Both the position numbers and the translations under genes were made by a program. Below, in pieces: positions 1-64,000 of a stretch of 64,000 nucleotides of DNA; position 1 is the stretch's first letter; every line of letters begins with the position of its first letter. The notes under the pieces were generated by a model. The model was not told where the DNA came from, ran no database searches, and was given only the letters and a program-made list of their open reading frames with translations. The DNA lies in NCBI RefSeq assembly GCF_004923315.1, contig NZ_CP039647.1, positions 682,001 to 746,000 on the forward strand, in the 5' to 3' direction. The DNA comes from Azospirillum sp. TSA2s. GTDB lineage: Bacteria > Pseudomonadota > Alphaproteobacteria > Azospirillales > Azospirillaceae.

Positions 1-288
1 GCCGTTTGGCGGCCGGCGCGTCAGCGCCAGCAGGTCCTCCAACCCTTCGGGCGTCACGGGTGCGTTGATGCGCAACGCCCGCAGGATCGGAACGGCCGGC
101 GGTGCCGCGAGGGCGGCCAGTGCCGTGTCGCGCGCCGCCGCCTTGTCGGCCGGTGGAACGGCATCCTCCAGGTCGATGATCAGCACATCGGCGCCGGATC
201 GGGCAGCACGGTCGAAGCGCTCCGGGCGGGTCGCCGGGGTGAACAGCCAGCTGCGGCGGGGCCGCCTGTCGTTGAACGGCCCGCTCAT
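1..288 (-). CDS. CoA ester lyase, CitE/HpcH-like, N-terminal part (cut by window edge)
   Basis: Ninety-six codons of the N-terminus are present; the rest lies beyond base 1. The opening matches the HpcH/HpaI aldolase-citrate lyase beta family: a RRSWLFTPATRPERFDRA start, then ADVLIIDLEDAVPPADKAAA, where the Glu/Asp of the LEDAV block sits in the metal and CoA-ester site. Family members cleave malyl-CoA, beta-methylmalyl-CoA or citramalyl-CoA. Its ATG overlaps the stop of the upstream hydratase gene (ATGA), so the two are translationally coupled. With a mesaconyl-C4-CoA-hydratase-like neighbour, citramalyl-CoA cleavage to acetyl-CoA and pyruvate is the most attractive role, but the specificity-determining C-terminal half is missing. 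Confident of family, not of substrate. Confidence 0.8.
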   Translation of the reverse strand, partial: MSGPFNDRRPRRSWLFTPATRPERFDRAARSGADVLIIDLEDAVPPADKAAARDTALAALAAPPAVPILRALRINAPVTPEGLEDLLALTRRPPNG

Positions 289-1145
289 GGGGTGACCACG
301 AATTCGGCGGTCATGGCGACCTGACCGTCCGGGCCGACCACCCACCCTTCGATTTCACCGTCCTCCCTGTCCGCCGCGTTCAGTGTAAAGGGCGCTGTGT
401 CGAACAATGGCCGCCGGGCACGGAAGCGGAAGCCGGCGACCCGCCGGTCTCCGAGATCGCCGCCGAGATTGCGCAACACCAGGTCCATCAGCAGGGTCGC
501 CGTCAGCGGTCCATGCACCACCAGCCCCGGGTAGCCTTCGGTCTCGCGGCAGTAGGGGCGGTCGTAATGGATGCGGTGGCCATTGAAAGTCAGCGCCGAA
601 TAGCGGAACAGCAGCACCGGGTCGGGGGTTACGCTGCCGGTCCAGCGGGAGGCGGGCAGCGGCTCGGCTGTCACGGCCGGCGGAACCGTCTCGCCCGGCT
701 TGGCGGCTTCGCGGTAGACGATGTCCTGCTTTTCACGGATGGCGACTCCGGCGTCGGTCGCGATCTCGTGCATCACGCTGACGAACACCATGTCGCCGGA
801 CCGACCGGCCTTGTGCTCCACTGCCTGGATCGTGGAGACGCGCCGCATTTCCGCACCGATGGGGATCGGCGCCAGGAAGCGCATGTCGCTGCCGGCCCAC
901 ATCCGCCGGGGCAGCGGCACCGGCGGCAGAAAGCCGCCCTTGTGCGGGTGGCCGTCCTCGCCAATGTCCCGCTGCAGCGCATTGGGGAGGAAATGCAGCC
1001 AATGGCCGAGCGGCGGCAACTCTCCCGCCGGCCATGGCGGGGTGTCGTGGTCCAGCGTCGCGGCCAGCCCCGCCAGCGGTGCGGCGGCGGCGGTATCAGT
1101 CCGCATCTCCACCCGGCCGACCCAATCCTTCAGATGATCGAACAT
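285..1145 (-). CDS. Mesaconyl-C4-CoA-hydratase-like protein (HTD2/MaoC family)
   Basis: A 286-residue protein of the HTD2-like double-hotdog dehydratase group, which includes the mesaconyl-C4-CoA hydratase of the 3-hydroxypropionate bicycle. Seen: an N-terminal half with the GHWLHFLP and PLPRRMWAGSD segments typical of the group, and a C-terminal half with FRYSALTFNGHRIHYDRPY, the hydratase motif carrying Asn, His and Tyr, followed by GLVVHGPL. The reading frame is open further upstream, but the ATG at 1145 is preferred because it overlaps the preceding stop (TGATG) and gives the normal family length. Likely reaction: water addition to mesaconyl-C4-CoA giving citramalyl-CoA (inferred from family and the adjacent CitE-like lyase). 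Cytoplasmic. Confidence 0.82.
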   Translation of the reverse strand: MFDHLKDWVGRVEMRTDTAAAAPLAGLAATLDHDTPPWPAGELPPLGHWLHFLPNALQRDIGEDGHPHKGGFLPPVPLPRRMWAGSDMRFLAPIPIGAEMRRVSTIQAVEHKAGRSGDMVFVSVMHEIATDAGVAIREKQDIVYREAAKPGETVPPAVTAEPLPASRWTGSVTPDPVLLFRYSALTFNGHRIHYDRPYCRETEGYPGLVVHGPLTATLLMDLVLRNLGGDLGDRRVAGFRFRARRPLFDTAPFTLNAADREDGEIEGWVVGPDGQVAMTAEFVVTP

Positions 1146-2668
1146 CACGGCGACACCCCGGATATGTGCAGGATTTTTCCCGGATTCATGATGTTGTGCG
1201 GGTCGAAGGCACGCTTCAGCGTTGCCATCATCTCCAGTTCCACCGCTGATTTGTAGCGCGGCATCTCGTCGATGCGCAGGCGGCCGATGCCGTGTTCGGC
1301 CGAGATCGAGCCGCCGAGTTCGACGACCATGTCGTGGACGATGGCGTTGACCGTCGCCAGCTTGGCCTTCCACTCGACCGGGTCGCCATCCTCCGCCTGG
1401 ATTGGGTTGTAATGGATATTGCCATCGCCGAGATGGCCGAAGGAGAAGGGGCGGATGCCTGGGCAGGCCCGTTCCAGAGCCGCGTCGGTGCGATCAAGGA
1501 ATCGCGCCACGCGGGAGATCGGCACCGAGACGTCGTGCTTGAAGGATACGCCTTCGCGCTTCTGGCCTTCCGGAATGCCCTCGCGGATGCGCCACAGCGA
1601 ATCGGCCTGGGCCTTCGACGCGGCGACCACACCGTCGAGCACCTCTCCGGCCTCCATCCCCGCCTCCAGGATTCCTTCCAGCATTTCGGCCAGACGGTTG
1701 CCGGACTCCTGGTCGGCCAGCTCCACCAGCACATACCAGGGATAGCGGTCGCGGAGGGGATCGGGCACGTCCGGCACATGTTTGCGAGCCACGTCGATGC
1801 AGGCGCGCTGGATCAGCTCGAAGGTGACGATGCGGTCGCCCGCCACGCCCTTGGCGCGGGTCAGCAGATCGACGGCGTCGCTGGGGCCCGACACCGCGAC
1901 CAGCGCCGTGGCGGTGGCGCGCGGCAGCGGCGAGAGTTTCAGCACCGCGGCGGTGACGATGCCCAGCGTGCCTTCGGACCCGATGAAGATCTGTTTCAGG
2001 TCATAGCCGGCATTGTCCTTGCGCAGGCCGCGCAGCCCGTTCCAGATTTGCCCATCGGGCAGCACCACCTCCAGCCCGGCCACGAGGTTGCGCATGTTGC
2101 CGTAGCGCACGACCTGCACGCCGCCGGCATTGGTCGCGATGTTGCCGCCGATCTGGCACGATCCCTCGGCGGCGAGGCTCATCGGGAACAGCCGGCCGAC
2201 ATCGCGCGCCGCGTTTTGGATGTTGGCGAGGATGCAGCCGGCCTCCACCGTCATCGTGTCGTTGTCGATGTCGATCTCGCGGATGCGGTTCAGCCGGTTG
2301 GTGGAGATGACGATCTCCAATCCGTCGGCATGGGGCTGGCTGGCCCCGGTCAGGCCGGTGTTGCCGCCCTGCGGCACGATCGGCGTGCGGGTTTCGGCGC
2401 AGATGCGGACGACGGCGGCGAGAGCCTCGGTGCTGTCGGGCAGCACCACGGCGGGCGACCGGCCGACCCAGCCGTCACGCCAGGACTCCATGAAGGGCTT
2501 CATGGTGTCGGGATCGGTGATGAGGCCCCGCTCGCCGACGATGGCGCGGATCGGGGCGAGGACGGCCGTCGCGAAGTCCGGCCGGAGGGTGGCCTGTCCG
2601 CTGGTCTGCCCGCTGGTCTGGATATCGTTCGGCAAGGGAGCTCTCCCTGGGCTTCGGGCCTGCGTCAC
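1145..2668 (-). CDS. FAD-binding 2-hydroxyacid dehydrogenase (GlcD / D-2-hydroxyglutarate dehydrogenase type)
   Basis: About 507 residues. The N-terminal PCMH-type FAD domain has the PQGGNTGLTGAS motif and a G-rich QIGGNIATNAGG stretch; the C-terminal oxidase domain carries FSFGHLGDGNIHYN (metal-binding His residues) and SAEHGIG. These mark the GlcD/DLD/D2HGDH group that oxidises D-2-hydroxyacids to 2-oxoacids with FAD. The GTG start overlaps the aldehyde dehydrogenase stop (GTGA); a TTG about 12 codons in, behind a GGGAGAG, is an alternative. Its place beside a TRAP transporter and opposite a 2-oxoacid dehydrogenase E1 suggests it makes the E1 substrate from an imported 2-hydroxy dicarboxylate (inference). 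Confidence 0.85.
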   Translation of the reverse strand: MTQARSPGRAPLPNDIQTSGQTSGQATLRPDFATAVLAPIRAIVGERGLITDPDTMKPFMESWRDGWVGRSPAVVLPDSTEALAAVVRICAETRTPIVPQGGNTGLTGASQPHADGLEIVISTNRLNRIREIDIDNDTMTVEAGCILANIQNAARDVGRLFPMSLAAEGSCQIGGNIATNAGGVQVVRYGNMRNLVAGLEVVLPDGQIWNGLRGLRKDNAGYDLKQIFIGSEGTLGIVTAAVLKLSPLPRATATALVAVSGPSDAVDLLTRAKGVAGDRIVTFELIQRACIDVARKHVPDVPDPLRDRYPWYVLVELADQESGNRLAEMLEGILEAGMEAGEVLDGVVAASKAQADSLWRIREGIPEGQKREGVSFKHDVSVPISRVARFLDRTDAALERACPGIRPFSFGHLGDGNIHYNPIQAEDGDPVEWKAKLATVNAIVHDMVVELGGSISAEHGIGRLRIDEMPRYKSAVELEMMATLKRAFDPHNIMNPGKILHISGVSP

Positions 2669-4119
2669 AGCGCGCGGTAGGCCGTCTTGATGATGGTGTA
2701 GAATTCGATGGCCGAGCGCCCCTGCTCGCGCGGGCCGTAGCTCGACATCTTCCGGCCGCCGAAGGGGACGTGGTAGTCGACGCCCGCCGTCGGCAGGTTC
2801 AGCATGGTCATGCCGGCCTGGATGTTCGCCTGGAAATGGCGGGCGTGCTTCATCGAGTTGGTGATGATGCCCGACGACAGGCCATAGTCGGTGTCGTTGG
2901 CGACAGCCAGCGCCTCCTCGTAATCGCTGACGCGGATGACGCTGGCGACCGGGCCGAACACCTCCTCCCGGTTGATGGTCATGGCGTTGCTGGTCTCGGT
3001 GAACAGGGTCGGCGCCAGGAAATACCCACGCGTCGGTCGGTCCAGCCGGGTGCCGCCGGACGCCAGACGGGCGCCCTCGTCAAGGCCGGTGTCGATATAG
3101 TGCAGGTTCTTGCTCAGCTGGAATTCGTCGATCACAGGACCGATCTGCGTTTCCGGCTGCAGGGCGTGGCCGACGCGCAGCGCCGCCATCCGGTCCACCA
3201 TCGCGGCGACGAACGCATCGTGGATGCTGTCCTCGACGATGAATCGGCCGGTGGCGGTGCAGCGCTGCCCGGCGTGGAAATAGGCGCTGTTGACCCCGAT
3301 CTCGGCGGAACGCTCGGGATCGGCGTCGGCGAGCACGACCAGCGGGTTCTGACCGCCAAGTTCGAGCTGTACGCGGATCATGCGTTCGGCGCAGCGCACG
3401 GCGATGCGCCGTCCGGTGTTGACCGAACCGGTGAAGGACACCGCGTCCACCGTATCGACCACTGCGGCGCCGACATTCGGACCGGCGCCGATCACCAGAT
3501 TGAACAGGCCCGCTGGCATGCCGTGCGCTTCCAGGGCCGCCGCGATGATGCGGGTGACGGCGATGGAGATGCCGGGGGTCTTTTCCGACGGTTTCCAGAT
3601 CACCGCATTGCCGAAAGCCAGCGCCGGGGCGATCTTCCACATCGGCGTGGCGACGGGGAAGTTCCAGGGAGTCACCAGACCGATGACGCCGACCGGCTCT
3701 CGCGTCACGTCGACCTCGACCCCCGGCCGCACGGAGCCCAGCGTCTCGCCCGGCGCACGCAGCGCCTCGGCCGAGAAGAAGCGGGCGAGATGAGCGGCGC
3801 GGACGATCTCGCCCAGCGCGTCGGGGATGGTCTTGCCACCTTCGGTGGCGGCGATCCGCGCCAGCTCGTCCTTGCCGTCGAACAGCGCGCGGGAGATCGC
3901 GTCGAGCACCAGGGAGCGCTGCTCCACCGTGGTGGCACGCCATTGCGGCTGGGCTTTGCGGGCGGCGGCCACCGCCTCGGCCACGTCGTCGGCACCGGCC
4001 AGCGTGTAGGAACCGGCCAGTTCGTCCAGGTCCGACGGATTGAAGATGTCGAGCCGGTCGCGGCCCGGCCGCCAGCTGCCGGCAATGAAGTTGGTGATCG
4101 GACGGGTGTCGGGGGACAT
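2665..4119 (-). CDS. NAD(P)-dependent (semi)aldehyde dehydrogenase, SSDH-like
   Basis: A 484-residue aldehyde dehydrogenase, the usual length for GabD-type succinate or oxoglutarate semialdehyde dehydrogenases. Seen: LVTPWNFPVATPMWKIAPAL, the IWKPSEKTP cofactor segment, FTGSVNTGR, the general-base Glu in LELGGQNP and the catalytic Cys in GQRCTATGRF. The start at 4119 follows GGAG nine bases upstream; the open frame beyond it lacks family similarity. It follows the PanE-like gene by 53 bases and overlaps the FAD dehydrogenase gene by four, so it belongs to the TRAP operon. It probably oxidises a semialdehyde intermediate of the imported dicarboxylate; the true substrate cannot be read from sequence. 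Confidence 0.88.
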   Translation of the reverse strand: MSPDTRPITNFIAGSWRPGRDRLDIFNPSDLDELAGSYTLAGADDVAEAVAAARKAQPQWRATTVEQRSLVLDAISRALFDGKDELARIAATEGGKTIPDALGEIVRAAHLARFFSAEALRAPGETLGSVRPGVEVDVTREPVGVIGLVTPWNFPVATPMWKIAPALAFGNAVIWKPSEKTPGISIAVTRIIAAALEAHGMPAGLFNLVIGAGPNVGAAVVDTVDAVSFTGSVNTGRRIAVRCAERMIRVQLELGGQNPLVVLADADPERSAEIGVNSAYFHAGQRCTATGRFIVEDSIHDAFVAAMVDRMAALRVGHALQPETQIGPVIDEFQLSKNLHYIDTGLDEGARLASGGTRLDRPTRGYFLAPTLFTETSNAMTINREEVFGPVASVIRVSDYEEALAVANDTDYGLSSGIITNSMKHARHFQANIQAGMTMLNLPTAGVDYHVPFGGRKMSSYGPREQGRSAIEFYTIIKTAYRAL

Positions 4120-4172
4120 GTCGGGTCTTCTCCGGAAATCTGTTGGTTCGAGGGGAGGTGCGGCGGCCGGCA

Positions 4173-5156
4173 TCAGCCGGCGCGCGCCACCCGCTCCTTC
4201 AGGGCGGTCAGCGCCCACAGCGCCTCGATTGTCGGCACCGGCACGCTGCGGCGGCGGGCCAGTTCAAGGACGGCGGTAACGATGGGGTCGATCTCCATGC
4301 TGCGCCCTGCCTCGAAATCCTGCAGCATCGACGGCTTGTGGCCGGGAACGCCGCTGCCGCGGCTGAGCCGCTCATCGATGTCGTCGGGGAGGTCGACGCC
4401 CCAGGCGCGGGCCACATCCAGGCATTCACGCATCAGCCGGCCCTGGACGGCAGCCATGCCGGGAGCCTGCTCCATGGCGCCCATCGTGGCGCCGGTCAGC
4501 ACGCTGGTCGGGCCGACCGCCATGTTGAGCATCAGCTTGCTCCACAGCGGGACGCGGATGTCGGCGGGCAGACGGGCGGTCGCGCCGGCTGCATTGAAGC
4601 TGTCGGCCAGCGCCGCCAGCCTCCCGGCATGCTCGCCCGGGCGTGGCGCCCCGAAGGCCAGCACCGGCAGCGCGGTGTGGGCGACGACGCCCGGTTCGAC
4701 GATGCGGGCGGGCAGCACCTCGATCACGCAGGCGGCGGCCCGCTCCGGTCCGATGGCGGACCACAAGGCGCCGCCGGGATCGACCACCTCCAGCGGCTCC
4801 GCTGCGACACCGTCGCCGGCGCCGTGCAGATACCACCAGGGAATGCCGTTCTGCGCCGCCACCACCAGCGTGTCCGGTCCGCAGAGCGACGGGAAGGACG
4901 AGGCCAGCGCCGGCAGCCCGTGCCCCTTGACCGTGACGATCACCACGTCCTGGGGCCCCAGATCGGCGGCATCGTCGCTGGCCTGGGGCCGGGAGATCAG
5001 CGTGCCTTTCGGTGTCTGGACGGCCAGTCCGCGCTCGCGGATGGCCGCCAGATGGGCGCCGCGCGCCAGCAGCGACAGCTCGTGCCGGCCGGTCGCGGCG
5101 AGATACCCCGCCAGCGCGCCGCCCACGGCGCCGGCCCCTACGACGGCGATGCGCAT
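4173..5156 (-). CDS. 2-dehydropantoate 2-reductase (ApbA/PanE) family oxidoreductase
   Basis: A 327-residue protein with an N-terminal Rossmann fold (MRIAVVGAGAVGGALAGYLA) for NADPH, and the C-terminal helical domain with LWSKLMLNMAVGPTSVLTG, whose Lys is the catalytic residue of ketopantoate reductases. GGAAGG precedes the ATG. It lies 19 bases after the DctM gene and before the aldehyde dehydrogenase gene. Catabolic operons often carry PanE paralogues that reduce branched 2-oxoacids; here it may interconvert a 2-oxo and 2-hydroxy dicarboxylate rather than make pantoate (inference). No other pantothenate gene is nearby. Confidence 0.8.
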   Translation of the reverse strand: MRIAVVGAGAVGGALAGYLAATGRHELSLLARGAHLAAIRERGLAVQTPKGTLISRPQASDDAADLGPQDVVIVTVKGHGLPALASSFPSLCGPDTLVVAAQNGIPWWYLHGAGDGVAAEPLEVVDPGGALWSAIGPERAAACVIEVLPARIVEPGVVAHTALPVLAFGAPRPGEHAGRLAALADSFNAAGATARLPADIRVPLWSKLMLNMAVGPTSVLTGATMGAMEQAPGMAAVQGRLMRECLDVARAWGVDLPDDIDERLSRGSGVPGHKPSMLQDFEAGRSMEIDPIVTAVLELARRRSVPVPTIEALWALTALKERVARAG

Positions 5157-5175
5157 GTCGTCTTTCCTTCCTGTC

Positions 5176-7128
5176 TCACTTGAATTCCAGAGGCGGCAGC
5201 GCGTCGTCCATGTTGTTGCCCAGTCCCTGGAACTGCTCTTCGATCTGCTTGTCGTCGAGTTTGACGGCAGTCGACTTGTAATGCATGACCATTTGCGGGA
5301 AGGCGATCACCAGACCGACCATCACGAGCTGGATGACGACGAAGGGCACGGCGCCCCAATAGATCTGGCTGGTCAGGACCGGCGCCGTCTCCTTCTTCGT
5401 CACGCGGTCGATGTAGGGCAGCTTCGGCGCCACCGACCGCAGGAAGAACAGCGAGAAGCCGAAGGGCGGATGCATGAAGCTGGTTTGCATGTTCACCGCC
5501 AGGATGATGCCGAACCATACCAGATCGATGCCCAGCCGGTCCGCCGCCGGTGCCAGCAGAGGGATGATGATGAAGGCCAACTCGAAGAAATCGAGGAAGA
5601 AGGCCAGCAGGAACACCATGATGCTGACTGCGATCAGGAAGCCCAGCTGCCCGCCGGGCAGGGAGACCATCAGCTCCTCGACCCACACATGGCCGTTGAC
5701 GCCGTAGAAGGTCAGCGAGAACACCCGGGCGCCGATCAGGATGAACAGCACGAAGGCCGCCAGCTTCGCCGTCGAATAGGTGGCCTGACGCACCATGTCG
5801 AAGCTCAGCCGCTTCTTCATCGCTGCCAGCGCCAGCGCGCCGACGGCACCCATGGCGCCGCCCTCGGTCGGGGTGGCGAGGCCGATGAAGATGGTGCCGA
5901 GCACCAGGAAGATCAGCGCCAGCGGCGGCACCATCACGAAGGTGGCCTGCTCCGCCATCCGGGAGATCAGGCGCCGGCCGCTGGCCCGCTCCACCAGCGC
6001 CACCGCCAGGGCATAGAGCGCGCCCGCCGCGACGGAATCGCCCAGCAGGGCCAGCGTGGTCCAGCCGTTCAGCGTCAGCCATGCGGCTCCCGCCGTCAGC
6101 ACCGCCGTGACGGCTGCCTGCAGAACCAGACGCTGCACACCGAAGGTTCGGTTGAAGGTGGCGGCCAGGAAGGCCACCAGCACCGTCAAGGACAGCAGCA
6201 GCACGACATAGTCGGCGCCGGACTTCACGCCGGTGCGGCCCATCACCCAATAAGCGACCGCGCCGGAGAACAGGGCGAGCAGGCCGAGCTGCCAGATGCC
6301 GCGTGCGCCGTTCGGCTCACGGTAGGCGATGGCCTCCGGCGGCAGGCCGGGGGCGGCCTTGGGGAAGATGATCGAGACGATGAAGACATAGAGGGCGTAC
6401 AGGCCTGACAGCAGCAGGCCGGGGATGAAGGCGGCCTCGTACATGTCGCCGACAGAGCGGCCGAGCTGGTCGGCCATGACGATCAGCACCAGCGACGGCG
6501 GGATGATCTGCGCCAGCGTGCCCGAGGCGGCGATGATGCCCGACGCCAGACGGCGGTCGTAGCCGTAGCGCAGCATGATCGGCAGCGAGATCAGGCCCAT
6601 GGAGATGACGGAAGCCGCGACCACCCCGGTCGTCGCTGCCAGCAGCGCGCCGACGAAAATGACGGCGTAGGCGAGGCCGCCCCGGATCGACCCGAACAGC
6701 TGTCCGATGGTGTCGAGCAGATCCTCTGCCATGCCGGAGCGTTCCAGCACCAGCCCCATGAAGGTGAAGAAGGGCACGGCCAGCAGCACGTCATTGTTCA
6801 TCGTGCCGTAGACGCGTTCCGGCAGCGCCTGGAACAGATCGGGTCGGAACAGGCCCAGCTCGATGCCGATCAGGCCGAACAGCAAGCCGTTGGCGGCCAG
6901 TGCGAAGGCGACCGGATAGCCCAGCAGCAGCATGACCACCAGCACGGCGAACATGATCGGCGCCATGTTGTGGCCGAACCAGCCGCGCCAGCCGTCCTGT
7001 TCGGCGAGCGCGCCGGCACCCGGCACCGGCAGCACATAAAGCGCCACGGCGACGGCGGCCAGCAGCAGCAGGGAGATGACGGACAGCCGGACGGTGCGCG
7101 GCGAAAAGGAGGGGGAGGTCGTGCTCAT
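5176..7128 (-). CDS. dctM: TRAP transporter large permease (DctM type), enlarged
   Basis: The large membrane subunit of a tripartite ATP-independent periplasmic transporter. At 650 residues it is about 200 longer than an ordinary DctM. Typical segments are visible: GYPVAFALAANGLLFG, PFFTFMGLVLERSGMAEDLL, GTLAQIIPPSLVLIVMADQLG near residues 210-230 and the C-terminal PPFGFSLFFLRSV. The extra length comes mainly from an insertion of roughly residues 275-395 holding several additional hydrophobic segments, plus a hydrophilic tail ending LPPLEFK. It starts seven bases after the small-permease gene. Together with DctQ and DctP it should import an organic acid using a Na+ or H+ gradient. Confidence 0.92.
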   Translation of the reverse strand: MSTTSPSFSPRTVRLSVISLLLLAAVAVALYVLPVPGAGALAEQDGWRGWFGHNMAPIMFAVLVVMLLLGYPVAFALAANGLLFGLIGIELGLFRPDLFQALPERVYGTMNNDVLLAVPFFTFMGLVLERSGMAEDLLDTIGQLFGSIRGGLAYAVIFVGALLAATTGVVAASVISMGLISLPIMLRYGYDRRLASGIIAASGTLAQIIPPSLVLIVMADQLGRSVGDMYEAAFIPGLLLSGLYALYVFIVSIIFPKAAPGLPPEAIAYREPNGARGIWQLGLLALFSGAVAYWVMGRTGVKSGADYVVLLLSLTVLVAFLAATFNRTFGVQRLVLQAAVTAVLTAGAAWLTLNGWTTLALLGDSVAAGALYALAVALVERASGRRLISRMAEQATFVMVPPLALIFLVLGTIFIGLATPTEGGAMGAVGALALAAMKKRLSFDMVRQATYSTAKLAAFVLFILIGARVFSLTFYGVNGHVWVEELMVSLPGGQLGFLIAVSIMVFLLAFFLDFFELAFIIIPLLAPAADRLGIDLVWFGIILAVNMQTSFMHPPFGFSLFFLRSVAPKLPYIDRVTKKETAPVLTSQIYWGAVPFVVIQLVMVGLVIAFPQMVMHYKSTAVKLDDKQIEEQFQGLGNNMDDALPPLEFK

Positions 7129-7135
7129 CGCGCGT

Positions 7136-7783
7136 CTACCGGCTGGGAATGGTGTCGGGATGGGCGGTCCGTTCGCGTTCAGCGGCGAGCAGCCGCTCGG
7201 CCTCCGCCTCGGCCGCCGCCTGATGGCCTCCGGCCCGCTGGCTCGCGTCCTCCAGATGTCCGGACATGACCGCGGCGCGCTTGACCAGCTCCGACAGGCC
7301 CTGGACGAACAGCACGGTGAACCCGAGCGGAATCAGCAGCTTCGCCGGCCATTGCGGCAACCCGCCCGCGTTCATCGACTGTTCCTCGATGGCGAAGGAG
7401 GTGATGGCGAAGGGCCAGGAGGTGATCATCATCACGAAGCTGAAGGGCAGCAGGAAGGCAATATGGCCGAACAGGTCGATGCCGTCGCGCGCGCGCTTGG
7501 TCAGCATCGCGTTGACGATGTCGATGCGGATGTGTTCGTCGTCCTTCAGCGTCCAGGGGGAGCAGAGCAGGAACACCGCGGCGAACAGCACCCATTGCAG
7601 TTCCAGCCACGAGTTGGAGCTGACGTCGAACAGCTTGCGGATGACGGCGTTGACCGCCGAGACCAGGATCGCCAGCAGGATCAGCCAGGATATGGCCTTG
7701 CCCAGCCGAGCGGTGACCGCATCGACCAGCCGGCAGGCCCCGACCAGGGCCGTGATCAGAGGGGAGGGGGTGTGGCTCGTCAT
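7136..7783 (-). CDS. dctQ: TRAP transporter small permease (DctQ type)
   Basis: A 215-residue membrane protein with four hydrophobic segments. The DctQ signature is clear: SWLELQWVLFAAVFLLCSPWTLKDDEHIRIDIV contains the conserved Glu and the DEHIRID region. An Ala/Glu-rich cytoplasmic tail follows the last membrane segment. It lies between the solute-binding gene (112-base gap) and the large-permease gene (seven-base gap), the standard P-Q-M order. It bridges substrate handover and stabilises the large permease. Confidence 0.9.
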   Translation of the reverse strand: MTSHTPSPLITALVGACRLVDAVTARLGKAISWLILLAILVSAVNAVIRKLFDVSSNSWLELQWVLFAAVFLLCSPWTLKDDEHIRIDIVNAMLTKRARDGIDLFGHIAFLLPFSFVMMITSWPFAITSFAIEEQSMNAGGLPQWPAKLLIPLGFTVLFVQGLSELVKRAAVMSGHLEDASQRAGGHQAAAEAEAERLLAAERERTAHPDTIPSR

Positions 7784-7895
7784 GGGGGCAGCTTCTCCCG
7801 GAAGGCCGGTCGCGAAGGCCGCGACGGAGCCGGGACCGGATGCGGCGATGCCGGCATCCAGTCCCGGTTGGGATATCGCGAGGAGCGGCGGCGGA

Positions 7896-8981
7896 TCAGC
7901 GCCGGGTCAGGCGGAGCGTTGCGCTGTCGTAGGCGTAATCGGATGCCTGGAGCCACAGGTTGGAGTCGTTCTGGAAGCGGCGGTAGCTCTCGTAGAGCTT
8001 CTTGAAGGCCGGGTTCTTGTCCGCCAACTCGTCATAGAGGTCCATCGCCGCCTTGTGGCTGGCCTGCAGCACATCCTGCGGGAAGGCACGCAGCTTTGCG
8101 CCGTTGGCGACCACGCGCTTCAGCGCCGCCGGGTTCAGCACATCGTAGCGCGCCACGCTGTCGACGTTGGCGAGCGCCGCGCCAGCGGTCAGCGCCGCCT
8201 GATAATGCTTCGGCAGGCTGTTCCAGCGGTTGGTGTTGATGAAGAAGTGCTGGAGCGAAGTGCCGTCCCACCAGCCCGGATAATAATAGTAGGGCGCGAT
8301 CTTGTAGAGGCCGAGCTTCTCGTCGTCGTAGGGGCCGTTGAACTCGGCGGCATCGATGGTGCCGCGCTCCAGCGCCGGGTAGATGTCGCCGCCGCCGATC
8401 TGCTGCGCCACCACGCCGAGCTTGGAGAGGATCTGGCCGCCCAGGCCCGAGATACGGAACTTCAACCCCTTCAAGTCTTCGACGCTCTTGATCTCGCTGC
8501 GGAACCAGCCGCCCATCTGGGCGCCGGTGTTGCCGCCGGCCAGCGCCTTCAGGTTGTAGCCGGCATAGAACTCCTCCAGCAGTTTGCCGCCTTCGCCGTG
8601 ATAGAACCAAGCGTTCTGCTGGCGGGTGTTCAGGCCGAAGGGCAGGCAGCAGCCGAAGGCGAAGGCCGGGTCCTTGCCGACATAGTAGTAGGACGCGGTG
8701 TGGCACATCTCCACCGTGTCGTTGCTGGCGGCATCCAGCGCCTGCAGCGCCGGGACCACCTCGCCGGCGGCGAAGACCTGGATCTGGAACTTGCCGTCGG
8801 TGGCCTCGGCGACGTTCTTCGCCATCACCTCGGCGCTGCCATAGAGCACGTCGATGTTTTTCGGGAAACTGGACACGCAGCGCCAGCGGATCGTCGGCTC
8901 CGACTGGGCGATGGCCGGGGCCGCAAGCGTGGATGCACCGGCGGCGACGGCGGCACCCTTGAAGAATTGACGGCGCTTCAT
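7896..8981 (-). CDS. dctP: TRAP transporter solute-binding protein (DctP/TAXI-like, Tat-exported)
   Basis: A 361-residue periplasmic binding protein and the first gene of the leftward operon. The ATG at 8981 follows GGGAGG and opens a twin-arginine signal (MKRRQFFKGAAVAAGAS, then an AAPAIAQ cleavage region). The mature part has DctP features: WRCVSSFPKN at its start, a GLKFRISGLGG substrate-loop segment with the conserved Arg, and AAEFNGPYDDEKLGLYKIAPYYYYPG. The last resembles binding proteins for 2-oxo or hydroxy acids and sugar acids (from memory). The ORF stays open about 120 codons upstream of this ATG, but that part has no signal peptide and lies in the promoter region. Confidence 0.9.
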   Translation of the reverse strand: MKRRQFFKGAAVAAGASTLAAPAIAQSEPTIRWRCVSSFPKNIDVLYGSAEVMAKNVAEATDGKFQIQVFAAGEVVPALQALDAASNDTVEMCHTASYYYVGKDPAFAFGCCLPFGLNTRQQNAWFYHGEGGKLLEEFYAGYNLKALAGGNTGAQMGGWFRSEIKSVEDLKGLKFRISGLGGQILSKLGVVAQQIGGGDIYPALERGTIDAAEFNGPYDDEKLGLYKIAPYYYYPGWWDGTSLQHFFINTNRWNSLPKHYQAALTAGAALANVDSVARYDVLNPAALKRVVANGAKLRAFPQDVLQASHKAAMDLYDELADKNPAFKKLYESYRRFQNDSNLWLQASDYAYDSATLRLTRR

Positions 8982-9489
8982 GCTGTTTTTCCTCCCGAAG
9001 TTCTTGTTGTGTGGCGACGCGATGCCGATTGGACGCGGCGGAGCCGTTGGTGTCGTCAAGTTACAGGGCCATATGCATCCAGTTGGACAGGCATCCTGCT
9101 TTCGAACATCTGGCGGTAGGCGCGGCCTCTCCTTGGCGCGAGGTTCATGGGTGTTGGCTTGTGTTCCGCATATCGCTGAGGATTTTCTGGGAACGGCCAG
9201 GGACGATGTGGTGACCCTGACAGTGGAGCAAGCGTTAGCACAGCGGAATGTGTTTTGTGGGCATACCAGCCATAAGCCAGGCAAGCCTTCAGGAATGCCA
9301 ACTGTTTTGCTCAAACCCAGTGAGGCACGGTGAAACGGCTGCGCCAGCAAACGGTTTGCTATGCCCGCAATGAATATCTGTTACAGGCACGCCGTGCGCT
9401 CCGCGATGGCCGGCCGGTCGATAGTCTGTGGCGGACTGTTCCCAACCGCCTCAAACGACGGATGTTCAACCGCATGAACGGTGTGCGCC
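8982..9489. promoter_or_regulatory. Divergent promoter region between the TRAP operon and the E1 gene
   Basis: This 508-base gap separates the leftward TRAP operon from the rightward E1 gene. I find no convincing gene in it. It contains a perfect 15-base palindrome (AGCAAAC G GTTTGCT, 9346-9360) and a looser related copy, AGCAAGCGTTAGCA, around 9228-9241. These are candidate sites for a regulator of both operons. No sigma-54 consensus was seen. Confidence 0.5.
9346..9360. promoter_or_regulatory. Perfect 15-bp palindrome, candidate operator
   Basis: AGCAAACGGTTTGCT is a 7-1-7 perfect inverted repeat about 130 bases before the E1 start and 365 bases before the dctP start. A weaker version lies near 9228. 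The binding protein is unknown; the nearest regulator gene is the LysR gene at 14049. Confidence 0.45.
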
Positions 9490-12165
9490 ATGTCTAGGCC
9501 GTCCTCTCCGCTCAACGCCGCCGGGGCTGCCTATCTCGAAGCGTTGCAGGAACGCTTCCGCCACGATCCAGCGTCGGTGGATGTGAGCTGGCGAGCCGTC
9601 TTCCAGATTCTGGACGAACTCGGCGCCGCCGCCCCGGCGTCCGGTGCTCCGCTCTCCGATCCGCTGGTGTTGCTGCATGAGGAAATCCGCCAGCGCGGTC
9701 ATGCCGCCGCCGCTATCGATCCGCTGCGCCGTACCGCTCCGCCCGCTCGGATGGCGTCCGAGGATGCGGAGACCGCAAGGCTGCGCCGGCTCTATCAGGG
9801 CACTCTGACGCTTGAGACCGCCCATATCGACGATCCGGCGCTGCGGTCCTGGCTGCGCGACGCCTATGAGGGTGCCGACACCCTCCCGCCGGCCGAGGCG
9901 CGTCGCCGGGCCCTGTCGCTGCTGAGCGCAGCGGAAGAATTCGAAAGGCTGCTCGGCACCCGCTATCCGACCAAGAAGCGCTTCGGCGCGGAGGGGATGG
10001 AGACGTTGATCCCCCTGCTGGACCGCATCCTCGCGGCGGCGGCGGCGGCGGGCGTCACCGAGGTTCAGGTCGGGACCATGCACCGCGGCCGGCTCAGCTT
10101 GATGGCCAATGTGCTGGGCAAGCCCCTGGTCGAGCTGTTCGCGGGCATCAAGGGCATGCACCCGTTCCTGGCCGATCCGCCGGTTCCCGCCGACGTCCCC
10201 TATCACATGGGGGTGGAAAGCAGCCTGTCCTTCGACGACCGGACGCTTGCGCTGACCCTGTCGCCCAACCCGTCGCATCTGGAGGCGATCAATCCCGTCA
10301 CCCTGGGCCGGGCGCGGGCGCGCCAGGATCTGGCCCGCGAGCAGGGTGGCGAAGCGCGCCGGGTTCTGTGCGTGCTGCTGCACACCGACGCCAGCGTAAT
10401 CGGGCAGGGCAGCGTGACCGAGGCGCTGCAGCTGTCCGGCGTCGCCGGCTTCACTGTCGCCGGCACCATCCATATCGTCGTCAACAACCAGATCGGCTTC
10501 ACCACCGAACGTGACGAGGCGCGGACCTCACTTCACTGCACCGGACTTTGGAAGGCGGTGGACAGCCCCATCCTGCACGTCAATGCCGACGATCCCGACG
10601 CGGCGCTGCGGGCCGCCGATCTTGCCGTCGCCTTCCGGCAGACGCATGGGCGCGACGCGGTGATCGACCTCGTCGGCTACCGCCGGAACGGTCACAACGA
10701 GATCGACGAACCGCGCTTCACCCAGCCGCTGGACTACACGGCGATCGACACACACCCGCCGGCGCGCGCGCTCTATGCCAAGCGACTGGTGGCGGAAGGC
10801 GTCGTCGGCGACGGCGCGGTGGAGGGTCTGGCCGCCGGGCATAAGGCCCACTTCCAGGAGGCGCTTGCCGCCGCCGCCGACCACCGGCCGAACCATGACG
10901 GGTTCCCCGGAGGTCGCTGGGCGCCTTTCGCTCCGACCGGCTCGGCATCCATCGAACCGGACACCGGTATCGCCGCCGACCGGCTGCGAAGCTTGCTTGC
11001 GGCACTGGCCGCCATTCCGAACGAATTGGCGGTCGACCGAAAGGTCGAGCGCGTCATCCGTCGCCGCGCCGAGGAGCCGCTGGACTGGGCGACCGGCGAG
11101 GCGCTGGCCTTCGCCACGCTGCTGACAGATGGAATGCCGGTGCGGCTGACCGGCCAGGACGTTGTGCGGGGCGCCTTCTCTCACCGGCATTTCGCGCTGA
11201 CCGATGCCGTCACTGGGCGCCGCCATGTCAGCCTCAACCATTTGGGCGTCCCGCAGGCACGCTTCGACGTGGTCAACAGCCCGCTGTCGGAATATGCCGT
11301 GCTTGGCTTCGAATACGGTTACAGCCTGGAGCGGCCCGACGCGCTGGTGATCTGGGAGGCACAGTTCGGCGATTTCGCCAACGGCGCCCAGGTCCTGATC
11401 GACCAGTTCATCGTCAGCGCCGAGGACAAATGGCGCCAGCCCTCCGGTCTCGTCATCCTGCTGCCGCATGGCTTAGAAGGGCAGGGGCCGGAGCACTCCT
11501 CCGCCCGGCCGGAACGCTTCCTCCAGATGGCGGCACGTGACAACATCCGCATCGCCCATCCGTCCACTCCCGCGAACTACTTCCACCTGCTGCGGCGGCA
11601 GGTGTTGCGGCGCGACCGCAAGCCGCTGGTGGTGCTGAGCCCGAAGACCCTGCTGCGCCTGCCAGCCGCGGTGTCGGCGCTGGCCGAACTCGCGCCCGGG
11701 ACCGGGTTCCAGCCGATCGTCGTCACTGCCGGGGAACAGGTTCGCCGCATCCTGCTATGCAGCGGCAAGCTGGCATACGAGTTGGAGCGTGAACGGGCAG
11801 CCCTGGGGACCGAGGATGTCGCGGTGGTGCGGCTGGAGATGCTGTATCCTCTGCCCGAAGCCGAACTGTCGGCGCTGTTCCGCCGCTGGCCGGACGCATC
11901 CTGCCTGTGGGCGCAGGAGGAGCCGGTCAATCTGGGCGCCTGGACCTACCTCGACCGCCGGCTGGAGGCCTTGCGGGAAGCGGCCGGCTGCGTCGAGCCG
12001 CGCGTCGCCTGCGTGGCCCGCGCCGAGGCGGCCTCTCCCGCCGGCAGCTTCCACGGCGACCATGACGCCGATCAGCGCCGGTTGGTCGAACAGGCTTTCG
12101 CTGGAATTGTCGCTGCTGCAAATGCCGCCTCTCCGCCATCCCGCGGGAAAGCGGCGGCGGAGTGA
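9490..12165 (+). CDS. 2-oxoglutarate-dehydrogenase-type E1 component (SucA paralogue)
   Basis: An 891-residue thiamine-diphosphate E1 of the SucA/DHTKD1 family. The N-terminus has LNAAGAAYLEALQERF followed by the PASVD-SWRAVF E2-contact motif. GTMHRGRLSLMANVLG replaces the usual GMPHRGRLN, then come HTDASVIGQGSVTEALQL, VNNQIGFTT and DLVGYRRNGHNEIDEPRFTQ, the ThDP and Mg binding region. The C-terminal part carries RLTGQDVVRGAFSHRH. No E2 or E3 gene is in the window, so it is either an orphan E1 using housekeeping partners or acts alone. Replacement of the active-site Met-Pro by Thr-Met argues for a non-standard 2-oxo dicarboxylate. Start: ATG at 9490 is preferred over GTG at 9481; no strong ribosome site is visible. 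Confidence 0.85.
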   Translation: MSRPSSPLNAAGAAYLEALQERFRHDPASVDVSWRAVFQILDELGAAAPASGAPLSDPLVLLHEEIRQRGHAAAAIDPLRRTAPPARMASEDAETARLRRLYQGTLTLETAHIDDPALRSWLRDAYEGADTLPPAEARRRALSLLSAAEEFERLLGTRYPTKKRFGAEGMETLIPLLDRILAAAAAAGVTEVQVGTMHRGRLSLMANVLGKPLVELFAGIKGMHPFLADPPVPADVPYHMGVESSLSFDDRTLALTLSPNPSHLEAINPVTLGRARARQDLAREQGGEARRVLCVLLHTDASVIGQGSVTEALQLSGVAGFTVAGTIHIVVNNQIGFTTERDEARTSLHCTGLWKAVDSPILHVNADDPDAALRAADLAVAFRQTHGRDAVIDLVGYRRNGHNEIDEPRFTQPLDYTAIDTHPPARALYAKRLVAEGVVGDGAVEGLAAGHKAHFQEALAAAADHRPNHDGFPGGRWAPFAPTGSASIEPDTGIAADRLRSLLAALAAIPNELAVDRKVERVIRRRAEEPLDWATGEALAFATLLTDGMPVRLTGQDVVRGAFSHRHFALTDAVTGRRHVSLNHLGVPQARFDVVNSPLSEYAVLGFEYGYSLERPDALVIWEAQFGDFANGAQVLIDQFIVSAEDKWRQPSGLVILLPHGLEGQGPEHSSARPERFLQMAARDNIRIAHPSTPANYFHLLRRQVLRRDRKPLVVLSPKTLLRLPAAVSALAELAPGTGFQPIVVTAGEQVRRILLCSGKLAYELERERAALGTEDVAVVRLEMLYPLPEAELSALFRRWPDASCLWAQEEPVNLGAWTYLDRRLEALREAAGCVEPRVACVARAEAASPAGSFHGDHDADQRRLVEQAFAGIVAAANAASPPSRGKAAAE

Positions 12166-12238
12166 CGACCCGGCCGTCTCCAGAGATGGCCGGACCGGAT
12201 AGCAAACATCGTACAACGAACACCGGGGAAACACGCCG

Positions 12239-13942
12239 ATGTCTTCCACCTTGAGCACCGACAGCCCGTCCGAAGCCCGTCCGCTTCTGCTTCCCGACCT
12301 GTTGCAGGCCACGGCTTCGGCGCTCGACGCGGTGGCGCGGCTGGCCGAGGCGGCTGACCGCGGCGTCGCGGCGCTGGTGGCGCCGGAGGGCCGCGCGGAC
12401 GCAGCCCTGCTTGATCGCCATCAGGTGGCGGCGCATGGTTTCGCCTGGGTCGCCACCTATGCCGAGGCGCTGCGCCAGATGCGGGGCTGGGCGGAGCGGC
12501 TGGACCGCGCCGGCCGGCTGGGCGAACTGGAAGCGTCCATGCTCCAGGCGGCGTTCGGCGAGTATCTGGCCCAACTCGATGGCGGCTTGGCGATGAGCCA
12601 GGGCGAGATCGTCCGGCCGGCCGACTTCGCCCTGGACGAGGAGGAGCGGGACGCCTTCCGCACAGACGCGGTGCGCCGGCTGATGGCCGCCGGCAACGCG
12701 TCCGGCCTGCGGCTGCGCATCGCCGAGCTGCTGGCCGATGCGCTGCATGGCGGCGGCTTCGGCGAGGCGGCGCTGGAGGATGAGGCGCTGGACATGGTGC
12801 GCGACCAGTTCCGTCGCTTCGTCGCCGACGCGGTGGAGCCTCATGCCCACGACTGGCATCTGAAGGACGAGCTGATCCCGCTCGAGGTCGTCGAGCAGAT
12901 GGCTGAAATGGGCGTGTTCGGCCTGACCGTGCCGGAGGAAGATGGCGGGCTGGGCATGGGCAAGCTCGCCATGTGTGTGGTGACGGAGGAGCTGTCGCGT
13001 GGTTATATCGGCGTTGGCTCGCTCGGCACCCGTGCGGAGATCGCGGCCGAACTGATCCGCATGGGCGGCACGGCCGAGCAGCGCGAGCGCTGGCTGCCGC
13101 GCATCGCGTCGGGCGAGATCCTGCCAACCGCCGTATTCACCGAACCCAACACCGGCTCCGACCTGGGAAGCCTGCGCACCCGTGCGGTGCTGGACGGCGA
13201 CACCTATCGCGTCACCGGGGCGAAGACCTGGATCACCCACGGCAGCCGGTCGGATCTGATGACGCTGCTGGTGCGCACCGACCCAGACGCTCCCGGCTAC
13301 CGCGGCCTGTCGATGCTGCTGGCCGAAAAGCCGCGCGGCACCGAGGCAGACCCGTTCCCGGCCGAGGGCATGAGTGGCGGCGAGATCCCGGTGCTGGGAT
13401 ATCGCGGCATGAAGGAATACGAGATCGGCTTCGACGGTTTCGCCGTTCCGCGCGAAAACCTGCTGGGCGGCGTCGAGGGCCAAGGGTTCAAGCAGCTGAT
13501 GGCGACCTTTGAATCCGCCCGTGTGCAGACCGCCGCCCGTGCCGTCGGCGTGGCGCAGAACGCAATGGAACTCGGCCTGCGCTATGCACAGGAGCGCGTC
13601 CAGTTCGGCCGTCCGCTCGCCGCCTTCCCACGCGTCGCCGGCAAGCTGGCCTGGATGGCGGTGGAAACGATGATCGCCCGCCAGCTGACCTATTTCGCCG
13701 CGCGCGAGAAGGACGGCGACCGCCGCTGCGACATCGAGGCGGGCATGGCGAAGCTGTTGGCCGCCCGTGTCGCCTGGTCGAACGCCGACAATTCGGTTCA
13801 GATCCATGGCGGCAATGGCTATGCCGTCGAATATCCGGTCAGCCGGGTGCTGTGCGATGCGCGCATCCTGAACATCTTCGAGGGTGCGGCGGAAATCCAG
13901 GCCCAGGTCGTCGCCCGCGGCCTGCTGTCGCGCCGCAACTGA
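12239..13942 (+). CDS. mcd: (2S)-methylsuccinyl-CoA dehydrogenase-like acyl-CoA dehydrogenase
   Basis: A 567-residue flavoprotein. An N-terminal extension of about 170 residues precedes a normal acyl-CoA dehydrogenase core, the layout of methylsuccinyl-CoA dehydrogenase of the ethylmalonyl-CoA pathway (family knowledge). Core motifs: AVFTEPNTGSDLGSL (FAD/substrate loop), TGAKTWITHGSRSDLMTLLVRT, FESARVQTAARAVGVAQNA, VQIHGGNGYAVEYPVSR and FEGAAEIQAQVVARGLL at the C-terminus. Likely reaction: oxidation of methylsuccinyl-CoA to mesaconyl-CoA, electrons going to ETF. It follows the E1 gene by 73 bases on the same strand, and GGGGAA precedes the ATG. Other ethylmalonyl-CoA genes (crotonyl-CoA carboxylase/reductase, mutase) are absent, so this copy probably serves a dedicated catabolic route. 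Confidence 0.82.
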   Translation: MSSTLSTDSPSEARPLLLPDLLQATASALDAVARLAEAADRGVAALVAPEGRADAALLDRHQVAAHGFAWVATYAEALRQMRGWAERLDRAGRLGELEASMLQAAFGEYLAQLDGGLAMSQGEIVRPADFALDEEERDAFRTDAVRRLMAAGNASGLRLRIAELLADALHGGGFGEAALEDEALDMVRDQFRRFVADAVEPHAHDWHLKDELIPLEVVEQMAEMGVFGLTVPEEDGGLGMGKLAMCVVTEELSRGYIGVGSLGTRAEIAAELIRMGGTAEQRERWLPRIASGEILPTAVFTEPNTGSDLGSLRTRAVLDGDTYRVTGAKTWITHGSRSDLMTLLVRTDPDAPGYRGLSMLLAEKPRGTEADPFPAEGMSGGEIPVLGYRGMKEYEIGFDGFAVPRENLLGGVEGQGFKQLMATFESARVQTAARAVGVAQNAMELGLRYAQERVQFGRPLAAFPRVAGKLAWMAVETMIARQLTYFAAREKDGDRRCDIEAGMAKLLAARVAWSNADNSVQIHGGNGYAVEYPVSRVLCDARILNIFEGAAEIQAQVVARGLLSRRN

Positions 13943-14048
13943 GAACCGCCGGCCGGCCGGGAGGAACTGACCTGTGGCGACTACGCTTGTGCCATACCAG
14001 CGTATTCGCTATCCGACGGGGAGGACCGAAAAGACAAGGCTGCCCGCG

Positions 14049-15008
14049 ATGGAACTTCTGGAACTGCGCTATTTCGTTCAGGTGGCCGACCTTGGCAGCT
14101 TTTCCAAGGCATCGGTCAAGCTGGGTATCACCCAGCCGGCGCTGAGCCGGCAGGTCCAGAAGCTGGAACACGAGCTGCGCACCAGCCTGTTCTATCGCCA
14201 TGGCCGCGGCGTTTCGTTGACCCAGCAGGGGCGCAAGCTCTACGACGTGGTGCGCCACCTGCTGGGAGCGCTCAGCGAGATCAAGGAGGAAATCCAGGAC
14301 CAGTCGGAACGGCTGACCGGATCGGTCACGCTGGGGCTTCCGCCGTCGATCTGCGCCACGCTGGGCGCCCCGCTCGCCCGCCGCTTCCACCAGAATTATC
14401 CGGACGCCACGTTGCGCATCCACGAGGTGTTCAGCGGCACGTTGCTGGAGTGGGTGGAGGGCGGGAGGCTCGATCTCGCCGTTCTCTACGACGCGCGGCG
14501 CGGACGCAGCATGCTGTCGTCGCCCCTGCTGGTGGAAAACCTGCTTCTGGTCCAGTCCGCGAAGGAGGCGGAGGCCGGCGACGACGGGCCAGTCGGGGTG
14601 GAGATGTTGGGCGATCTGCACTTCGTGCTGCCCGGTCTGGAAAACGGGCTGCGTCGCGTGGTGGACGCGGCGGTTCGTCGTGCCGATATCAATCTGCTGG
14701 TCGATATGGAGATCGATTCCGTCACCGCCATCAAACAGCTGGTGGAGGAGGGAATGGGATCGACCATTCTCCCCTTCGGCGCCGTCCACCGGGAGGTGCA
14801 CCAGGGCCGGCTGGTCGCACGCGAGATCACGTCGAAGGACATGCATGCCATGCTGGTCACCGCGACACCGCTGCATCAGCCGGTGTCGAAGGCGACGCGC
14901 GCCCTGCTGCGGCTGATCCATGCCGAAGTCGTCAAATGCGTCGCCAATGGCGTGCTGAAGGGCAAGGTCGTCGCTCCCGGCAGCGCGGGGGAGAACAGTG
15001 CGCCCTGA
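14049..15008 (+). CDS. LysR-family transcriptional regulator
   Basis: A 319-residue LysR protein. The N-terminal winged helix starts MELLELRYFVQVADLGSFSKAS and continues ITQPALSRQVQKLEHEL; a substrate-binding domain follows (SVTLGLPPSICATLGAPLAR onwards), of the CbbR/NAC-like kind. The frame is open upstream to 13974, but the helix-turn-helix alignment fixes the start at 14049. It sits inside the rightward catabolic block, between the methylsuccinyl-CoA-dehydrogenase and SDR genes, and is the only regulator in region 1. It probably senses a pathway CoA ester or organic acid and controls the divergent promoters. Confidence 0.88.
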   Translation: MELLELRYFVQVADLGSFSKASVKLGITQPALSRQVQKLEHELRTSLFYRHGRGVSLTQQGRKLYDVVRHLLGALSEIKEEIQDQSERLTGSVTLGLPPSICATLGAPLARRFHQNYPDATLRIHEVFSGTLLEWVEGGRLDLAVLYDARRGRSMLSSPLLVENLLLVQSAKEAEAGDDGPVGVEMLGDLHFVLPGLENGLRRVVDAAVRRADINLLVDMEIDSVTAIKQLVEEGMGSTILPFGAVHREVHQGRLVAREITSKDMHAMLVTATPLHQPVSKATRALLRLIHAEVVKCVANGVLKGKVVAPGSAGENSAP

Positions 15009-15144
15009 CGGCGCCCGGCTCCGCACCTTCCACCCTGATATGCTTTGGGCGCTGATAGCAGTTATGACAGATGGTCCATAGCACGGCCCGTCCGGCCCGG
15101 ATAGCCTCCCCCATCATCACATAATCCCTTGGGAGGAACCGAGA

Positions 15145-15897
15145 ATGACGAAGCGCCTGGATGGCAAGGTCGCCCTGATTACCGGGGCGGCGCAGGGCCT
15201 GGGCCTTGCGATGGCCGAGACCTTCATGCGCGAGGGTGCCCGCGTGGCGGTCGTGGACATCAACGGCGACGCCGCACGCGCAGTGGCGGAGCGGCTGGGC
15301 CAGTCCGCCATCGGCATCGCCGCCAACGTGACCAAGGCCGCCGATGTCGAAATGACCATCGCCGCGACGGTCGAAAAGTTCGGGCGCCTCGACATCCTGG
15401 TGAACAATGCTGGCTCCACCCACGCCAAGGGTCCGTTCGAGGATGTGACCGAGGAGGAGTTCGACCGCGTCTTCGCCCTGAACGTCAAGTCGATCTACCT
15501 CTATTCCAAGGCGGTGGTGGCGACCATGCGGGCGCAGAAGTCCGGCGTCATCCTGAATCTCGGCTCCACCGCCGGGCTGCGCCCGCGTCCGGGGCTGGTG
15601 TGGTACAACGCGACAAAGGGCGCGGTGCACAACATCACCCAGTCGCTGGCGCTGGAGCTGGCACCCGACAACATCCGGGTCTGCGCGCTGGCTCCGGTCG
15701 CCACCGAAACGCCGCTGCTCGCCACCTTCATGGGCGGCGATACCCCGGAGAAGCGGGCGGCCATGATGGGCATCGTCCCGCTCGGCCGCCTGGGCCGACC
15801 GTCCGACGTCGCCAATGCTGCGCTGTATCTCGCCTCCGACGAGGCGTCCTTCATCACCGGCGTGGTGCTGGAGGTCGACGGCGGGCGGTGCGTGTAA
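15145..15897 (+). CDS. Short-chain dehydrogenase/reductase (FabG-like)
   Basis: A 250-residue classical SDR. Seen: TGAAQGLG nucleotide motif at residues 13-20, NNAG at 87-90, catalytic Ser141, Tyr154 and Lys158 (YNATK), and a C-terminal SFITGVVLEVDGG. Asp38 at the end of the second strand (VVDIN) suggests NAD preference. GGGAGGAACC lies just before the ATG. It precedes the CoA transferase gene by 74 bases. It may oxidise or reduce a hydroxyacyl or hydroxy dicarboxylate intermediate, but SDR substrates cannot be assigned from sequence. Confidence 0.85.
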   Translation: MTKRLDGKVALITGAAQGLGLAMAETFMREGARVAVVDINGDAARAVAERLGQSAIGIAANVTKAADVEMTIAATVEKFGRLDILVNNAGSTHAKGPFEDVTEEEFDRVFALNVKSIYLYSKAVVATMRAQKSGVILNLGSTAGLRPRPGLVWYNATKGAVHNITQSLALELAPDNIRVCALAPVATETPLLATFMGGDTPEKRAAMMGIVPLGRLGRPSDVANAALYLASDEASFITGVVLEVDGGRCV

Positions 15898-15971
15898 GGC
15901 CGGGGCGGATCTGCGCCCCTTCCCTGCGCTAATCCCTTCAATCTCATTCCTGCGAAGCGGATCCCCTTGGC

Positions 15972-17180
15972 ATGTCCTCGCTACTTTCCGATCTGCGCAT
16001 CGTCGAGGTGTCGGCCTTCGTCGCAGCTCCACTGGGCGGCATGACGCTGGCCCAATTGGGCGCGGAGGTGATCCGCATTGATCCCATCGGCGGCAACATC
16101 GACTACCGGCGCTGGCCGCTGGCGCCCAACGGCACCAGCCTCTATTGGACCGCTCTCAACAAGGCGAAGCGGTCGGTCGCCCTGGCGCTCGACAAGCCGG
16201 AGGGGCGGGAAATCGCCCAGGCCATCATCACCGCGTCGGGCGAGGATGCCGGCTTTCTGCTGACCAACCTGCCGGCCAGCGGCTGGATGGGGTATGAGGC
16301 GCTTTCCGCCAAGCGCGAGGACCTGATCATGCTGCGGCTGACCGGCAATCCCGACGGATCGGCGGCGGTCGATTACACCGTCAACTGCGCTGGCGGATTC
16401 CCGATGGCGACCGGCCGGGGAGGGGAGCCGGTAAACCATGTGCTGCCGGCCTGGGATGTGGCGGCCGGCCTCTATCTCGCCACCGGGCTGCTTGCGGCCG
16501 AACGGCATCGCCGCCGCACGGGCCGGGGGCAGGAGGTGACGGTGGCGCTGGCCGACGTGATGCTGGCGACCGTCGGCAATCTCGGCTACCTCGCCGACGT
16601 GCGGGTGAACGGCGCCGTGCGTCCGCCGATGGGCAATGACCTGTATGGCGCCTATGGCCGGGATTTCGCCACCGCCGATGGACGGCGGGCGATGGTCGTC
16701 GCCATTTCCAACCGCCAGTGGAAAGCGCTCGGCAAGGCGACTGGGCTTGGAGACAGGCTGGCGATGATCGGCCCACTGATGGGCGTGGACATGGATGATG
16801 AGGGCGGGCGCTTTCTGGCCCGGGATGCAATCTCCGCCGTGCTCGCCCCTTGGTTCGCCGCGCGCACCTTGGCGGAGGTGGAAGGTGCGTTCACCGGTAC
16901 GGGGGTGCTGTGGGGCCCATACCGCGATTTCGGCCAGCTCGTTGCGGAAGACGCACGTTGCTCCATCGCTAACCCGTTGTTCCGCGAAATCGACCAACCC
17001 GGCGTCGGGTCGCTGCTGGTTCCGGGATCGCCGCTCGGTTTTCCCGGTCTGGGCGAGCGCACCGATCATCGTCCGGCGCCCCGGCTGGGGCAGGACACCG
17101 AAGCGGTGTTGGCCGATCTGCTGGGTTTGCCTTCCGCGGAGATCGGTAGACTTCATGATGCCGGTATCACCATGGCATGA
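15972..17180 (+). CDS. mct: Class III CoA transferase, mesaconyl-CoA C1:C4 transferase-like
   Basis: A 402-residue CaiB/BaiF-family CoA transferase. Asp162 in HVLPAWDVAAGLY is the expected catalytic aspartate that carries CoA in this class. The opening VEVSAFVAAPLGGMTLAQLG and IDPIGGNIDYRRWPL, and the stretch RQWKALGKATGL, closely resemble (from memory) the intramolecular mesaconyl-CoA C1:C4 CoA transferase of Chloroflexus rather than generic formyl- or carnitine-CoA transferases. The proposed reaction moves CoA from C1 to C4 of mesaconate, linking the dehydrogenase upstream to the C4-CoA hydratase and lyase in the opposite operon. It is the last gene before the insertion-sequence cluster. 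Confidence 0.8.
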   Translation: MSSLLSDLRIVEVSAFVAAPLGGMTLAQLGAEVIRIDPIGGNIDYRRWPLAPNGTSLYWTALNKAKRSVALALDKPEGREIAQAIITASGEDAGFLLTNLPASGWMGYEALSAKREDLIMLRLTGNPDGSAAVDYTVNCAGGFPMATGRGGEPVNHVLPAWDVAAGLYLATGLLAAERHRRRTGRGQEVTVALADVMLATVGNLGYLADVRVNGAVRPPMGNDLYGAYGRDFATADGRRAMVVAISNRQWKALGKATGLGDRLAMIGPLMGVDMDDEGGRFLARDAISAVLAPWFAARTLAEVEGAFTGTGVLWGPYRDFGQLVAEDARCSIANPLFREIDQPGVGSLLVPGSPLGFPGLGERTDHRPAPRLGQDTEAVLADLLGLPSAEIGRLHDAGITMA

Positions 17181-17204
17181 CGAGAGAGTGGGATGGGGCA
17201 CGTC

Positions 17205-17980
17205 CGTCAAGGTGGTGGAAATTGGAAGGTGGTCAGGAGCGTCGTCGGTCAGGTCGCCTTTGCTGAGGGGAGCAGTGTGATAGCGGGCTCATCGGCGGCA
17301 GCGATCCCGGCCATGGTTTCGAGCGTCAGGTAACGATGCTGGAGCTGCCAGTCATCATTTTGCTTCAGCAAGATCGCGCCGACGAGCCTTCGAACACTTT
17401 CCTCGTTCGGGAATGTACCAACAACATCAGTGCGGCGTTTGGCCTCCTTGTTGAGACGTTCAAGAGGATTGGTCAAGTGTAGTTTGGTGCGGCGCGCTTC
17501 GGGATAGTCCATGTAGGCGAGCACGTCATGCTCGGCGTCGTCGAGCAGTGCTGCCACCTTGGGAAAGCGTGCCCGCAGCTGATCGGCGACATGGCCCCAG
17601 ACCTCACCGGCGTTCTTGTGGTCGGGCTGCACGAAAACTTGGCGCACGGCGGCCGACACCACAGTCTGCTAGCCCTTGGGCACGTGGCAGAGCAGCGAGC
17701 GGAGGAAATGAACACGGCAACGTTGCCAGGTGGCGCTCAGCACCTGGCTGATCGCCGCCTTTAGCCCCTCATGGGCATCGGAGATCACCAGCCTCACGCC
17801 TTTCAGGCCACGCCGCACGAGGCCGCGCAGGAACTCAATCCAGAAGATCGCCGCCTCCGATTGCCCAAGCCCGAGGCCGAGGATCTCGCGCCGCCCGTCC
17901 TGATTGACGCCGGTGGCGATTATCGCGGCGATCGAGACGATGCGACCGCCCTGGCGGACCTTCAGGTGAAACCGTCTCAA
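17205..17980 (-). mobile_element. IS256-family element remnant
   Basis: This is the 3' part of an IS256-type element, read leftward. It keeps the middle and end of the transposase and a short non-coding tail (17205-17248) next to the CoA transferase gene. The transposase N-terminal third and the upstream end are missing; sequence similarity stops near 17975, where IS21-type sequence begins. Boundaries are approximate because I cannot identify intact terminal repeats. Confidence 0.7.
17249..17980 (-). pseudogene. IS256 transposase, 5'-truncated with in-frame amber codon
   Basis: Recognisable from KVRQGGRIVSIAAIIATG through LVISDAHEGLKAAI, WQRCRVHFLRSLL and LHLTNPLERLNKEAKRRTDVVG, the Mutator/IS256 MULE-type core. 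A TAG at 17671-17669 replaces the expected Gln in CHVPKG-Q-QTVVSAAVRQ; both halves stay in the same frame, so a single CAG-to-TAG change explains it. The first third of the protein is absent. Cannot encode active transposase. Confidence 0.8.
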
Positions 17981-18059
17981 ACCTGGGGGGGCCATCATGC
18001 CGCCCGCCGGAATGGTCAGCGAGCGTATGGCTCGGCGGCGGTGTGGTTTCCGACGCCAA

Positions 18060-18165
18060 AGCGGCCAGTATTCCGATCGCAAGCCGGCCGGCATTCCGAT
18101 TTGAAGGCGGCCACCATTCCGACATGAAGCCGGCCACCTTCCGCTGTGAAGGCGGCCGGCTTCAT
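18060..18165. repeat. Tandem degenerate ~23-bp repeats, IS21-type end
   Basis: Four to five units of about 22-24 bases follow each other, built on GGCCGGCATTCCGATTTGAAG with variation in the second half (units start near 18061, 18083, 18106, 18129, 18151). They sit just upstream of the IstA-like gene. IS21-family ends are known to carry several such repeats as transposase binding sites, which I take as the explanation. Confidence 0.6.
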
Positions 18166-18247
18166 CGTCGGCATGATGATGGCGTCTTCCCTGCGAAGAG
18201 AGCTTCCATCAAGCACCGCCTCCTGATCCAACCGGCAGGAGGAGCGG

Positions 18248-18838
18248 ATGCCAGCCTTGAGGCTTTCCATGCGGCAGATCCGTGAATTGTTTCGCCTGAA
18301 CTTCGGCAGCATGCTGCCGACCAGCGATCGCCAAATCGCAGCCCAGCTCGGTGTCGCGTGTAGCACCGTGGCGGAGTACCTGGAGCGCGCCCATGCCGCT
18401 GGCCTGTCCTGGCCACTGCTCCCCGACCTCAGCGATGCTGAGTTGGAGGAACGGCTGTTCGCCCGCCCGAACATTCGCCCCGGCGTCCGCTGGCGCCCGG
18501 AACCCGACTGGGCGTCGATGCACCGCGAACTCAAACGCCCGGGCGTCACGCTGATGATCCTGTGGGAGGAGTACCGTGCCACCCATTCCGACGGCTACGG
18601 CTACAGCCGCTTCTGCGAGTTGTACCGGGAGTTCGAGGCGCGGCTCGCCCCCAGCATGCGCCAGCCCCACCTGGCCGGCGACAAGGTCTTCGTCAACCAC
18701 TCCGACAAGACGCTCCCCATCCGCGATCCCGCCACTGGCGCCGTGCGGCCCGCCCAGCTCTTCATCGCCGTGCTGGGCGCCTCCAACTACACCTACGCCG
18801 AGGCGACCTGGACCCAGACACTGCCCGACTGGATTGAT
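18248..18838 (+). pseudogene. istA: IS21-family transposase IstA, 3'-truncated
   Basis: About 197 residues of IstA: an N-terminal helix-turn-helix (MRQIRELFRLNFGSMLPTSD, then RQIAAQLGVACSTVAEYL), the linker with PDWASMHRELKRPGVTLMILW, and the start of the DDE domain (FVNHSDKTLPI, then FIAVLGASNYTYAEATWTQ). Similarity ends abruptly after LPDWI near 18838, where antisense UPF0149 sequence begins; the reading frame runs on to 19069 through unrelated sequence. The downstream ATPase gene istB is missing, so the element is dead. Confidence 0.8.
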
Positions 18839-18839
18839 T

Positions 18840-19398
18840 TGTTGCGGCGGGCCTTGAAATGTTCGCGCAGGTCGAGGATGGCCTTAGCGAGAGCGGGGAT
18901 GTCGGCGTCGGCGATGGGTGCCGTGCTGATCAGAAGAGGATGCAGGGCCTGGAACGTGGCGTGCTCTGGTTTGTCCGGGTTGGCCATGCTCTTCCAGGCG
19001 CGCGGTACCGGCCGGGTTGCCATCAGGAAGCCGAGGGACCAGAAGATCGGGTCCAAGCCCCCAGCGTGATGTGTTGGCAGATGCGGCCGGTACAGATACG
19101 GAAACTGCGCCATCGTCTCTGATAGGCGGTTGTGGTGATGCACAACGGCCTGAATGGCCAGGTGCTCCCGGGTTTCCTCCGTGGCGAGTAAGGCGCGCTC
19201 GCCCAGAAGTTGGCCGAGTCAAAGCTGAGGATCGATGAACTTCGGCCCGATCAGAACAGCGGTCAGGTAGCCGTCGAGCCCGTCAAGGCACGACACCGGG
19301 GCCGCTCGGCCGCGAGCCCGCAGATAGGCTTCAAGTTCGTCAGCACTCAGCATCGGTTTGGCCGCCATCGTGGTGGCGTTTGCGCCAGGCTTGCTCAT
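18840..19398 (-). pseudogene. UPF0149 (YgfB/YecA-like) passenger gene, broken
   Basis: The N-terminus (MSKPGANATTMAAKPMLSAD, then LDGYLTAVLIGPKFIDPQL) and the rest (LGQLLGERALLATEETREHL, then FWSLGFLMA) match UPF0149 proteins. A TGA at 19221-19219 interrupts one continuous frame, where a Trp codon would be expected. The 3' end is lost at the junction with IS21 sequence near 18840. Its ATG (19398) overlaps the stop of the IS66 tnpC fragment (ATGA), which marks it as a passenger gene of that IS66 element rather than a chromosomal gene. Confidence 0.7.
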
Positions 19399-19548
19399 GC
19401 CGCCCGGACCTCGACAGCGAGCGCGGTGTCCCGCTCCGCCTTCCACGCCCAGGGCAACAGGTGGTCTAGGTCGTTGACCTTCACCGCGCCGGATACGATG
19501 CGCTCCAGCGCATCGCAGCGCATCGGCGAGGTAGGTGAACGGGTCGAG
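19395..19548 (-). pseudogene. tnpC: IS66-family transposase TnpC, C-terminal fragment
   Basis: About 50 residues remain: a YLADALRCDALERIVSG segment then KVNDLDHLLPWAW, the C-terminal tail typical of IS66 TnpC, ending in a TGA that overlaps the UPF0149 start. Everything upstream is replaced by the IS5-family element beginning near 19549. No IS66 sequence reappears on the far side of that element, so the insertion was accompanied by deletion or the fragment was already truncated. Confidence 0.7.
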
Positions 19549-20660
19549 AGGCGTTGGTGCAAAAAGGACCGGAGTGGTGGCGGCCGGGAGGGCGAGCGGG
19601 TAAAGGATCGGCCTCTGCTGAAGCCGAGAGACCGATGCCGTACAAGGCCAACGAGCCCCGCCGTCACAAGATCCCGAAGGCGCGCTACCGTGTGGAGAAC
19701 TGGGCAGCTTACAACGCGGCGCTGCGCCGGCGCGGCGACCTGACGATCTGGGTGTCGCCGGAGGCGATCGCCGCCTGGACGCCGCCCGTCACGGGACGGC
19801 GGGGCCGGCCTTCCCGCTATTCCGACATCGCAATTGAGACCGGGCTGATGCTGCGCCTGGCCTTTGGCCGGCCGTGGCGGCAGACCGAGGGCCTGCGGGG
19901 CTCCCTTATGCGCCTGCTCGGTCTGGACCTGCCGGTTCCCGATCACACGACGTTTTCCCGGCGCAGCGCCGATTTGGCAATCGAGACGGCGCTGGCCAGG
20001 ACGGATGGGCCGGTCACCGTGGCCATCGACTCCACCGGGCTGAAGGTGTTCGGCAAAGGCGAATGGCACCTGCAGAAACACGGCGGCCCGGCGCGCCGGA
20101 GCTGGAGGAAGCTTCATCTGGCGGTCGATCCCGACACGGGCGAGGTCCTTGCCTCGGAGTTGACGGGCAACGAGGAGGGGGACGCTTCACTGGTCGGCTC
20201 GTTGCTCGACCAGATCACCCGCCCGATCGATGCGGTCATCGCCGACGGTGCGTACGACGGCGAGCCAACCTACCGGACCGTTGCGGCGCATGCGCCGAAC
20301 GCCGACGTCATCATCCCGCCGCGTGCCACCGCGGTGGTGAGCGACACCGCTGAGACCGCCCCCAGCCAACGCGACCGCCATATCCAGGTGATCGCTGAGC
20401 GTGGTCGGCTGGGTTGGCAGCGGGCCATCCAGTACGGCAGAAGATCGTTGGTCGAGGTGGCGATGCTCAGGTACAAGGTCCTCATCGGACGCAGCCTGCG
20501 CGCCCGGACTCTGCCCGCACAGAAAGCCGAAGCCCGGGCCACCTGCGCCGTCATCAATCGGATGACCAGCCTCGGCATGACGACCTCCCGGAAGGTCGCC
20601 TGATCTCCATCACCTCCGGGCAATATCCGTCCCCAGGCCAAGTTCTGCACCAAAGTCCAC
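19549..20660 (+). mobile_element. IS5-family insertion sequence, apparently intact
   Basis: An element of about 1.1 kb with one full-length transposase gene. The ends carry imperfect inverted repeats: TTGGTGCAAAA near 19554 on the left and TTCTGCACCAA (the complement of TTGGTGCAGAA) near 20643 on the right. Exact end points and target duplication are uncertain. It interrupts an IS66 remnant on the left and cuts the coding sequence that starts at 20751 on the right. Confidence 0.75.
19635..20603 (+). CDS. IS5-family transposase
   Basis: A 322-residue DDE transposase. ATG at 19635 begins MPYKANEPRRHKIPKARYRV, preceded by GAGAG. Catalytic motifs are visible: VAIDSTGLKVFGKGEW (first Asp), VIADGAYDGEPTYR (second Asp in the IS5 DGAYD motif) and RRSLVEVAMLRYKVLIG (Glu, with the YREK-like Arg context). 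No stop or frameshift, so it may be functional. It is the only gene of the element. Confidence 0.88.
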   Translation: MPYKANEPRRHKIPKARYRVENWAAYNAALRRRGDLTIWVSPEAIAAWTPPVTGRRGRPSRYSDIAIETGLMLRLAFGRPWRQTEGLRGSLMRLLGLDLPVPDHTTFSRRSADLAIETALARTDGPVTVAIDSTGLKVFGKGEWHLQKHGGPARRSWRKLHLAVDPDTGEVLASELTGNEEGDASLVGSLLDQITRPIDAVIADGAYDGEPTYRTVAAHAPNADVIIPPRATAVVSDTAETAPSQRDRHIQVIAERGRLGWQRAIQYGRRSLVEVAMLRYKVLIGRSLRARTLPAQKAEARATCAVINRMTSLGMTTSRKVA

Positions 20661-20751
20661 CAAAGTCCTTCAGCGTCGTCGTCTCGGTCACCGGCGGCAC
20701 CCGTTCGAACTCGTTCGTCAGGGCGGCAGTGGCACCGATCACGATGCGCAT
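20660..20751 (-). pseudogene. Unrecognised gene truncated by the IS5 element
   Basis: Only about 30 codons are left (MRIVIGATAALTNEFERV onwards) before the IS end. The ATG lies 11 bases after the stop of the flavin reductase gene, so it was probably the next gene in that operon. The fragment is too short for me to assign a family. A GGACTTTGGTG stretch is repeated directly at the junction. Confidence 0.5.
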
Positions 20752-20762
20752 GACTAGGCTCC

Positions 20763-21269
20763 TCAGGCTGCTGTAGCGGACGTCAGATCGCGGCGCAGCT
20801 CGGCGTAGCGGCTCGCGAAGAACAGGAGCGGCGCGCCATCGCGGTGCTCGAAGCGGTGCACGCGACCCAGGACGACCACGTGATCGCCGGCTTCCACATG
20901 GCTGTGTGTCGTGCACTCAAACTGCGCGAGGCAGTCGGGCAACAGGGGCACTCCGCCCAGTCCGGGCGTCCAGTCAATCCCGGCGAACCGATCCTCGCTG
21001 CGCGACGCGAAGCGCGTCGAGAAATGGTGCTGATCGTCGGCAAGCACATTCACGGCGAAGTGGCTGGCCACGCGGAATACGGGCAGGCGGGCAGAGGACC
21101 GCATCAGGCTCCACAGCACCAGTGGCGGATCCAGCGACACCGAACTGAAGGAGTTCACGGTCAGGCCGACCGGAGAGCCCGCCGGGGGCAGCGTGGTGAT
21201 CACAGCGACCCCGGTGGCGTACCGGGAGTAGGCGTCGCGCAGCGAGCGGAGATGTGGGTCGGGAGACAT
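20763..21269 (-). CDS. Flavin reductase domain protein (HpaC-like)
   Basis: A 168-residue flavin reductase. The fold signature is clear: YATGVAVITTLPPAG, then VGLTVNSFSSVSLDPPLVL, the conserved FMN-binding core, then FAVNVLADDQ and GDHVVVLGRVHRFEHRDGAPLLFF. It would supply reduced FMN to a partner monooxygenase. It lies 14 bases downstream of the cytochrome gene and just before the IS-truncated gene, which may have been the oxygenase or accessory partner. It resembles the N-terminal domain of the fusion protein at 24581, on the other side of the ISNCY element. Confidence 0.85.
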   Translation of the reverse strand: MSPDPHLRSLRDAYSRYATGVAVITTLPPAGSPVGLTVNSFSSVSLDPPLVLWSLMRSSARLPVFRVASHFAVNVLADDQHHFSTRFASRSEDRFAGIDWTPGLGGVPLLPDCLAQFECTTHSHVEAGDHVVVLGRVHRFEHRDGAPLLFFASRYAELRRDLTSATAA

Positions 21270-21283
21270 CGGCGGAATCCTCT

Positions 21284-21595
21284 CTATTGGCCGACCAGGA
21301 AGGTGATAAAGTCGCCCTTCTCGCGGGCGGTGCAGGCGCGGCCGAGGATGTTGACGCAGTCGCGCTCGAAGCGCTTCTCGACCTCGGCCGGGTCGGTGAA
21401 TCGCTTCGGGTTGGCCGAAACCGCTATCGGATCGATGGCCCGCCCGGTCCGGTAGTGGCGCCCCGGCCTGGTGGGGTTGTGGGCGTGGCAGCTGGCGCAG
21501 GCTGGGGTTTCGGCCACCTTGCCGCCGCTGTGCAGGCCCAAGTAGAGCGACCGACCACGGTCGGCGGAGGTGTGTGCGATTATCGTTTTCAGCAT
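21284..21595 (-). CDS. SHP-type (DUF1924) cytochrome c domain, lacking a signal peptide
   Basis: A 103-residue protein with one haem c motif, CASCH, at residues 33-37, a downstream NPKRFTDPAEVEKRFERDC stretch and a Cys pair (CVNILGRAC). These match the sphaeroides haem protein family, an oxygen- and NO-binding monohaem cytochrome. The N-terminus (MLKTIIAHTSADRGRSLYLG) has no signal peptide and lacks most of the first helix. A c-type cytochrome must be exported to gain haem, so the 5' end has probably been lost or rearranged and the gene may be non-functional. Its usual partners (dihaem cytochrome, cytochrome b561) are absent. Confidence 0.7.
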   Translation of the reverse strand: MLKTIIAHTSADRGRSLYLGLHSGGKVAETPACASCHAHNPTRPGRHYRTGRAIDPIAVSANPKRFTDPAEVEKRFERDCVNILGRACTAREKGDFITFLVGQ

Positions 21596-21699
21596 GGGCG
21601 GCGCTCCGGCCGGGGATGACAGAACGTTATCGGCTGGACATGCCCGGGACGGTGTCGGGCGGGCGTCTCGTTCACTTCGCCCGGGTTCCAGGGGCGCGG

Positions 21700-22095
21700 T
21701 CAGTCATTGTCGACGTAGCGGCGGGGGCGGTCCTGGGAGGCGTCGCGGCCGAAGGCGGTGCCGTCCTGGCGGATGATCTGGTCGGCCCGGATGCCGCCGT
21801 GCCGGATGCCGCCGACCACGGTGATCCGATCGCCGGACTGAATGCCATCCGGCAGGAAGCCGTGGCTGATAACCGGAATCTCCTTCTCCCCGTCGGTGAG
21901 GACAAACGATTTCGCGGCGACGGTGACGACCGTGCCGGTGACGGTGCCACCGCCGGCCTCGACGACGGCCATGAGCGCTTGCGGGCTGCTCGGCTGGAAC
22001 GCCTGGGCGCGGTGATGGTCGCCGGCGGAGACGGCGCCGGAGAGCGTCAGGAGGCCGAGGGCGGCGAGGGCGGCGAGGGCGGTGGTCTTCAGCAT
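21700..22095 (-). CDS. Small secreted OB-fold-like protein
   Basis: A 131-residue protein with a signal peptide (MLKTTALAALAALGLLTLSG, cleavage after AVSA). The mature part GTVTGTVVTVAAKSFVLTDG, then GIQSGDRITVVGGI, looks like a periplasmic bacterial OB-fold (YgiW/YdeI or DUF5666 type) with several beta strands. The ATG at 22095 is chosen because AGAGG lies eight bases upstream; an in-frame ATG at 22134 would add a charged N-terminal extension. It reads toward the SHP cytochrome gene, 104 bases away. Function unknown; possibly haem or metal handling. Confidence 0.6.
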   Translation of the reverse strand: MLKTTALAALAALGLLTLSGAVSAGDHHRAQAFQPSSPQALMAVVEAGGGTVTGTVVTVAAKSFVLTDGEKEIPVISHGFLPDGIQSGDRITVVGGIRHGGIRADQIIRQDGTAFGRDASQDRPRRYVDND

Positions 22096-22644
22096 GGCTT
22101 TACCTCTGGTGCGGAGAGCGCTGGTGCGCTTCATGACCGGCACTCTGCGCCACCAAGCCTGAGGCGGGCCTGAATGGCCTGTTCAGCTGGCATTCAGAAA
22201 CGCGGCGCAGAGGGGGACCTCTGTGCTCGGGGCTGTCCGGACACGGCCCACGGCATTCCGTCCTGGGGCGCGCCAAATCACTCGGGATCGGCGTCAGTGG
22301 GACGCCGGGTACCGTCGGCCGCCGGCCTTGATGGGGAAGGGGGCGCGGATTTGGACGGAGGAATGGCAAAGTATCGGCTCTGACGCTCCTGAAGATACGT
22401 AATCTTAGATTTACCGAACTGAGGGCTGAAGATCACCAAGTCACATTCCCAGTGCCCGAAACTCTACCGGGTCTCCACCTCGGCCGGACGGTATGTCCTG
22501 GATGCGGCGACGCTCGGCGAAATCGATCTGCGAATAATGCTCACCCATCAGCGCTCACGACCCGTAAAGCCCTGTGATTACAAGAAAGTTGCACTTCAGA
22601 ATAGAACCTACGGCGCTTACACAAATGTTGCGACCGGATAGAAG
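22096..22644. other. Intergenic stretch with a possible IS30-like remnant
   Basis: No full gene is convincing here. On the minus strand 22548-22441 a 35-codon frame starts MGEHYSQIDFAERRRIQD, which resembles the N-terminus of IS30-family transposases, and then degenerates. The remaining sequence shows nothing I can identify. It is the left flank of the ISNCY-type element. Confidence 0.35.
22441..22548 (-). pseudogene. IS30-like transposase N-terminal scrap
   Basis: Thirty-five codons; only the first 18 residues (MGEHYSQIDFAERRRIQD) look like the IS30 opening, in which an HY...ERR.I pattern is usual. The remainder does not match and ends in TGA. Weak assignment. Confidence 0.3.
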
Positions 22645-24295
22645 TGTCAGTGGTTGGCGCAAAGTAGGGATGTCAGTGGGGCGGGCTTGGGCTTTGTGTG
22701 GTTGTGGCCGGCCTTCTGCGGCATCTCTGGCATGGATGCGTTCGGGTTCGGCTCGGCGGCGCGGTCAAGCCCCATCGCCGCTCAGCGGTGCGCCGCAGGC
22801 GCAGGGCTTGACGGCGGCGCCGATCGCCGAGCCATCATCCTGCTGCCAGAGATGCCGGCCGCACCGGGGCTCACGGATAGAGGGCAAACAGCTGCGGTCA
22901 GTCGACCATACAGGCACCTTCAGCCGGTCCGCTGTTCGACTTGCGCCGCCCCGTCTTGCGGTAGCCGGTCTTTTCGCTGTTGGTCTTCACCCGAGGCGGC
23001 GGCCGGCTCTCCTGCATCTCCTTCACCTGGGCCAGCACAGCGCTCAGCCGCTTGTTCTCCACGATATCGGCTTGACTGACCCGCTGGTCCTTGTCGAAGG
23101 CCCGATACGACAAGGCCACCCCCTGCCATCGCACCTCCAGACGGCCGTCGGCGAAGGCATAGGTGTCGACATACTGGCCGACCAGCCCCCGCGTCAGCTC
23201 GGTTTCCTCCAGCATGATCAGCTTGCGCTCGTAGGACAGCGTCAGCTGCTGCCCGACATGGCGCTGTTCACGCCAGCACAGCACTTGGCGCAGCCGATCC
23301 GGCGCGAGGTTCAGCGGCCGGTGCAGATCGTCCGGCCGGGCAGGGGGCAGGGCAAAGCGGGCGTTGAAGCGCTCGACGAAGCCGGGCAGGATGGCGTTGC
23401 CCGCCTCGATGCCGGTGACGCCGGCCAGCCGCAACTCCTTCACCAGCCGGTCCTGCAGCGTCCGGTTCACCCGCTCGACCCGACCTTTGGCCTGGCTGGA
23501 GTTGGCGCACAAGATCTCGATGTTCAATTCCGCCAACGCCCGGCCGAACTGCGTCATGCCCTGGCCGCCCTTCGCCTCGCGCTGCGAGACCCGGAACACC
23601 GAGTATTTGTCCGAGTAGAGGGCCAACGGCCGGCCATGGGCGTTCAGATAGCCCTCCAGCGCCTCGAAGTAGGAAAAGGCGCTCTCCGAGACGGCGAAGC
23701 GAAGCTGCATCAGCCGGCCCGTCGCATCGTCGATGAACACCAGAAGCGTGCAGGGATCGGCGCGATCCTCGAACCAGCGGTGCTCGCTGCCGTCGATCTG
23801 GATCAACTCGCCGAACCGTTCGCGGCGCAGTCGGGGAGGGTGGAACTGCCGGCGCTGCCGGCGCGACAGCCAAAGGCCAGCCGCCGCCATCCACTGGCGC
23901 AACGTCTCGCGCGAAACCGTCAGCCCATGCTTGTCCCGCAGCATTTCCGCCGCCAAGGTCGGGCCGAAATCGCCATAGCGGCTGCGGACAAGTTCCAGCG
24001 CCCGCTCCCGCACCTCATCGCCAAGCCGCCGGTTCGATGGACGGCCGCGCCCACGGTGAACCAGAGCGCCGCCGCCATCGGCCTTGTAGCGCGCCAACAG
24101 CCGCCACACCTGACGCTCGCTCAAACCCAGAACCGATGCCGCCGATCCGACTCCGCGGCGACCGCTCAGCACATCGCCGAGAACCTCGACGCGCTGCAAC
24201 TCCCGTTCGCTCATCGTTATCCAGCCCATCGCCAGCCTCCCAGCCGTCGCAAACCTGGCGGAAGACTGACAGTTCTATGTTGCGAGGGACTGACA
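22645..24295 (-). mobile_element. ISNCY-type insertion sequence, apparently intact
   Basis: About 1.65 kb with a single transposase gene. Each end carries two copies of TGTCAGT facing inward: on the left at 22645-22651 and about 19 bases further in, on the right (as ACTGACA) at 24289-24295 and 24265-24271. This double end motif defines the element. No target-site duplication was obvious. It separates the flavin-reductase/SHP islet from the catabolic operon that starts at 24581. Confidence 0.75.
22898..24229 (-). CDS. ISNCY-family transposase
   Basis: A 443-residue transposase. The N-terminal helix-turn-helix (VGSAASVLGLSERQVWRLLA) and second DNA-binding part (HGLTVSRETLRQWMAAAGLW) precede an rve-type DDE core: IQIDGSEHRWFE (Asp), ALYSDKYSVFRV (Asp) and QAKGRVERVNRTLQ (Glu). 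The C-terminus is basic (RKTGRRKSNSG). GGAGG precedes the ATG at 24229. No internal stop, so it may be active. Confidence 0.88.
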   Translation of the reverse strand: MGWITMSERELQRVEVLGDVLSGRRGVGSAASVLGLSERQVWRLLARYKADGGGALVHRGRGRPSNRRLGDEVRERALELVRSRYGDFGPTLAAEMLRDKHGLTVSRETLRQWMAAAGLWLSRRQRRQFHPPRLRRERFGELIQIDGSEHRWFEDRADPCTLLVFIDDATGRLMQLRFAVSESAFSYFEALEGYLNAHGRPLALYSDKYSVFRVSQREAKGGQGMTQFGRALAELNIEILCANSSQAKGRVERVNRTLQDRLVKELRLAGVTGIEAGNAILPGFVERFNARFALPPARPDDLHRPLNLAPDRLRQVLCWREQRHVGQQLTLSYERKLIMLEETELTRGLVGQYVDTYAFADGRLEVRWQGVALSYRAFDKDQRVSQADIVENKRLSAVLAQVKEMQESRPPPRVKTNSEKTGYRKTGRRKSNSGPAEGACMVD

Positions 24296-24325
24296 TTTTG
24301 ACATTGCGCCTACACAAAAAAAACA

Positions 24326-24373
24326 CATAAGGCGCCTTATGGAAATAGGACGCGGACTATGCGACATCGCATA
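24326..24373. promoter_or_regulatory. Two palindromes in the promoter region of the monooxygenase operon
   Basis: CATAAGGCGCCTTATG (24326-24341) is a perfect 16-base palindrome. TATGCGACATCGCATA (24358-24373) is a second inverted repeat, centre to centre 32 bases away (about three helical turns). It is followed by CATAAGAAGGCGC, which partly repeats the first site. They lie about 210-255 bases before the GTG of the flavin reductase fusion, between the IS end and the operon. Likely operators; the PucR-type regulator at 35333 is the obvious candidate. Confidence 0.5.
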
Positions 24374-24580
24374 AGAAGGCGCTTGTGCCCGGCCATATCG
24401 TCATGGTCAACCCAGCGCCCACTAGCGCGGCGGCAACCGACGCATCCACGTCGCAGCTGCCGCGACAGGAGGCGTTCCTCGGAATCGATGGGACAAAATG
24501 TCGCAGCTTCCGCTGCCCCGGAGGAAGATGGCCGCGTCCGCCCGGCGTAGCCTCGTCCTTGTCATGGAAGGGAGGTTGAC

Positions 24581-25579
24581 GTGACAGTCTCTTCGAATGA
24601 ACCAACGCCCATAAATCAAAGGGACCTCCGAAACGCCTTCGGCATGTTCCCGACCGGAGTCACGGTCGTCACCGTGCTTGACGAAGAGGGAAATCCGCGT
24701 GGGATCACGGCGAATTCCTTCACGTCCGTTTCACTCGATCCTCCGCTTGTCCTCGTCTGTATCGGCAATCGGTCGTTCAGTTTTCCGATCTTCTGCAGCG
24801 CGCCATCCTTCGCCGTGAACCTGCTGCACGAGGGACAGGCCGATGTATCCAGCCTTTTCGCCTCTCGTTCACCCGAGAAATTCCACTCAACCGGGTTTGG
24901 CCCGAAACACACCGGCGCACCGGTCCTGACCGATTGCCTCGCCTGGTTCGATTGCACGGTGCATGACCGTGTCTTCGCCGGTGACCATCTCATTCTCATC
25001 GGTCGCGTACAGGACTTCGGTCCAAGCGAAACGGCAAACCGGACAGCTCCGCTCGGCTTCTGCCGAGGCAGGTACACGACGGTGCGCGACTCTCTGGACG
25101 CCGGTGCAGAGGCACCGCACGGCATTCAGGTCGGCTACCTCGTCGAAGCGGACGACGGTATCCTGCTGCAGTCCGACGGAGCGGGCGGTTGGCGCCTGCC
25201 GGGCGGTCGCAGCCGCAAGGCCGAACGGTCACTGCTTCTGGCAGACGGGGGTACGCTGCCGCTGCGGCCGGATGACAGCTTCCTCTATTCGGTCTTCGAC
25301 ATTGCCGGACAGGACGCCGGCTGTCTGGTCTATCGCGCCCGCCTCTCGGCCGACGCGACGGCCACGACCCTGCCGCCGGGCTTCCGCTTCTTCGCGCTCG
25401 ACGCCCTGCCCTTCGAGGCGATGCCGATGCGCGAGACCCGGGCGATGCTGCGCCGCTATGTCCGGGAACGCCGAGCGGACCGCTTCGGCATCTACATCGA
25501 CTCAAGCGATGGCGGACGGCTGGCGATGGTCGACGGCAGCACCTCTTCCTGGCCCGGCGCTTTCGCCGAAAACGGCTGA
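24581..25579 (+). CDS. Flavin reductase fused to a degenerate NUDIX-like domain
   Basis: A 332-residue fusion. Residues 15-165 form a flavin reductase domain (FGMFPTGVTVVTVLDEEG, TANSFTSVSLDPPLVLVC, FAVNLLHEGQ, DHLILIGRVQDFG). From about residue 180 a NUDIX-like fold begins (GIQVGYLVEADDGILLQSDG, then GGWRLPGG), but the REXXEE part of the Nudix box is missing, so hydrolase activity is unlikely; it may bind a ligand or the partner oxygenase. GTG start behind GGGAGG. First gene of the operon; should deliver reduced flavin to the luciferase-like enzyme at 27172. It resembles the free-standing reductase at 20763. Confidence 0.85.
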   Translation: MTVSSNEPTPINQRDLRNAFGMFPTGVTVVTVLDEEGNPRGITANSFTSVSLDPPLVLVCIGNRSFSFPIFCSAPSFAVNLLHEGQADVSSLFASRSPEKFHSTGFGPKHTGAPVLTDCLAWFDCTVHDRVFAGDHLILIGRVQDFGPSETANRTAPLGFCRGRYTTVRDSLDAGAEAPHGIQVGYLVEADDGILLQSDGAGGWRLPGGRSRKAERSLLLADGGTLPLRPDDSFLYSVFDIAGQDAGCLVYRARLSADATATTLPPGFRFFALDALPFEAMPMRETRAMLRRYVRERRADRFGIYIDSSDGGRLAMVDGSTSSWPGAFAENG

Positions 25580-25614
25580 CTCCCGCCGCTCCCTCACAAA
25601 AATACGAGATCGCG

Positions 25615-27126
25615 ATGCACACCACCTGCAGATCGCTCGAAGGCACCCGCCGCGCCCTCTATATCGGCGGACGGTTCGTGGAACCGAAAAGCGGCCGCTA
25701 CATTCCGAGCTACGATCCCACCACCGCTGAGCCCTGGTACGAGCTGGCCGATGCTGGCGAGGAGGATGTCGACGCCGCCGTCGCCGCTGCACGGGCCGCA
25801 TTCGTCGATCCGGCCTGGCGGCGCATGACCCAGAGCGACCGCGGCAAGCTCGTGCACCGTCTGGCCGAGCTGATCCTCGCCAACGCTGAAGAACTGGCGC
25901 TGATGGAAACCCGGGACAATGGCAAGCTGATCAAGGAGATGCGTGCCCAGATGCGCGCCATCCCCGACAGCTACCTCTACTTCGCCGGAATGGCCGACAA
26001 ACTGCAGGGCGACACCATCCCGGTGAACAAGCTCGACATGCTGAACTTCAACCTGCGTGAACCGTTGGGTGTCGTCGGCATGATCACGCCGTGGAACTCG
26101 CCGCTGATGCTGCTGACCGGCACGCTGGCGCCCTGTCTGGCCATCGGCAACACGGTGGTGATCAAGCCGTCGGAACATGCCACCGCCTCTACCCTGGCGC
26201 TCGCCGAACTGGTCACGGAAGCCGGCTTCCCGGACGGCGTGGTGAACGTGGTGACCGGCGGTGGCGGCACCACCGGAGAGGCGCTGACCCGCCATCCCGG
26301 CATCGCCAAGATCGTCTTCACCGGCAGCACCCAGACGGGCAGCCGCATCGCCGCCAACGCCGCAGCCAACCTCGTGCCTTGCCAGATGGAGTTGGGCGGC
26401 AAGTCGCCTCATGTGGTGTTCGGCGATGTCGACATCGAGCGGGCGGTGAACGGCGTGGTCGCCGGCGTCTTCGCCGCCGCCGGACAGACCTGCGTCGCCG
26501 GGTCGCGCTGCTTCGTCGAGGCCGCCATCTACGACCGCTTCGTCGAGGCGCTGGTCGCTCGCACCGGACGCATCACCGTCAGCCACCCGATGGAGGAGAA
26601 CACCGACATCGGCCCACTTGCCCTGTCGGCGCAGCTCGCCAAGGTCGAGGGCTATGTCGCCTCGGGTCTGCGCGACGGTGCCCGGCTGGCGGCCGGCGGG
26701 CGGAGGCCCCAGGCGGCGGGGCTGGAGAAGGGCTGGTATTTCGAGCCGACGGTGCTGGCCGACGCGCACAACGACATGGGCTTCATGCAGGACGAGATAT
26801 TCGGCCCGGTCGTCGGCGTGGTGCCCTTTGCCTCGGAAGACGAGATGATCGCCATGGCGAACGACACGCGCTATGGCCTCGCATCCGGCATCTGGACCAG
26901 CGACATCGACCGCGCCATGCGCTTCGCCACCCGGATCGACGCCGGCACGGTCTGGATCAACACCTACCGTGCCGCCGCCTACATGTCGTCGAACGGCGGC
27001 TTCAAGCAGAGCGGCTACGGCCGGCGTGGCGGCTTCGACGTGATGCGCGAATTCTCGCGGTCGAAGAACGTCGTCATCGATTATTCCGGCGCCATGCAGG
27101 ACCCCTTCGTCATCCGGCTGCGCTGA
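25615..27126 (+). CDS. Aldehyde dehydrogenase
   Basis: A 503-residue NAD(P)-dependent aldehyde dehydrogenase. Visible: GMITPWNSPLMLLTGTLAPCL, VIKPSEHATAS, FTGSTQTGSRIAANAA, the general-base Glu in MELGGKSPHVVFGDVD and the catalytic Cys in GQTCVAGSRCFVE, with EIFGPVVGVVPF near the end. It begins 35 bases after the flavin reductase fusion. In the proposed N-heterocycle route it would oxidise the aldehyde (or its cyclic lactol) released by ring opening, or a later semialdehyde. Cytoplasmic. Confidence 0.88.
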   Translation: MHTTCRSLEGTRRALYIGGRFVEPKSGRYIPSYDPTTAEPWYELADAGEEDVDAAVAAARAAFVDPAWRRMTQSDRGKLVHRLAELILANAEELALMETRDNGKLIKEMRAQMRAIPDSYLYFAGMADKLQGDTIPVNKLDMLNFNLREPLGVVGMITPWNSPLMLLTGTLAPCLAIGNTVVIKPSEHATASTLALAELVTEAGFPDGVVNVVTGGGGTTGEALTRHPGIAKIVFTGSTQTGSRIAANAAANLVPCQMELGGKSPHVVFGDVDIERAVNGVVAGVFAAAGQTCVAGSRCFVEAAIYDRFVEALVARTGRITVSHPMEENTDIGPLALSAQLAKVEGYVASGLRDGARLAAGGRRPQAAGLEKGWYFEPTVLADAHNDMGFMQDEIFGPVVGVVPFASEDEMIAMANDTRYGLASGIWTSDIDRAMRFATRIDAGTVWINTYRAAAYMSSNGGFKQSGYGRRGGFDVMREFSRSKNVVIDYSGAMQDPFVIRLR

Positions 27127-27171
27127 TCCGCCCCGACCGGGCTTCTTCTCCCCCGCATAAAGGACCAGGAC

Positions 27172-28287
27172 ATGAAGTTCGCCGTCGCGCTCGCCATGGA
27201 GCGCTTTTCACCGCACACGCCGATGAGCGACGTGACCAGCACCATGCTGGAACTGGTGAGAATGGCCGACCAGGGCGGTTTCGAGACCCTGTGGACCGCC
27301 GAACATCACACGATCGAGTGCACGATCTCCCCCAACCCCTTCACCATCCTGACCTGGCTCGCCCAGCACACCGAACGCATCCGCCTCGGCACCGCCACGG
27401 TCGTCGCCCCCTACTGGAGCCCGATCCGTCTGGCCGGGGAGGCAGCGCTGTGCGACCATCTGACCGGCGGCCGGCTGGAGTTCGGCATCGCCCGGGGCGC
27501 CTACCAGTACGAGTTCGACCGCATGGCCGGCGGCATGCCCCAGCAGGAGGGCGTCGCCTACATGAAGGAACTGGTGCCCGCGGTGCAGAAACTGTGGGCC
27601 GGCGACTACGCCCATGACGGCCATTACTGGAAATTCCCTCTGGCCACCTCGGTGCCCAAGCCGCTGCAGACGCCGCACCCGCGCATCTGGGTGGCGGCCC
27701 GCGATCCGGGCACCTTCGACTGGGCGGTCGGCATCGGCGCCAGCATCCTGTCGACGCCGCTGGCCGCCCCGGCCGCCGAGATCGCCGTGCTGGGCGAAAA
27801 GTTCCGCAAGGCGGTGGCCGACCATCCGGAGGTGCCGCGCCCGCGCTTCATGATGCAGCGCCGCACCTGCTGCTACGAGCGGCCGGAGGAGGCCGAACTG
27901 GCGGTGCGGCACAGCATCGACTATGGCCGCAGCTTCGAGAACCTGTTCCAGAACATCGGAACGGTGACCAACGGATTCCCGACCGCCGTCTCCTACGAAA
28001 GCGTCGCCGGCCGCGACAATTACAAGCCGGAGAATGTCCTGAAGAACCTCATGTTCGGCACGCCGGACGAGGTGATCGAAAAGCTGCTGGATTACGAGGC
28101 GGCTGGCGTGGACCAGTTCTCGCTCGGCCTGTCCTTCAACCTGCCGTTCGAGTTGCAGCGCAAGACGCTCGACTTGTTCACCCGAGAGGTGCTGCCCGTC
28201 TTCGCCGCCCGCGAGCGAGACCGACAGCGCGAGGAGGATCGGCGCATTGCCGCGGCGGCGCCGCGCATGGCTGCGGCGGGACGTTGA
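27172..28287 (+). CDS. Luciferase-like flavin-dependent monooxygenase (LLM class)
   Basis: A 371-residue bacterial-luciferase-type TIM barrel. Seen: MKFAVALAMERFSPHTPMSD, GFETLWTAEHHTIECTISPN (the EHH motif of the family), RIRLGTATVVAPYWSPIRLA, LTGGRLEFGIARGAYQYEFD and PHPRIWVAARDPGTFDWAV. It uses reduced FMN and O2 and therefore pairs with the reductase encoded two genes upstream. Two-component enzymes of this class open N-heterocyclic rings in pyridine and trigonelline degradation (established for related systems). It is probably the key oxygenase of this operon; it ends three bases before the hydrolase ATG. Confidence 0.88.
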   Translation: MKFAVALAMERFSPHTPMSDVTSTMLELVRMADQGGFETLWTAEHHTIECTISPNPFTILTWLAQHTERIRLGTATVVAPYWSPIRLAGEAALCDHLTGGRLEFGIARGAYQYEFDRMAGGMPQQEGVAYMKELVPAVQKLWAGDYAHDGHYWKFPLATSVPKPLQTPHPRIWVAARDPGTFDWAVGIGASILSTPLAAPAAEIAVLGEKFRKAVADHPEVPRPRFMMQRRTCCYERPEEAELAVRHSIDYGRSFENLFQNIGTVTNGFPTAVSYESVAGRDNYKPENVLKNLMFGTPDEVIEKLLDYEAAGVDQFSLGLSFNLPFELQRKTLDLFTREVLPVFAARERDRQREEDRRIAAAAPRMAAAGR

Positions 28288-28289
28288 CC

Positions 28290-29132
28290 ATGGCGGCATC
28301 CCGTCACTTCACAGTCGGGCCGGTGACGCTGAACTACCGGCTCGACGGCCGGGGTCCGGAGCCGCTGGTCTGCGTCCACGGCGTCGGCTCCTACCTGGAG
28401 GCCTGGAGCGGTGTGGTCGAGCGGCTGGCCGACCGCTTCACCATCCTGACCTTCGACCTGCGCGGCCATGGCGGCTCCACCCGGATCAAGGGCCGCTACG
28501 AGATCGATGATTTCGTCGGCGAGACGCTGGCTCTGGCCGACCATGTCGGGTTCGGCCGCTTCAACCTGGCGGGATTCTCGCTCGGCGGGCTGATCGCACA
28601 GCGCCTGACATTGGATCACCCCGAGCGCGTCAAGCGCCTCGTGCTGCTGTCCACCGTCGCCGGACGCAACCCGGAGGAACGGCGGCGGGTGCTGGACCGC
28701 CTTGCCGCCTTGCAGGCCGGCCAGCCGGGTTCGCACTATGACGCCTCCCTGTCGCGCTGGCTGACGGAGGGCTTCCAGGAGCGGAACCCGGACTTGATTC
28801 AGGTCCTGCGCCGGCGCAACGCCGAGAACGACCCCGATTGCTACGCCGCCGCCTACCGCGTCCTGGCGGAAACCGACTTCGGCGGTTTCCTCGATCAGAT
28901 CCGCTGTCCGACCTTGGTCGCGACGGGCGAAGAGGACATCGGCTCAAACCCGCGCATGGCCCGCACCATGCACGACAGCATTCCCGGTTCCGAACTGCAC
29001 ATCCTGCCCGGCTTGCGTCATTCGATCCTGATCGAGGCGCCGGACGCGGTGGCGGGGCTGATGGGACGCTTCCTGACGCCGGCCCACCTTCCTCCCGCCG
29101 ACCACCCAAAGGAGACTGCAAGCCATGGATGA
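28290..29132 (+). CDS. Alpha/beta-fold hydrolase
   Basis: A 280-residue hydrolase of the PcaD/enol-lactonase kind. HGVGSYLEAW is the oxyanion segment, GFSLGG carries the nucleophilic Ser, ATGEEDIG the acid and LRHSILIEAPD the His. It starts three bases after the monooxygenase stop and overlaps the next gene by eight bases, so it is tightly coupled. Candidate reactions are hydrolysis of a lactone or of an N-formyl or enamine bond formed after ring cleavage; the analogous step in trigonelline degradation releases methylamine, formate and a C4 semialdehyde (inference). Confidence 0.83.
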   Translation: MAASRHFTVGPVTLNYRLDGRGPEPLVCVHGVGSYLEAWSGVVERLADRFTILTFDLRGHGGSTRIKGRYEIDDFVGETLALADHVGFGRFNLAGFSLGGLIAQRLTLDHPERVKRLVLLSTVAGRNPEERRRVLDRLAALQAGQPGSHYDASLSRWLTEGFQERNPDLIQVLRRRNAENDPDCYAAAYRVLAETDFGGFLDQIRCPTLVATGEEDIGSNPRMARTMHDSIPGSELHILPGLRHSILIEAPDAVAGLMGRFLTPAHLPPADHPKETASHG

Positions 29133-29523
29133 GCCCCTGCAACGGGCGGGTGAGCGCGTCCGACGCGACGTGCTCGGCGACGCCTATGTCGACCGCGCGA
29201 TGGCCGCGGCCGACGACTTCTCCCGCCCCTTTCAGCAGATGGTCAATGAATATTGCTGGGGGCAATGCTGGGCGGACGACGCGCTCGACCGCCGCCAGCG
29301 CAGCCTGCTGAACCTCGGCATGATCGCGGCGCTGGGACGCATGCACGAGTTCGAGCTTCATTTGCGCGGCGCCATCCGCAACGGCCTTTCCGATGCCGAA
29401 CTGCAGGCGGCGCTGATCCAGATCGCGGTCTATTGCGGCATTCCCGCCGGCGTCGAGTGCTTCCGCATCGCCCGTAAAATCCGGCAGGAGAACGCCGAAG
29501 ACGGCACGGGAGGCACGCCATGA
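29125..29523 (+). CDS. Carboxymuconolactone decarboxylase family protein (PcaC-like)
   Basis: A 132-residue CMD/AhpD-fold protein. ALGRMHEFELHLRGAIRNGL followed by IQIAVYCGIPAGVECFRIA is the 4-carboxymuconolactone decarboxylase pattern; the single Cys in VYCG and the absence of a CXXC argue against a peroxidase role. It overlaps the preceding hydrolase gene by eight bases. Hydrolase and CMD pairs process lactone intermediates in protocatechuate catabolism; here they may act on a butyrolactone-like ring-opening product. Confidence 0.85.
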   Translation: MDEPLQRAGERVRRDVLGDAYVDRAMAAADDFSRPFQQMVNEYCWGQCWADDALDRRQRSLLNLGMIAALGRMHEFELHLRGAIRNGLSDAELQAALIQIAVYCGIPAGVECFRIARKIRQENAEDGTGGTP

Positions 29524-29834
29524 TCGTCGAGGAACGGATCTATCGCATCCGCTCGGGCAAGCTGCGCGACTATCTGGCGCTCGTGCAGAACGAAGGGCTG
29601 GAAATCCAGCAACCGATCCTCGGCAACCTGATCGGCTACTTCGTCAGCGAGATCGGCCCACTCAATCATGTCGTCCATATGTGGGGATACGCGGATTTCG
29701 AGGACCGCACCGCCCGCCGCCAACGGCTCTCCGAGGATCCGCGCTGGCAGGCCTTCATCCCGAAGCTGACGGCACTGATCGAAACGGCGGAAAACCGCAT
29801 CCTGCTGCCGACTGCTTTTTCGCCCCTGAGATGA
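29520..29834 (+). CDS. NIPSNAP family protein
   Basis: A 104-residue ferredoxin-fold protein of the NIPSNAP group: MIVEERIYRIRSGKLRDYLA at the start, IGYFVSEIGPLNHVVHMWGY in the middle and a short W-rich end. Its ATG overlaps the CMD stop (ATGA). NIPSNAP proteins are frequent companions of hydrolases and oxygenases in catabolic operons, but their biochemical role is not known. Last enzyme-type gene before the transporter. Confidence 0.82.
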   Translation: MIVEERIYRIRSGKLRDYLALVQNEGLEIQQPILGNLIGYFVSEIGPLNHVVHMWGYADFEDRTARRQRLSEDPRWQAFIPKLTALIETAENRILLPTAFSPLR

Positions 29835-29995
29835 CGGAGACGCGTCGCCCGCATGCTCCGGTTCGCAGGAATGATTGGGCTGCGTTTCCTCCGTTTGACG
29901 GGAAGACAGGAAGAGGTCCAGTTTTTCTAAATGGGCGTAAGTAAAAAACTTTGAAGACAGGGAAAGCCCACCGACCACAACGATGGGAGACGGTT

Positions 29996-31192
29996 GTGAC
30001 CGAACGACTGAGGGTAGAGAATCTTTGTAAAGTTTTCTCCAAATCTCCCGAGCCGGCTTTGAAAATGCTCGCAGCCGGTGCGAAAAAGTCCGAAGTGCTG
30101 GCAAAGACCGGAATGGTCGTAGGGTTGAACGACGTTTCACTGTCGGTGCAGAGCGGCGCTATCTACATGGTGATGGGGCTGTCGGGGTCGGGCAAGTCCA
30201 CCCTGGCGCGCTGCATCAACCGGCTGAACGAACCGAGCGCCGGCCGCATCCTGCTGGACGGCCAGGATATCGTCGCCGCCGGCGAGGCGGAACTCCGCGA
30301 CATCCGCCGCACGCGGATCTCGATGGTGTTCCAGCACTTCGCCCTGCTGCCCAACCGCACCGTCGCCGAGAACGCGGAATTCGGCCTGAAGCTCCAGGGG
30401 GTGTCCCCCCAGGTCCGGCGGCGCCGGGCGGAAGAGGTTCTGTCGATCGTCGGGCTGGCGCGCTGGGGAAACCATTATCCCCATGAGTTGAGCGGCGGCA
30501 TGCGCCAGCGGGTCGGATTGGCCCGCGCGCTCGCCACCGACGCCGACGTGCTGATCATGGACGAGGCGTTCAGCGCACTCGATCCGCTGATCCGGACGGA
30601 GATGCAGGACGAACTGCTGCGCCTGCAGCGCACCCTGAAGAAGACCATCCTGTTCATCACCCACGACTTCCAGGAAGCGCTGAAGCTCGGCACCCGGATC
30701 GCCATCATGGCCGACGGCGAACTGGTCCGCGAAGGCACGCCCCAGTCGATCGTGCTGGAGCCCGGCAGCGACTATGTTGCCGCCTTCACCCGCGAGGTCG
30801 ACCGCTCGCGCCTGTTCGACGCCCGTTCGGCGATGAGCCCGGTGCAGCCCGTTCCGCTGGCTGCCGGACTGTGCCTCGCCGAGACCGGCGACGGCGGCGG
30901 GCTGGTGCTGGACGACGGCGGGCATGTCGTCGGCGTGCTGGACGCCGAGACGCTCCGGAGCCTGCGCGACGGCAAGCCCTATGGGGACACAAATTTCGGA
31001 ACCCTCCGCAAGGATTTCGTCACCGTGCGCGAAGGCGACAGCCTCCTCGACGCCGCCCGCGCCCACCGGGCCGGACGACCGATGGCGGTCGTCGACGAGG
31101 AAGGCCGGTTGACCGGAACGCTCGCCGGCGATCGCATTCTGGCCGGCATCGCGTCGGCCCCTCCTCACCCCGTGGGAGGTCTGCATGCTTGA
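29996..31192 (+). CDS. Quaternary-amine/betaine ABC transporter ATP-binding protein (ProV/OpuAA-like)
   Basis: A 398-residue ATPase. Walker A GLSGSGKS, signature LSGGMRQRVGLARAL, Walker B VLIMDEAFSALD, and the ProV-type N-terminus (VENLCKVFSKSPEPAL, then KKSEVLAKTG). A CBS-like region fills the C-terminus from about residue 300. The GTG at 29996 behind GGGAG is chosen; the frame remains open to a TTG at 29951, which has no similarity. It overlaps the permease gene by eight bases. Betaine-type importers take up compounds with a quaternary nitrogen, which links uptake to the N-heterocycle enzymes upstream. Confidence 0.92.
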   Translation: MTERLRVENLCKVFSKSPEPALKMLAAGAKKSEVLAKTGMVVGLNDVSLSVQSGAIYMVMGLSGSGKSTLARCINRLNEPSAGRILLDGQDIVAAGEAELRDIRRTRISMVFQHFALLPNRTVAENAEFGLKLQGVSPQVRRRRAEEVLSIVGLARWGNHYPHELSGGMRQRVGLARALATDADVLIMDEAFSALDPLIRTEMQDELLRLQRTLKKTILFITHDFQEALKLGTRIAIMADGELVREGTPQSIVLEPGSDYVAAFTREVDRSRLFDARSAMSPVQPVPLAAGLCLAETGDGGGLVLDDGGHVVGVLDAETLRSLRDGKPYGDTNFGTLRKDFVTVREGDSLLDAARAHRAGRPMAVVDEEGRLTGTLAGDRILAGIASAPPHPVGGLHA

Positions 31193-32147
31193 CGCCAATG
31201 ACCTGAATGTCTTCCCCGTCGACGCCTGGATTCAGGACGGCGTCGCCTGGATCGCGCTGAATCTGCGTCCGCTCTTCCTCGCCATCAAATGGCCGGTCGA
31301 ATATGTCCTGACGCTCAATATCTTCCTGCTTCAGGAAATTCCCTTCCTCGCCGTCGTGGCGGTGGCGGTGCTGCTGGCTTGGCGGCTGGCAAGCCTGGGC
31401 GTCGCCTGCTTCACCGGCGTCGCCCTGATCGCCATCGCCGCCCTGGGGGTGTGGTCGGAAGCGATGACGACCCTGTCGCTGATCACCACGGCCATCGTCA
31501 TCTGCGCGGCCATCGGCATCCCGATCGGCATCGGCTGTGCCCGCAGCGACCGCTTGTGGGGCGTGGTCCGTCCGATCCTCGATATCATGCAGACCACCCC
31601 GACCTTCGTGTATCTGGTTCCGGTGGTGATGCTGTTCGGCGTCGGCACGGTGCCGGGCGAGGTGGCGGTGGTGACGGCGGCGGCGCCGCCGCTGATCCGC
31701 TTCACCAATCTCGGCATCCGCATGGTCGAGACCGAGATGGTCGAGGCGGGCCTCGCCTTCGGCGCCACCAAGCGGCAGCTGCTGTGGGAGGTTCAGCTTC
31801 CCCTTGCCGTGCCGACCATCCTCGGCGGTCTGAACCAGACGGTGCTGACCGCAATGGTGATGTCGGTGGTCGTCGCCATGATCGGGGCGGAGGGGCTGGG
31901 GCTGGTGGTGCTCCAGGGACTCGGACGGCTCGACGTCGGCCGCGCCGCGGTGGGCGGCATCGCCATCGTCCTGCTCGCCATGGTGCTCGATCGCATCACC
32001 CAGAAGATGGCCCAGCCCAGCGGCCCCGGCGGACGCCCGCTGTTTCGCAGCCTGCGGGCGCTGGTCCGCTCCGGCAGACCGATCGAGGACAAGGGGGTCG
32101 CCCGGCCGGCCGTCTCCAATCCCGTCATCTCCAGTCCGGACCAGTGA
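31185..32147 (+). CDS. Betaine-type ABC transporter permease (ProW/OpuAB-like)
   Basis: A 320-residue inner-membrane permease with about seven hydrophobic segments. LDIMQTTPTFVYLVPVVMLF and EAGLAFGATKRQLLWEVQLP are the ProW/OpuAB signatures; the latter is the EAA loop that contacts the ATPase. The last 40 residues are hydrophilic and Pro-rich. It overlaps the ATPase gene by eight bases and precedes the binding-protein gene by 70. Confidence 0.92.
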   Translation: MLDANDLNVFPVDAWIQDGVAWIALNLRPLFLAIKWPVEYVLTLNIFLLQEIPFLAVVAVAVLLAWRLASLGVACFTGVALIAIAALGVWSEAMTTLSLITTAIVICAAIGIPIGIGCARSDRLWGVVRPILDIMQTTPTFVYLVPVVMLFGVGTVPGEVAVVTAAAPPLIRFTNLGIRMVETEMVEAGLAFGATKRQLLWEVQLPLAVPTILGGLNQTVLTAMVMSVVVAMIGAEGLGLVVLQGLGRLDVGRAAVGGIAIVLLAMVLDRITQKMAQPSGPGGRPLFRSLRALVRSGRPIEDKGVARPAVSNPVISSPDQ

Positions 32148-32217
32148 CTCCGACCCGCGCCACATCCTGGTACCCGGTTCCCCCCTATCCCGTCCCGCCC
32201 CGTTCGAGGAGACCGTC

Positions 32218-33258
32218 ATGCCCTTCTTCAACGCCAAATCGGCCATAAAATTTCTGCCCGTCGCCGCATTCCTCACCTTGGGCTGCGCCCAACCCTCGCT
32301 GGCCGCCGACCAGCCCGGCAAGGGCAAGATCATCCGCTACGCCCAATCCGACAGTCTGGGCGCCAACTACGTCACCGCCCAGATCGTCTCCGCCGCCTTC
32401 AAGGAACTGGGATATTCGGTCAAGCTCAGCACACTCAGCACGACCCTGTTCTTCCAGGCGGCCGCGCAGGGCGACCTGGATATCGCCACCGACATCAACT
32501 TCCCCCAGCGCGAACCCGCCTTCCGCAAGGTGGAGCAGCAGGCGATGATCGTTGGCGGCGGACTGATCAAGGAAGGCGGCGTCAACGGCTATCTGATCGA
32601 CAAGAAGACGGCCGACGCCCATCACATCACCTCGCTGGAGCAGATGAAGGATCCAAAAATCGCCGCGCTGTTCGGCAAGGGCGGCAAGGCCGATCTGGTC
32701 AATTGCGATCCCGGCTGGAGCTGCGGCGACGTGGTCGACTACCAGCTCGACAAGTTCGGCCTGAAGGACACGGTGAATTCGGTCCGCGGCAAGTACGAGC
32801 CGCTGATGGTGGAGGCCGTCGCCCGCGTCCGCCGCGGCGAACCGGCCTTCTTCTATGCCTGGAGTCCGTCCTGGGTCACCAACACGCTGATCCCGGGCAA
32901 GGACGTGGTCTGGCTGCCCACCCCGTTCGACGCCCTGCCGCCGTCGGTGCCCAACAAGGGAACCGCCCTCGTCAAAGGCGTATCGGGCTGCGCCGGCGAT
33001 GCCGACCCTTGCCGGATGGCCATGGCGTCGTGGAACTGGAACACCGTTGCCAACCGCGACTTCATCGCCGCCAACCCAGCGGTGAAGGCGCTGGTCGAAT
33101 CCATCGGCTTCCCGCTGCAGACCTGGGCCGGCTGGGAACGCAGCATCAGCGAGAAGGGTGCCAGCGAAAGCCACATCCGCGCACTCGCCCAGGAATGGCT
33201 CTCCGCCAACAAACCCACGTTCGAGCAATGGGTCGCCAGCGCCAAGGCGGCAAGCTGA
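32218..33258 (+). CDS. Betaine-type ABC transporter substrate-binding protein (ProX-like)
   Basis: A 346-residue periplasmic protein. The signal peptide (FLPVAAFLTLGCAQPSLAA) contains a Cys but lacks a proper lipobox spacing, so it is probably processed by signal peptidase I. Mature features of the OpuAC/ProX family: RYAQSDSLGANYVTAQIVSA, FFYAWSPSWVTNTLIPGKDV with Trp residues that would stack on a quaternary ammonium group, and VVWLPTPFDALP. Three further Cys pairs (CDPGWSC, CAGDADPC) may form disulphides. Expected to bind a betaine-like ligand. Confidence 0.9.
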   Translation: MPFFNAKSAIKFLPVAAFLTLGCAQPSLAADQPGKGKIIRYAQSDSLGANYVTAQIVSAAFKELGYSVKLSTLSTTLFFQAAAQGDLDIATDINFPQREPAFRKVEQQAMIVGGGLIKEGGVNGYLIDKKTADAHHITSLEQMKDPKIAALFGKGGKADLVNCDPGWSCGDVVDYQLDKFGLKDTVNSVRGKYEPLMVEAVARVRRGEPAFFYAWSPSWVTNTLIPGKDVVWLPTPFDALPPSVPNKGTALVKGVSGCAGDADPCRMAMASWNWNTVANRDFIAANPAVKALVESIGFPLQTWAGWERSISEKGASESHIRALAQEWLSANKPTFEQWVASAKAAS

Positions 33259-33355
33259 ACACTCGCGAACGCCCACCAGCCTCCACCCCCGAAGCCGCCG
33301 GCCGCACCCGGTCCGGCCGGCGCCGGGGAACGGACATCAGAGAATCGGACAGGAC

Positions 33356-33967
33356 ATGATGGACATTGGACTGCGAAAGATCTCCACCTTCATCGAGGAG
33401 ACCATCGTCGAAGGCGGCAAGCCGGCCGAACGGCCGATCACGTCGGTCGTGGTTGCCGCCGTGCTGCGCAATCCCTGGGCCGGCCAGGGATTCGTCGAAA
33501 ATCTGCGTCCGGAAATTCTGCGTGTGGCGCCGGTGCTGGGGGCGGAAATGACGCGGCGGCTTGTCGCCCTCATGCCGGCAGAACGTATCGAAGCCTACGG
33601 CAAGGCCGCCTCGGTCGGCGTCAACGGCGAGATCGAGCATGCCTCGGCCCTGATCCATACCCTGCGCTTCGGCAACATGTTCCGCGAAGCGGCGCAGGGA
33701 ACCACCTTCCTCAGCTTCACCAACACCCGCAACGCCCCGGGCGCGCTGCTCGCCCTGCCGATGATCCACAAGACCGAGACCGGCAAGCGGGCCCATTTCC
33801 TGACCGCGAACTTCCAGGTTCCCGACGCACCCGGTCCCGACGAATTGCTGGTCGCCATCGGCGCGTCGGACGGCAGTCGCGCCCACCCGCGCATCGGCGA
33901 CCGCTTTCTCGACATGGAGGAGATGGAGGCCGAAAAAGCCGGCGCCCTCACCTTCGCCCGGACCTGA
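33356..33967 (+). CDS. DUF1185 'amino acid synthesis' family protein
   Basis: A 203-residue protein of the DUF1185 family: LRKISTFIEETIVEGGKP at the start, VVVAAVLRNPWAGQGFVENL, then KAASVGVNGEIEHASALIHT and a GKRAHFLTANFQVPDAPGPD end. Two adjacent ATG codons (33356 and 33359) are possible starts, after AGGA. The family occurs beside catabolic and transport genes for nitrogen compounds and its function is not established. It follows the betaine transporter by 97 bases and precedes the MFS gene by 23. Confidence 0.8.
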   Translation: MMDIGLRKISTFIEETIVEGGKPAERPITSVVVAAVLRNPWAGQGFVENLRPEILRVAPVLGAEMTRRLVALMPAERIEAYGKAASVGVNGEIEHASALIHTLRFGNMFREAAQGTTFLSFTNTRNAPGALLALPMIHKTETGKRAHFLTANFQVPDAPGPDELLVAIGASDGSRAHPRIGDRFLDMEEMEAEKAGALTFART

Positions 33968-33990
33968 GCCGGACGGAGACGCGGAGATTG

Positions 33991-35250
33991 ATGCCGCCGC
34001 TGCTGCCGGTCATGGCCGCCGCCATTCTGCTTCAGGCCGGCAACGGACTGCTCCAGGCCCTGCTGCCGTTGCGCATGCAGGCACAGGGCCTGTCGGCGGC
34101 CGATATCGGCATGGTCGCGTCCGGTTACGGCATCGGCTTCGCCGCCGGCTGCCTTGCCGCCCCCAGGGTGGTTCGCCGTCTTGGTTTCGTCCGTGCCTAT
34201 GCCGGACTGGCCGCGCTCATGGCGATCCTGGTTTTGGCCCTGCCGCTGGCCGGTGGCGGCATCGGTTGGTTCCTGTTGCGGGCGATGACCGGCGTCGGGT
34301 TCGCAGGCCTGTTCACGGTGGTCGAAGGATGGATCGGCACCGGAGCGCAGAATGGCCAGCGCGGGCGCATCCTGGCGATCTACATGGTCACCACCAAGCT
34401 GGCGCTGATGGCAGGTCCCCTTCTGCTCGACCCCGGCGGCGACCAGCCCTTCCGGCTGCTGATCCTCCTGATCCTGCTCTCGGTGCTGCCGGTCGCCGCC
34501 GCCCGCCCTGCCCGCCCGGCCCTGCCGACGGCCGTGACGCTCGACCTGCGCGGGCTGTTCCGGCTGGCGCCGTCCGCCCTGGTCGGCTGCTTCGCGGTCG
34601 GCGTGGTGACCGGCACGATGACCGCGTTCGCTCCGCTGTACGGGCTGCGCATCGGCATGTCCGCGTCGGCCGCCGCCACACTGCTCGTTGCGCTCCAGGG
34701 CGGCAGCCTGCTTGCCCAATGGCCGCTCGGTGCGCTGTCGGACCGGCGCGACCGGCGCATCGTCATCGCGGCCGTGGCGGCGATCGGCGCCATTCTGTCC
34801 GCCGTCATGGCGCTGCTGCCGGCCGGAAGCCCCGAGTGGCTGGTATGGACGGGCTTCGCACTGTGGGGCAGTCAGGTCCTGTGCATCTACGCCCTGTGCG
34901 TCGCCCATGCCTGCGACGTGGTGCCGCCGGGCCGCATCGTTCCGACGGTCAGCGGACTGCTGGTGGTCTGGGCCGCCGGAGCGATGATCGGCCCCGTCCC
35001 CGGCGCCCTGCTGATGGACAGGTTCGGCCCATCGGGCCTGTTCGTCTATGCCGCCGCCGGCTGCGCCGGACTGACAGTGTTCGTCCTCGTCCGTCGCGTC
35101 ATACGGGAACGGGAGCATGCGTCCGGACAAACGGCTTTCTCCCCGCTGCCGGCCGAAAGCCTGACCGGGGCCGCGATCTCCAAGCCGCGCATGGTCGTCG
35201 ACGCGACAGGCGTTGAGACGGCGGACGGCGAACCGCCGGAGGGACGCTGA
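33991..35250 (+). CDS. MFS transporter (YcaD-like)
   Basis: About 419 residues with 12 predicted membrane segments. GYGIGFAAGCLAAPRVVRRL is the MFS loop 2-3 region and LLRAMTGVGFAGLFTVVEGW is typical of the YcaD/CsbX subgroup; GALSDRRDRR repeats the A-type motif in the second half. The last 45 residues are hydrophilic. ATG at 33991 is preferred over the preceding TTG. Probably moves the substrate or a product of the operon; direction cannot be read from sequence. A terminator hairpin overlaps its 3' end. Confidence 0.83.
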   Translation: MPPLLPVMAAAILLQAGNGLLQALLPLRMQAQGLSAADIGMVASGYGIGFAAGCLAAPRVVRRLGFVRAYAGLAALMAILVLALPLAGGGIGWFLLRAMTGVGFAGLFTVVEGWIGTGAQNGQRGRILAIYMVTTKLALMAGPLLLDPGGDQPFRLLILLILLSVLPVAAARPARPALPTAVTLDLRGLFRLAPSALVGCFAVGVVTGTMTAFAPLYGLRIGMSASAAATLLVALQGGSLLAQWPLGALSDRRDRRIVIAAVAAIGAILSAVMALLPAGSPEWLVWTGFALWGSQVLCIYALCVAHACDVVPPGRIVPTVSGLLVVWAAGAMIGPVPGALLMDRFGPSGLFVYAAAGCAGLTVFVLVRRVIREREHASGQTAFSPLPAESLTGAAISKPRMVVDATGVETADGEPPEGR

Positions 35251-35264
35251 GGTTCCGGCTTTTT
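35235..35264 (+). terminator. Rho-independent terminator after the MFS gene
   Basis: GCCGGA (35235-35240) pairs with TCCGGC (35254-35259), followed immediately by five T residues. The stem overlaps the last codons of the MFS gene. It would end the operon that starts at 24581 and insulate the PucR gene. Confidence 0.6.
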
Positions 35265-35332
35265 CCGACCGCCATAGCCGGGTTAGAGTCAGAAGGATTT
35301 GATCCGGGGCCTGTCCCTTCAGCGGAGGAAAC

Positions 35333-37126
35333 GTGGTCGAGACATCGCGCATCCAGTCGTTGCGCGTGGTGGCAAGCCTGATCAATTCAGGCGGCGATCT
35401 GGCGACGGTGCTTCAGCGCCTGGTCCTGGCCGCCTGCCGACATGCCAACTGGTCGATGGGGTCGATCATGGCGGTGGACGTCGAGCATGGCTATGCCCTG
35501 GTCGTCGTCCGTCACGACCCGACGCTGATCCAGCGCCCCCTGCCCGACCGCTGGGAGCTTGCGACCAGCCCATCGCTGGTCGCCCTGCGGCGGAACGAGC
35601 CGGTCTTCATCCCCGACGCCCGGGTGTCGGAGGAATTTCCCGGCTACCGCCGGGAGGCGTTCGAGCGCGACTATCACAGTGTGCTGGTCGTACCGATGAA
35701 CTGCACCGACGACAGCGGCCGGCCGCTGGTGCTGAGCGTCGTCTCCCGCAGCATTGTCGAGGTGAGCGAGGAAGATCTGACCTTCATCGGCATGATTGTC
35801 CAGCTCGGCGAGATCGCGGTGGAACGCCAGCACCGGTTGCGGGCGGAGTCCCTTGCCGCCGAACGTTTGCAACGGGCGCTGGAAGTGAATACGTCGCTTC
35901 TGCGGCAGGCGCTGGAAGATGGGGCGATGGCCACTCTCCTGCCGCTCTTCCGCGACCTGCTGCCCTACTCGATCGTCATCGTCGACTTCACGGCCAACCT
36001 CGTCACCGCCGATAGGGCGCCTTGTGGCAGCGACATCGGCGATGCCGACTGGCAGGCGGCGGTCGCGACCAGCCTCGGTCCCTCGATCATGAAGGCGGCG
36101 CGCGATGCGATCGACCATCCCGCCGCCGGCGAAGCGACCCTGTTCTGGGAGGTCGGCGGCAAGCGCATCCGCACGGCCCCGCGCATCGACCCGCTGACCG
36201 CCGACGGCGAGGTGGTCGGCGCGCTGATGATCTTTCCGGGGCCGCAGCCCTACGGCCAGTCCGATCAGCTCCTCCTCGACGGCATCAAGCATGCTCTCAG
36301 CATCCAGATGCTGCGCAACGTCATCCGCTTTCGCTACGAGAACCGCACGCTCACCGATCTGTTCCTGGAACTGGTGGAACGGCGCTGGCGCGATCATCGC
36401 GACATCGGGGAGCGCACGCTCCGGCTCGGCCTCAACCTCGACCTGCCGACCCAGATGATCGTGGTCGGACTGCCCGGCCGCAGTCCGCGGGCGGTGAGCG
36501 CCGCGGCCGACCTCCACCTTCCGGTCCAGCGGCTGTTGGCGCCGAGCGGGGTTACCGGAACGCTCGTCACCGTTCCGGCCGGACTGGTCTGCCTCATTCC
36601 TGCCGTCGACGAGCGCAGCCAGGGACCGGTCAAGCGGCTGATGGCACAGATTGCGCGATCCGTCGCCAACATCCTGCACGCCGAGCCATTCATCGTGCTG
36701 ACGAGCCGCTGCACGGCTCCGCCGGATTATGCAGAGGCATGGGAGCGCTCGTGGCGGATGATCCGGATCGCCGAGGAGTTCGGTCGCCCCGGCGTGCTGG
36801 ATGCCCGGCAGTTCGGCCCGCTACCGATGCTGCTGGCGGCGGCGAACACCCACGAGGTACGCGGCTATGTCGCCGACAGCATCGGCGCTCTTGTCGAGTA
36901 CGACCGCCGGCATGGAACGCCCTACCTGGAGACGCTTTCCGCTTATCTGAAGACCGGATGCCGGACCAAGGCCTGTTCGGACCAGCTTGGCGTGCACGTC
37001 ACCACTCTGCGCTATCGTTTGACGCGCATCGCCGAGCTGTTCGGCATCGACGTCGAAAGCCCGGAACGACGCTTCTCGGTCGAACTCGCCATCCACCTGA
37101 GCGGGGTTATCGACCAAGCCAATTGA
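35333..37126 (+). CDS. PucR-family transcriptional regulator with N-terminal GAF domain
   Basis: A 597-residue regulator. Residues 5-165 form a GAF-like sensor; a central CdaR/GGDEF-like region follows; the C-terminus carries the PucR helix-turn-helix (TPYLETLSAYLKTGCRTKAC, then LGVHVTTLRYRLTRIAELFG). PucR proteins activate purine, amine and aromatic catabolism. GTG start with GGAGGAAAC immediately upstream. It lies downstream of, and on the same strand as, the monooxygenase/betaine-transporter operon and is the only local regulator, so it probably controls it through the palindromes near 24326-24373 (inference). Confidence 0.88.
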   Translation: MVETSRIQSLRVVASLINSGGDLATVLQRLVLAACRHANWSMGSIMAVDVEHGYALVVVRHDPTLIQRPLPDRWELATSPSLVALRRNEPVFIPDARVSEEFPGYRREAFERDYHSVLVVPMNCTDDSGRPLVLSVVSRSIVEVSEEDLTFIGMIVQLGEIAVERQHRLRAESLAAERLQRALEVNTSLLRQALEDGAMATLLPLFRDLLPYSIVIVDFTANLVTADRAPCGSDIGDADWQAAVATSLGPSIMKAARDAIDHPAAGEATLFWEVGGKRIRTAPRIDPLTADGEVVGALMIFPGPQPYGQSDQLLLDGIKHALSIQMLRNVIRFRYENRTLTDLFLELVERRWRDHRDIGERTLRLGLNLDLPTQMIVVGLPGRSPRAVSAAADLHLPVQRLLAPSGVTGTLVTVPAGLVCLIPAVDERSQGPVKRLMAQIARSVANILHAEPFIVLTSRCTAPPDYAEAWERSWRMIRIAEEFGRPGVLDARQFGPLPMLLAAANTHEVRGYVADSIGALVEYDRRHGTPYLETLSAYLKTGCRTKACSDQLGVHVTTLRYRLTRIAELFGIDVESPERRFSVELAIHLSGVIDQAN

Positions 37127-37205
37127 TCTTGGAAGGGCTCTGCGTACGCACCCCGTCACTCTGTCCTGCAAGCCGAGCGTCTCCGACAGGCCGGCCCGTT
37201 CATTC

Positions 37206-37775
37206 TCAGCCCATGGATGGAGCCCCACCGCTTTCGCCGGGCATGTCCACTCCAACCATTCCCGTCTGCCGCGTCAGATGGACGGGGGACGCATTCGGCG
37301 GCCACAGCATCTTGGAGTGCCGGCCCATCCATCGGCAGAGCACCGGCCATGTGCCGGCATGCGCGACGATCAGCGGCGGACGGCCGTCCGCCGGCACCGG
37401 CAGGCCGTCGAGTGCCGCGGTGACGCGGGCGTGAAAGCCGGTCAGGCTTTCTCCGTTCGGCACCTGCTCCCGCAACAGATCGGCGGGAATGGCGCCACCC
37501 TCGAGATCGCCCCAACGCCGTTCCTCCAACCCGGGTACAGGCATGACAGGAGCATTCAGGGCATCAGCCAGGATAGCCGCCGTCTCCAGCGCCCGGCGTT
37601 GCGGGCTGCTGTAGACGACCGGCACAGCACACCCTTCGGCGAGCAGGGCCGCGGCGGCATCCCGCGCCTGCGCCCGGCCCCGTTCGGTCAGCGACACGTC
37701 CCGCGACCCGGCGAGCCAGCCGCCGATATTGCTCTCGGTCTCGCCATGGCGGCAGAAGATGACGGCACTCAACAT
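37206..37775 (-). CDS. Histidine phosphatase family protein
   Basis: A 189-residue phosphoglycerate-mutase-like phosphatase. The RHGETESN motif near residue 9 holds the phospho-accepting His, YSSPQRRALETA the second Arg, and LIVAHAGTW the second catalytic His. It overlaps the upstream HAD gene by seven bases and ends the ABC transporter operon. Together with the HAD phosphatase it suggests that the imported compound is phosphorylated and is dephosphorylated in the cytoplasm (inference). CobC- or GpmB-like roles are alternatives. Confidence 0.87.
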   Translation of the reverse strand: MLSAVIFCRHGETESNIGGWLAGSRDVSLTERGRAQARDAAAALLAEGCAVPVVYSSPQRRALETAAILADALNAPVMPVPGLEERRWGDLEGGAIPADLLREQVPNGESLTGFHARVTAALDGLPVPADGRPPLIVAHAGTWPVLCRWMGRHSKMLWPPNASPVHLTRQTGMVGVDMPGESGGAPSMG

Positions 37776-38464
37776 GACAGCCGTCGCGGCAGATCGGCGA
37801 ACCCGTCGAGAATGCCGTCGTGCGGCAGGCCATCGAGCGGCACCCGGGCGTAGCCATAGGGCACCACAAGCACCCGCGCGACCTTCGCTGCGCGGGCGGC
37901 GGCCACGTCGTGCTCATTGTCGCCGACGAAGGCCGCCTCGTCCGGCCGCACCTCCAGCCGATCCAGCAGACCCAGGACCGGCTCGGGCGAGGGTTTGCGG
38001 GTCGGGTAGCTGTCGCCGCCGACCACCGCCGCGAAGACGCCGGCGATGCCCAGATCATCCAGAAGCCGCACCGTCGCCCCCATCGGCTTGTTGGTGCAGA
38101 CGCCGAGCCGCAAGCCTGCTGTCGCCAGGGCCTCCAGCGTTTCGGCGACGCCTGGATAAAGTGCACTGTGGGCGCTGGGGTCGGCCTCGTAGATGGACAG
38201 AAACCGCTGGAGGCAGCGGGCCGCTTCCTCCGGGGTCGGGACCCCGCCGGTGGCGGCCAGCACGCGCTCCACCAGCTTGGGCGCTCCATCGCCGATGAAG
38301 GAACGCACCGCCGGCAGATCGACCGGCGGTCGTCCCAGTTCGCCGAGCAGGGCGTTGGAGGCATGCATGAGGTCGGCCGCGCTGTCCACCAGCGTGCCGT
38401 CCAGGTCGAAGGCGACGGCGCGGATGGGGCGACGGATGAGGCTGTCGGCGATGGGATCGGTCAC
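37769..38464 (-). CDS. gph: HAD-family phosphatase, phosphoglycolate-phosphatase-like
   Basis: A 231-residue HAD hydrolase. FDLDGTLVDSAADL carries the nucleophile and acid Asp residues, GVCTNKP the motif II Thr, and FVGDNEHDVAAARAA motif IV. The cap domain and length fit Gph (2-phosphoglycolate phosphatase). GTG start, AAGGTG upstream, 12 bases after the ATPase gene stop, so it is part of the ABC operon. It may dephosphorylate an imported phosphoglycolate- or phosphoglycerate-like compound rather than act in housekeeping salvage. Confidence 0.86.
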   Translation of the reverse strand: MTDPIADSLIRRPIRAVAFDLDGTLVDSAADLMHASNALLGELGRPPVDLPAVRSFIGDGAPKLVERVLAATGGVPTPEEAARCLQRFLSIYEADPSAHSALYPGVAETLEALATAGLRLGVCTNKPMGATVRLLDDLGIAGVFAAVVGGDSYPTRKPSPEPVLGLLDRLEVRPDEAAFVGDNEHDVAAARAAKVARVLVVPYGYARVPLDGLPHDGILDGFADLPRRLSC

Positions 38465-38476
38465 GGTGGCGGCACC

Positions 38477-39604
38477 TTATCGGCTGAGGAAGCGGGCCTT
38501 GTCGGCCGCAAGGTCGAGAATGATCGGGGCATCCGGGGCGAGCAGAGCATCGCCCGTCTGATGCGGCGCGTCCACCTGCACCAGCTGTCCACCGACGTCA
38601 ACCGCGTAACGGATCGAGGCGCCCAGGAATTCCCGGTGCCGAATGTTGCCGGTCAGTCGGGCGTGGCCGAAGGCCGGGGGGGCGCCGTCCTGGCGGCCAT
38701 TCTGACGGATGATCAGGTTCTGCGGACGGAACATCAGCTTGCCTGCTGCCCCCGGCGCCACCGACGGCGGCAGCGCCACCGGCGTGACGCCGTCGGCGAC
38801 GAAGACGGTGCCGCCGTCGCGGCCCTGCACCGTGCCGTCGAGCACATTGGCAGTGCCGAGGAATCCGGCGACGAACAGGTTGGCCGGATGGTCGTAGAGG
38901 TCCTGCGGGGTGCCGACCTGCTGCACCTTGCCGTCGTCCATCACCGCGATGCGGTCGCAGATGGTGTTGGCCTCCTCCTGGTCGTGGGTGACGAAAATGG
39001 TGGTCAGGCCGAGCTTGCGCTGGAGGCTCAGCAGCTCCTGGCGCATCTGCACGCGCAGCTTGGCATCGAGATTCGACAGCGGCTCGTCGAGCAGCAGGAT
39101 CTTCGGCTCGATCACCACGGTGCGAGCGAGCGCCACGCGCTGCTGCTGGCCGCCCGACAGCTGCGATGGCCGGCGGTCGGCCAGATGCTTCAGCCCGACC
39201 AGATCGAGAGCGGCATCCACCCGCCGCTCGATCTCGGCGCGGGGCACGCGGCGCTCCTCCAGCCCGAAGGCGACATTGCGGCGCACGGTCATGTGCGGCC
39301 AGAGGGCGTAGCTCTGGAACACCATGCCGACGTCCCGGCGGTGCGGCGGCAGGGTGGAGATGTCGCGGCCACCGATGCGGACCTCCCCATCCTGTGCGGT
39401 GTTGAAGCCGGCGATCAGCCGCAGGAGCGTGGTCTTGCCGCAGCCGGACGGGCCGAGGAAGGCGAAGAACTCGCCCGGCCTGATGGCGAGATTCACGTCC
39501 TTCAGAACATGGTTGCTGCCGTAGGACAGGTTGACGCCCTCAATGTCGACGCCGACGCTCTCGATCCGGGGGACGAGCGCGGCCGGAGAAAACTGGTGGT
39601 TCAT
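38477..39604 (-). CDS. ABC transporter ATP-binding protein (PotA/FbpC/PhnT type)
   Basis: A 375-residue ATPase with Walker A GPSGCGKTT, signature LSGGQQQRVALARTV, Walker B ILLLDEPLSNLD and switch His in FVTHDQEEA. The C-terminal TOBE-like region (FRPQNLIIRQNG) is present. The family energises importers for Fe3+, polyamines and 2-aminoethylphosphonate. It is 41 bases after the permease gene. The substrate is set by the binding protein at 41434. Confidence 0.9.
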   Translation of the reverse strand: MNHQFSPAALVPRIESVGVDIEGVNLSYGSNHVLKDVNLAIRPGEFFAFLGPSGCGKTTLLRLIAGFNTAQDGEVRIGGRDISTLPPHRRDVGMVFQSYALWPHMTVRRNVAFGLEERRVPRAEIERRVDAALDLVGLKHLADRRPSQLSGGQQQRVALARTVVIEPKILLLDEPLSNLDAKLRVQMRQELLSLQRKLGLTTIFVTHDQEEANTICDRIAVMDDGKVQQVGTPQDLYDHPANLFVAGFLGTANVLDGTVQGRDGGTVFVADGVTPVALPPSVAPGAAGKLMFRPQNLIIRQNGRQDGAPPAFGHARLTGNIRHREFLGASIRYAVDVGGQLVQVDAPHQTGDALLAPDAPIILDLAADKARFLSR

Positions 39605-39645
39605 GATGGGGTTCCCTTCGGGGGCTCTGTCAGTGGTCTTGATCG

Positions 39646-41358
39646 TTAATGGTCCTGGCCGCGTTCACGGCGACCGCGCTCGATCACGACATGGGACAGG
39701 TAGGTGCCCAGACCGACGATGATGACGGCGAAGATGCCCAGCGCCGCACCCGGACCACGCCCGGCCGCCGACTGCATGTAGACGTAGAGGCCGTATGCCA
39801 GCGGCGCGTCGCTTTGCGAATGGACCAGCATGATGGTCGCCGACAGCTCGACTGCCGCCGTTGCGAAGCTGGTGACGAAGCCGGCGAGGATGCCGCCCGA
39901 CATCAGCGGCACGACGATTCGCCCGACCGTGCGCAGCTTGGTGGCGCCGAGATTCTCCGCCGCTTCCTCCAGCGACGAGCTGACCTGCTGCAGGGCCGCG
40001 GTGCAGGCGCGCAGTGCATAGGGCAGCCGGCGGATCGCCAGCGCGAAGACCAAGATCAGCCAGAAGTTCGACAGCGGCTGGCCGGAGAAGGGCATCGGCA
40101 CACCGTAGAAGCTGCGCAGATAGCCAATGCCCAGCACCACGCCCGGCACCGCCAGCGCGGCCATCGCGACGTAATCCAGCCATTGCCGCCCCGGCAGCTT
40201 GGTGCGCAGGACCAGATAGGCGATGGCGGTGCCGATCGCCACGTCGAGCAGCGCCGCCAGCGAGGCGTAGAGCAGCGTGTTGGTGATGTACTGTCCGCTC
40301 TCGGTGAAGACGGTGTGATAGTGCTTCAGCGTGAAGGCGTCGGGCAGCGGGCTGAAGGACCAGATGGTCGCGAAGGACAGCAGCCCCAGCCCGATATGCG
40401 GCGCCAGAACCAGCACCAGGATCAGCAGCACGATGCCATAGGCCGCCACCAGTTCCAGCGGCTTCAGGCGCCGCTTGGCCAGACCGCCACCGCCGCGCTG
40501 CACCGTGGCATAATCCTTGCCGCGCATCGCCAGCGCCGATACCCAGAGCGCCAGCAGCGAGCAGGCGATCAGCACGACGGAGATGACATAGCCCATCGGG
40601 TCGGCGATGCCGATCGAGGAGATGCGCAGATAGGCCTGCGGCGCCAGCATGTCGTTGACGTTCAGCAGCAAAGGCGTGCCGAGATCGTCGAACACCTTGA
40701 TGAAGACCAGCGAGGCGCCGGCGACATAGCCCGGCATCGCCAGCGGGAAGACGATGCGGCGGAACAGGCGGAAGCCGTGGCAGCCGAGATTCTGCGCCGA
40801 TTCCTCCATCGCCCGGTCGATGATCTTCAGGCTGGCCGACAGGTTGATGAGGATGAAGGGGAAATAGTGGATGCTCTGGACGAAGATGACGCCGTTCAGC
40901 CCCTCCATGAAGGGGATCGAAAAGCCGAAATGGTCGCGCAGCAGCAGGTTGACCGTGCCGTTGCGCCCGAACAGCAGCTGCATGGCGACGGCGCCGATGA
41001 AGGGCGGCATGATCAGCGGGATGATGCCCAGGCTCTGGATCAGCACGGCGCCGCGGAATTCGAACCGCGTGGTCAGATAGGCGAGCGGCAGTGCCAGCAG
41101 GCTCGCCACCACCACCGACATTGCCGAGACGTAGACGGAGTTGCCGAACGACCGCATGAACAGGTCGTTGCGGAAGAAGTCGGCGAAATTGACCAGGGTG
41201 AAGGCCCCCGTCGTCTTGTCCTGGAAAGCGACGAAGATGACCTGGACCACCGGAACGACCAGAAACAGCAGCAGGAAGGCAGCGATCAGCAGCGCGGCCA
41301 GCGCCGGCCCCGGCCGCACGCGCGCGATGCGGTCGCGCGTGAGCGCAAGTGACGTCAT
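39646..41358 (-). CDS. ABC transporter permease, fused two-domain (FbpB/PhnV type)
   Basis: A 570-residue permease with about 12 hydrophobic segments: two BPD_transp_1 domains in one chain, as in FbpB-like permeases. The two EAA loops are visible as MEESAQNLGCHGFRLFRRIV and LEEAAENLGATKLRTVGRIV. ATG at 41358 is chosen because it opens the MTSLALTRDRIARVRPG cytoplasmic N-terminus; the frame continues further upstream. AAGGGG is slightly distant. Because both halves are in one chain, a homodimer is not needed for transport. Confidence 0.9.
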   Translation of the reverse strand: MTSLALTRDRIARVRPGPALAALLIAAFLLLFLVVPVVQVIFVAFQDKTTGAFTLVNFADFFRNDLFMRSFGNSVYVSAMSVVVASLLALPLAYLTTRFEFRGAVLIQSLGIIPLIMPPFIGAVAMQLLFGRNGTVNLLLRDHFGFSIPFMEGLNGVIFVQSIHYFPFILINLSASLKIIDRAMEESAQNLGCHGFRLFRRIVFPLAMPGYVAGASLVFIKVFDDLGTPLLLNVNDMLAPQAYLRISSIGIADPMGYVISVVLIACSLLALWVSALAMRGKDYATVQRGGGGLAKRRLKPLELVAAYGIVLLILVLVLAPHIGLGLLSFATIWSFSPLPDAFTLKHYHTVFTESGQYITNTLLYASLAALLDVAIGTAIAYLVLRTKLPGRQWLDYVAMAALAVPGVVLGIGYLRSFYGVPMPFSGQPLSNFWLILVFALAIRRLPYALRACTAALQQVSSSLEEAAENLGATKLRTVGRIVVPLMSGGILAGFVTSFATAAVELSATIMLVHSQSDAPLAYGLYVYMQSAAGRGPGAALGIFAVIIVGLGTYLSHVVIERGRRERGQDH

Positions 41359-41433
41359 GGAAAAAGGCCCCTTGAGCTGGGGAGAAGAAAAGGGGCGCAA
41401 CCGACGCGCCCCCGTGCGCAACGCGACGGCGCG

Positions 41434-42798
41434 TCAGCGCACCAAAGCCATCGCCTCGTCGGCCTTCTTGCGGGCGGCAGCGTAGTTTTCCTTGGCGAAG
41501 GCGGCCCACTTCTGCTCGATCTGCGCCTGGCGTTCCGGCACCGCGTCCTTGGCCGACTTGCGCTCCACCGTGAAGGCGCCGGCCAACTGCGGATCGGCGG
41601 CCTGCTCCGCCGTCACCGGCATGGCGGCTACGAGGTCACGCGCTTCGGCCAGCAGCGCCTTGGCCTTGTCATTGGGCTTCTTGGCCAGCGCCGCCTCGCC
41701 CTGCTGGATTGCCTTGGTCGCCGCCTTGAGGTCGTCGAGCTGGAAGGTGATGAGCTGGTCGAACAGCGCATCCACCACATTGTAGCGGGCCTGCGAGACG
41801 TTGACGTCGAAATTCACCTGGGCGCCCAGAGACTTGTCCTTGAACGGATTGGGGTAGCCGGCGGGCGCCTTCTCGTAGGTCGCGGGATTGACCGGCAGGC
41901 GGCGGATCGCCGGCTCCAGCAGAACTTCCTGGCCCTTCGGCGACAGCAGGAAATCGACGAAGGTTTCGGCCGCCGCCTTGTTGGGGGCGTTCTTCACCAC
42001 GCCGATGTTCGCCGGCACGATGGTGGTGACGGTCGGATAGGCGAACTCCACCGGGAAGCCCGATGCCTGGGAGGACAGCGCGAAGAAGTCGATGACGATG
42101 CCGACTCCGAAGGCTCCGGAATTGACGCCGTCCGGCACGCCGAAGCTGCGTTCGGTGATGGTGCGGTAGTTGCCGGCCATCTCCTTGTTGGTACGCCAGC
42201 CCTTCTCCCAGCCTTCGCCCTGAAGGATGGTCTCGATGGTCAGGTGCGTCGTGCCGGAGCGCGACGGGGCGGAGATCGCGACATGGTCGTAATAGGCCGG
42301 CTTGGTCAGATCGGCCCATTCCTTGGGAACCGGCAGATCGTTGGCCTTCATGTAGCGGGTGTTCCACATGATGCCGTAGCCGGACGCGGCGAAGCCGGCA
42401 TACATCCCCTCGGGATCGTTGACCGGATAGGCGCCGACCTTCTCCGGAATGCCCTCCACCTTGGGCTTGTAGGGCTGCAGGAGCTGGGCGGACTTCAGCA
42501 CCTCGAACGCATCGGGAGCCGACGCCCAGAACAGGTCGACGCCGTTGTTCGACGCGGTTTCCTGGAGATACTTCACGCCGGCATTGGTGTTGCGGTTCAG
42601 GATCTCGACCGTGACCTTCGGATAGGCCTTCTGGAAGGCCTGCTGGTAAGCGGTCGTCAGGTCCTTGGGAAACGAGGTGACGATGACCAGCTTGCCGCTG
42701 GCTTCCTGGGCGAAGGCGGCGGTGCCGGACAGCAGCAGAACGGCCAGGGCGGCGGCTGCATTGCCAAGGGTGCGCCTGGCGAGCGTGGTGCGAAGCAT
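41434..42798 (-). CDS. Extracellular solute-binding protein, PgtC-like, of the ABC importer
   Basis: A 454-residue periplasmic protein with a signal peptide ending in the TAAFAQ region. Mature motifs: LVIVTSFPKDLTTAYQQAF, VDLFWASAPDAFEVLKSAQL, YAGFAASGYGIMWNTRYMK and SAPSRSGTTHLTIETILQGEG. The C-terminal 110 residues are a helical, Lys/Ala-rich extension. It shares the FWASAPDAFEVLK block and overall design with the sensor-linked protein at 46814, so the two are paralogues. First gene of the operon; a sigma-54 promoter lies 42 bases upstream. Confidence 0.88.
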   Translation of the reverse strand: MLRTTLARRTLGNAAAALAVLLLSGTAAFAQEASGKLVIVTSFPKDLTTAYQQAFQKAYPKVTVEILNRNTNAGVKYLQETASNNGVDLFWASAPDAFEVLKSAQLLQPYKPKVEGIPEKVGAYPVNDPEGMYAGFAASGYGIMWNTRYMKANDLPVPKEWADLTKPAYYDHVAISAPSRSGTTHLTIETILQGEGWEKGWRTNKEMAGNYRTITERSFGVPDGVNSGAFGVGIVIDFFALSSQASGFPVEFAYPTVTTIVPANIGVVKNAPNKAAAETFVDFLLSPKGQEVLLEPAIRRLPVNPATYEKAPAGYPNPFKDKSLGAQVNFDVNVSQARYNVVDALFDQLITFQLDDLKAATKAIQQGEAALAKKPNDKAKALLAEARDLVAAMPVTAEQAADPQLAGAFTVERKSAKDAVPERQAQIEQKWAAFAKENYAAARKKADEAMALVR

Positions 42799-42839
42799 CG
42801 GTGTTGTTCCTCCCGTGAAGTTTTATGCTTGGAGGTTCA

Positions 42840-42854
42840 GCAATCCGCGTGCCA
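42840..42854 (-). promoter_or_regulatory. Consensus sigma-54 promoter
   Basis: Read on the minus strand: TGGCACG-CGGA-TTGC, an exact match to the -24/-12 consensus with correct spacing. Transcription would start near 42829 and the binding-protein ATG is at 42798. An NtrC-type activator is encoded immediately upstream (42977-44323), so the regulatory pairing is direct. Confidence 0.85.
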
Positions 42855-42906
42855 AAAGGTCAGGTCTTGTGCGGTCTGGCTTCGCCCGACACCGGTGGGT
42901 CAGGAT

Positions 42907-42959
42907 GGGAACATCCGCCGGTGCGGCTGGGTAATGCCGGGAACATGCACCGGGAACAT
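42907..42959. promoter_or_regulatory. Three GGGAACAT repeats, probable activator-binding sites
   Basis: GGGAACAT occurs at 42907-42914, 42939-42946 and 42952-42959 (start spacing 32 and 13 bases). They lie about 55-120 bases upstream of the sigma-54 promoter, the normal range for enhancer sites of NtrC-family activators, and just after the stop of that activator gene. Confidence 0.6.
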
Positions 42960-42976
42960 GGCGGGGGCCGCTCCGC

Positions 42977-44323
<1,347 letters not shown>

Positions 44324-44333
44324 GGCGGGGCTT

Positions 44334-46823
44334 TCACGCACGGATCAGGGTGAGGACGAAGGCGGTTCCGCCGGGGCCGCTCTCGGCCACCGACAGCACG
44401 CCGCCGAAGTCGCGGACGATGTTGTACGAGATCGACAGCCCCAGACCCAGCCCCGTTCCCATCGGCTTGGTCGTGAAGAACGGATCGAAGATCTGCCCGG
44501 CCAGCTCGGCAGCGATCCCGGGACCGCTGTCGCGCACCTCAATACGGACGGTGTCGGGTTCCCCGGTTTGCGCACCGCCCGAAGCCCCCGCCCGGATCAG
44601 GATGCGGCGGACCGGGGCAGCGGCCACGGCGTCCAGCGCGTTGCTCAGCAGGTTGACCAGGACCTGCTCCAGCCGCACCTCCTCGGCACGGACCCGCAAG
44701 GGGGCGCCAGCATCCGGCAGTTCCACCGCGACGCCAACCGCCTCTTCGCGCAGACGGTCGCCGAACAGCGACAGCGCCCCCTGGATCACCGGCCCCAGTT
44801 CAACCGCGCCCAGCCGGGTATCGGGGCGCCGGGCGAAGCGCTTCAGGTGGTTGGTGATGTTCGCCATGCGGGACGTCAGGTCGGCGATCTTGCCCAGATT
44901 GCCGCCGGCCTCCTCCGTCCGGCCAAGCTCGATCAGCTTGCGGCCGTTGTGGGCGTAGGAACGGATGGCGGCGAGCGGCTGGTTCAGCTCATGCCCGACG
45001 CCGGCGGCAAGCTGGCCGAGTGCCGCCAGCTTTCCGGCCTGGACCAGTTCCGCCTGCGCCTCGCGCAGCTCGCGCTCGGTGCGCCGGTGCTCGGCGATGG
45101 CCCGTTCGAGCCGGTCGTTGGTGGCCCGGAGGTCCGCGGTGCGCTCCTGGACCGTGCGTTCCAGGATGTGCTGGGCCTCCACCCGCTCGGTCATGTCGGT
45201 CAGCGTGACGATGAAACGCTGCTGCTGGCGGCGCCAGAAGGGACGGACGCCGACCTGCACCGGCACGGCCCCGCCGTCCGGACGACGCCCGGTGGACAGA
45301 ATCGACAGGGCCGGCGCGGCGCCTTCCTCGGGACCGGCGGATGCCTGGGCGAAGAACGCCGTGACGCGGGCGGCGCCCTCGGCGTCAAGCCGGTCGGCAA
45401 GGCGGGGCGTCCCTCCGCCCTGCTCCGCATGACCGTCGGACGGCGGGGCGATCAGGGCGGCGGCGAGCGGGTTGACGAACTCGATCACGCCATCCCCGTC
45501 GGTGATCGCCAGACCTGCCTGGGCGTTGTCGATCATCGCCTGGGCGTTCGCCTCCTCCACCGCGATGGCCGTGTCGCGGAAAACCAGAAGCGCTGCCGCC
45601 ATGTCCGACAACTCGTCGTTGCCGCCCAACGGGATCTCCGCCTTCAGGTCCCCGGCGGCGATGGCGCGGGCGGCGTCCCCCAGCCGGGTCAGGCGGGAGA
45701 TCAGATTGCGATTGACGTAGAGCCACGCCACCAGCACAGCCACCAGCAGGCTGACCACGGCGCTCGCCAGCAGGGCGGAGCGGCCGAACGCGATGGCCTG
45801 GGCGGAGCGCCCGGCGGCGGCGCGGGAATCGCTCTCCACCGCCTGGACCTGTCGGGCAATCAGGCCATTCAGCCGGGCCACGATGTCCCGGTTCTGGGCG
45901 AGCAGTTCCTGCCCACGGGCGGTGGTCTCCAGCTCTTCGCGGCGCAACGCCGGCACGCTGCCCTCCGCCCCGCGGGCGAGGGCGAGGAGTTGGCCCACCA
46001 CCTGCCCCAGCGACACGCCGTCGGGCCAGTCGGCCAGCGCGGTGAGATCGCGTTGCAGCCGGTCGGCGGTCTCCTCGAGGAATCCGGCGTTGTCGTCCAG
46101 CATCTCGGGCGTGGCGAGCGTCGCCGCCCGCGCGATCAGCCCGACCGCAAGATTGCCGTTGGCGCCGATCTGCAGCACCGCCTCGCTCCGCCGGTTCTCC
46201 TCCCGCAGGACGCGGACGGCATCCGCCGAAGGCTTCCCGCTTTCCACCGACGCCAAGGCGCTCTGGATGTTGAAGCGCGCGTCCGCCACCAAGGGTTCGA
46301 TCTCGTCGAGGAAATCAGCGTGCAGCCAGCGCAGACGCTCGATGGCCTCCTGGTTGCGGCGGCCGAGCGCCAAGCGGTGGCGTACCGTGCCGTCCAGCTC
46401 CGACAGATTGCGGCTGAGCGCATCCACCACCGGACGCAGGCCGGGAACGCCACCTTCGATGGCGTCCGTCAGTGAATGCAGGGCGGCCAGACGGCGGCCC
46501 AGCGCCTCGCGGATGGCGTCCATCTCGCCCTCCGTCCGGCTGCCGGCCAGGACGGGCGCGGTGGCGATGATGGCTCCGCCCTCCTCCGCCAGCTTGGCCG
46601 CCAGGCCCAGGGCAGGCAGGTGGCTTTCCGCGAACTCGTCCAGCGTGCCGCCCAGCCGGTCATAGGACAGCCAGCCGAGCGCGCAGGCCACCACCGACAG
46701 GACCGCGACGGCGACGAAGGCAAGAAAAAGGCGAACCCGGATACCGAAGCGTACCGGCCACGTCCTGCCACCCATCGCGGGCGGTGGGGCCGTCTGGACG
46801 CTCGCCTGGGCGCTCATGGCCAT
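44334..46823 (-). CDS. Sensor histidine kinase (PgtB/DctB-like)
   Basis: About 829 residues. N-terminal membrane segment (LFLAFVAVAVLSVVACALGW), a long helical periplasmic region of some 280 residues, a second membrane segment, a HAMP domain (RAIAAGDLKAEIPLGG), a PAS region (MIDNAQAGLAITDGDGVIEF), then the kinase: H-box GVGHELNQPLAAIRSYAHN, N-box NLLSNALDAV and G-boxes DSGPGIA and GTGLGLGLSIS. The start overlaps the upstream PgtC-like gene by ten bases. The order sensor partner-kinase-regulator equals pgtC-pgtB-pgtA, so it probably senses ligand-bound PgtC-like protein. Confidence 0.88.
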   Translation of the reverse strand: MAMSAQASVQTAPPPAMGGRTWPVRFGIRVRLFLAFVAVAVLSVVACALGWLSYDRLGGTLDEFAESHLPALGLAAKLAEEGGAIIATAPVLAGSRTEGEMDAIREALGRRLAALHSLTDAIEGGVPGLRPVVDALSRNLSELDGTVRHRLALGRRNQEAIERLRWLHADFLDEIEPLVADARFNIQSALASVESGKPSADAVRVLREENRRSEAVLQIGANGNLAVGLIARAATLATPEMLDDNAGFLEETADRLQRDLTALADWPDGVSLGQVVGQLLALARGAEGSVPALRREELETTARGQELLAQNRDIVARLNGLIARQVQAVESDSRAAAGRSAQAIAFGRSALLASAVVSLLVAVLVAWLYVNRNLISRLTRLGDAARAIAAGDLKAEIPLGGNDELSDMAAALLVFRDTAIAVEEANAQAMIDNAQAGLAITDGDGVIEFVNPLAAALIAPPSDGHAEQGGGTPRLADRLDAEGAARVTAFFAQASAGPEEGAAPALSILSTGRRPDGGAVPVQVGVRPFWRRQQQRFIVTLTDMTERVEAQHILERTVQERTADLRATNDRLERAIAEHRRTERELREAQAELVQAGKLAALGQLAAGVGHELNQPLAAIRSYAHNGRKLIELGRTEEAGGNLGKIADLTSRMANITNHLKRFARRPDTRLGAVELGPVIQGALSLFGDRLREEAVGVAVELPDAGAPLRVRAEEVRLEQVLVNLLSNALDAVAAAPVRRILIRAGASGGAQTGEPDTVRIEVRDSGPGIAAELAGQIFDPFFTTKPMGTGLGLGLSISYNIVRDFGGVLSVAESGPGGTAFVLTLIRA

Positions 46824-48277
46824 CCCCCCTCTCCGGCCGCCACGCGCAGGATGACCAGGGCCCGTTCGGACGCCGACAGAGCCACCTCCAGCTGGTCCTT
46901 GGAAAAGGCTCGCCATTCCGCCTCCAGCTCTCCCTGCCGTGCCGAAACCGGCATGCCGCGGGCGGGACGGCGCAGCGCGGCGGGAAAGGCCGGATCGGCA
47001 GCCTGGGCGGCGCTGACCGGAACCCCGGTGGCGGCCTTTCGCGCGGCGCGAAGCAGGTCGCGCGCCACCGGATCGGGGGTGGCGGCGAGGCGGGTTTCGC
47101 CCTCATGGATCAATTGCCAGACACGGTTGAGCGTCTTCACCCGGAAGGTGATCAGCTCGTCGAACAGCAGGTTGACCAGTTCGTAGCGACGGCTGGACAG
47201 ACCCCGGTCGAAGAGGAAGAGGTCGTCGCCGGTTTCCCGTGCATAGGGATTGGGGTAGCCGGCGGGTGCGTTGGCATAGCTGTCCGGACGCACCGGCAGC
47301 CGTCCGATGTCGGGACGCAGCATCAGTTCCTGTCCGGCCTGTGACAGCAGGAAATCGACGAAGACATTCGCCCCCGCCGGATTGGGAGCACCGCGCAGAA
47401 TCGCGACGCTGGCCGGGAGGAAAACGCTGTCGACCGGATAGGCAAACCGCAAGCCGCCTGTAGCAGGCTGCTTTTCTTCCACCTCCGGCCCCTGCTCCGC
47501 CGATTGGCCTACCCCTTGTCCCAGAAAATCGATGGCCAACCCGATGCCGAAACGGCCCTTTGCAACCCCTTCCACCACGCCGTAGCTGCGCGCCGTCACC
47601 GTGGCGAGGTTGCCTGCGATTTCAAGCCATGTCGCCCAGCCGCGCTCCCAGCCCTGGAGTTGCAGCACCGTCTCCACCATCAGATGCATGGTACCCGACC
47701 GCGACGGTGCTGTGATGCCCAGGTGCCGGGCATATCCGGGACGCCGCAGATCCTCCCATCCCCGAGGAGCGGCAATCCCGTGCCGGTCGAGGTAGGACTG
47801 ATCCCAGACCAGCCCGTAACCGGACAGCGCGAAGCCGAGATAGGTGCCGTCAGGATCGTCGACCGGCTGGTTGCCGATGGTCGGCGGGGCGCCGGTCCAT
47901 CGGGATGCGATCGGGGTCAGCAATCCCGCCGCCTTCAGAACCTCAAAAGCATCCGGGGCAGAGGCCCAGAAAACATCGACGCCCTCGCCTTCGCGGTCCT
48001 GCAGCCGGGTGATCGCCGCGGTGGTTTTGGTGTTGATCACGCGCAAATGCCGGTCCGGATGAGCGCGCTCGAAGGCTTCCCGTACCGGCTCGTAGAAGCC
48101 GGCAGGAAACGACGTCAAGACGATAATCGTCCCCGATTCCGTGCCCGTCAGGTCCCGACCTGCTGCTGCGACCGGGGCCAGCAGAACCAAGACGACCGCC
48201 AGCCTGCGCACCAGGTGTCCTCCGCGGTGCAAGACCCAGCTCAACCCTGCAATCGGATCGCGCGTACGACCGTCCAT
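46814..48277 (-). CDS. PgtC-like periplasmic binding protein linked to the kinase
   Basis: A 487-residue exported protein (signal around VRRLAVVLVLLAPVAAAG). TIIVLTSFPAGFYEPVREAF, VDVFWASAPDAFEVLKAAGL and ITAPSRSGTMHLMVETVLQL mirror the importer's binding protein at 41434, including an identical FWASAPDAFEVLK stretch. Cotranscribed with and overlapping the kinase gene, so it likely presents ligand to the kinase rather than to the permease, as PgtC is thought to do. ATG at 48277 is chosen for its GGAGGTAGC; the frame runs open to 48430 without similarity. Confidence 0.85.
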   Translation of the reverse strand: MDGRTRDPIAGLSWVLHRGGHLVRRLAVVLVLLAPVAAAGRDLTGTESGTIIVLTSFPAGFYEPVREAFERAHPDRHLRVINTKTTAAITRLQDREGEGVDVFWASAPDAFEVLKAAGLLTPIASRWTGAPPTIGNQPVDDPDGTYLGFALSGYGLVWDQSYLDRHGIAAPRGWEDLRRPGYARHLGITAPSRSGTMHLMVETVLQLQGWERGWATWLEIAGNLATVTARSYGVVEGVAKGRFGIGLAIDFLGQGVGQSAEQGPEVEEKQPATGGLRFAYPVDSVFLPASVAILRGAPNPAGANVFVDFLLSQAGQELMLRPDIGRLPVRPDSYANAPAGYPNPYARETGDDLFLFDRGLSSRRYELVNLLFDELITFRVKTLNRVWQLIHEGETRLAATPDPVARDLLRAARKAATGVPVSAAQAADPAFPAALRRPARGMPVSARQGELEAEWRAFSKDQLEVALSASERALVILRVAAGEGGWP

Positions 48278-48471
48278 GCTACCTCCACCGACCACGGCTC
48301 CGGAACCGTCCAACACCTCACAGTGCAATGAACTTGTCCAGTTCTGAGCGACGGTGGCGGTTCCGGCGGACAACTTGTTACACACATGATGGCTGTGTTG
48401 CATCAGCGGGTCCGACATCGATCCCGCCACACATGTGCGCAGCCGAGGCTAGGTGGTTGTGTCCGGAAATT

Positions 48472-49125
48472 TCACTTGGTGGAAGCGTCTGCCGACCGAG
48501 GCACCGGCGCGTTGGCTGCAAATGCGGACATGGTGCGCAAGGTCGCGACGACGGCGGCGATGCGTGGCCATGGCGCAAGGGAAAGGCCCGCCCGCTCCGC
48601 ATTGACGGCTTGCGGGAAGAGGACGACGTCCGCAACCGACGGAGCGTCCCCAACGGCGAACCGTCTCTCCGGCTGGCGGGACAACAGGGCTTCGATCGCA
48701 GTCAATCCTTCCTGAATCCAGTGGCGGTTCCAGTCCCCAACGGTCAGGGAATCGGCGCCCGGAATGGTGCCCAACCGCTTTGCCACGCGGGGCGGCAAAA
48801 GGGGATGGATGTCCGATGCGATGGACAGGGCCACCGACCGCGCCAGGGCGCGTTCGGCCGGATCAGCCGGTAACAGCGCCGGTTCGGGAAACCGCTCGTC
48901 GAGATACTCGACAATCGCCAGCGATTGCGTGATCAACGCGCCGTCGTCGGTCAGAAGCGCCGGCACGAGACCCTGCGGGTTGACCGCAAGGTAATCGGCG
49001 CTCCGACTGCGCGGCTGCGCACCGAGGATGGAAATCGGGACGCTTTCGACCTCCACCCCCTTCAGGGCCAGCGCGATCCGCACACGGGCGACGGCGGAGG
49101 AAATCCGGTCTTCGAAAAGCTTCAT
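48472..49125 (-). CDS. Glutathione S-transferase, zeta class / maleylacetoacetate isomerase-like
   Basis: A 217-residue GST. The N-terminal thioredoxin-fold part starts MKLFEDRISSAVARVRIALA with the SSXXXRVRI glutathione-activating Ser motif of zeta GSTs, and QSLAIVEYLDERFPEPALLP binds the gamma-glutamyl group. The C-terminal helical domain has FAVGDAPSVADVVLFPQ. Maleylacetoacetate isomerase is the closest named activity, but no tyrosine-degradation genes are near; maleylpyruvate isomerase or detoxification is possible. It follows the small secreted protein gene by ten bases, downstream of the OhrR-type operator. Confidence 0.82.
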   Translation of the reverse strand: MKLFEDRISSAVARVRIALALKGVEVESVPISILGAQPRSRSADYLAVNPQGLVPALLTDDGALITQSLAIVEYLDERFPEPALLPADPAERALARSVALSIASDIHPLLPPRVAKRLGTIPGADSLTVGDWNRHWIQEGLTAIEALLSRQPERRFAVGDAPSVADVVLFPQAVNAERAGLSLAPWPRIAAVVATLRTMSAFAANAPVPRSADASTK

Positions 49126-49135
49126 GTCTTTGTCC

Positions 49136-49321
49136 TCACTGTTGGGGCGTGCTCACCGCTGCCGATGCGTCGACAGGCTGGTGCGAAAAGGGGGCGACAG
49201 AGGAAGGGAGGGGCTGCGAGAGCAGCGCCAGGATGGAGGGAGCCTCGCGGGGGTCATCGTCCCAGGCGCAGGGGGCGGCAGCGAGCCCGATGGCCGCCGC
49301 CATCGCGAGAAGAACACGCAT
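49136..49321 (-). CDS. Small secreted protein of unknown function
   Basis: A 61-residue frame with a convincing signal peptide (MRVLLAMAAAIGLAAAPCAW) and a GGGAG ribosome site. The mature part is short, Ser/Pro/Gln-rich and matches nothing I know. It lies between the operator at 49349 and the GST gene, in the same direction, which supports it being real and co-regulated. A leader or spurious ORF cannot be excluded. Confidence 0.5.
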   Translation of the reverse strand: MRVLLAMAAAIGLAAAPCAWDDDPREAPSILALLSQPLPSSVAPFSHQPVDASAAVSTPQQ

Positions 49322-49348
49322 CGTGCTGTCTCCCACAGTGGATGTATG

Positions 49349-49359
49349 ATAATCATTAT
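49349..49359. promoter_or_regulatory. Operator ATAATCATTAT, candidate OhrR-type site
   Basis: ATAAT-C-ATTAT is an 11-base inverted repeat extended by matching AT pairs to about 17 bases. It sits between the divergent small-protein gene (start 49321) and the MarR/OhrR gene (start 49440). The same core occurs at 52614-52624 before another operon. Confidence 0.6.
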
Positions 49360-49439
49360 GATCGTAATCACATCGGCGTGGCGCCAAGGCGGGCGGTTGC
49401 GGCGATGGTGATCAGGACAACCGAACTCCCGGTGACGAC

Positions 49440-49946
49440 ATGAGCCGTAAGACCTCCAGCACTCCCGCCGCCCCCGCCTCCGACACGCCGGCCGCTGAAC
49501 CGGGCGGGAGGTCGCAAACCGCCAGGCTGGCGGATTTCATGTGCTTCACGATCTATTCGGCCAACCTTGCCTATTCGCGGGTCTACAAGCCGGTGCTGGA
49601 GCAGCTTGGCGTCACCTATCCCCAGTACATCACCATCATCGCCCTGTGGGAGGAGGATCGGCAGACCGTCAAGAGCCTCAGCGAAAAGCTGTTCCTGGAG
49701 CCCAGCACCATGACGCCGATGCTCCAGCGGCTGGAGGCGATGGGCTATGTCACGCGGATGCGCGACGACGAGGACGAACGCAGCGTACGCGTCTCTCTGA
49801 CCGAGGCGGGGCGCCAGCTTCGCGAGAAGGGCTTGGGCTTCGGTGAGTTGACGGTGAAGGCTTCCGGACTTCCGCCCGACGAGTTCCGCGCCCTCCAGAG
49901 AGCGGTCGCCCGATTGCGCGACAACCTCCGGGATGCCAGCAAGTGA
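49440..49946 (+). CDS. ohrR: MarR-family regulator, OhrR-like (one-Cys type)
   Basis: A 168-residue winged-helix repressor. LADFMCFTIYSANLAYSRVY matches the OhrR N-terminal helix with the reactive Cys (Cys35, the only cysteine). TYPQYITIIALWEEDRQTVK and LFLEPSTMTPMLQRLEAMGY follow, then the wing DDEDERSVRVSL. A single Cys indicates the one-Cys OhrR class, oxidised by organic hydroperoxides or quinones with a small thiol. The usual partner gene ohr is not in the window; instead the likely operator recurs before a GST and an alpha/beta hydrolase-dipZ operon. Confidence 0.83.
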   Translation: MSRKTSSTPAAPASDTPAAEPGGRSQTARLADFMCFTIYSANLAYSRVYKPVLEQLGVTYPQYITIIALWEEDRQTVKSLSEKLFLEPSTMTPMLQRLEAMGYVTRMRDDEDERSVRVSLTEAGRQLREKGLGFGELTVKASGLPPDEFRALQRAVARLRDNLRDASK

Positions 49947-49988
49947 AAGAGAGTGGATGCGGAGGTCCGGGGCCATGCGGGCTTCTCC

Positions 49989-51755
49989 TCAACCGAAGGT
50001 GAAGGCGTAGGCGTCGACGCCGGGATCGAGGAAACGCACCTCGAACGTCCGCTCCCGCACCGCGCCCGCCTGCCGCACCAGTTGGTAGAGCCTGGTTTCC
50101 GAAACGGTGCCATAGCCCTCGGCATCCGTATCCGTTCCGTGATCCGGCCCGGGCGCCATGCCGTCGATGGTGACCTGGAAACGCACGGGCTTGCCGTCCT
50201 GGGCCGGACCGAGGATGAGGTGCAGGTCGCGCGCCCGGAAGCGGTAGACGATCGCCCCGCCCGCCCGGTTCAGCCGGGCCTGCTCGGCCCCAACCGTCCA
50301 GTTGCCGGAAAGCCCCCAGCGGTTGAGCCGCAGCGCACCGACCGTGTAGTCCTGCGGATGGTCGATGCCGTCCCGTTCCGGCGATGCGAAGTTCGCAGCC
50401 TGCCGATAGCCGACATAGGTTTCGCCAGAGCGAATGTCGTCGAGGTCGGCGGGTGCCTGCGCGCCCTGCCCCGCCGGGCTGACGAGCCTCCCATCCTCGT
50501 CCCGACGTCCGGCGGCCTCTGCCAACAAATCCTGGATGACCCGTTCGGTCTGTTCGTATCCGCCCTCGCCGAACTGATGATGGCGGATCCGTCCCGTGGC
50601 GTCGGCGATGTAGAAGGCTGGCCAATAGCTGTTGCCGAACGCCCGCCAGATGCGGAAGTCATTGTCGATCGCCACCGGGTAGGTGATGGCGAAATCCCGC
50701 AACGCCTTCTGCACGTTCCCGATCCGCTTTTCGAAGGCGAACTCCGGGGCATGGACACCGACCACCACCAGCCCCTGGTCCCGGTACTTCTCCGCCCATG
50801 CCCGCAGGTACGGCAGCGTGCGGATGCAGTTGATGCAGGAATAGGTCCAGAAGTCGATCAGCACGACCTTTCCGCGCAGCTCCTCCGTGGTGAGCGACTT
50901 TGAGTTCAGCCAGTCCGTCGCGCCGTCCAGGGAGGGAAGAACACCCTCGACCGGCAGGCTGCTGCGGTAGACCCGCCGGGCATCGGCGAGCACCAGACCC
51001 GTCCCGGACGTCTCCGGCGCACCCGACGTTGCGGCAGTGGCAGACGGAACGGCAGGGGCAAACCTGTCGATCAGCAATTGTTCGACCCCCGTTGTGCCGG
51101 CATAGGACAGGCGGGCCAGCAGCCCGGTGTCGAGCCCCAGGGCGATGACGCCGACACCGGCAAGGACGGCGATGCCGAGTCCCTGGCGCAGACGCTCCCC
51201 AACACCGAGCGACCGCTTCATCGCCGCCAGCAGCCGGCCGCCGGCAAGAAGGGCGAAGGTCAGGGATGTCGCGGCACCCGCCGCATAGGCCGTCAGCAGC
51301 AGCGTGGTTTGCAGGCTGGCGCCATGAAGCGCAGCACCGGTCAGGACCAGCCCGAGGATCGGCCCGGCGCATGGCGTCCACAGCAGACCGGTGGCGACAC
51401 CCAGCAGAAGCGATCCGGCGACACCGGCCCGACCGGACAGCCGGTTGCCGGCGGCGACCAGCGGTCGGCTGAGCACCGCCGCGGCGCGGGGCGACAGGAG
51501 CGTCCATCCGAACACCGCCATCAGCGCGATGGCGGCGGCCCGCCCGGCGCCATTCGCCTCCACCGCCCAACCTCCACCGACGGCGGACAGCGTGGCGACC
51601 CCGGCGAAGCTGACCACCATGCCGAACAGCATCGGCAGGACGCTGCGGAACAGCGGCTGCCCCGTCCGGGAAAAGACGAAGGGCACGACCGGCAGGATGC
51701 AGGGGCTGACGATGGTCAGGGCGCCCGCCAGGAAGGAGACGAGAAGGAGGATCAT
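49989..51755 (-). CDS. dipZ: CcdA-thioredoxin fusion, DipZ-like
   Basis: A 588-residue membrane protein. Residues 1-240 are a CcdA/DsbD-beta type domain (SPCILPVVPFVFS and TPCAGPILGLVLT each hold a redox Cys). A periplasmic thioredoxin-like domain follows with WTYSCINCIRTLPYLRAW (CXXC) and HAPEFAFEK, then a C-terminal beta-rich carbohydrate-binding-like domain ending in AFTFG. This three-part layout is DipZ. It passes electrons from cytoplasmic thioredoxin to periplasmic targets. It lies 59 bases after the hydrolase gene, probably one operon, and converges with the OhrR gene. Confidence 0.87.
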   Translation of the reverse strand: MILLLVSFLAGALTIVSPCILPVVPFVFSRTGQPLFRSVLPMLFGMVVSFAGVATLSAVGGGWAVEANGAGRAAAIALMAVFGWTLLSPRAAAVLSRPLVAAGNRLSGRAGVAGSLLLGVATGLLWTPCAGPILGLVLTGAALHGASLQTTLLLTAYAAGAATSLTFALLAGGRLLAAMKRSLGVGERLRQGLGIAVLAGVGVIALGLDTGLLARLSYAGTTGVEQLLIDRFAPAVPSATAATSGAPETSGTGLVLADARRVYRSSLPVEGVLPSLDGATDWLNSKSLTTEELRGKVVLIDFWTYSCINCIRTLPYLRAWAEKYRDQGLVVVGVHAPEFAFEKRIGNVQKALRDFAITYPVAIDNDFRIWRAFGNSYWPAFYIADATGRIRHHQFGEGGYEQTERVIQDLLAEAAGRRDEDGRLVSPAGQGAQAPADLDDIRSGETYVGYRQAANFASPERDGIDHPQDYTVGALRLNRWGLSGNWTVGAEQARLNRAGGAIVYRFRARDLHLILGPAQDGKPVRFQVTIDGMAPGPDHGTDTDAEGYGTVSETRLYQLVRQAGAVRERTFEVRFLDPGVDAYAFTFG

Positions 51756-51814
51756 GACTGAACCTTTCGAGGGCCGGGTGCGGCTTCGCGCCCGCCCCGA
51801 AGATCATTGGAAGA

Positions 51815-52585
51815 TCACTGCGAGACCGCCTCGGCCGCCTCGACGATCAGGGCGGCGACGGCCTCGGGCTTGGCGGCGTAGACGGCGTGGCTGGCCTCGA
51901 CCGACCGGACATGGCTGCCGGCCCGGCGGGCCATCTCCAGTTCCAGCTCCGGGTTGATCGACCGGTCGGCGGTCGCCACCAGCGCCCAACTCGGTTTGGA
52001 TTTCCATGCCGGTTCGCCGGCCGGCACCGTGAAGGCGTCCTTCGCCGCGAACACCTGAGAATGGGCGAGGAAGGCCGCATCCGCCGCCGGAAGGTCCGCG
52101 GCGAAGGCACCGGCGAAAGCCGGCGGGTCGAGATAGAGGTAGCCGTCGGCGGTGGCCTTGACGGCCCCCGGCTCAGCACCCGACACCGGCTTGCTCTCGG
52201 CCAGTTTGGCGAGGCTCTCGCCCTTGTCGGGTTCGAAAGCGGCGACATAGACCAGGGCCGCGACATGGCTGTCGTTCCCGGCCTCGCTGATCACCATACC
52301 GCCATAGCTGTGGCCGACCAGGACGGCCGGGCCCGTCTGAAGGGAGAGGACGCGGCGGGTGGCCGCGACATCGTCGCCAAGCGAGGTCAGCGGCTGCTGG
52401 ACGATCGACACGGCATAGCCCTTGGCGGTCAGGATGTCGGACACCTTGCGCCAGCCTGAGCCGTCGGCGAAAGCGCCATGCACGATGACCACGGACTTCA
52501 CCGGGGCGGCGGCGGCCGGCGACCAGGGAGCGGCCAGCGACAAAGCCAGACCGAACAGGGCAGGCGGAAACTTGCACCGGAGCAT
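51815..52585 (-). CDS. Secreted alpha/beta-fold hydrolase
   Basis: A 256-residue hydrolase with a signal peptide (FGLALSLAAPWSPAAAAP). The fold resembles the EstC/pyrethroid-hydrolase-like group: VIVHGAFADGSGWRKVSDIL, nucleophile motif GHSYGG, ATADRSI acid region and EASHAVYAAKP His. Members hydrolyse small esters, and some act as peroxidases. An operator ATAATGATTAT lies 29 bases before the ATG, linking it to the OhrR-like repressor. First gene of an operon with dipZ. Confidence 0.83.
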   Translation of the reverse strand: MLRCKFPPALFGLALSLAAPWSPAAAAPVKSVVIVHGAFADGSGWRKVSDILTAKGYAVSIVQQPLTSLGDDVAATRRVLSLQTGPAVLVGHSYGGMVISEAGNDSHVAALVYVAAFEPDKGESLAKLAESKPVSGAEPGAVKATADGYLYLDPPAFAGAFAADLPAADAAFLAHSQVFAAKDAFTVPAGEPAWKSKPSWALVATADRSINPELELEMARRAGSHVRSVEASHAVYAAKPEAVAALIVEAAEAVSQ

Positions 52586-52613
52586 GGAGGTATCTCCTCA
52601 TGTAATTTGCGTC

Positions 52614-52624
52614 ATAATGATTAT
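52614..52624. promoter_or_regulatory. Second OhrR-type operator ATAATGATTAT
   Basis: The same ATAAT-N-ATTAT inverted repeat as at 49349, here 29 bases upstream of the secreted hydrolase ATG and in an AT-rich promoter stretch. Its recurrence in two nearby promoters in high-GC DNA supports a common repressor. Confidence 0.6.
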
Positions 52625-52726
52625 TTTGATAAATACATTGACGGAAGGCGGTCTGTCCAGACGGAACGATGCGGATGCCGGCATGCGGCGGGGGGATTTT
52701 TGTACCGGTAGGTATCAGCCGACGGG

Positions 52727-52746
52727 GCGGATACAGACCGACACAA
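52727..52746 (+). promoter_or_regulatory. Direct-repeat motif before the OmpR-type regulator gene
   Basis: CGGATACAG-ACC-GACACAAA: two GATACA-like half sites ten bases apart, as OmpR/PhoB regulators bind. It lies 65 bases before the regulator ATG. A 16/20 match occurs in inverted orientation at 57297-57316. Confidence 0.5.
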
Positions 52747-52811
52747 ACCGCCGGACGCGGGCAGGACCCCACCCGTCTTAGGACCGCCGAACAGCAGCGG
52801 GGTTCGACCGA

Positions 52812-53552
52812 ATGGATCACATCGACCACGTCCTGATCGTCGATGACGACCGCGACATCCGGGAGTTGGTGTCCGGATATTTGAAAAGGAACGGCCTGCG
52901 CGTGACCCTCGCCGCGGACGGACGGCAGATGCGGTCGTTCCTGGAGCGCGACCGGGTGGACCTCATCGTGCTCGACATCATGATGCCGGGGGATGACGGG
53001 CTGGTTCTGTGCCGGGAGCTTCGTGCCGGCCGGCATGCCACGACACCAGTTCTGATGCTGACCGCGCGCAACGACGAGATGGACCGGATCCTCGGCCTGG
53101 AGATGGGGGCCGATGATTATCTGGCGAAGCCGTTCGCCGCACGCGAGCTGCTGGCACGCATCAAGGCGATCCTGCGCCGGGCGCGCATGCTGCCGCCCAA
53201 CCTCCAGATCAGCGAGGCCGGACAGTTGCTGAGCTTCGGCACGTGGCAACTCGACACCGTCGCCCGCCATCTGCTCGACCAGGACGGCACGGCCGTTGCA
53301 CTGAGTGGCGCGGAATACCGGCTGCTGCGCGTCTTCCTCGACCACCCACAACGGGTCCTGTCGCGCGACCAGCTCCTCAACCTGACGCAGGGGCGCGAAG
53401 CGGAACTGTTCGAGCGGTCGATCGACCTGCTGGTCAGCCGGCTTCGGCAGCGGCTGCGCGACGATGCGCGCGAGCCCAGCCACATCAAGACGGTGCGCAA
53501 CGAAGGCTACGTCCTGGCGATGCCGGTGGAGATCATGAGGGCACGGTCATGA
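52812..53552 (+). CDS. OmpR-family response regulator
   Basis: A 246-residue regulator: receiver domain with acidic pocket (LIVDDDRD) and phospho-acceptor Asp55 (VLDIMMPGDDG), then a winged-helix effector domain (LSGAEYRLLRVFLDHPQRVL, SIDLLVSRLRQRL and VRNEGYVL). The kinase gene overlaps its stop (ATGA). Probably autoregulated through the direct repeat at 52727-52746 (inference). The signal is unknown. Confidence 0.9.
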   Translation: MDHIDHVLIVDDDRDIRELVSGYLKRNGLRVTLAADGRQMRSFLERDRVDLIVLDIMMPGDDGLVLCRELRAGRHATTPVLMLTARNDEMDRILGLEMGADDYLAKPFAARELLARIKAILRRARMLPPNLQISEAGQLLSFGTWQLDTVARHLLDQDGTAVALSGAEYRLLRVFLDHPQRVLSRDQLLNLTQGREAELFERSIDLLVSRLRQRLRDDAREPSHIKTVRNEGYVLAMPVEIMRARS

Positions 53553-54871
53553 AGGGCGCGATCCGCCGGTTCCACCGCTTCCTGCATCCGCCCCGCACCT
53601 TGCGCTGGCGACTGTTCCTCATCCTCCTGACCGGGCTTGTTCTGGCGCACGGACTGTCCTTCGGCGCGCTGCTCCTGGAGCGCACCAGTGCCGCCAAGGC
53701 GATGATGCTCGGCACGCTGGAGCAGGATGTGGCGACCTCGGTCGCCCTGCTTGACCGCCTGCCGCCGGAGGAGCGCGGCCGCTGGCTGGCGGTGCTGGAG
53801 CGGCGCACCTATCGTTACGAACTTGGCCCCGGCCTGCCGGGTGTGCCGGACCTTGGCAGCCGTGGTGCGGAGATCGCCCGCGCCATCAACGGCGGTGTCG
53901 GCCCCGGCTTCCCGGTGGCGGTCGAGACCATTCCGGGCGACCGCCCGCATCTCCAGGCCCATGTCACTCTTCGCGACGGCTCGCCGGTGACAATCGATGT
54001 GACACCGGCGCTCATACCGCTCGCCGCCTGGCTCCCCCTCCTGCTGGCCGGCCAGCTCATGTTGCTGGTCCTCTGCACCTGGCTTGCCGTGCGGCAGGCG
54101 ATCCGGCCGCTGGCGCGCTTCGCCAAGGCTGCCGAGACGCTCGATCCCGGCGGGAAGTCGGCGCGGCTGGAGGAGGACGGCCCAAGCGAGGTCGCCCATG
54201 CCGCGACCGCCTTCAACGCCATGCGGGACAGGATCGCCCATTACCTGGAGGAGCGCGTGCGGATCCTCGCCGCCATCTCCCACGACCTGCAGACGCCGAT
54301 CACCCGCATGACGCTGCGGGTCGAGATGGCGGAGGACAGCCCGGAGAAGGAGCGGCTGCTCCGGGATTTGTCGCAGATCGAACGGCTGGTGCGCGAAGGG
54401 GTGGCCTATGCGCGTAGCGCCCATGGCGATGTCGAGACGCCGGCCCGCATCGATGTCGGATCCTTCGTCGAAAGCCTCGCCTTCGACTATCAGGACATGG
54501 ACAAGCCAGTGACCGTCCGCGGGCTCTCCGGCGCGGTCCTGACCACCCGACCGCACGCGCTGCGCCGCATTCTGACCAACCTGATCGACAATGCCCTGAA
54601 ATTCGCCGGAGAGGCCGAGATCACGGTGACCCGGGACGGCACCGGCCGGATCGGCATCGCCGTCCGCGACACCGGTCCCGGCATTCCCGAGCATCAGCTC
54701 ACCGCCGTCCTCCAGCCCTTCTACCGGCTCGAACAGTCCCGCAACCGTGACTCCGGAGGAACCGGACTGGGGCTGGCCATCGCCCACCAGCTGGCGCTGG
54801 CGATCGGCGGGTCGCTGACGCTGCGGAACCGGCGCACCGGCGGCCTTTGTGCCGAGGTGACGCTCGGCTGA
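53549..54871 (+). CDS. Sensor histidine kinase, partner of the OmpR-type regulator
   Basis: A 440-residue EnvZ-like kinase. First membrane segment LRWRLFLILLTGLVLAHGLS, a periplasmic part of about 130 residues, second membrane segment LLLAGQLMLLVLCTWLAV, HAMP (RPLARFAKAAETLDPG), H-box AAISHDLQTPITRMTLRVEM, N-box NLIDNALKFAG and G-boxes DTGPGIP and GTGLGLAIAHQLAL. The ATG at 53549 overlaps the regulator stop. The frame is open much further upstream but only as antisense-like shadow of the regulator gene. Confidence 0.9.
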   Translation: MKGAIRRFHRFLHPPRTLRWRLFLILLTGLVLAHGLSFGALLLERTSAAKAMMLGTLEQDVATSVALLDRLPPEERGRWLAVLERRTYRYELGPGLPGVPDLGSRGAEIARAINGGVGPGFPVAVETIPGDRPHLQAHVTLRDGSPVTIDVTPALIPLAAWLPLLLAGQLMLLVLCTWLAVRQAIRPLARFAKAAETLDPGGKSARLEEDGPSEVAHAATAFNAMRDRIAHYLEERVRILAAISHDLQTPITRMTLRVEMAEDSPEKERLLRDLSQIERLVREGVAYARSAHGDVETPARIDVGSFVESLAFDYQDMDKPVTVRGLSGAVLTTRPHALRRILTNLIDNALKFAGEAEITVTRDGTGRIGIAVRDTGPGIPEHQLTAVLQPFYRLEQSRNRDSGGTGLGLAIAHQLALAIGGSLTLRNRRTGGLCAEVTLG

Positions 54872-54878
54872 CGGGGGG

Positions 54879-55526
54879 CTAACCGTTTCCGAAGGCAGTG
54901 GTGAAGACCGCCCAGCGCTCCTCGAACAGCCGCAAGAGGGACGGCACCTCCACCACTGCGTCTTCGCCGAGCCGCAGCCGGTTGTTGACGCCCTCCAGCA
55001 GGTCGACCAGGATCCCGCAGACCGAACCCGGATCGCCGGGTCGCAATTCACCCGCCGCTTGCGCAGTCGAAACGAGCCCGACCAGCGGTTCCAGGGCATC
55101 GCGTGACCAGGATGCCAACCGCTCCCGGAAAACCGGCGAGACCGCAGCCTCGGCGCTGACGGAGAGATAGAAGGCGGCGTAGTCGCGCGACGACCCGATC
55201 TCGACATAACGGAACGCGGCGCGGCGCAACGCGTCGAGCGCCCCCTCTCCCTCCTTGCCAGCGGCGGCAGACAGCAGGGCATCGCGGAACCGCCCGACGT
55301 CACGTCCGACCACGGCTTCAAGAAGGGCGGCTTTGTTGGGGTAACGGCGATAAAGCGTGTGCTTGGACACACCGAGTTCGGCCGCAATCTCTTCCAAACC
55401 GCTGTTGGCGACGCCTTTGCGACAGAAGACGGCCCTGGCGCCATCAAGGATGCGCGCATCGATGGCCGCAGCCTGCTCCCTGGTCGGCCTTCCTCCTGGC
55501 TTGCGTCCGCCGGTGTCCACGTTCAC
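54879..55526 (-). CDS. TetR-family transcriptional regulator
   Basis: A 215-residue TetR protein: DNA-binding part ILDGARAVFCRKGVANSGLE, then IAAELGVSKHTLYRRYPNKA, and a helical C-terminal domain of the TetR_C_7 (AefR-like) type. The frame opens with GTG at 55526 behind AAGGGAT; a GTG two codons later is an alternative. It is divergent from the ABC-F gene (115 bases apart) and converges on the kinase gene. It may control the ABC-F gene. Confidence 0.87.
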   Translation of the reverse strand: MNVDTGGRKPGGRPTREQAAAIDARILDGARAVFCRKGVANSGLEEIAAELGVSKHTLYRRYPNKAALLEAVVGRDVGRFRDALLSAAAGKEGEGALDALRRAAFRYVEIGSSRDYAAFYLSVSAEAAVSPVFRERLASWSRDALEPLVGLVSTAQAAGELRPGDPGSVCGILVDLLEGVNNRLRLGEDAVVEVPSLLRLFEERWAVFTTAFGNG

Positions 55527-55641
55527 ATCCCTTCAGCTCTCCATCCGCCAGCAAAACAGCACAGGTCCGTTGCGTTTTCCATCGCCATCTGGTATCAGCA
55601 CGGCTGCGTGCCGATATCCTGACTCCAACAAGGGGCGACGC

Positions 55642-57240
55642 ATGGCATCAATCTCCCTATCCCGGATCAGTTGGGCCACGCCCGACGGGCACAGCGTCCT
55701 GACCGGTGTCGAGCTGAATTTCGGGCAAGAGCGCACCGGCCTCATCGGACGGAACGGTGTCGGCAAATCGACCCTCCTGAAACTCATCACGGGAGAACTT
55801 CAGCCGCTCGCCGGCACCGTCCGGGTCACCGGCACGCTCGGCCTGCTGAAACAGACGGTCCGACCCGGCGAACGGGAAACGGTGGCTGCTCTGTTCGGCG
55901 TGACCGGGGCGCTCGCCCTCCTGCGCCGCGCCGAGGCTGGGGCCGCAAGCGTGGAGGAACTGGCGGACGCCGACTGGACGCTGGCAGAGCGCATCGCCGC
56001 CGCCCTGGCCCGCGTCGGGCTTGATGCCGGTCCCGAGACCCGGCTGACGGAACTCTCTGGCGGCCAGCGGACCCGCGCCAGCCTCGCTGCGGCGATCTTC
56101 GCCGCACCGGATTTCCTGCTGCTCGACGAGCCAACCAACAACCTCGACCGCTCCGGCCGCGAGGCGGTGATTGCCCTCCTCGCCGGCTGGCGGACCGGAG
56201 CGATCGTGGTCAGCCATGACCGCGAGCTACTCGACCGGATGGACGCCATCGTCGAACTGACCTCGCTGGGTGCCGCCCGTTATGGCGGCAACTGGACGCG
56301 CTATCGCGAGCGCAAGGCGACGGAACTGGAAGCCGCTCAACAGGATCTGGCCCACGCGGAAAAGCAGGCGGCCGAGGTCCGGCGCAAAGCGCAACGCGCG
56401 GCGGAACGGCAAGACCGGCGCGATGCGGCCGGGTCACGGAAGGCGGCGCAAGGCGACATGCCCCGCATCCTGCTGGGCGGACGCAAGAGCAATGCCGAGG
56501 CAAGCCGGGGTGCCGGCGCCAAACTGGCCGACCGCCAGCGGGCGGAGGCCCAGGCCGCACTCGCCTCGGCGCGGTCCCGCATCGAGATCATGCAGGACCT
56601 CTCGGTTGCGCTGCCGCCCACCGGCGTTCCGGCCAACAGGACCGTCCTGCGGCTGGACGGTGTCACCACCGGCCACGACCCAGAGAATCCGATCATCCGC
56701 GATCTGTCCTTCACCATGGAGGGGCCGGAACGGGTCGCCATCGTCGGACCGAACGGTTCGGGCAAGACGACGCTGGTGACGCTGATCGCCGGCGGGATCG
56801 GGCCGATGCGGGGGACGGTTTCGGTCGCCGTCGACTTCGCCATGCTGGACCAGCGCGTCGGCATCCTCGATCCCGATGCGTCGATCCTTGACAACTTCCG
56901 GCGCCTCAATCCCGGCGCAACCGACAATGCCTGCCGGGCGGCACTCGCACGCTTCCTGTTCCGGGCGGACGCGGCCCTGCAACAGGTGAGAACGCTGAGC
57001 GGCGGCCAGATGCTGCGCGCCGGCCTCGCCTGCGCGCTGGGCGGGCCGCGGCCACCGGCGCTGCTGATCCTGGACGAGCCGACCAACCACTTGGACGTTG
57101 ACTCTGTCGAAGCCATGGAGGCGGGACTGAGATCCTACGACGGCGCCATCCTGCTGGTCAGCCATGACGAGACCTTCATGGCCAACATCGGCATCGAACG
57201 GCGGTTGAGACTCGGCTCAGCGGAAGGCGACGGCCCATAG
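55642..57240 (+). CDS. ABC-F family ATP-binding protein
   Basis: A 532-residue soluble protein with two ABC domains and no membrane segment: Walker A GRNGVGKS and GPNGSGKTT, signatures LSGGQRTRASLAAA and LSGGQMLRAGLACA, Walker B FLLLDEPTNNLD and LLILDEPTNHLD. A charged, Arg/Ala-rich linker of about 90 residues joins them. ABC-F proteins act on the ribosome, in translation rescue or antibiotic protection. AAGGGGC precedes the ATG. Divergent TetR suggests inducible expression, compatible with a resistance role (inference). Confidence 0.9.
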   Translation: MASISLSRISWATPDGHSVLTGVELNFGQERTGLIGRNGVGKSTLLKLITGELQPLAGTVRVTGTLGLLKQTVRPGERETVAALFGVTGALALLRRAEAGAASVEELADADWTLAERIAAALARVGLDAGPETRLTELSGGQRTRASLAAAIFAAPDFLLLDEPTNNLDRSGREAVIALLAGWRTGAIVVSHDRELLDRMDAIVELTSLGAARYGGNWTRYRERKATELEAAQQDLAHAEKQAAEVRRKAQRAAERQDRRDAAGSRKAAQGDMPRILLGGRKSNAEASRGAGAKLADRQRAEAQAALASARSRIEIMQDLSVALPPTGVPANRTVLRLDGVTTGHDPENPIIRDLSFTMEGPERVAIVGPNGSGKTTLVTLIAGGIGPMRGTVSVAVDFAMLDQRVGILDPDASILDNFRRLNPGATDNACRAALARFLFRADAALQQVRTLSGGQMLRAGLACALGGPRPPALLILDEPTNHLDVDSVEAMEAGLRSYDGAILLVSHDETFMANIGIERRLRLGSAEGDGP

Positions 57241-57296
57241 CCTCTGCCGGCATGACCGATCCGCGACAGGGTCGGGACGTTCACCTCCATCGGGAC

Positions 57297-57316
57297 TTTG
57301 TATCCCACTGTATCCG
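57297..57316 (-). promoter_or_regulatory. Direct-repeat motif before the epoxide-hydrolase-like gene
   Basis: On the minus strand: CGGATACAG-TGG-GATACAAA, two GATACA half sites ten bases apart, matching 16 of 20 positions of the motif at 52727. It lies about 110 bases before the ATG at 57426 and after the ABC-F stop. Confidence 0.5.
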
Positions 57317-57425
57317 ATGGGCCGAACGGTACAGACGCTTTCACCATGCCCCATGGCCGGACATGCGGGGGATACATCGGCATCTCATGTTGCGGCCACG
57401 AATGAACGCATCTCGGGAGAGATAG

Positions 57426-58502
57426 ATGGCACGGAAACTGGAGACGGAAACCGCCGGCACGGCCCTGGTCGACCACGGGCGGCGGCGCTTCATCGGCACG
57501 GCAACCCTTGCAGCGGCGGCGGCCGGCCTCGGACTGGGGATGGGGCGGGCGCAGGCAGCGGAACCACCCGCGGCCCGGCCGACGGCGGGCTCTTCCTCGC
57601 CCACAGGCTTTAAATCCTTGAAGCAGATCGATGCCGGACCGCTCAACATCGGCTATGCCGAGGATGGTCCCGCCGATGGACCGGTGGTCCTCCTCCTGCA
57701 CGGCTGGCCCTACGACATCCACAGCTATGTGGATGTGGCACCCATCCTGGCGGCGGCCGGCTACCGCGTCATCATCCCCCACCTGCGCGGCTATGGCACG
57801 ACGCGCTTCCTGTCCGCCGCAACGCCGCGCAACGGCCAGCAGGCGGCCATCGCCGCCGACATGATCGCCCTGATGGATGCACTGAAGATAAAGACCGCAA
57901 TCCTCGCCGGCTACGATTGGGGGGCCAGGACGGCGAACATCATGGCCGCACTCTGGCCGGAGCGCTGCAATGCCATGGTGTCGGTCAGCGGCTATCTGAT
58001 CGGCAGCCAGGACCTCAACCGGGCGCCTCTGCCTCCCAAGGCGGAGTTGCAATGGTGGTATCAGTATTACTTCGCCACCGACCGCGGCCGCGCCGGTTAT
58101 GCGAAGTATACGCATGACTTCGCCCGGCTCATCTGGCAACTGGCCTCCCCGAACTGGGCGTTCGACGACGCCACGTTCGAACGCTCCGCGGCCTCCCTCG
58201 ACAACCCGGACCATGTCGACATCAGTATCCACAACTACCGCTGGCGGCTCGGCCTTGCGGAGGGGAAGGCGCAGTATGACGCACTTGAACGGGCGCTGGC
58301 GGCCTTCCCGACCATCAAGGTTCCGACGATCACCATGGAAGGCGGCGCCAACGGCGCGCCGCACCCCTCACCGGACATGTACCGTGCGAAGTTCACCGGC
58401 CGGTACGAGCATCGGCTGATCACCGGCGGCATCGGCCACAACCTGCCGCAGGAGGCGCCACTGGCCTTCGCCCAGGCCGTGGTGGACATCGGCAAAGCCT
58501 GA
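57426..58502 (+). CDS. Tat-exported alpha/beta hydrolase, epoxide-hydrolase/dehalogenase-like
   Basis: A 358-residue hydrolase. The N-terminus carries a twin-arginine signal (HGRRRFIGTATLAAAAAGLG, cleavage near AQAAEP). LLHGWPYDIHSYV is the HGXP oxyanion motif, AGYDWGARTAN places Asp as nucleophile (epoxide hydrolase or haloalkane dehalogenase type, not Ser), and GGIGHNLPQEAP has the His. Export by Tat implies folding, possibly with a tightly bound partner, before secretion. Monocistronic. The upstream direct repeat suggests control by the OmpR-type system at 52812. Confidence 0.85.
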   Translation: MARKLETETAGTALVDHGRRRFIGTATLAAAAAGLGLGMGRAQAAEPPAARPTAGSSSPTGFKSLKQIDAGPLNIGYAEDGPADGPVVLLLHGWPYDIHSYVDVAPILAAAGYRVIIPHLRGYGTTRFLSAATPRNGQQAAIAADMIALMDALKIKTAILAGYDWGARTANIMAALWPERCNAMVSVSGYLIGSQDLNRAPLPPKAELQWWYQYYFATDRGRAGYAKYTHDFARLIWQLASPNWAFDDATFERSAASLDNPDHVDISIHNYRWRLGLAEGKAQYDALERALAAFPTIKVPTITMEGGANGAPHPSPDMYRAKFTGRYEHRLITGGIGHNLPQEAPLAFAQAVVDIGKA

Positions 58503-58612
58503 CCAGGGCTTGACCGCAGAAGTGGCACGGGCCTTCCCGGCTGGATGTCGATAATGCGGATGCCCATGAGTTCGCAGCCGACGCTGGCCAAGAGCCCGAA
58601 GCCGCCTGATGG

Positions 58613-59104
58613 TCACGACTCTTGCTTCGCGGCCCCCTGCCCGAGGGTATGGAGGACAGGGGGCTGCGGCAGGCCGAGCATGGATGCCATGCTGCGGCGA
58701 TGGCGGACGATGTCGGCCAAGCTATAGTCGTCCAGGACAGCCAGGAAGGCCTGCAATGCCTCATGCAGAGCGCTGCGCAAGTTGCAGGCCGGACTCAGTC
58801 GACAAAGAGGCGGGTCCTGAAGCGCGCCCATGCAGTCGACGATGGCCATGTCCTCTTCGGTGTAACGGACAACGTCGCCGATCCGGATCTGCTCGGCCGG
58901 ACGACCGAGGCGCAGCCCGCCGTTCCGTCCCCTCACGGTTTCGATATAGCCGCCACGCCCGAGATCGTTCGCCACCTTCATCAGGTGGTTTTTTGAAATG
59001 CCATACACCTGCGCAACCTCGCTGATGGTCGGCAACCCCTCCTGCCGGACCGCGAGGTACATGAGCAGGCGCAGCGCATAATCCGTATAGCTCGACAAGC
59101 GCAT
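58613..59104 (-). CDS. Rrf2-family regulator with cysteine triad (NsrR-like)
   Basis: A 163-residue Rrf2 protein: MRLSSYTDYALRLLMYLAVR, helix-turn-helix ISEVAQVYGISKNHLMKVAN, wing RGRNGGLRLGRPAEQIRIGD and Cys91, Cys101, Cys107, the three-cysteine pattern that holds an Fe-S cluster in NsrR and RsrR-type sensors. The ATG at 59104 is fixed by the conserved start; the open frame upstream is not similar. A near-perfect palindrome lies 14 bases upstream. Probable NO or redox sensor; target genes are not adjacent, except possibly itself. Confidence 0.87.
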   Translation of the reverse strand: MRLSSYTDYALRLLMYLAVRQEGLPTISEVAQVYGISKNHLMKVANDLGRGGYIETVRGRNGGLRLGRPAEQIRIGDVVRYTEEDMAIVDCMGALQDPPLCRLSPACNLRSALHEALQAFLAVLDDYSLADIVRHRRSMASMLGLPQPPVLHTLGQGAAKQES

Positions 59105-59117
59105 CGCCGACCAAACC

Positions 59118-59132
59118 TGTATAAATTCTACA
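59118..59132. promoter_or_regulatory. Palindrome before the Rrf2 gene, probable autoregulatory operator
   Basis: TGTATAAATTCTACA (plus strand) is a 15-base inverted repeat with one mismatched pair besides the centre, in an AT-rich promoter 14 bases before the Rrf2 ATG. Rrf2 repressors bind such A/T-rich dyads. Confidence 0.55.
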
Positions 59133-59210
59133 TCAATATAGTCGTGCTTCTTAAAACCTGCAATCGACCGTCCCAGTCCGTCGGGACGGAACGCCGGCAG
59201 AAGCCGCGGT

Positions 59211-60785
59211 TCAATGGGCACCGCCCCCGCCCAAATGGTCGGGCTTCTTCAGGAGCAGGGTCGCGAACAAGGCGACCAGCAGGGCGGCGCCCAGCAGGAA
59301 AAATGCATCACTGAACGCCATGACGAAAGCCTGTTTGCGCACCACGGCGCCGATGGCGACATAGGCACGGCGCCCGGCGTCGAGCGGGTCGGTGATGCCA
59401 TGCGACTGGAAGTACCGGGTCAACTGCTCGATGCGGGCGACGGTCGCCGGCTCGAACAGCGAAACCGCGTGCGACAGGATGTTGGAATGGAACTGCTCGC
59501 GTTTCGTCAGGAAGGTCTGCAGCAAGGCGATGCCGACGGCGCCTCCCAGGTTCCGCATCATGTTGAACAGGCCGGAGGCCGAGCCTGCGTTCTCCTTCTC
59601 AATCCCGGCGGTCGCCACCGCGGACAACGGCGCGAAGACCAGCGCCTGCCCGACGGCGCGCACGATGTTGGGGACCAGCAGTTGGTCTGCGGCGTAAGAG
59701 ACGGTCATGGCGATGTTCATGAAGGCGCTGCCGGCGAAGAGCGCAAAGCCGACGGCGATCAGCAGCCGCGCATCGAACCGCTTCATCAGGCGCGGAACCA
59801 GCGGGATCAGCAGAAGCTGCGGCAGCCCGGTCCAGGCCAGCACGCCGCCGATCTGTTCGGCGTTGTAGCCCTGGATGCGCGACAGGTAGACGGGCAGCAC
59901 GAAGACCGACCCGTAGAGCGCCACGCCCAGCATGAAATTCGCCAGGATGCCGAAGCCGAAATTGCGACGCACCAGCAGCCGAAGGTTCAGCAGCGGCCGG
60001 GCGCTGCGCAGCTCGATCCACAGGAACAGCCCCAGCGAGACCGCCGCCACGATGCTCAGCCGCAGGATGAAGGGGGAGCCGAACCAATCCTCCTTGTTGC
60101 CCTCCTCCAGCACAGTCTGCAATGTGCCAAGCCCCACCGCCATCGTGATTATTCCAGGCCAGTCGCCCGTCTTCAGCAGGTCGAGCTTCATGGGCGCGGG
60201 GTCAAGCGACAAGGCCAGCAGGCCGACCATCACGGCTCCGGGGATCAGATTGACATAGAAGATGTACTGCCAGCCCCAGTTTTCCGTCAGATAGCCGCCG
60301 ATGGTCGGTCCGATCGCCGGGGCGAAGGTCGCCGACAGGGCGAACAGGGCGAGCCCGATCGACTGCTGCGCCTTGGGCAGAAGCGTGATGATGATGGTGA
60401 AGGCCATCGGGATCAGGACGCCGCCGCTGAATCCCTGGATCGCGCGCAGGATGATCATCTGCTCCAGGTTCGCGGCAAAGGCGCAGAGGACGGAGAAGAC
60501 GAGAAACAGCACCGCGTTGGTCAGCAGGTAGCGGCGGACGGAGAAGACCTGCGCCAGCCAGCCGCTCAAGGGGATCACGATGATCTCGGCCACCAGATAG
60601 GCGGTGGAGATCCAGCCTCCGTCGTCGATGCCGGCGCCGATGGCGCCCTGGATGTCGGCGAGCGAGGCGTTGACGATCTGGATGTTAAGCACCGCCATGA
60701 ACGCGCCCAGTGTCGAGCCGGTCACGGCAAGCCAGTTCCGGGTGGTGGCGGCACCGACCGGGCCGGATGCGGCAAGAGTGGACAT
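59211..60785 (-). CDS. emrB: DHA2-family MFS efflux transporter (EmrB-like)
   Basis: A 524-residue transporter with 14 membrane segments. VTGSTLGAFMAVLNIQIVNA and GWISTAYLVAEIIVIPLSGW are the DHA2/EmrB N-terminal motifs, with GPTIGGYLTENWGWQYIF (motif C region) and LSRIQGYNAEQIGGVL later. It follows the membrane-fusion gene by 28 bases. The EmrAB pair extrudes hydrophobic toxicants through the envelope with an outer-membrane channel encoded elsewhere. Confidence 0.9.
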   Translation of the reverse strand: MSTLAASGPVGAATTRNWLAVTGSTLGAFMAVLNIQIVNASLADIQGAIGAGIDDGGWISTAYLVAEIIVIPLSGWLAQVFSVRRYLLTNAVLFLVFSVLCAFAANLEQMIILRAIQGFSGGVLIPMAFTIIITLLPKAQQSIGLALFALSATFAPAIGPTIGGYLTENWGWQYIFYVNLIPGAVMVGLLALSLDPAPMKLDLLKTGDWPGIITMAVGLGTLQTVLEEGNKEDWFGSPFILRLSIVAAVSLGLFLWIELRSARPLLNLRLLVRRNFGFGILANFMLGVALYGSVFVLPVYLSRIQGYNAEQIGGVLAWTGLPQLLLIPLVPRLMKRFDARLLIAVGFALFAGSAFMNIAMTVSYAADQLLVPNIVRAVGQALVFAPLSAVATAGIEKENAGSASGLFNMMRNLGGAVGIALLQTFLTKREQFHSNILSHAVSLFEPATVARIEQLTRYFQSHGITDPLDAGRRAYVAIGAVVRKQAFVMAFSDAFFLLGAALLVALFATLLLKKPDHLGGGGAH

Positions 60786-60813
60786 GGTCTTGATCCTTTG
60801 CCCAGAGGGGGGC

Positions 60814-61917
60814 TCAGCCTGCAGGCGTCGCCGCTTCGCGGGTGTCGATGGTCGGCTCGACCGACATGCCGGGGCGCAGCAGACCCGACAGCGGGCCGGG
60901 ATCCAGGACGATCCTCACGGGGATGCGCTGCACGATCTTGGTGAAGTTCCCGGTTGCGTTGTCCGGCGGCAGCAGGGCGAATTCCAGCCCGCTGGCCGGG
61001 GACAGGCTGTCGACATGGCCCTTCAGCTCGACACCGGGAAAGCCGTCCACCGCGATCTCCACCGGCTGCCCGGCATGGACGTGGGTCAGCTGAGTTTCCT
61101 TGAAGTTCGCGACGACATAGACCGCCTGCAGCGGCACCACGGCCATCAACTGCGTGCCGCTCTGCACATACTGCCCGACCCGCAGCGAGCGGGCGCCGAC
61201 CGTACCGGAGATCGGGGCGGCGATGACCGTGTAGGACAGGTTCAGCCGCGCCTGCTCCAGCGCGCTGTGGCTGCGGTCGCGCTGTGCCACGGCCTTGCCG
61301 CGCTCGGTGACCAGCACCGCGATCTTGTTTTCGGCGGCGGCCAGAGCGGCGCGGTCGCCGTTCACCTTGGCCCGCGCTTGACCCAGGGTCGATTCCGCCT
61401 GCTGCGCCCGCTGGGTCGTGCCGTAGCCGGTCCGCATCAGGTTGCTGTAGCGTGCGTTTTCCTTCTGCGCGAAAGCAAGGGCGACCTCGCTCGCCGCCAC
61501 GTCGGCCTTCTCCTGCTCGATCAGCGACCGCTGCAGCACGATCTGGGCGTCCAGGTTGCGGATCGCCGCCTCCGTCGTCTCCAGGTCCGCCCGTGCCTGG
61601 TCCAGTGCGACGCGGAAATCACGGTCGTCGATCCGCGCGAGCGGCTGGCCGGCAACAACACTCTGGTTGTCCTGCACCAGCACTTCGGCGACATAGCCGG
61701 ACACCTTGGGCGCGATCACTGTATGATCGGCTTTGACATAGGCGTCGTCGGTGCTTTCCAGATGCCGCCCAATGGTCCAGTAGCGATAGCCGATGTTGCC
61801 GGCCGCGGCGACGCCACCGAGGAGAACCAGCGCCAGCGCCATGCGCTTAAACGCCTTGCCCGTGCCGAGCGCGGCAGGCGCCGCTCCGGCCTCTTTGCCG
61901 TGAGTGAGTTCAACCAT
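60814..61917 (-). CDS. emrA: HlyD-family membrane fusion protein (EmrA-like)
   Basis: A 367-residue periplasmic adaptor with one N-terminal membrane segment (ALALVLLGGVAAAGNIGYRY). APKVSGYVAEVLVQDNQSVV is the first lipoyl half, a coiled-coil hairpin spans about residues 90-200, and VIAAPISGTVGARSLRVGQY closes the lipoyl domain. The ATG at 61917 is preferred because GGAAAAGG sits nine bases upstream; the frame also has an ATG at 61926. First gene of the emr operon, divergent from a LysR gene. Confidence 0.9.
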   Translation of the reverse strand: MVELTHGKEAGAAPAALGTGKAFKRMALALVLLGGVAAAGNIGYRYWTIGRHLESTDDAYVKADHTVIAPKVSGYVAEVLVQDNQSVVAGQPLARIDDRDFRVALDQARADLETTEAAIRNLDAQIVLQRSLIEQEKADVAASEVALAFAQKENARYSNLMRTGYGTTQRAQQAESTLGQARAKVNGDRAALAAAENKIAVLVTERGKAVAQRDRSHSALEQARLNLSYTVIAAPISGTVGARSLRVGQYVQSGTQLMAVVPLQAVYVVANFKETQLTHVHAGQPVEIAVDGFPGVELKGHVDSLSPASGLEFALLPPDNATGNFTKIVQRIPVRIVLDPGPLSGLLRPGMSVEPTIDTREAATPAG

Positions 61918-62023
61918 GGCACCCATCCTTTTCCGAGGTATTTCCGGGAGCCGTGGCCGTCCCGGACCGCGATGTCAGGATGGGTGCGGGGATGCCGGTT
62001 GAGAATTTGGGAAAGGCTGGAAA

Positions 62024-62048
62024 GATTATCCGGCGTGAGTTGATAATC
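62024..62048. promoter_or_regulatory. LysR-type box between emrA and the divergent LysR gene
   Basis: GATTATC (62024-62030) and GATAATC (62042-62048) form a perfect 7-base inverted repeat with an 11-base spacer, the T-N11-A layout bound by LysR proteins. It lies 28 bases before the LysR ATG and 107 before emrA. Confidence 0.7.
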
Positions 62049-62076
62049 GCGGCGAACCAAGGCGGCGGGGGTGCGC

Positions 62077-63042
62077 ATGGACCGGCTGACGAGCTTGACG
62101 GCCTTTGTGCGGGTGGTGGAGTGCGGCGGCTTTTCCGCGGCGGCGCGGCGGCTGAACCTGTCCGTCACCATGGTGAGCAACCATGTCCAGGCGCTTGAGG
62201 ACCGGCTGGCGGTCCGCCTGCTGAACCGGACCACGCGGCGGGTCAGCCTGACCGATGCCGGTCGGGCTTATTACGACCGCTGCATCACCATCCTCGCCGA
62301 GCTGGAGGCCGCCGACGAGCTGGCCGTGGCGCTGAACGCGACGCCACGGGGCACCCTGCGCCTTCACATCGGCACGCACCTCGCCCGCTTCATCGCGCCG
62401 GTGATTGGCGACTTCGTCACGCGCTACCCGGCGATTTCGGTGGAGTTGACCATCGGCGAGGCTTCGGTGGACATCGTGGACGAAGGATTTGACCTGGCGG
62501 TGCACCCGTTGCAGCCGCAGAACACCAGCCTGATCTGCCGGCGGCTGACGCCCTGGCGGCATGTGCTGTGCGCGGCGCCGGCCTATCTCGAAAAGCACGG
62601 CGCTCCCGAAAGCCTGGAGGATCTGGCGAACCATAATTGCCTGCGCTACAGCCATTACCCATTCGGCAATGAGTGGCGTTTCACCGGCCCGGACCAGTCG
62701 GACCTGTCGGCTCGGGTGTCGGGCAATCTGGTGACCAACAGCGCGGAAACCCTGCTGCTGGTCGCCTTGAGCGGCGAGGGTCTGCTGCTGCTGCCCAGCT
62801 TTATCGTACTGGACGCTTTGCGCAGCGGAGCCCTATGCCGGCTGCTGCCGGACCACCGGCCGGTGGAGTTCGCCATCAACGCCATCTATCCGCACCGCGA
62901 TCACCTGTCCACCAAGGTGAGAACCTTCATCGACCTGCTGGCCGTGCATTTCGCCCGGCATCGCGAATGGCTGAACCCCTTCGACCCCTCCTCCGCGCGG
63001 TCGGGAGCCGGACCCGACGGATTGCCCCCGCACCAGGACTGA
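62077..63042 (+). CDS. LysR-family transcriptional regulator of the emr operon
   Basis: A 321-residue LysR protein of the DsdC/AaeR-like subgroup: MDRLTSLTAFVRVVECGGFS, then AARRLNLSVTMVSNHVQALE and LLNRTTRRVSLTDAGRAYYD. The effector domain ends in a Pro-rich tail. ATG at 62077 is chosen over the GTG at 62071. Divergent to emrAB with a T-N11-A dyad between, so it should activate the efflux pair on binding an inducer. Confidence 0.9.
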   Translation: MDRLTSLTAFVRVVECGGFSAAARRLNLSVTMVSNHVQALEDRLAVRLLNRTTRRVSLTDAGRAYYDRCITILAELEAADELAVALNATPRGTLRLHIGTHLARFIAPVIGDFVTRYPAISVELTIGEASVDIVDEGFDLAVHPLQPQNTSLICRRLTPWRHVLCAAPAYLEKHGAPESLEDLANHNCLRYSHYPFGNEWRFTGPDQSDLSARVSGNLVTNSAETLLLVALSGEGLLLLPSFIVLDALRSGALCRLLPDHRPVEFAINAIYPHRDHLSTKVRTFIDLLAVHFARHREWLNPFDPSSARSGAGPDGLPPHQD

Positions 63043-63078
63043 ACGGTCCCACAGGCGGCTTCGCCACTCGGTCGCCTA

Positions 63079-63145
63079 AACGCGGACAAAGATAGTCTTC
63101 GTTTTCCGCTTGTGCGGAGAAACGCGGACTGATACTGTCTGCGTT
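63079..63145. promoter_or_regulatory. Two tandem 25-bp palindromes before the NmrA-like gene
   Basis: Sites at 63079-63103 and 63121-63145 share the arms AACGCGGAC and, at the other end, GTC(T)NCGTT, with 7-base variable centres. Start-to-start distance is 42 bases, four helical turns. They lie about 105-170 bases before the ATG at 63252 and look like TetR- or HxlR-type operators. No matching regulator is recognisable in the window. Confidence 0.65.
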
Positions 63146-63251
63146 ATTGGATGGGCAGCCGGATCGCGGTGATCCGCAAGCTTCGAACGCCCGCCGCCAT
63201 TTCCGGCTTTTCAATCGGGCACCGGATGCCCGTCGGACAGGAGAGGGACTC

Positions 63252-64000
63252 ATGAAAATCGTCGTCATCGGTGGAACGGGGCTGATCGGTTCCAAGCTTG
63301 TCGCCATCCTGAGCGCCAGCGGCCATGAGGTCGTGGCCGCCTCGCCCAGCAAGGGCGTGAACACCGTCACCGGCGAGGGACTGGCCGAGGCGCTGGCCGG
63401 CGCTGCGGCCGTCGTCGACGTGTCCAATGCCCCGTCCTTCGACGAAAAGGTCGTGACTGACTTCTTCCGGACCTCCGGCGGCAATCTGGCCGCGGCCGAA
63501 GCGAAGGCCGGTGTCCGCCACCATGTCACCCTGTCGATCGTCGGCACCGACAGCGTCGCCGACCTCGGCTATTTCCGTGCCAAGGTGGAACAGGAACGGC
63601 TGATCGCGCAGTCCGGCATCCCCTACACCATCGTCCGCGCCACCCAGTTCCTGGAATTCCTCGCCGGCATCGCCGATGGCCATGCCGATGGCGACACGGT
63701 GCGGCTGGCGCCGGTGCAGTTCCAGCCGATTGCCGCGGACGATGTGGCCACCATTCTGGCCGAGACCGCCCTGGCGCAGCCGCTCAACGGACGCATCGAC
63801 ATCGCCGGTCCGGACCGCGGTCCCTTCGCCGACATCATCGGCCGTTATCTCAAGGCAGTGGGCGACCGCCGCAACGCCGTCGGCGATCCGGCAGCTCGCT
63901 ATTTCGGCGGCAGCGTCACCGAATTTTCCCTGGTCCCCACCGGCCCGGCCCGCCTCGGCCGGATCAGCCTGACCGACTGGTTCGAACGGTCCAAGGCCGG
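63252..64000 (+). CDS. NmrA/NAD(P)-binding SDR-like protein (cut by window edge)
   Basis: About 249 residues are present; the stop lies beyond base 64000. MKIVVIGGTGLIGSKLVAIL is an atypical-SDR NAD(P)-binding motif (GGTGLIG). YFRAKVEQERLIAQSGIPYT and VRATQFLEFLAGIADGH are typical of NmrA/NAD(P)H-quinone-reductase-like proteins without the catalytic YXXXK. It seems nearly complete, as FSLVPTGPARLGRISLTDWF is usually close to the end. Behind two tandem palindromes, so probably induced by a redox or xenobiotic signal. Confidence 0.85.
   Translation, partial: MKIVVIGGTGLIGSKLVAILSASGHEVVAASPSKGVNTVTGEGLAEALAGAAAVVDVSNAPSFDEKVVTDFFRTSGGNLAAAEAKAGVRHHVTLSIVGTDSVADLGYFRAKVEQERLIAQSGIPYTIVRATQFLEFLAGIADGHADGDTVRLAPVQFQPIAADDVATILAETALAQPLNGRIDIAGPDRGPFADIIGRYLKAVGDRRNAVGDPAARYFGGSVTEFSLVPTGPARLGRISLTDWFERSKA

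Follow-up and report, generated by a model that had tools for sequence, protein, structure and literature searches.

What does a block of genes related to the conversion of methylsuccinyl-CoA do in Azospirillum, a genus known for plant growth promotion, and what feeds it? The block lies at positions 1 to 17,180 of the window, the 64,000-nucleotide stretch of DNA from Azospirillum sp. TSA2s that was analyzed. We propose, with a probability of about 0.5 for the explanation as a whole, that its products take up a methyl-branched C6 organic acid and degrade it completely. The proposal starts from the gene families in the block, their conservation, the linkage of a gene for an E1 to mcd and mct, and the signature of that E1, all of which are observed.

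The four core genes and their neighbors

The initial annotation placed genes for four proteins, resembling methylsuccinyl-CoA dehydrogenase (Mcd), mesaconyl-CoA C1:C4 transferase (Mct), an HTD2-like hydratase (Meh), and a CitE-like lyase (Ccl), in one divergent block. Coordinates and family matches confirm this, and all four genes are real. The gene order of the block recurs in several other Azospirillum genomes, which excludes chance as its explanation. (A phage search with an antisense ORF gave no match.) Besides these four genes, the reverse strand encodes a GlcD/D2HGDH-like FAD 2-hydroxyacid dehydrogenase (1145..2668; PDB 3pm9, 469 bits, and the D-2-hydroxyglutarate dehydrogenase 6lpn, 306 bits), a KGSADH-like aldehyde dehydrogenase (2665..4119; it matches the 2,5-dioxovalerate and alpha-ketoglutaric semialdehyde dehydrogenase models below their cut-offs), a ketopantoate-reductase-like dehydrogenase (4173..5156; NF005089, 311 bits, cut-off 223), and, by family matches, the large permease DctM (5176..7128), small permease DctQ (7136..7783), and solute-binding protein DctP (7896..8981) of a TRAP transporter. 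The forward strand encodes a 2-oxoglutarate-dehydrogenase-type E1 (9481..12165, with an alternative ATG possible at 9490) and, again by family matches, a LysR-type regulator (14049..15008) and an SDR oxidoreductase (15145..15897). No thiolase was recognized in the block, and among its Pfam-scanned genes, none was seen for the CoA activation of free methylsuccinate, mesaconate, or itaconate. The genome encodes 15 class III CoA transferases, and mct is the only one within the block.

Mcd (12239..13942, forward strand, 567 aa) consists of an ACAD core with an N-terminal extension. It is similar over its whole length to PDB 6es9, which we take to be the Mcd of Paracoccus: 350 of 543 aligned residues are identical (64%), with 70 of 161 in the N-terminal part and 280 of 382 in the core. 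Also, 6es9 was placed inside the Mcd tree (89 rows, from loci of at least 8 kb, without duplicates or stops and with at least 55% identity and 85% coverage). We rejected the idea that Mcd is a duplicate of another Mcd because the closest other ACAD of the genome is only 39% identical and aligns without the N-terminal extension. As judged from its sequence, the Mcd of the block resembles the C1 type.

Mct (15972..17180, forward strand, 402 aa) has 2-methylfumaryl-CoA isomerase (TIGR04253) as its best NCBIfam match, at 499 bits, which is below the equivalog cut-off of 725, and 224 of 399 aligned residues are identical to those of the Roseiflexus MCT (7xkg). It carries Asp165, Arg47, Tyr136, and Ile43 (Leu or Ile being expected at position 43), residues whose roles are described in passages of PMC9196870 and PMC9813914. 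Leu or Ile43 is found in 62 of the 71 rows of the family. Arg47, Tyr136, and Asp165 are found in all 71 and do not, on their own, discriminate between substrates. The Mct of the window lacks Arg314, Arg75, and Arg104 of the Roseiflexus enzyme; Arg314 is present in just 5 of the 71 rows. The initial annotation had suggested a phylogeny of the transferase, and we built a tree from sequences of at least 330 aa without internal stops or exact duplicates, from loci above 8 kb. Mct falls inside the Mct family, together with the characterized enzymes and against two other CaiB proteins (100/100), but it belongs to a different major subclade than the characterized enzymes do.

The hydratase (285..1145, reverse strand, 286 aa) matches FAS1_DH_region, and its best PDB match is the itaconyl-CoA hydratase 8khg (212 bits, residues 5-269). 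We predict that it is a mesaconyl-C4-CoA hydratase. (Of the 20 Azospirillum genomes with a second E1 discussed below, 12 have their best hydratase on a different contig, as a 66-67% copy.) The window includes only the 5' part of the lyase gene (1..288, reverse strand), which runs past the edge; the complete gene is L001:13419-14288 and encodes 289 aa, with the start codon picked by motif. The lyase belongs to PF03328, and its best PDB match is 3qll, described as 'Citrate lyase' (284 bits, as compared to 136 bits for malyl-CoA lyase). Its predicted activity is that of an (S)-citramalyl-CoA lyase.

A specialized E1 that accompanies mcd and mct

The E1 of the block, which the initial annotation did not name, is like SucA and DHTKD1 in its homology over the whole length and in retaining PF16078, and it has a pocket of the OGDH kind. 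(PF16078 is an N-terminal domain with a role in E2 binding.) It differs in that it stands alone, with no E2 or E3 among the genes recognized in the block, in that it has its own group and signature, and in its linkage to mcd and mct. It scores above the NCBIfam equivalog cut-offs for the ordinary OGDH E1 (974 vs. 764, 886 vs. 878, and 835 vs. 770 bits), so 2-oxoglutarate itself may still be a substrate. The genome has one other E1 (C9:842938-845292). In trees, specialized E1s and other E1s were split 100/100, both with 9 versus 8 rows and in a larger set of 12 versus 13 rows. (For the larger tree, the L282 row, which was read past a stop codon and has an X there, was cut to 890 residues.) The E1 of the block has the motifs DVPYH and HTDA, as compared to DVKYH and HGDA in housekeeping E1s, and lies outside the 13-row housekeeping group (100/100). 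In its numbering, positions 240 (K to P), 302 (G to T), and 200 (A, P, or S to M) separate 12 of 12 specialized rows from 13 of 13 housekeeping rows. Similarly, position 665 is Leu or Met in 12 of 12 specialized rows and Tyr or Phe in 12 of 13 housekeeping rows. This signature is adjacent to the active site. Although the E1 passes the OGDH cut-offs, the tree and the signature make it unlikely that it is a plain copy of sucA.

Pocket positions that separate OGDH from the 2-oxoadipate-specific DHTKD1 are given in passages of PMC7340257 and PMC7835950, and we mapped them onto the numbering of the window E1 ourselves. The window E1 is in the OGDH state (Phe168, Tyr241, Phe340, and Glu671, where DHTKD1 has Tyr, Ser, Tyr, and Asp), so the backbone of its substrate should be of glutarate length. 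2-Oxoadipate is an unlikely substrate because these residues are not of the DHTKD1 type. Residue 170 is Ala in the window E1 and Leu in 13 of 13 housekeeping rows; Leu170 is kept in 2 of the 12 specialized E1s (L282 and L283).

Loci of Azospirillum, Bradyrhizobium, Bosea, and Pseudorhizobium combine the E1 with mcd and mct, in differing arrangements. In Bradyrhizobium macuxiense (L221), the three genes abut (E1 to 2740, mct at 2740-3963, and mcd at 3963-5645). In Bosea thiooxidans (L205), they are accompanied by TRAP genes and by an aldehyde dehydrogenase with 69% identity to that of the block, and on a plasmid of Pseudorhizobium flavum (L127), E1, mcd, mct, hydratase, lyase, and ETF genes lie within about 30 kb. 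In both A. ramasamyi and A. argentinense, ETF genes come after the block. Among the 80 loci kept from a scan with the Mcd alignment (flanks of up to 10 kb), the E1 was present in 6 of the 8 that hold mct and in none of the 72 that do not. Within Azospirillum, we counted second E1s in 28 chosen genomes, not including the window genome. A second E1 was present in 20 of 20 genomes whose mct is at least 87% identical, in 0 of 4 with an identity of 69-83%, and in 0 of 4 without an mct match (the hydratase and E1 searches covered these 4 of 19 such congeners and left out the other 15 and G020).

Some genomes have these genes apart. In G396, the second E1 and mct are on separate contigs, the E1 is next to the gene for another class III CoA transferase, and a D2HGDH-like gene (58%) is nearby. 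G355 and G248 have a signature-bearing E1 without mct nearby, and neither genome has an mct match among the best 4 candidates scored. (The sole recognized neighbor of the E1 in G355 is a LysR gene, a 53% homologue of the LysR gene of the block.) A Rhodopila bin has mct and mcd and no second E1. Across the class, in a test made after the pattern had been seen and with the signature checked in only part of the second E1s, at least 9 of 385 genomes had two E1 matches (best 2 candidates scored per genome), and an mct match was found in 6 of these 9, including the window genome and three genomes of one genus, as compared to 51 of the 376 others (Fisher p = 0.0005). For genera with both in one genome, the counts are 4 of 7 versus 38 of 269 (p = 0.012), and the genus of G248 also counts as a two-E1 genus, but its mct is found solely in a different genome than the two E1s.

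A proposed pathway and its alternatives

We infer as follows what the enzymes do, which 2-oxo acid they form, and which substrate is imported. The acid, a methyl-branched C6 compound, would enter through the TRAP transporter. Its alcohol or aldehyde end would be oxidized to a carboxylate by the SDR, the ketopantoate-reductase-like protein, and the KGSADH-like aldehyde dehydrogenase, and a 2-hydroxy group would become a 2-oxo group through the D2HGDH-like flavoprotein. These upper oxidations would yield a branched 2-oxoglutarate, most simply 3-methyl-2-oxoglutarate, and the specialized E1, with borrowed housekeeping E2 and E3, would oxidatively decarboxylate it to (2S)-methylsuccinyl-C1-CoA. 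Mcd would then form mesaconyl-C1-CoA, from which Mct would produce mesaconyl-C4-CoA by moving the CoA. The HTD2-like protein would convert this to (S)-citramalyl-CoA, and the CitE-like lyase would split the latter into acetyl-CoA and pyruvate. ETF would take the electrons from Mcd and from the D2HGDH-like flavoprotein. Judging from the protein families, the core from methylsuccinyl-C1-CoA to acetyl-CoA and pyruvate is probably correct; for the formation of methylsuccinyl-C1-CoA from a branched 2-oxoglutarate by the E1, we consider the odds to be even.

As no CoA-activating enzyme for free acids was seen and the E1 recurs with mcd and mct, the entry compound is probably a branched 2-oxo acid. 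From the chemistry, only a 3-methyl branch would place the CoA on C1, so that Mct is needed. A literature search found no paper on 3-methyl-2-oxoglutarate, and among the matches listed, many of which concern oxoglutarate esters, there was none on this kind of breakdown of a methyl-branched 2-oxoglutarate. The core of the heterotrophic catabolic path that the initial annotation proposed is supported by the C1-type Mcd, the intramolecular C1/C4 transferase, the C4 hydratase, the CitE-like lyase, and the lack of a Ccr above the cut-off, but entry by way of free acids is unlikely. (Pantoate degradation, which is hinted at by the ketopantoate-reductase-like gene, was set aside purely by reasoning, as a gem-dimethyl acid cannot yield methylsuccinyl-CoA.)

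Alternatively, the block might degrade free methylsuccinate, mesaconate, or itaconate, and its E1 might be an ordinary OGDH copy that is incidental or that boosts succinyl-CoA as a CoA donor. The scores of the E1 against the OGDH families fit with this, and the use of methylsuccinate has been published for Pseudomonas and Cupriavidus (PMC12290011). Also, another arrangement in Azospirillum (L030, L031, L123, and L124) combines mct, mcd, hydratase, and lyase with genes for DctP, an ACAD, and one more class III CoA transferase, in genomes without a second E1, and it looks like a free-acid cluster. However, the window block has no such additional CoA transferase, the presence of the E1 divides the two Azospirillum cluster types (20 of 20 versus 0 of 4), and a fixed signature sets the E1 group apart, so we consider degradation of free acids unlikely.

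It is even less probable that the E1 acts on 4-methyl-2-oxoglutarate to give methylsuccinyl-C4-CoA. The E1 keeps the pocket residues for a substrate of glutarate length, and 4-methyl(ene)-glutamates are known plant compounds. Nevertheless, a pathway through the C4 ester would depend on a C4-type dehydrogenase, as in Pseudomonas (PMC12290011), and would not require Mct, and the Mcd of the block resembles the C1 type. The company of a CitE-like lyase and an Ich-like hydratase, and the 64% identity of Mcd to 6es9 over the full length, leave a similarly small chance that a larger dicarboxylyl-CoA (for example, from a cyclic or aryl-substituted succinate), instead of C5 mesaconyl esters, is the substrate of Mct, Mcd, and the hydratase. 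In favor of this, the neighbors of mct relatives in Variovorax and Pseudonocardia include genes for thiolases, ring-hydroxylating dioxygenases, and enoyl-CoA hydratases, and known cases of intramolecular CoA transfer include phenylsuccinate and 2-(carboxymethyl)cyclohexane carboxylate (in passages of PMC11659651).

Relation to known pathways

The ethylmalonyl-CoA pathway (Ccr, Ecm, Mcd, Mch, and Mcl) also includes a C1-type Mcd, but here Mcd is beside Mct. We rejected this pathway because no crotonyl-CoA carboxylase/reductase (Ccr) in the genome scored above the cut-off (the best had 85 bits vs. 378.55). In the 3-hydroxypropionate bi-cycle, mesaconyl-C1-CoA is made from propionyl-CoA and glyoxylate, and mesaconyl-C4-CoA goes on to citramalyl-CoA and then to acetyl-CoA and pyruvate. 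The second half of this cycle in Chloroflexus (Mct, Meh, and lyase) shares the conversion of mesaconyl-C1-CoA to the C4 ester with our proposal (passages of PMC9196870 and PMC9813914). In the Azospirillum block, mesaconyl-C1-CoA would instead probably come from methylsuccinyl-CoA dehydrogenase, in a catabolic context.

The nearest published route is the C4-ester route of Pseudomonas and Cupriavidus, whose itaconate/methylsuccinate cluster (Ict-Ich-Mcd(C4)-Msi-Ccl) converts methylsuccinate to acetyl-CoA and pyruvate (PMC12290011). It shares the sequence from methylsuccinyl-CoA via mesaconyl-CoA and (S)-citramalyl-CoA to acetyl-CoA and pyruvate, with a related type of hydratase. In contrast, its methylsuccinyl-C4-CoA comes from a CoA transferase and is oxidized by a C4 dehydrogenase, and the cluster as described has no Mct, E1, TRAP, ALDH, or D2HGDH genes (PMC12290011). 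The initial annotation knew of no described pathway with exactly this set. The overall conversion of methylsuccinate is in fact published, but the C1 ester, the Mct step, and the E1 are new, and this looks like an undescribed route. Another possible supplier of such a core is the 4-methyl-3-oxoadipate route (mml genes), which yields methylsuccinyl-CoA according to passages of PMC6449761; no thiolase was recognized here.

More tentatively, and with somewhat less than an even chance, the E1 may represent an unrecognized group of stand-alone E1s that are specific for methyl-branched 2-oxoglutarates and that feed a plug-in Mcd-Mct-Meh-Ccl module, which many Alphaproteobacteria would use with varied suppliers. 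Here, the supplier would be the E1; in other Azospirillum, it would be a CoA transferase, and elsewhere, thiolase-type ring-degradation genes. If so, then a branched C6 acid would have escaped notice in the rhizosphere while being common enough there for the cluster to be maintained. Because of its signature, the specialized E1 group should be easily found. If the proposed pathway is correct, then a conserved plasmid or chromid block of Azospirillum would have a function and the 2-oxoglutarate-dehydrogenase type of E1 would have a further substrate. There would also be a reason for the frequency in this class of Mct-family proteins, which are known from an autotrophic cycle: mct-family matches were found in at least 57 of the 385 sampled genomes (counting the window genome, and with the best 4 candidates scored per genome).

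The divergent block and its proposed core route

As the initial annotation had observed, genes for an Mcd-like dehydrogenase, an Mct-like class III CoA transferase, an HTD2-like hydratase, and a CitE-like lyase share one divergent block of this 8.1 Mb, 10-contig genome, in which the window spans positions 682001-746000 of contig C6. The minus-strand arm begins innermost with dctP (7896-8981) and runs outward through dctQ, dctM, a ketopantoate-reductase-like gene, an aldehyde dehydrogenase gene, a GlcD/D2HGDH-like flavoprotein gene, and the hydratase gene (285-1145) to the lyase gene, which crosses the window edge but is complete in L001, an overlapping locus of the same genome. The plus-strand arm holds a 2-oxoglutarate-dehydrogenase-type E1 (9481-12165), mcd (12239-13942), lysR (14049-15008), an SDR gene, and mct (15972-17180). 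Transposase remnants directly follow mct (transposase-like ORFs at 17249-18094 and 19554-20600). At the left edge, next to the lyase gene, etfB (L001:12899-13372) matches its relatives over only about 109 residues. This cut-short copy looks rearranged at the block edge, because A. ramasamyi has full-length ETF genes at the same place.

Mcd matches 6es9, which we take to be the Paracoccus Mcd, at 350 of 543 residues, extension included. No Ccr above the cut-off was found in the window genome, which rules out the ethylmalonyl-CoA pathway as the role of Mcd. The hydratase has an itaconyl-CoA hydratase as its nearest solved structure, and that enzyme doubles as a mesaconyl-C4-CoA hydratase (PMC12290011).

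Mct is identical to Roseiflexus MCT at 224 of 399 residues. According to two papers, the intramolecular enzyme is marked by Asp165, Arg47, Tyr136, and Leu/Ile at 43 (PMC9196870, PMC9813914). The window Mct has D, R, Y, and I at positions 165, 47, 136, and 43, and the family rows agree (71/71 for each of the first three and 62/71 for Leu/Ile43). On the other side, the window Mct scores below the equivalog cut-off (499 bits vs 725 required), lacks Arg314, Arg75, and Arg104 in the alignment with Roseiflexus MCT, and lies in a different subclade from both characterised enzymes (7xkg and 8apq, the latter presumably from Chloroflexus). Those two are nested among almost wholly proteobacterial proteins, beside that of the alphaproteobacterial locus L091, and this placement bears on the origin of the 3-hydroxypropionate-cycle enzyme.

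The initial annotation proposed a heterotrophic path through Mcd, Mct, hydratase, and lyase, and this core is supported. It also knew of no such described path; the catabolic end in acetyl-CoA and pyruvate has already been published for C4 esters (PMC12290011). In that paper, the Pseudomonas/Cupriavidus methylsuccinate route runs on C4 esters, and methylsuccinyl-C1-CoA is described as a dead end for C. necator. Downstream of a C1-type Mcd such as that of the block, Mct would open this dead end. In the open-access literature searched, we found neither a C1 route nor such a gene set in Azospirillum.

The E1 group and its proposed substrate

With an E1 in the block, entry from methylsuccinate, mesaconate, or itaconate, as first proposed, is probably wrong, and the E1 group is the most interesting part of the finding. 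The window genome's two E1s are 46% identical over residues 101-873. Trees of 17 and 25 E1s separate a specialised set from the others (9 vs 8 and 12 vs 13) with support of 100/100 in each; as the trees are unrooted, this set could be a clade or a grade. At position 240 all 12 specialised rows have Pro and all 13 others Lys, 302 is Thr rather than Gly, 200 is Met rather than Ala, Pro, or Ser, and 665 is Leu/Met (12/12) rather than Tyr/Phe (12/13). In L283 (genome G207), a short contig carries a second E1 with this signature and, about 4 kb away, an aconitase-family gene. The Azoarcus sp. KH32C plasmid locus L250 has a housekeeping-type E1 with its own odhB, beside an aldehyde dehydrogenase gene.

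Counting against a special function, the window E1 scores above NCBIfam's equivalog thresholds for ordinary OGDH E1. Two papers attribute DHTKD1's acceptance of a longer chain than OGDH to named residues, above all Ser for Tyr beside a His (PMC7340257, PMC7835950). In our mapping of the residues given there, the window E1 has the OGDH state at all four positions, including Tyr241. Residue 170 is Ala in the window E1 and Leu in 13/13 others (2/12 specialised rows also keep Leu). From these residues we infer a glutarate-length pocket with added room, and so a branched 2-oxoglutarate as the substrate.

Decarboxylation of 3-methyl-2-oxoglutarate would place CoA on the carboxyl carbon adjoining the methyl branch, giving the C1 ester, the form that an Mcd of the window type would use; Mct would then be necessary. 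The 4-methyl isomer would yield the C4 ester, needing neither this type of Mcd nor Mct. The aldehyde dehydrogenase and D2HGDH-like flavoprotein encoded nearby could provide the activities needed to turn a hydroxy-aldehyde acid into a 2-oxo diacid. A D2HGDH-like gene (58%) is also near the second E1 of genome G396.

Linkage of E1 with mct and mcd

An mct match is absent from 19 of 45 genus genomes, counting the window genome. We searched 28 Azospirillum genus mates for E1, leaving out G020 (47% mct). The window-type E1 is present in 20/20 congeners with mct at 87% identity or more, and absent from 4/4 with mct at 69-83% and from 4/4 without an mct match. A hydratase of at least 65% identity occurs in all 24 searched mct-bearing congeners; in 12 of the 20 with E1 the best copy (66-67%) is on another contig, and one of the four without mct has a 55% match.

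Among the best 80 loci by Mcd alignment, E1 is present in 6 of the 8 with mct and 0 of the 72 without. The eight are from five Azospirillum, Bradyrhizobium macuxiense, Bosea thiooxidans, and a Rhodopila bin. In B. macuxiense, E1, mct, and mcd abut; in B. thiooxidans, they are joined by TRAP genes, an aldehyde dehydrogenase gene (69%), and a 3-hydroxyisobutyrate-dehydrogenase-like gene. The Rhodopila locus has mct and mcd without E1, and its genome has a single E1. Hydratase matches (44-54%) lie elsewhere in these three genomes. On a Pseudorhizobium flavum plasmid, MmgE/PrpD, mcd, E1, mct, hydratase, lyase, and ETF genes lie within about 30 kb. Its Mct is in a different subclade from the Azospirillum Mct and its E1 groups with that of Bosea, which suggests that the E1-mct association formed more than once.

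Genomes with two E1s are enriched for mct matches (6/9 vs 51/376 others, tested after the fact). Four genomes count against the linkage: G355 and G248 have a signature-bearing E1 and G137 has two E1 matches, all without an mct match, and G396 has its second E1 and mct on separate contigs, with another class III CoA transferase adjoining E1. The hydratase copies on other contigs and the cut-short etfB of the window strain also speak against the proposed route.

Other arrangements of mct relatives

In a second Azospirillum arrangement (loci L030, L031, L123, L124, and L227), a further class III CoA transferase and an ACAD (33% to Mcd) accompany mct, mcd, hydratase, and lyase, as does a DctP in L030. 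None of these loci holds E1. The arrangement resembles a cluster for using free methylsuccinate. At L130, L155, L156, and L157 (Variovorax, Comamonadaceae, and Pseudonocardia plasmids and the conjugative plasmid pAKD34), the neighbours of mct relatives are thiolases, ring-hydroxylating dioxygenases, or ACAD genes, which may be alternative sources of CoA esters of the methylsuccinyl type.
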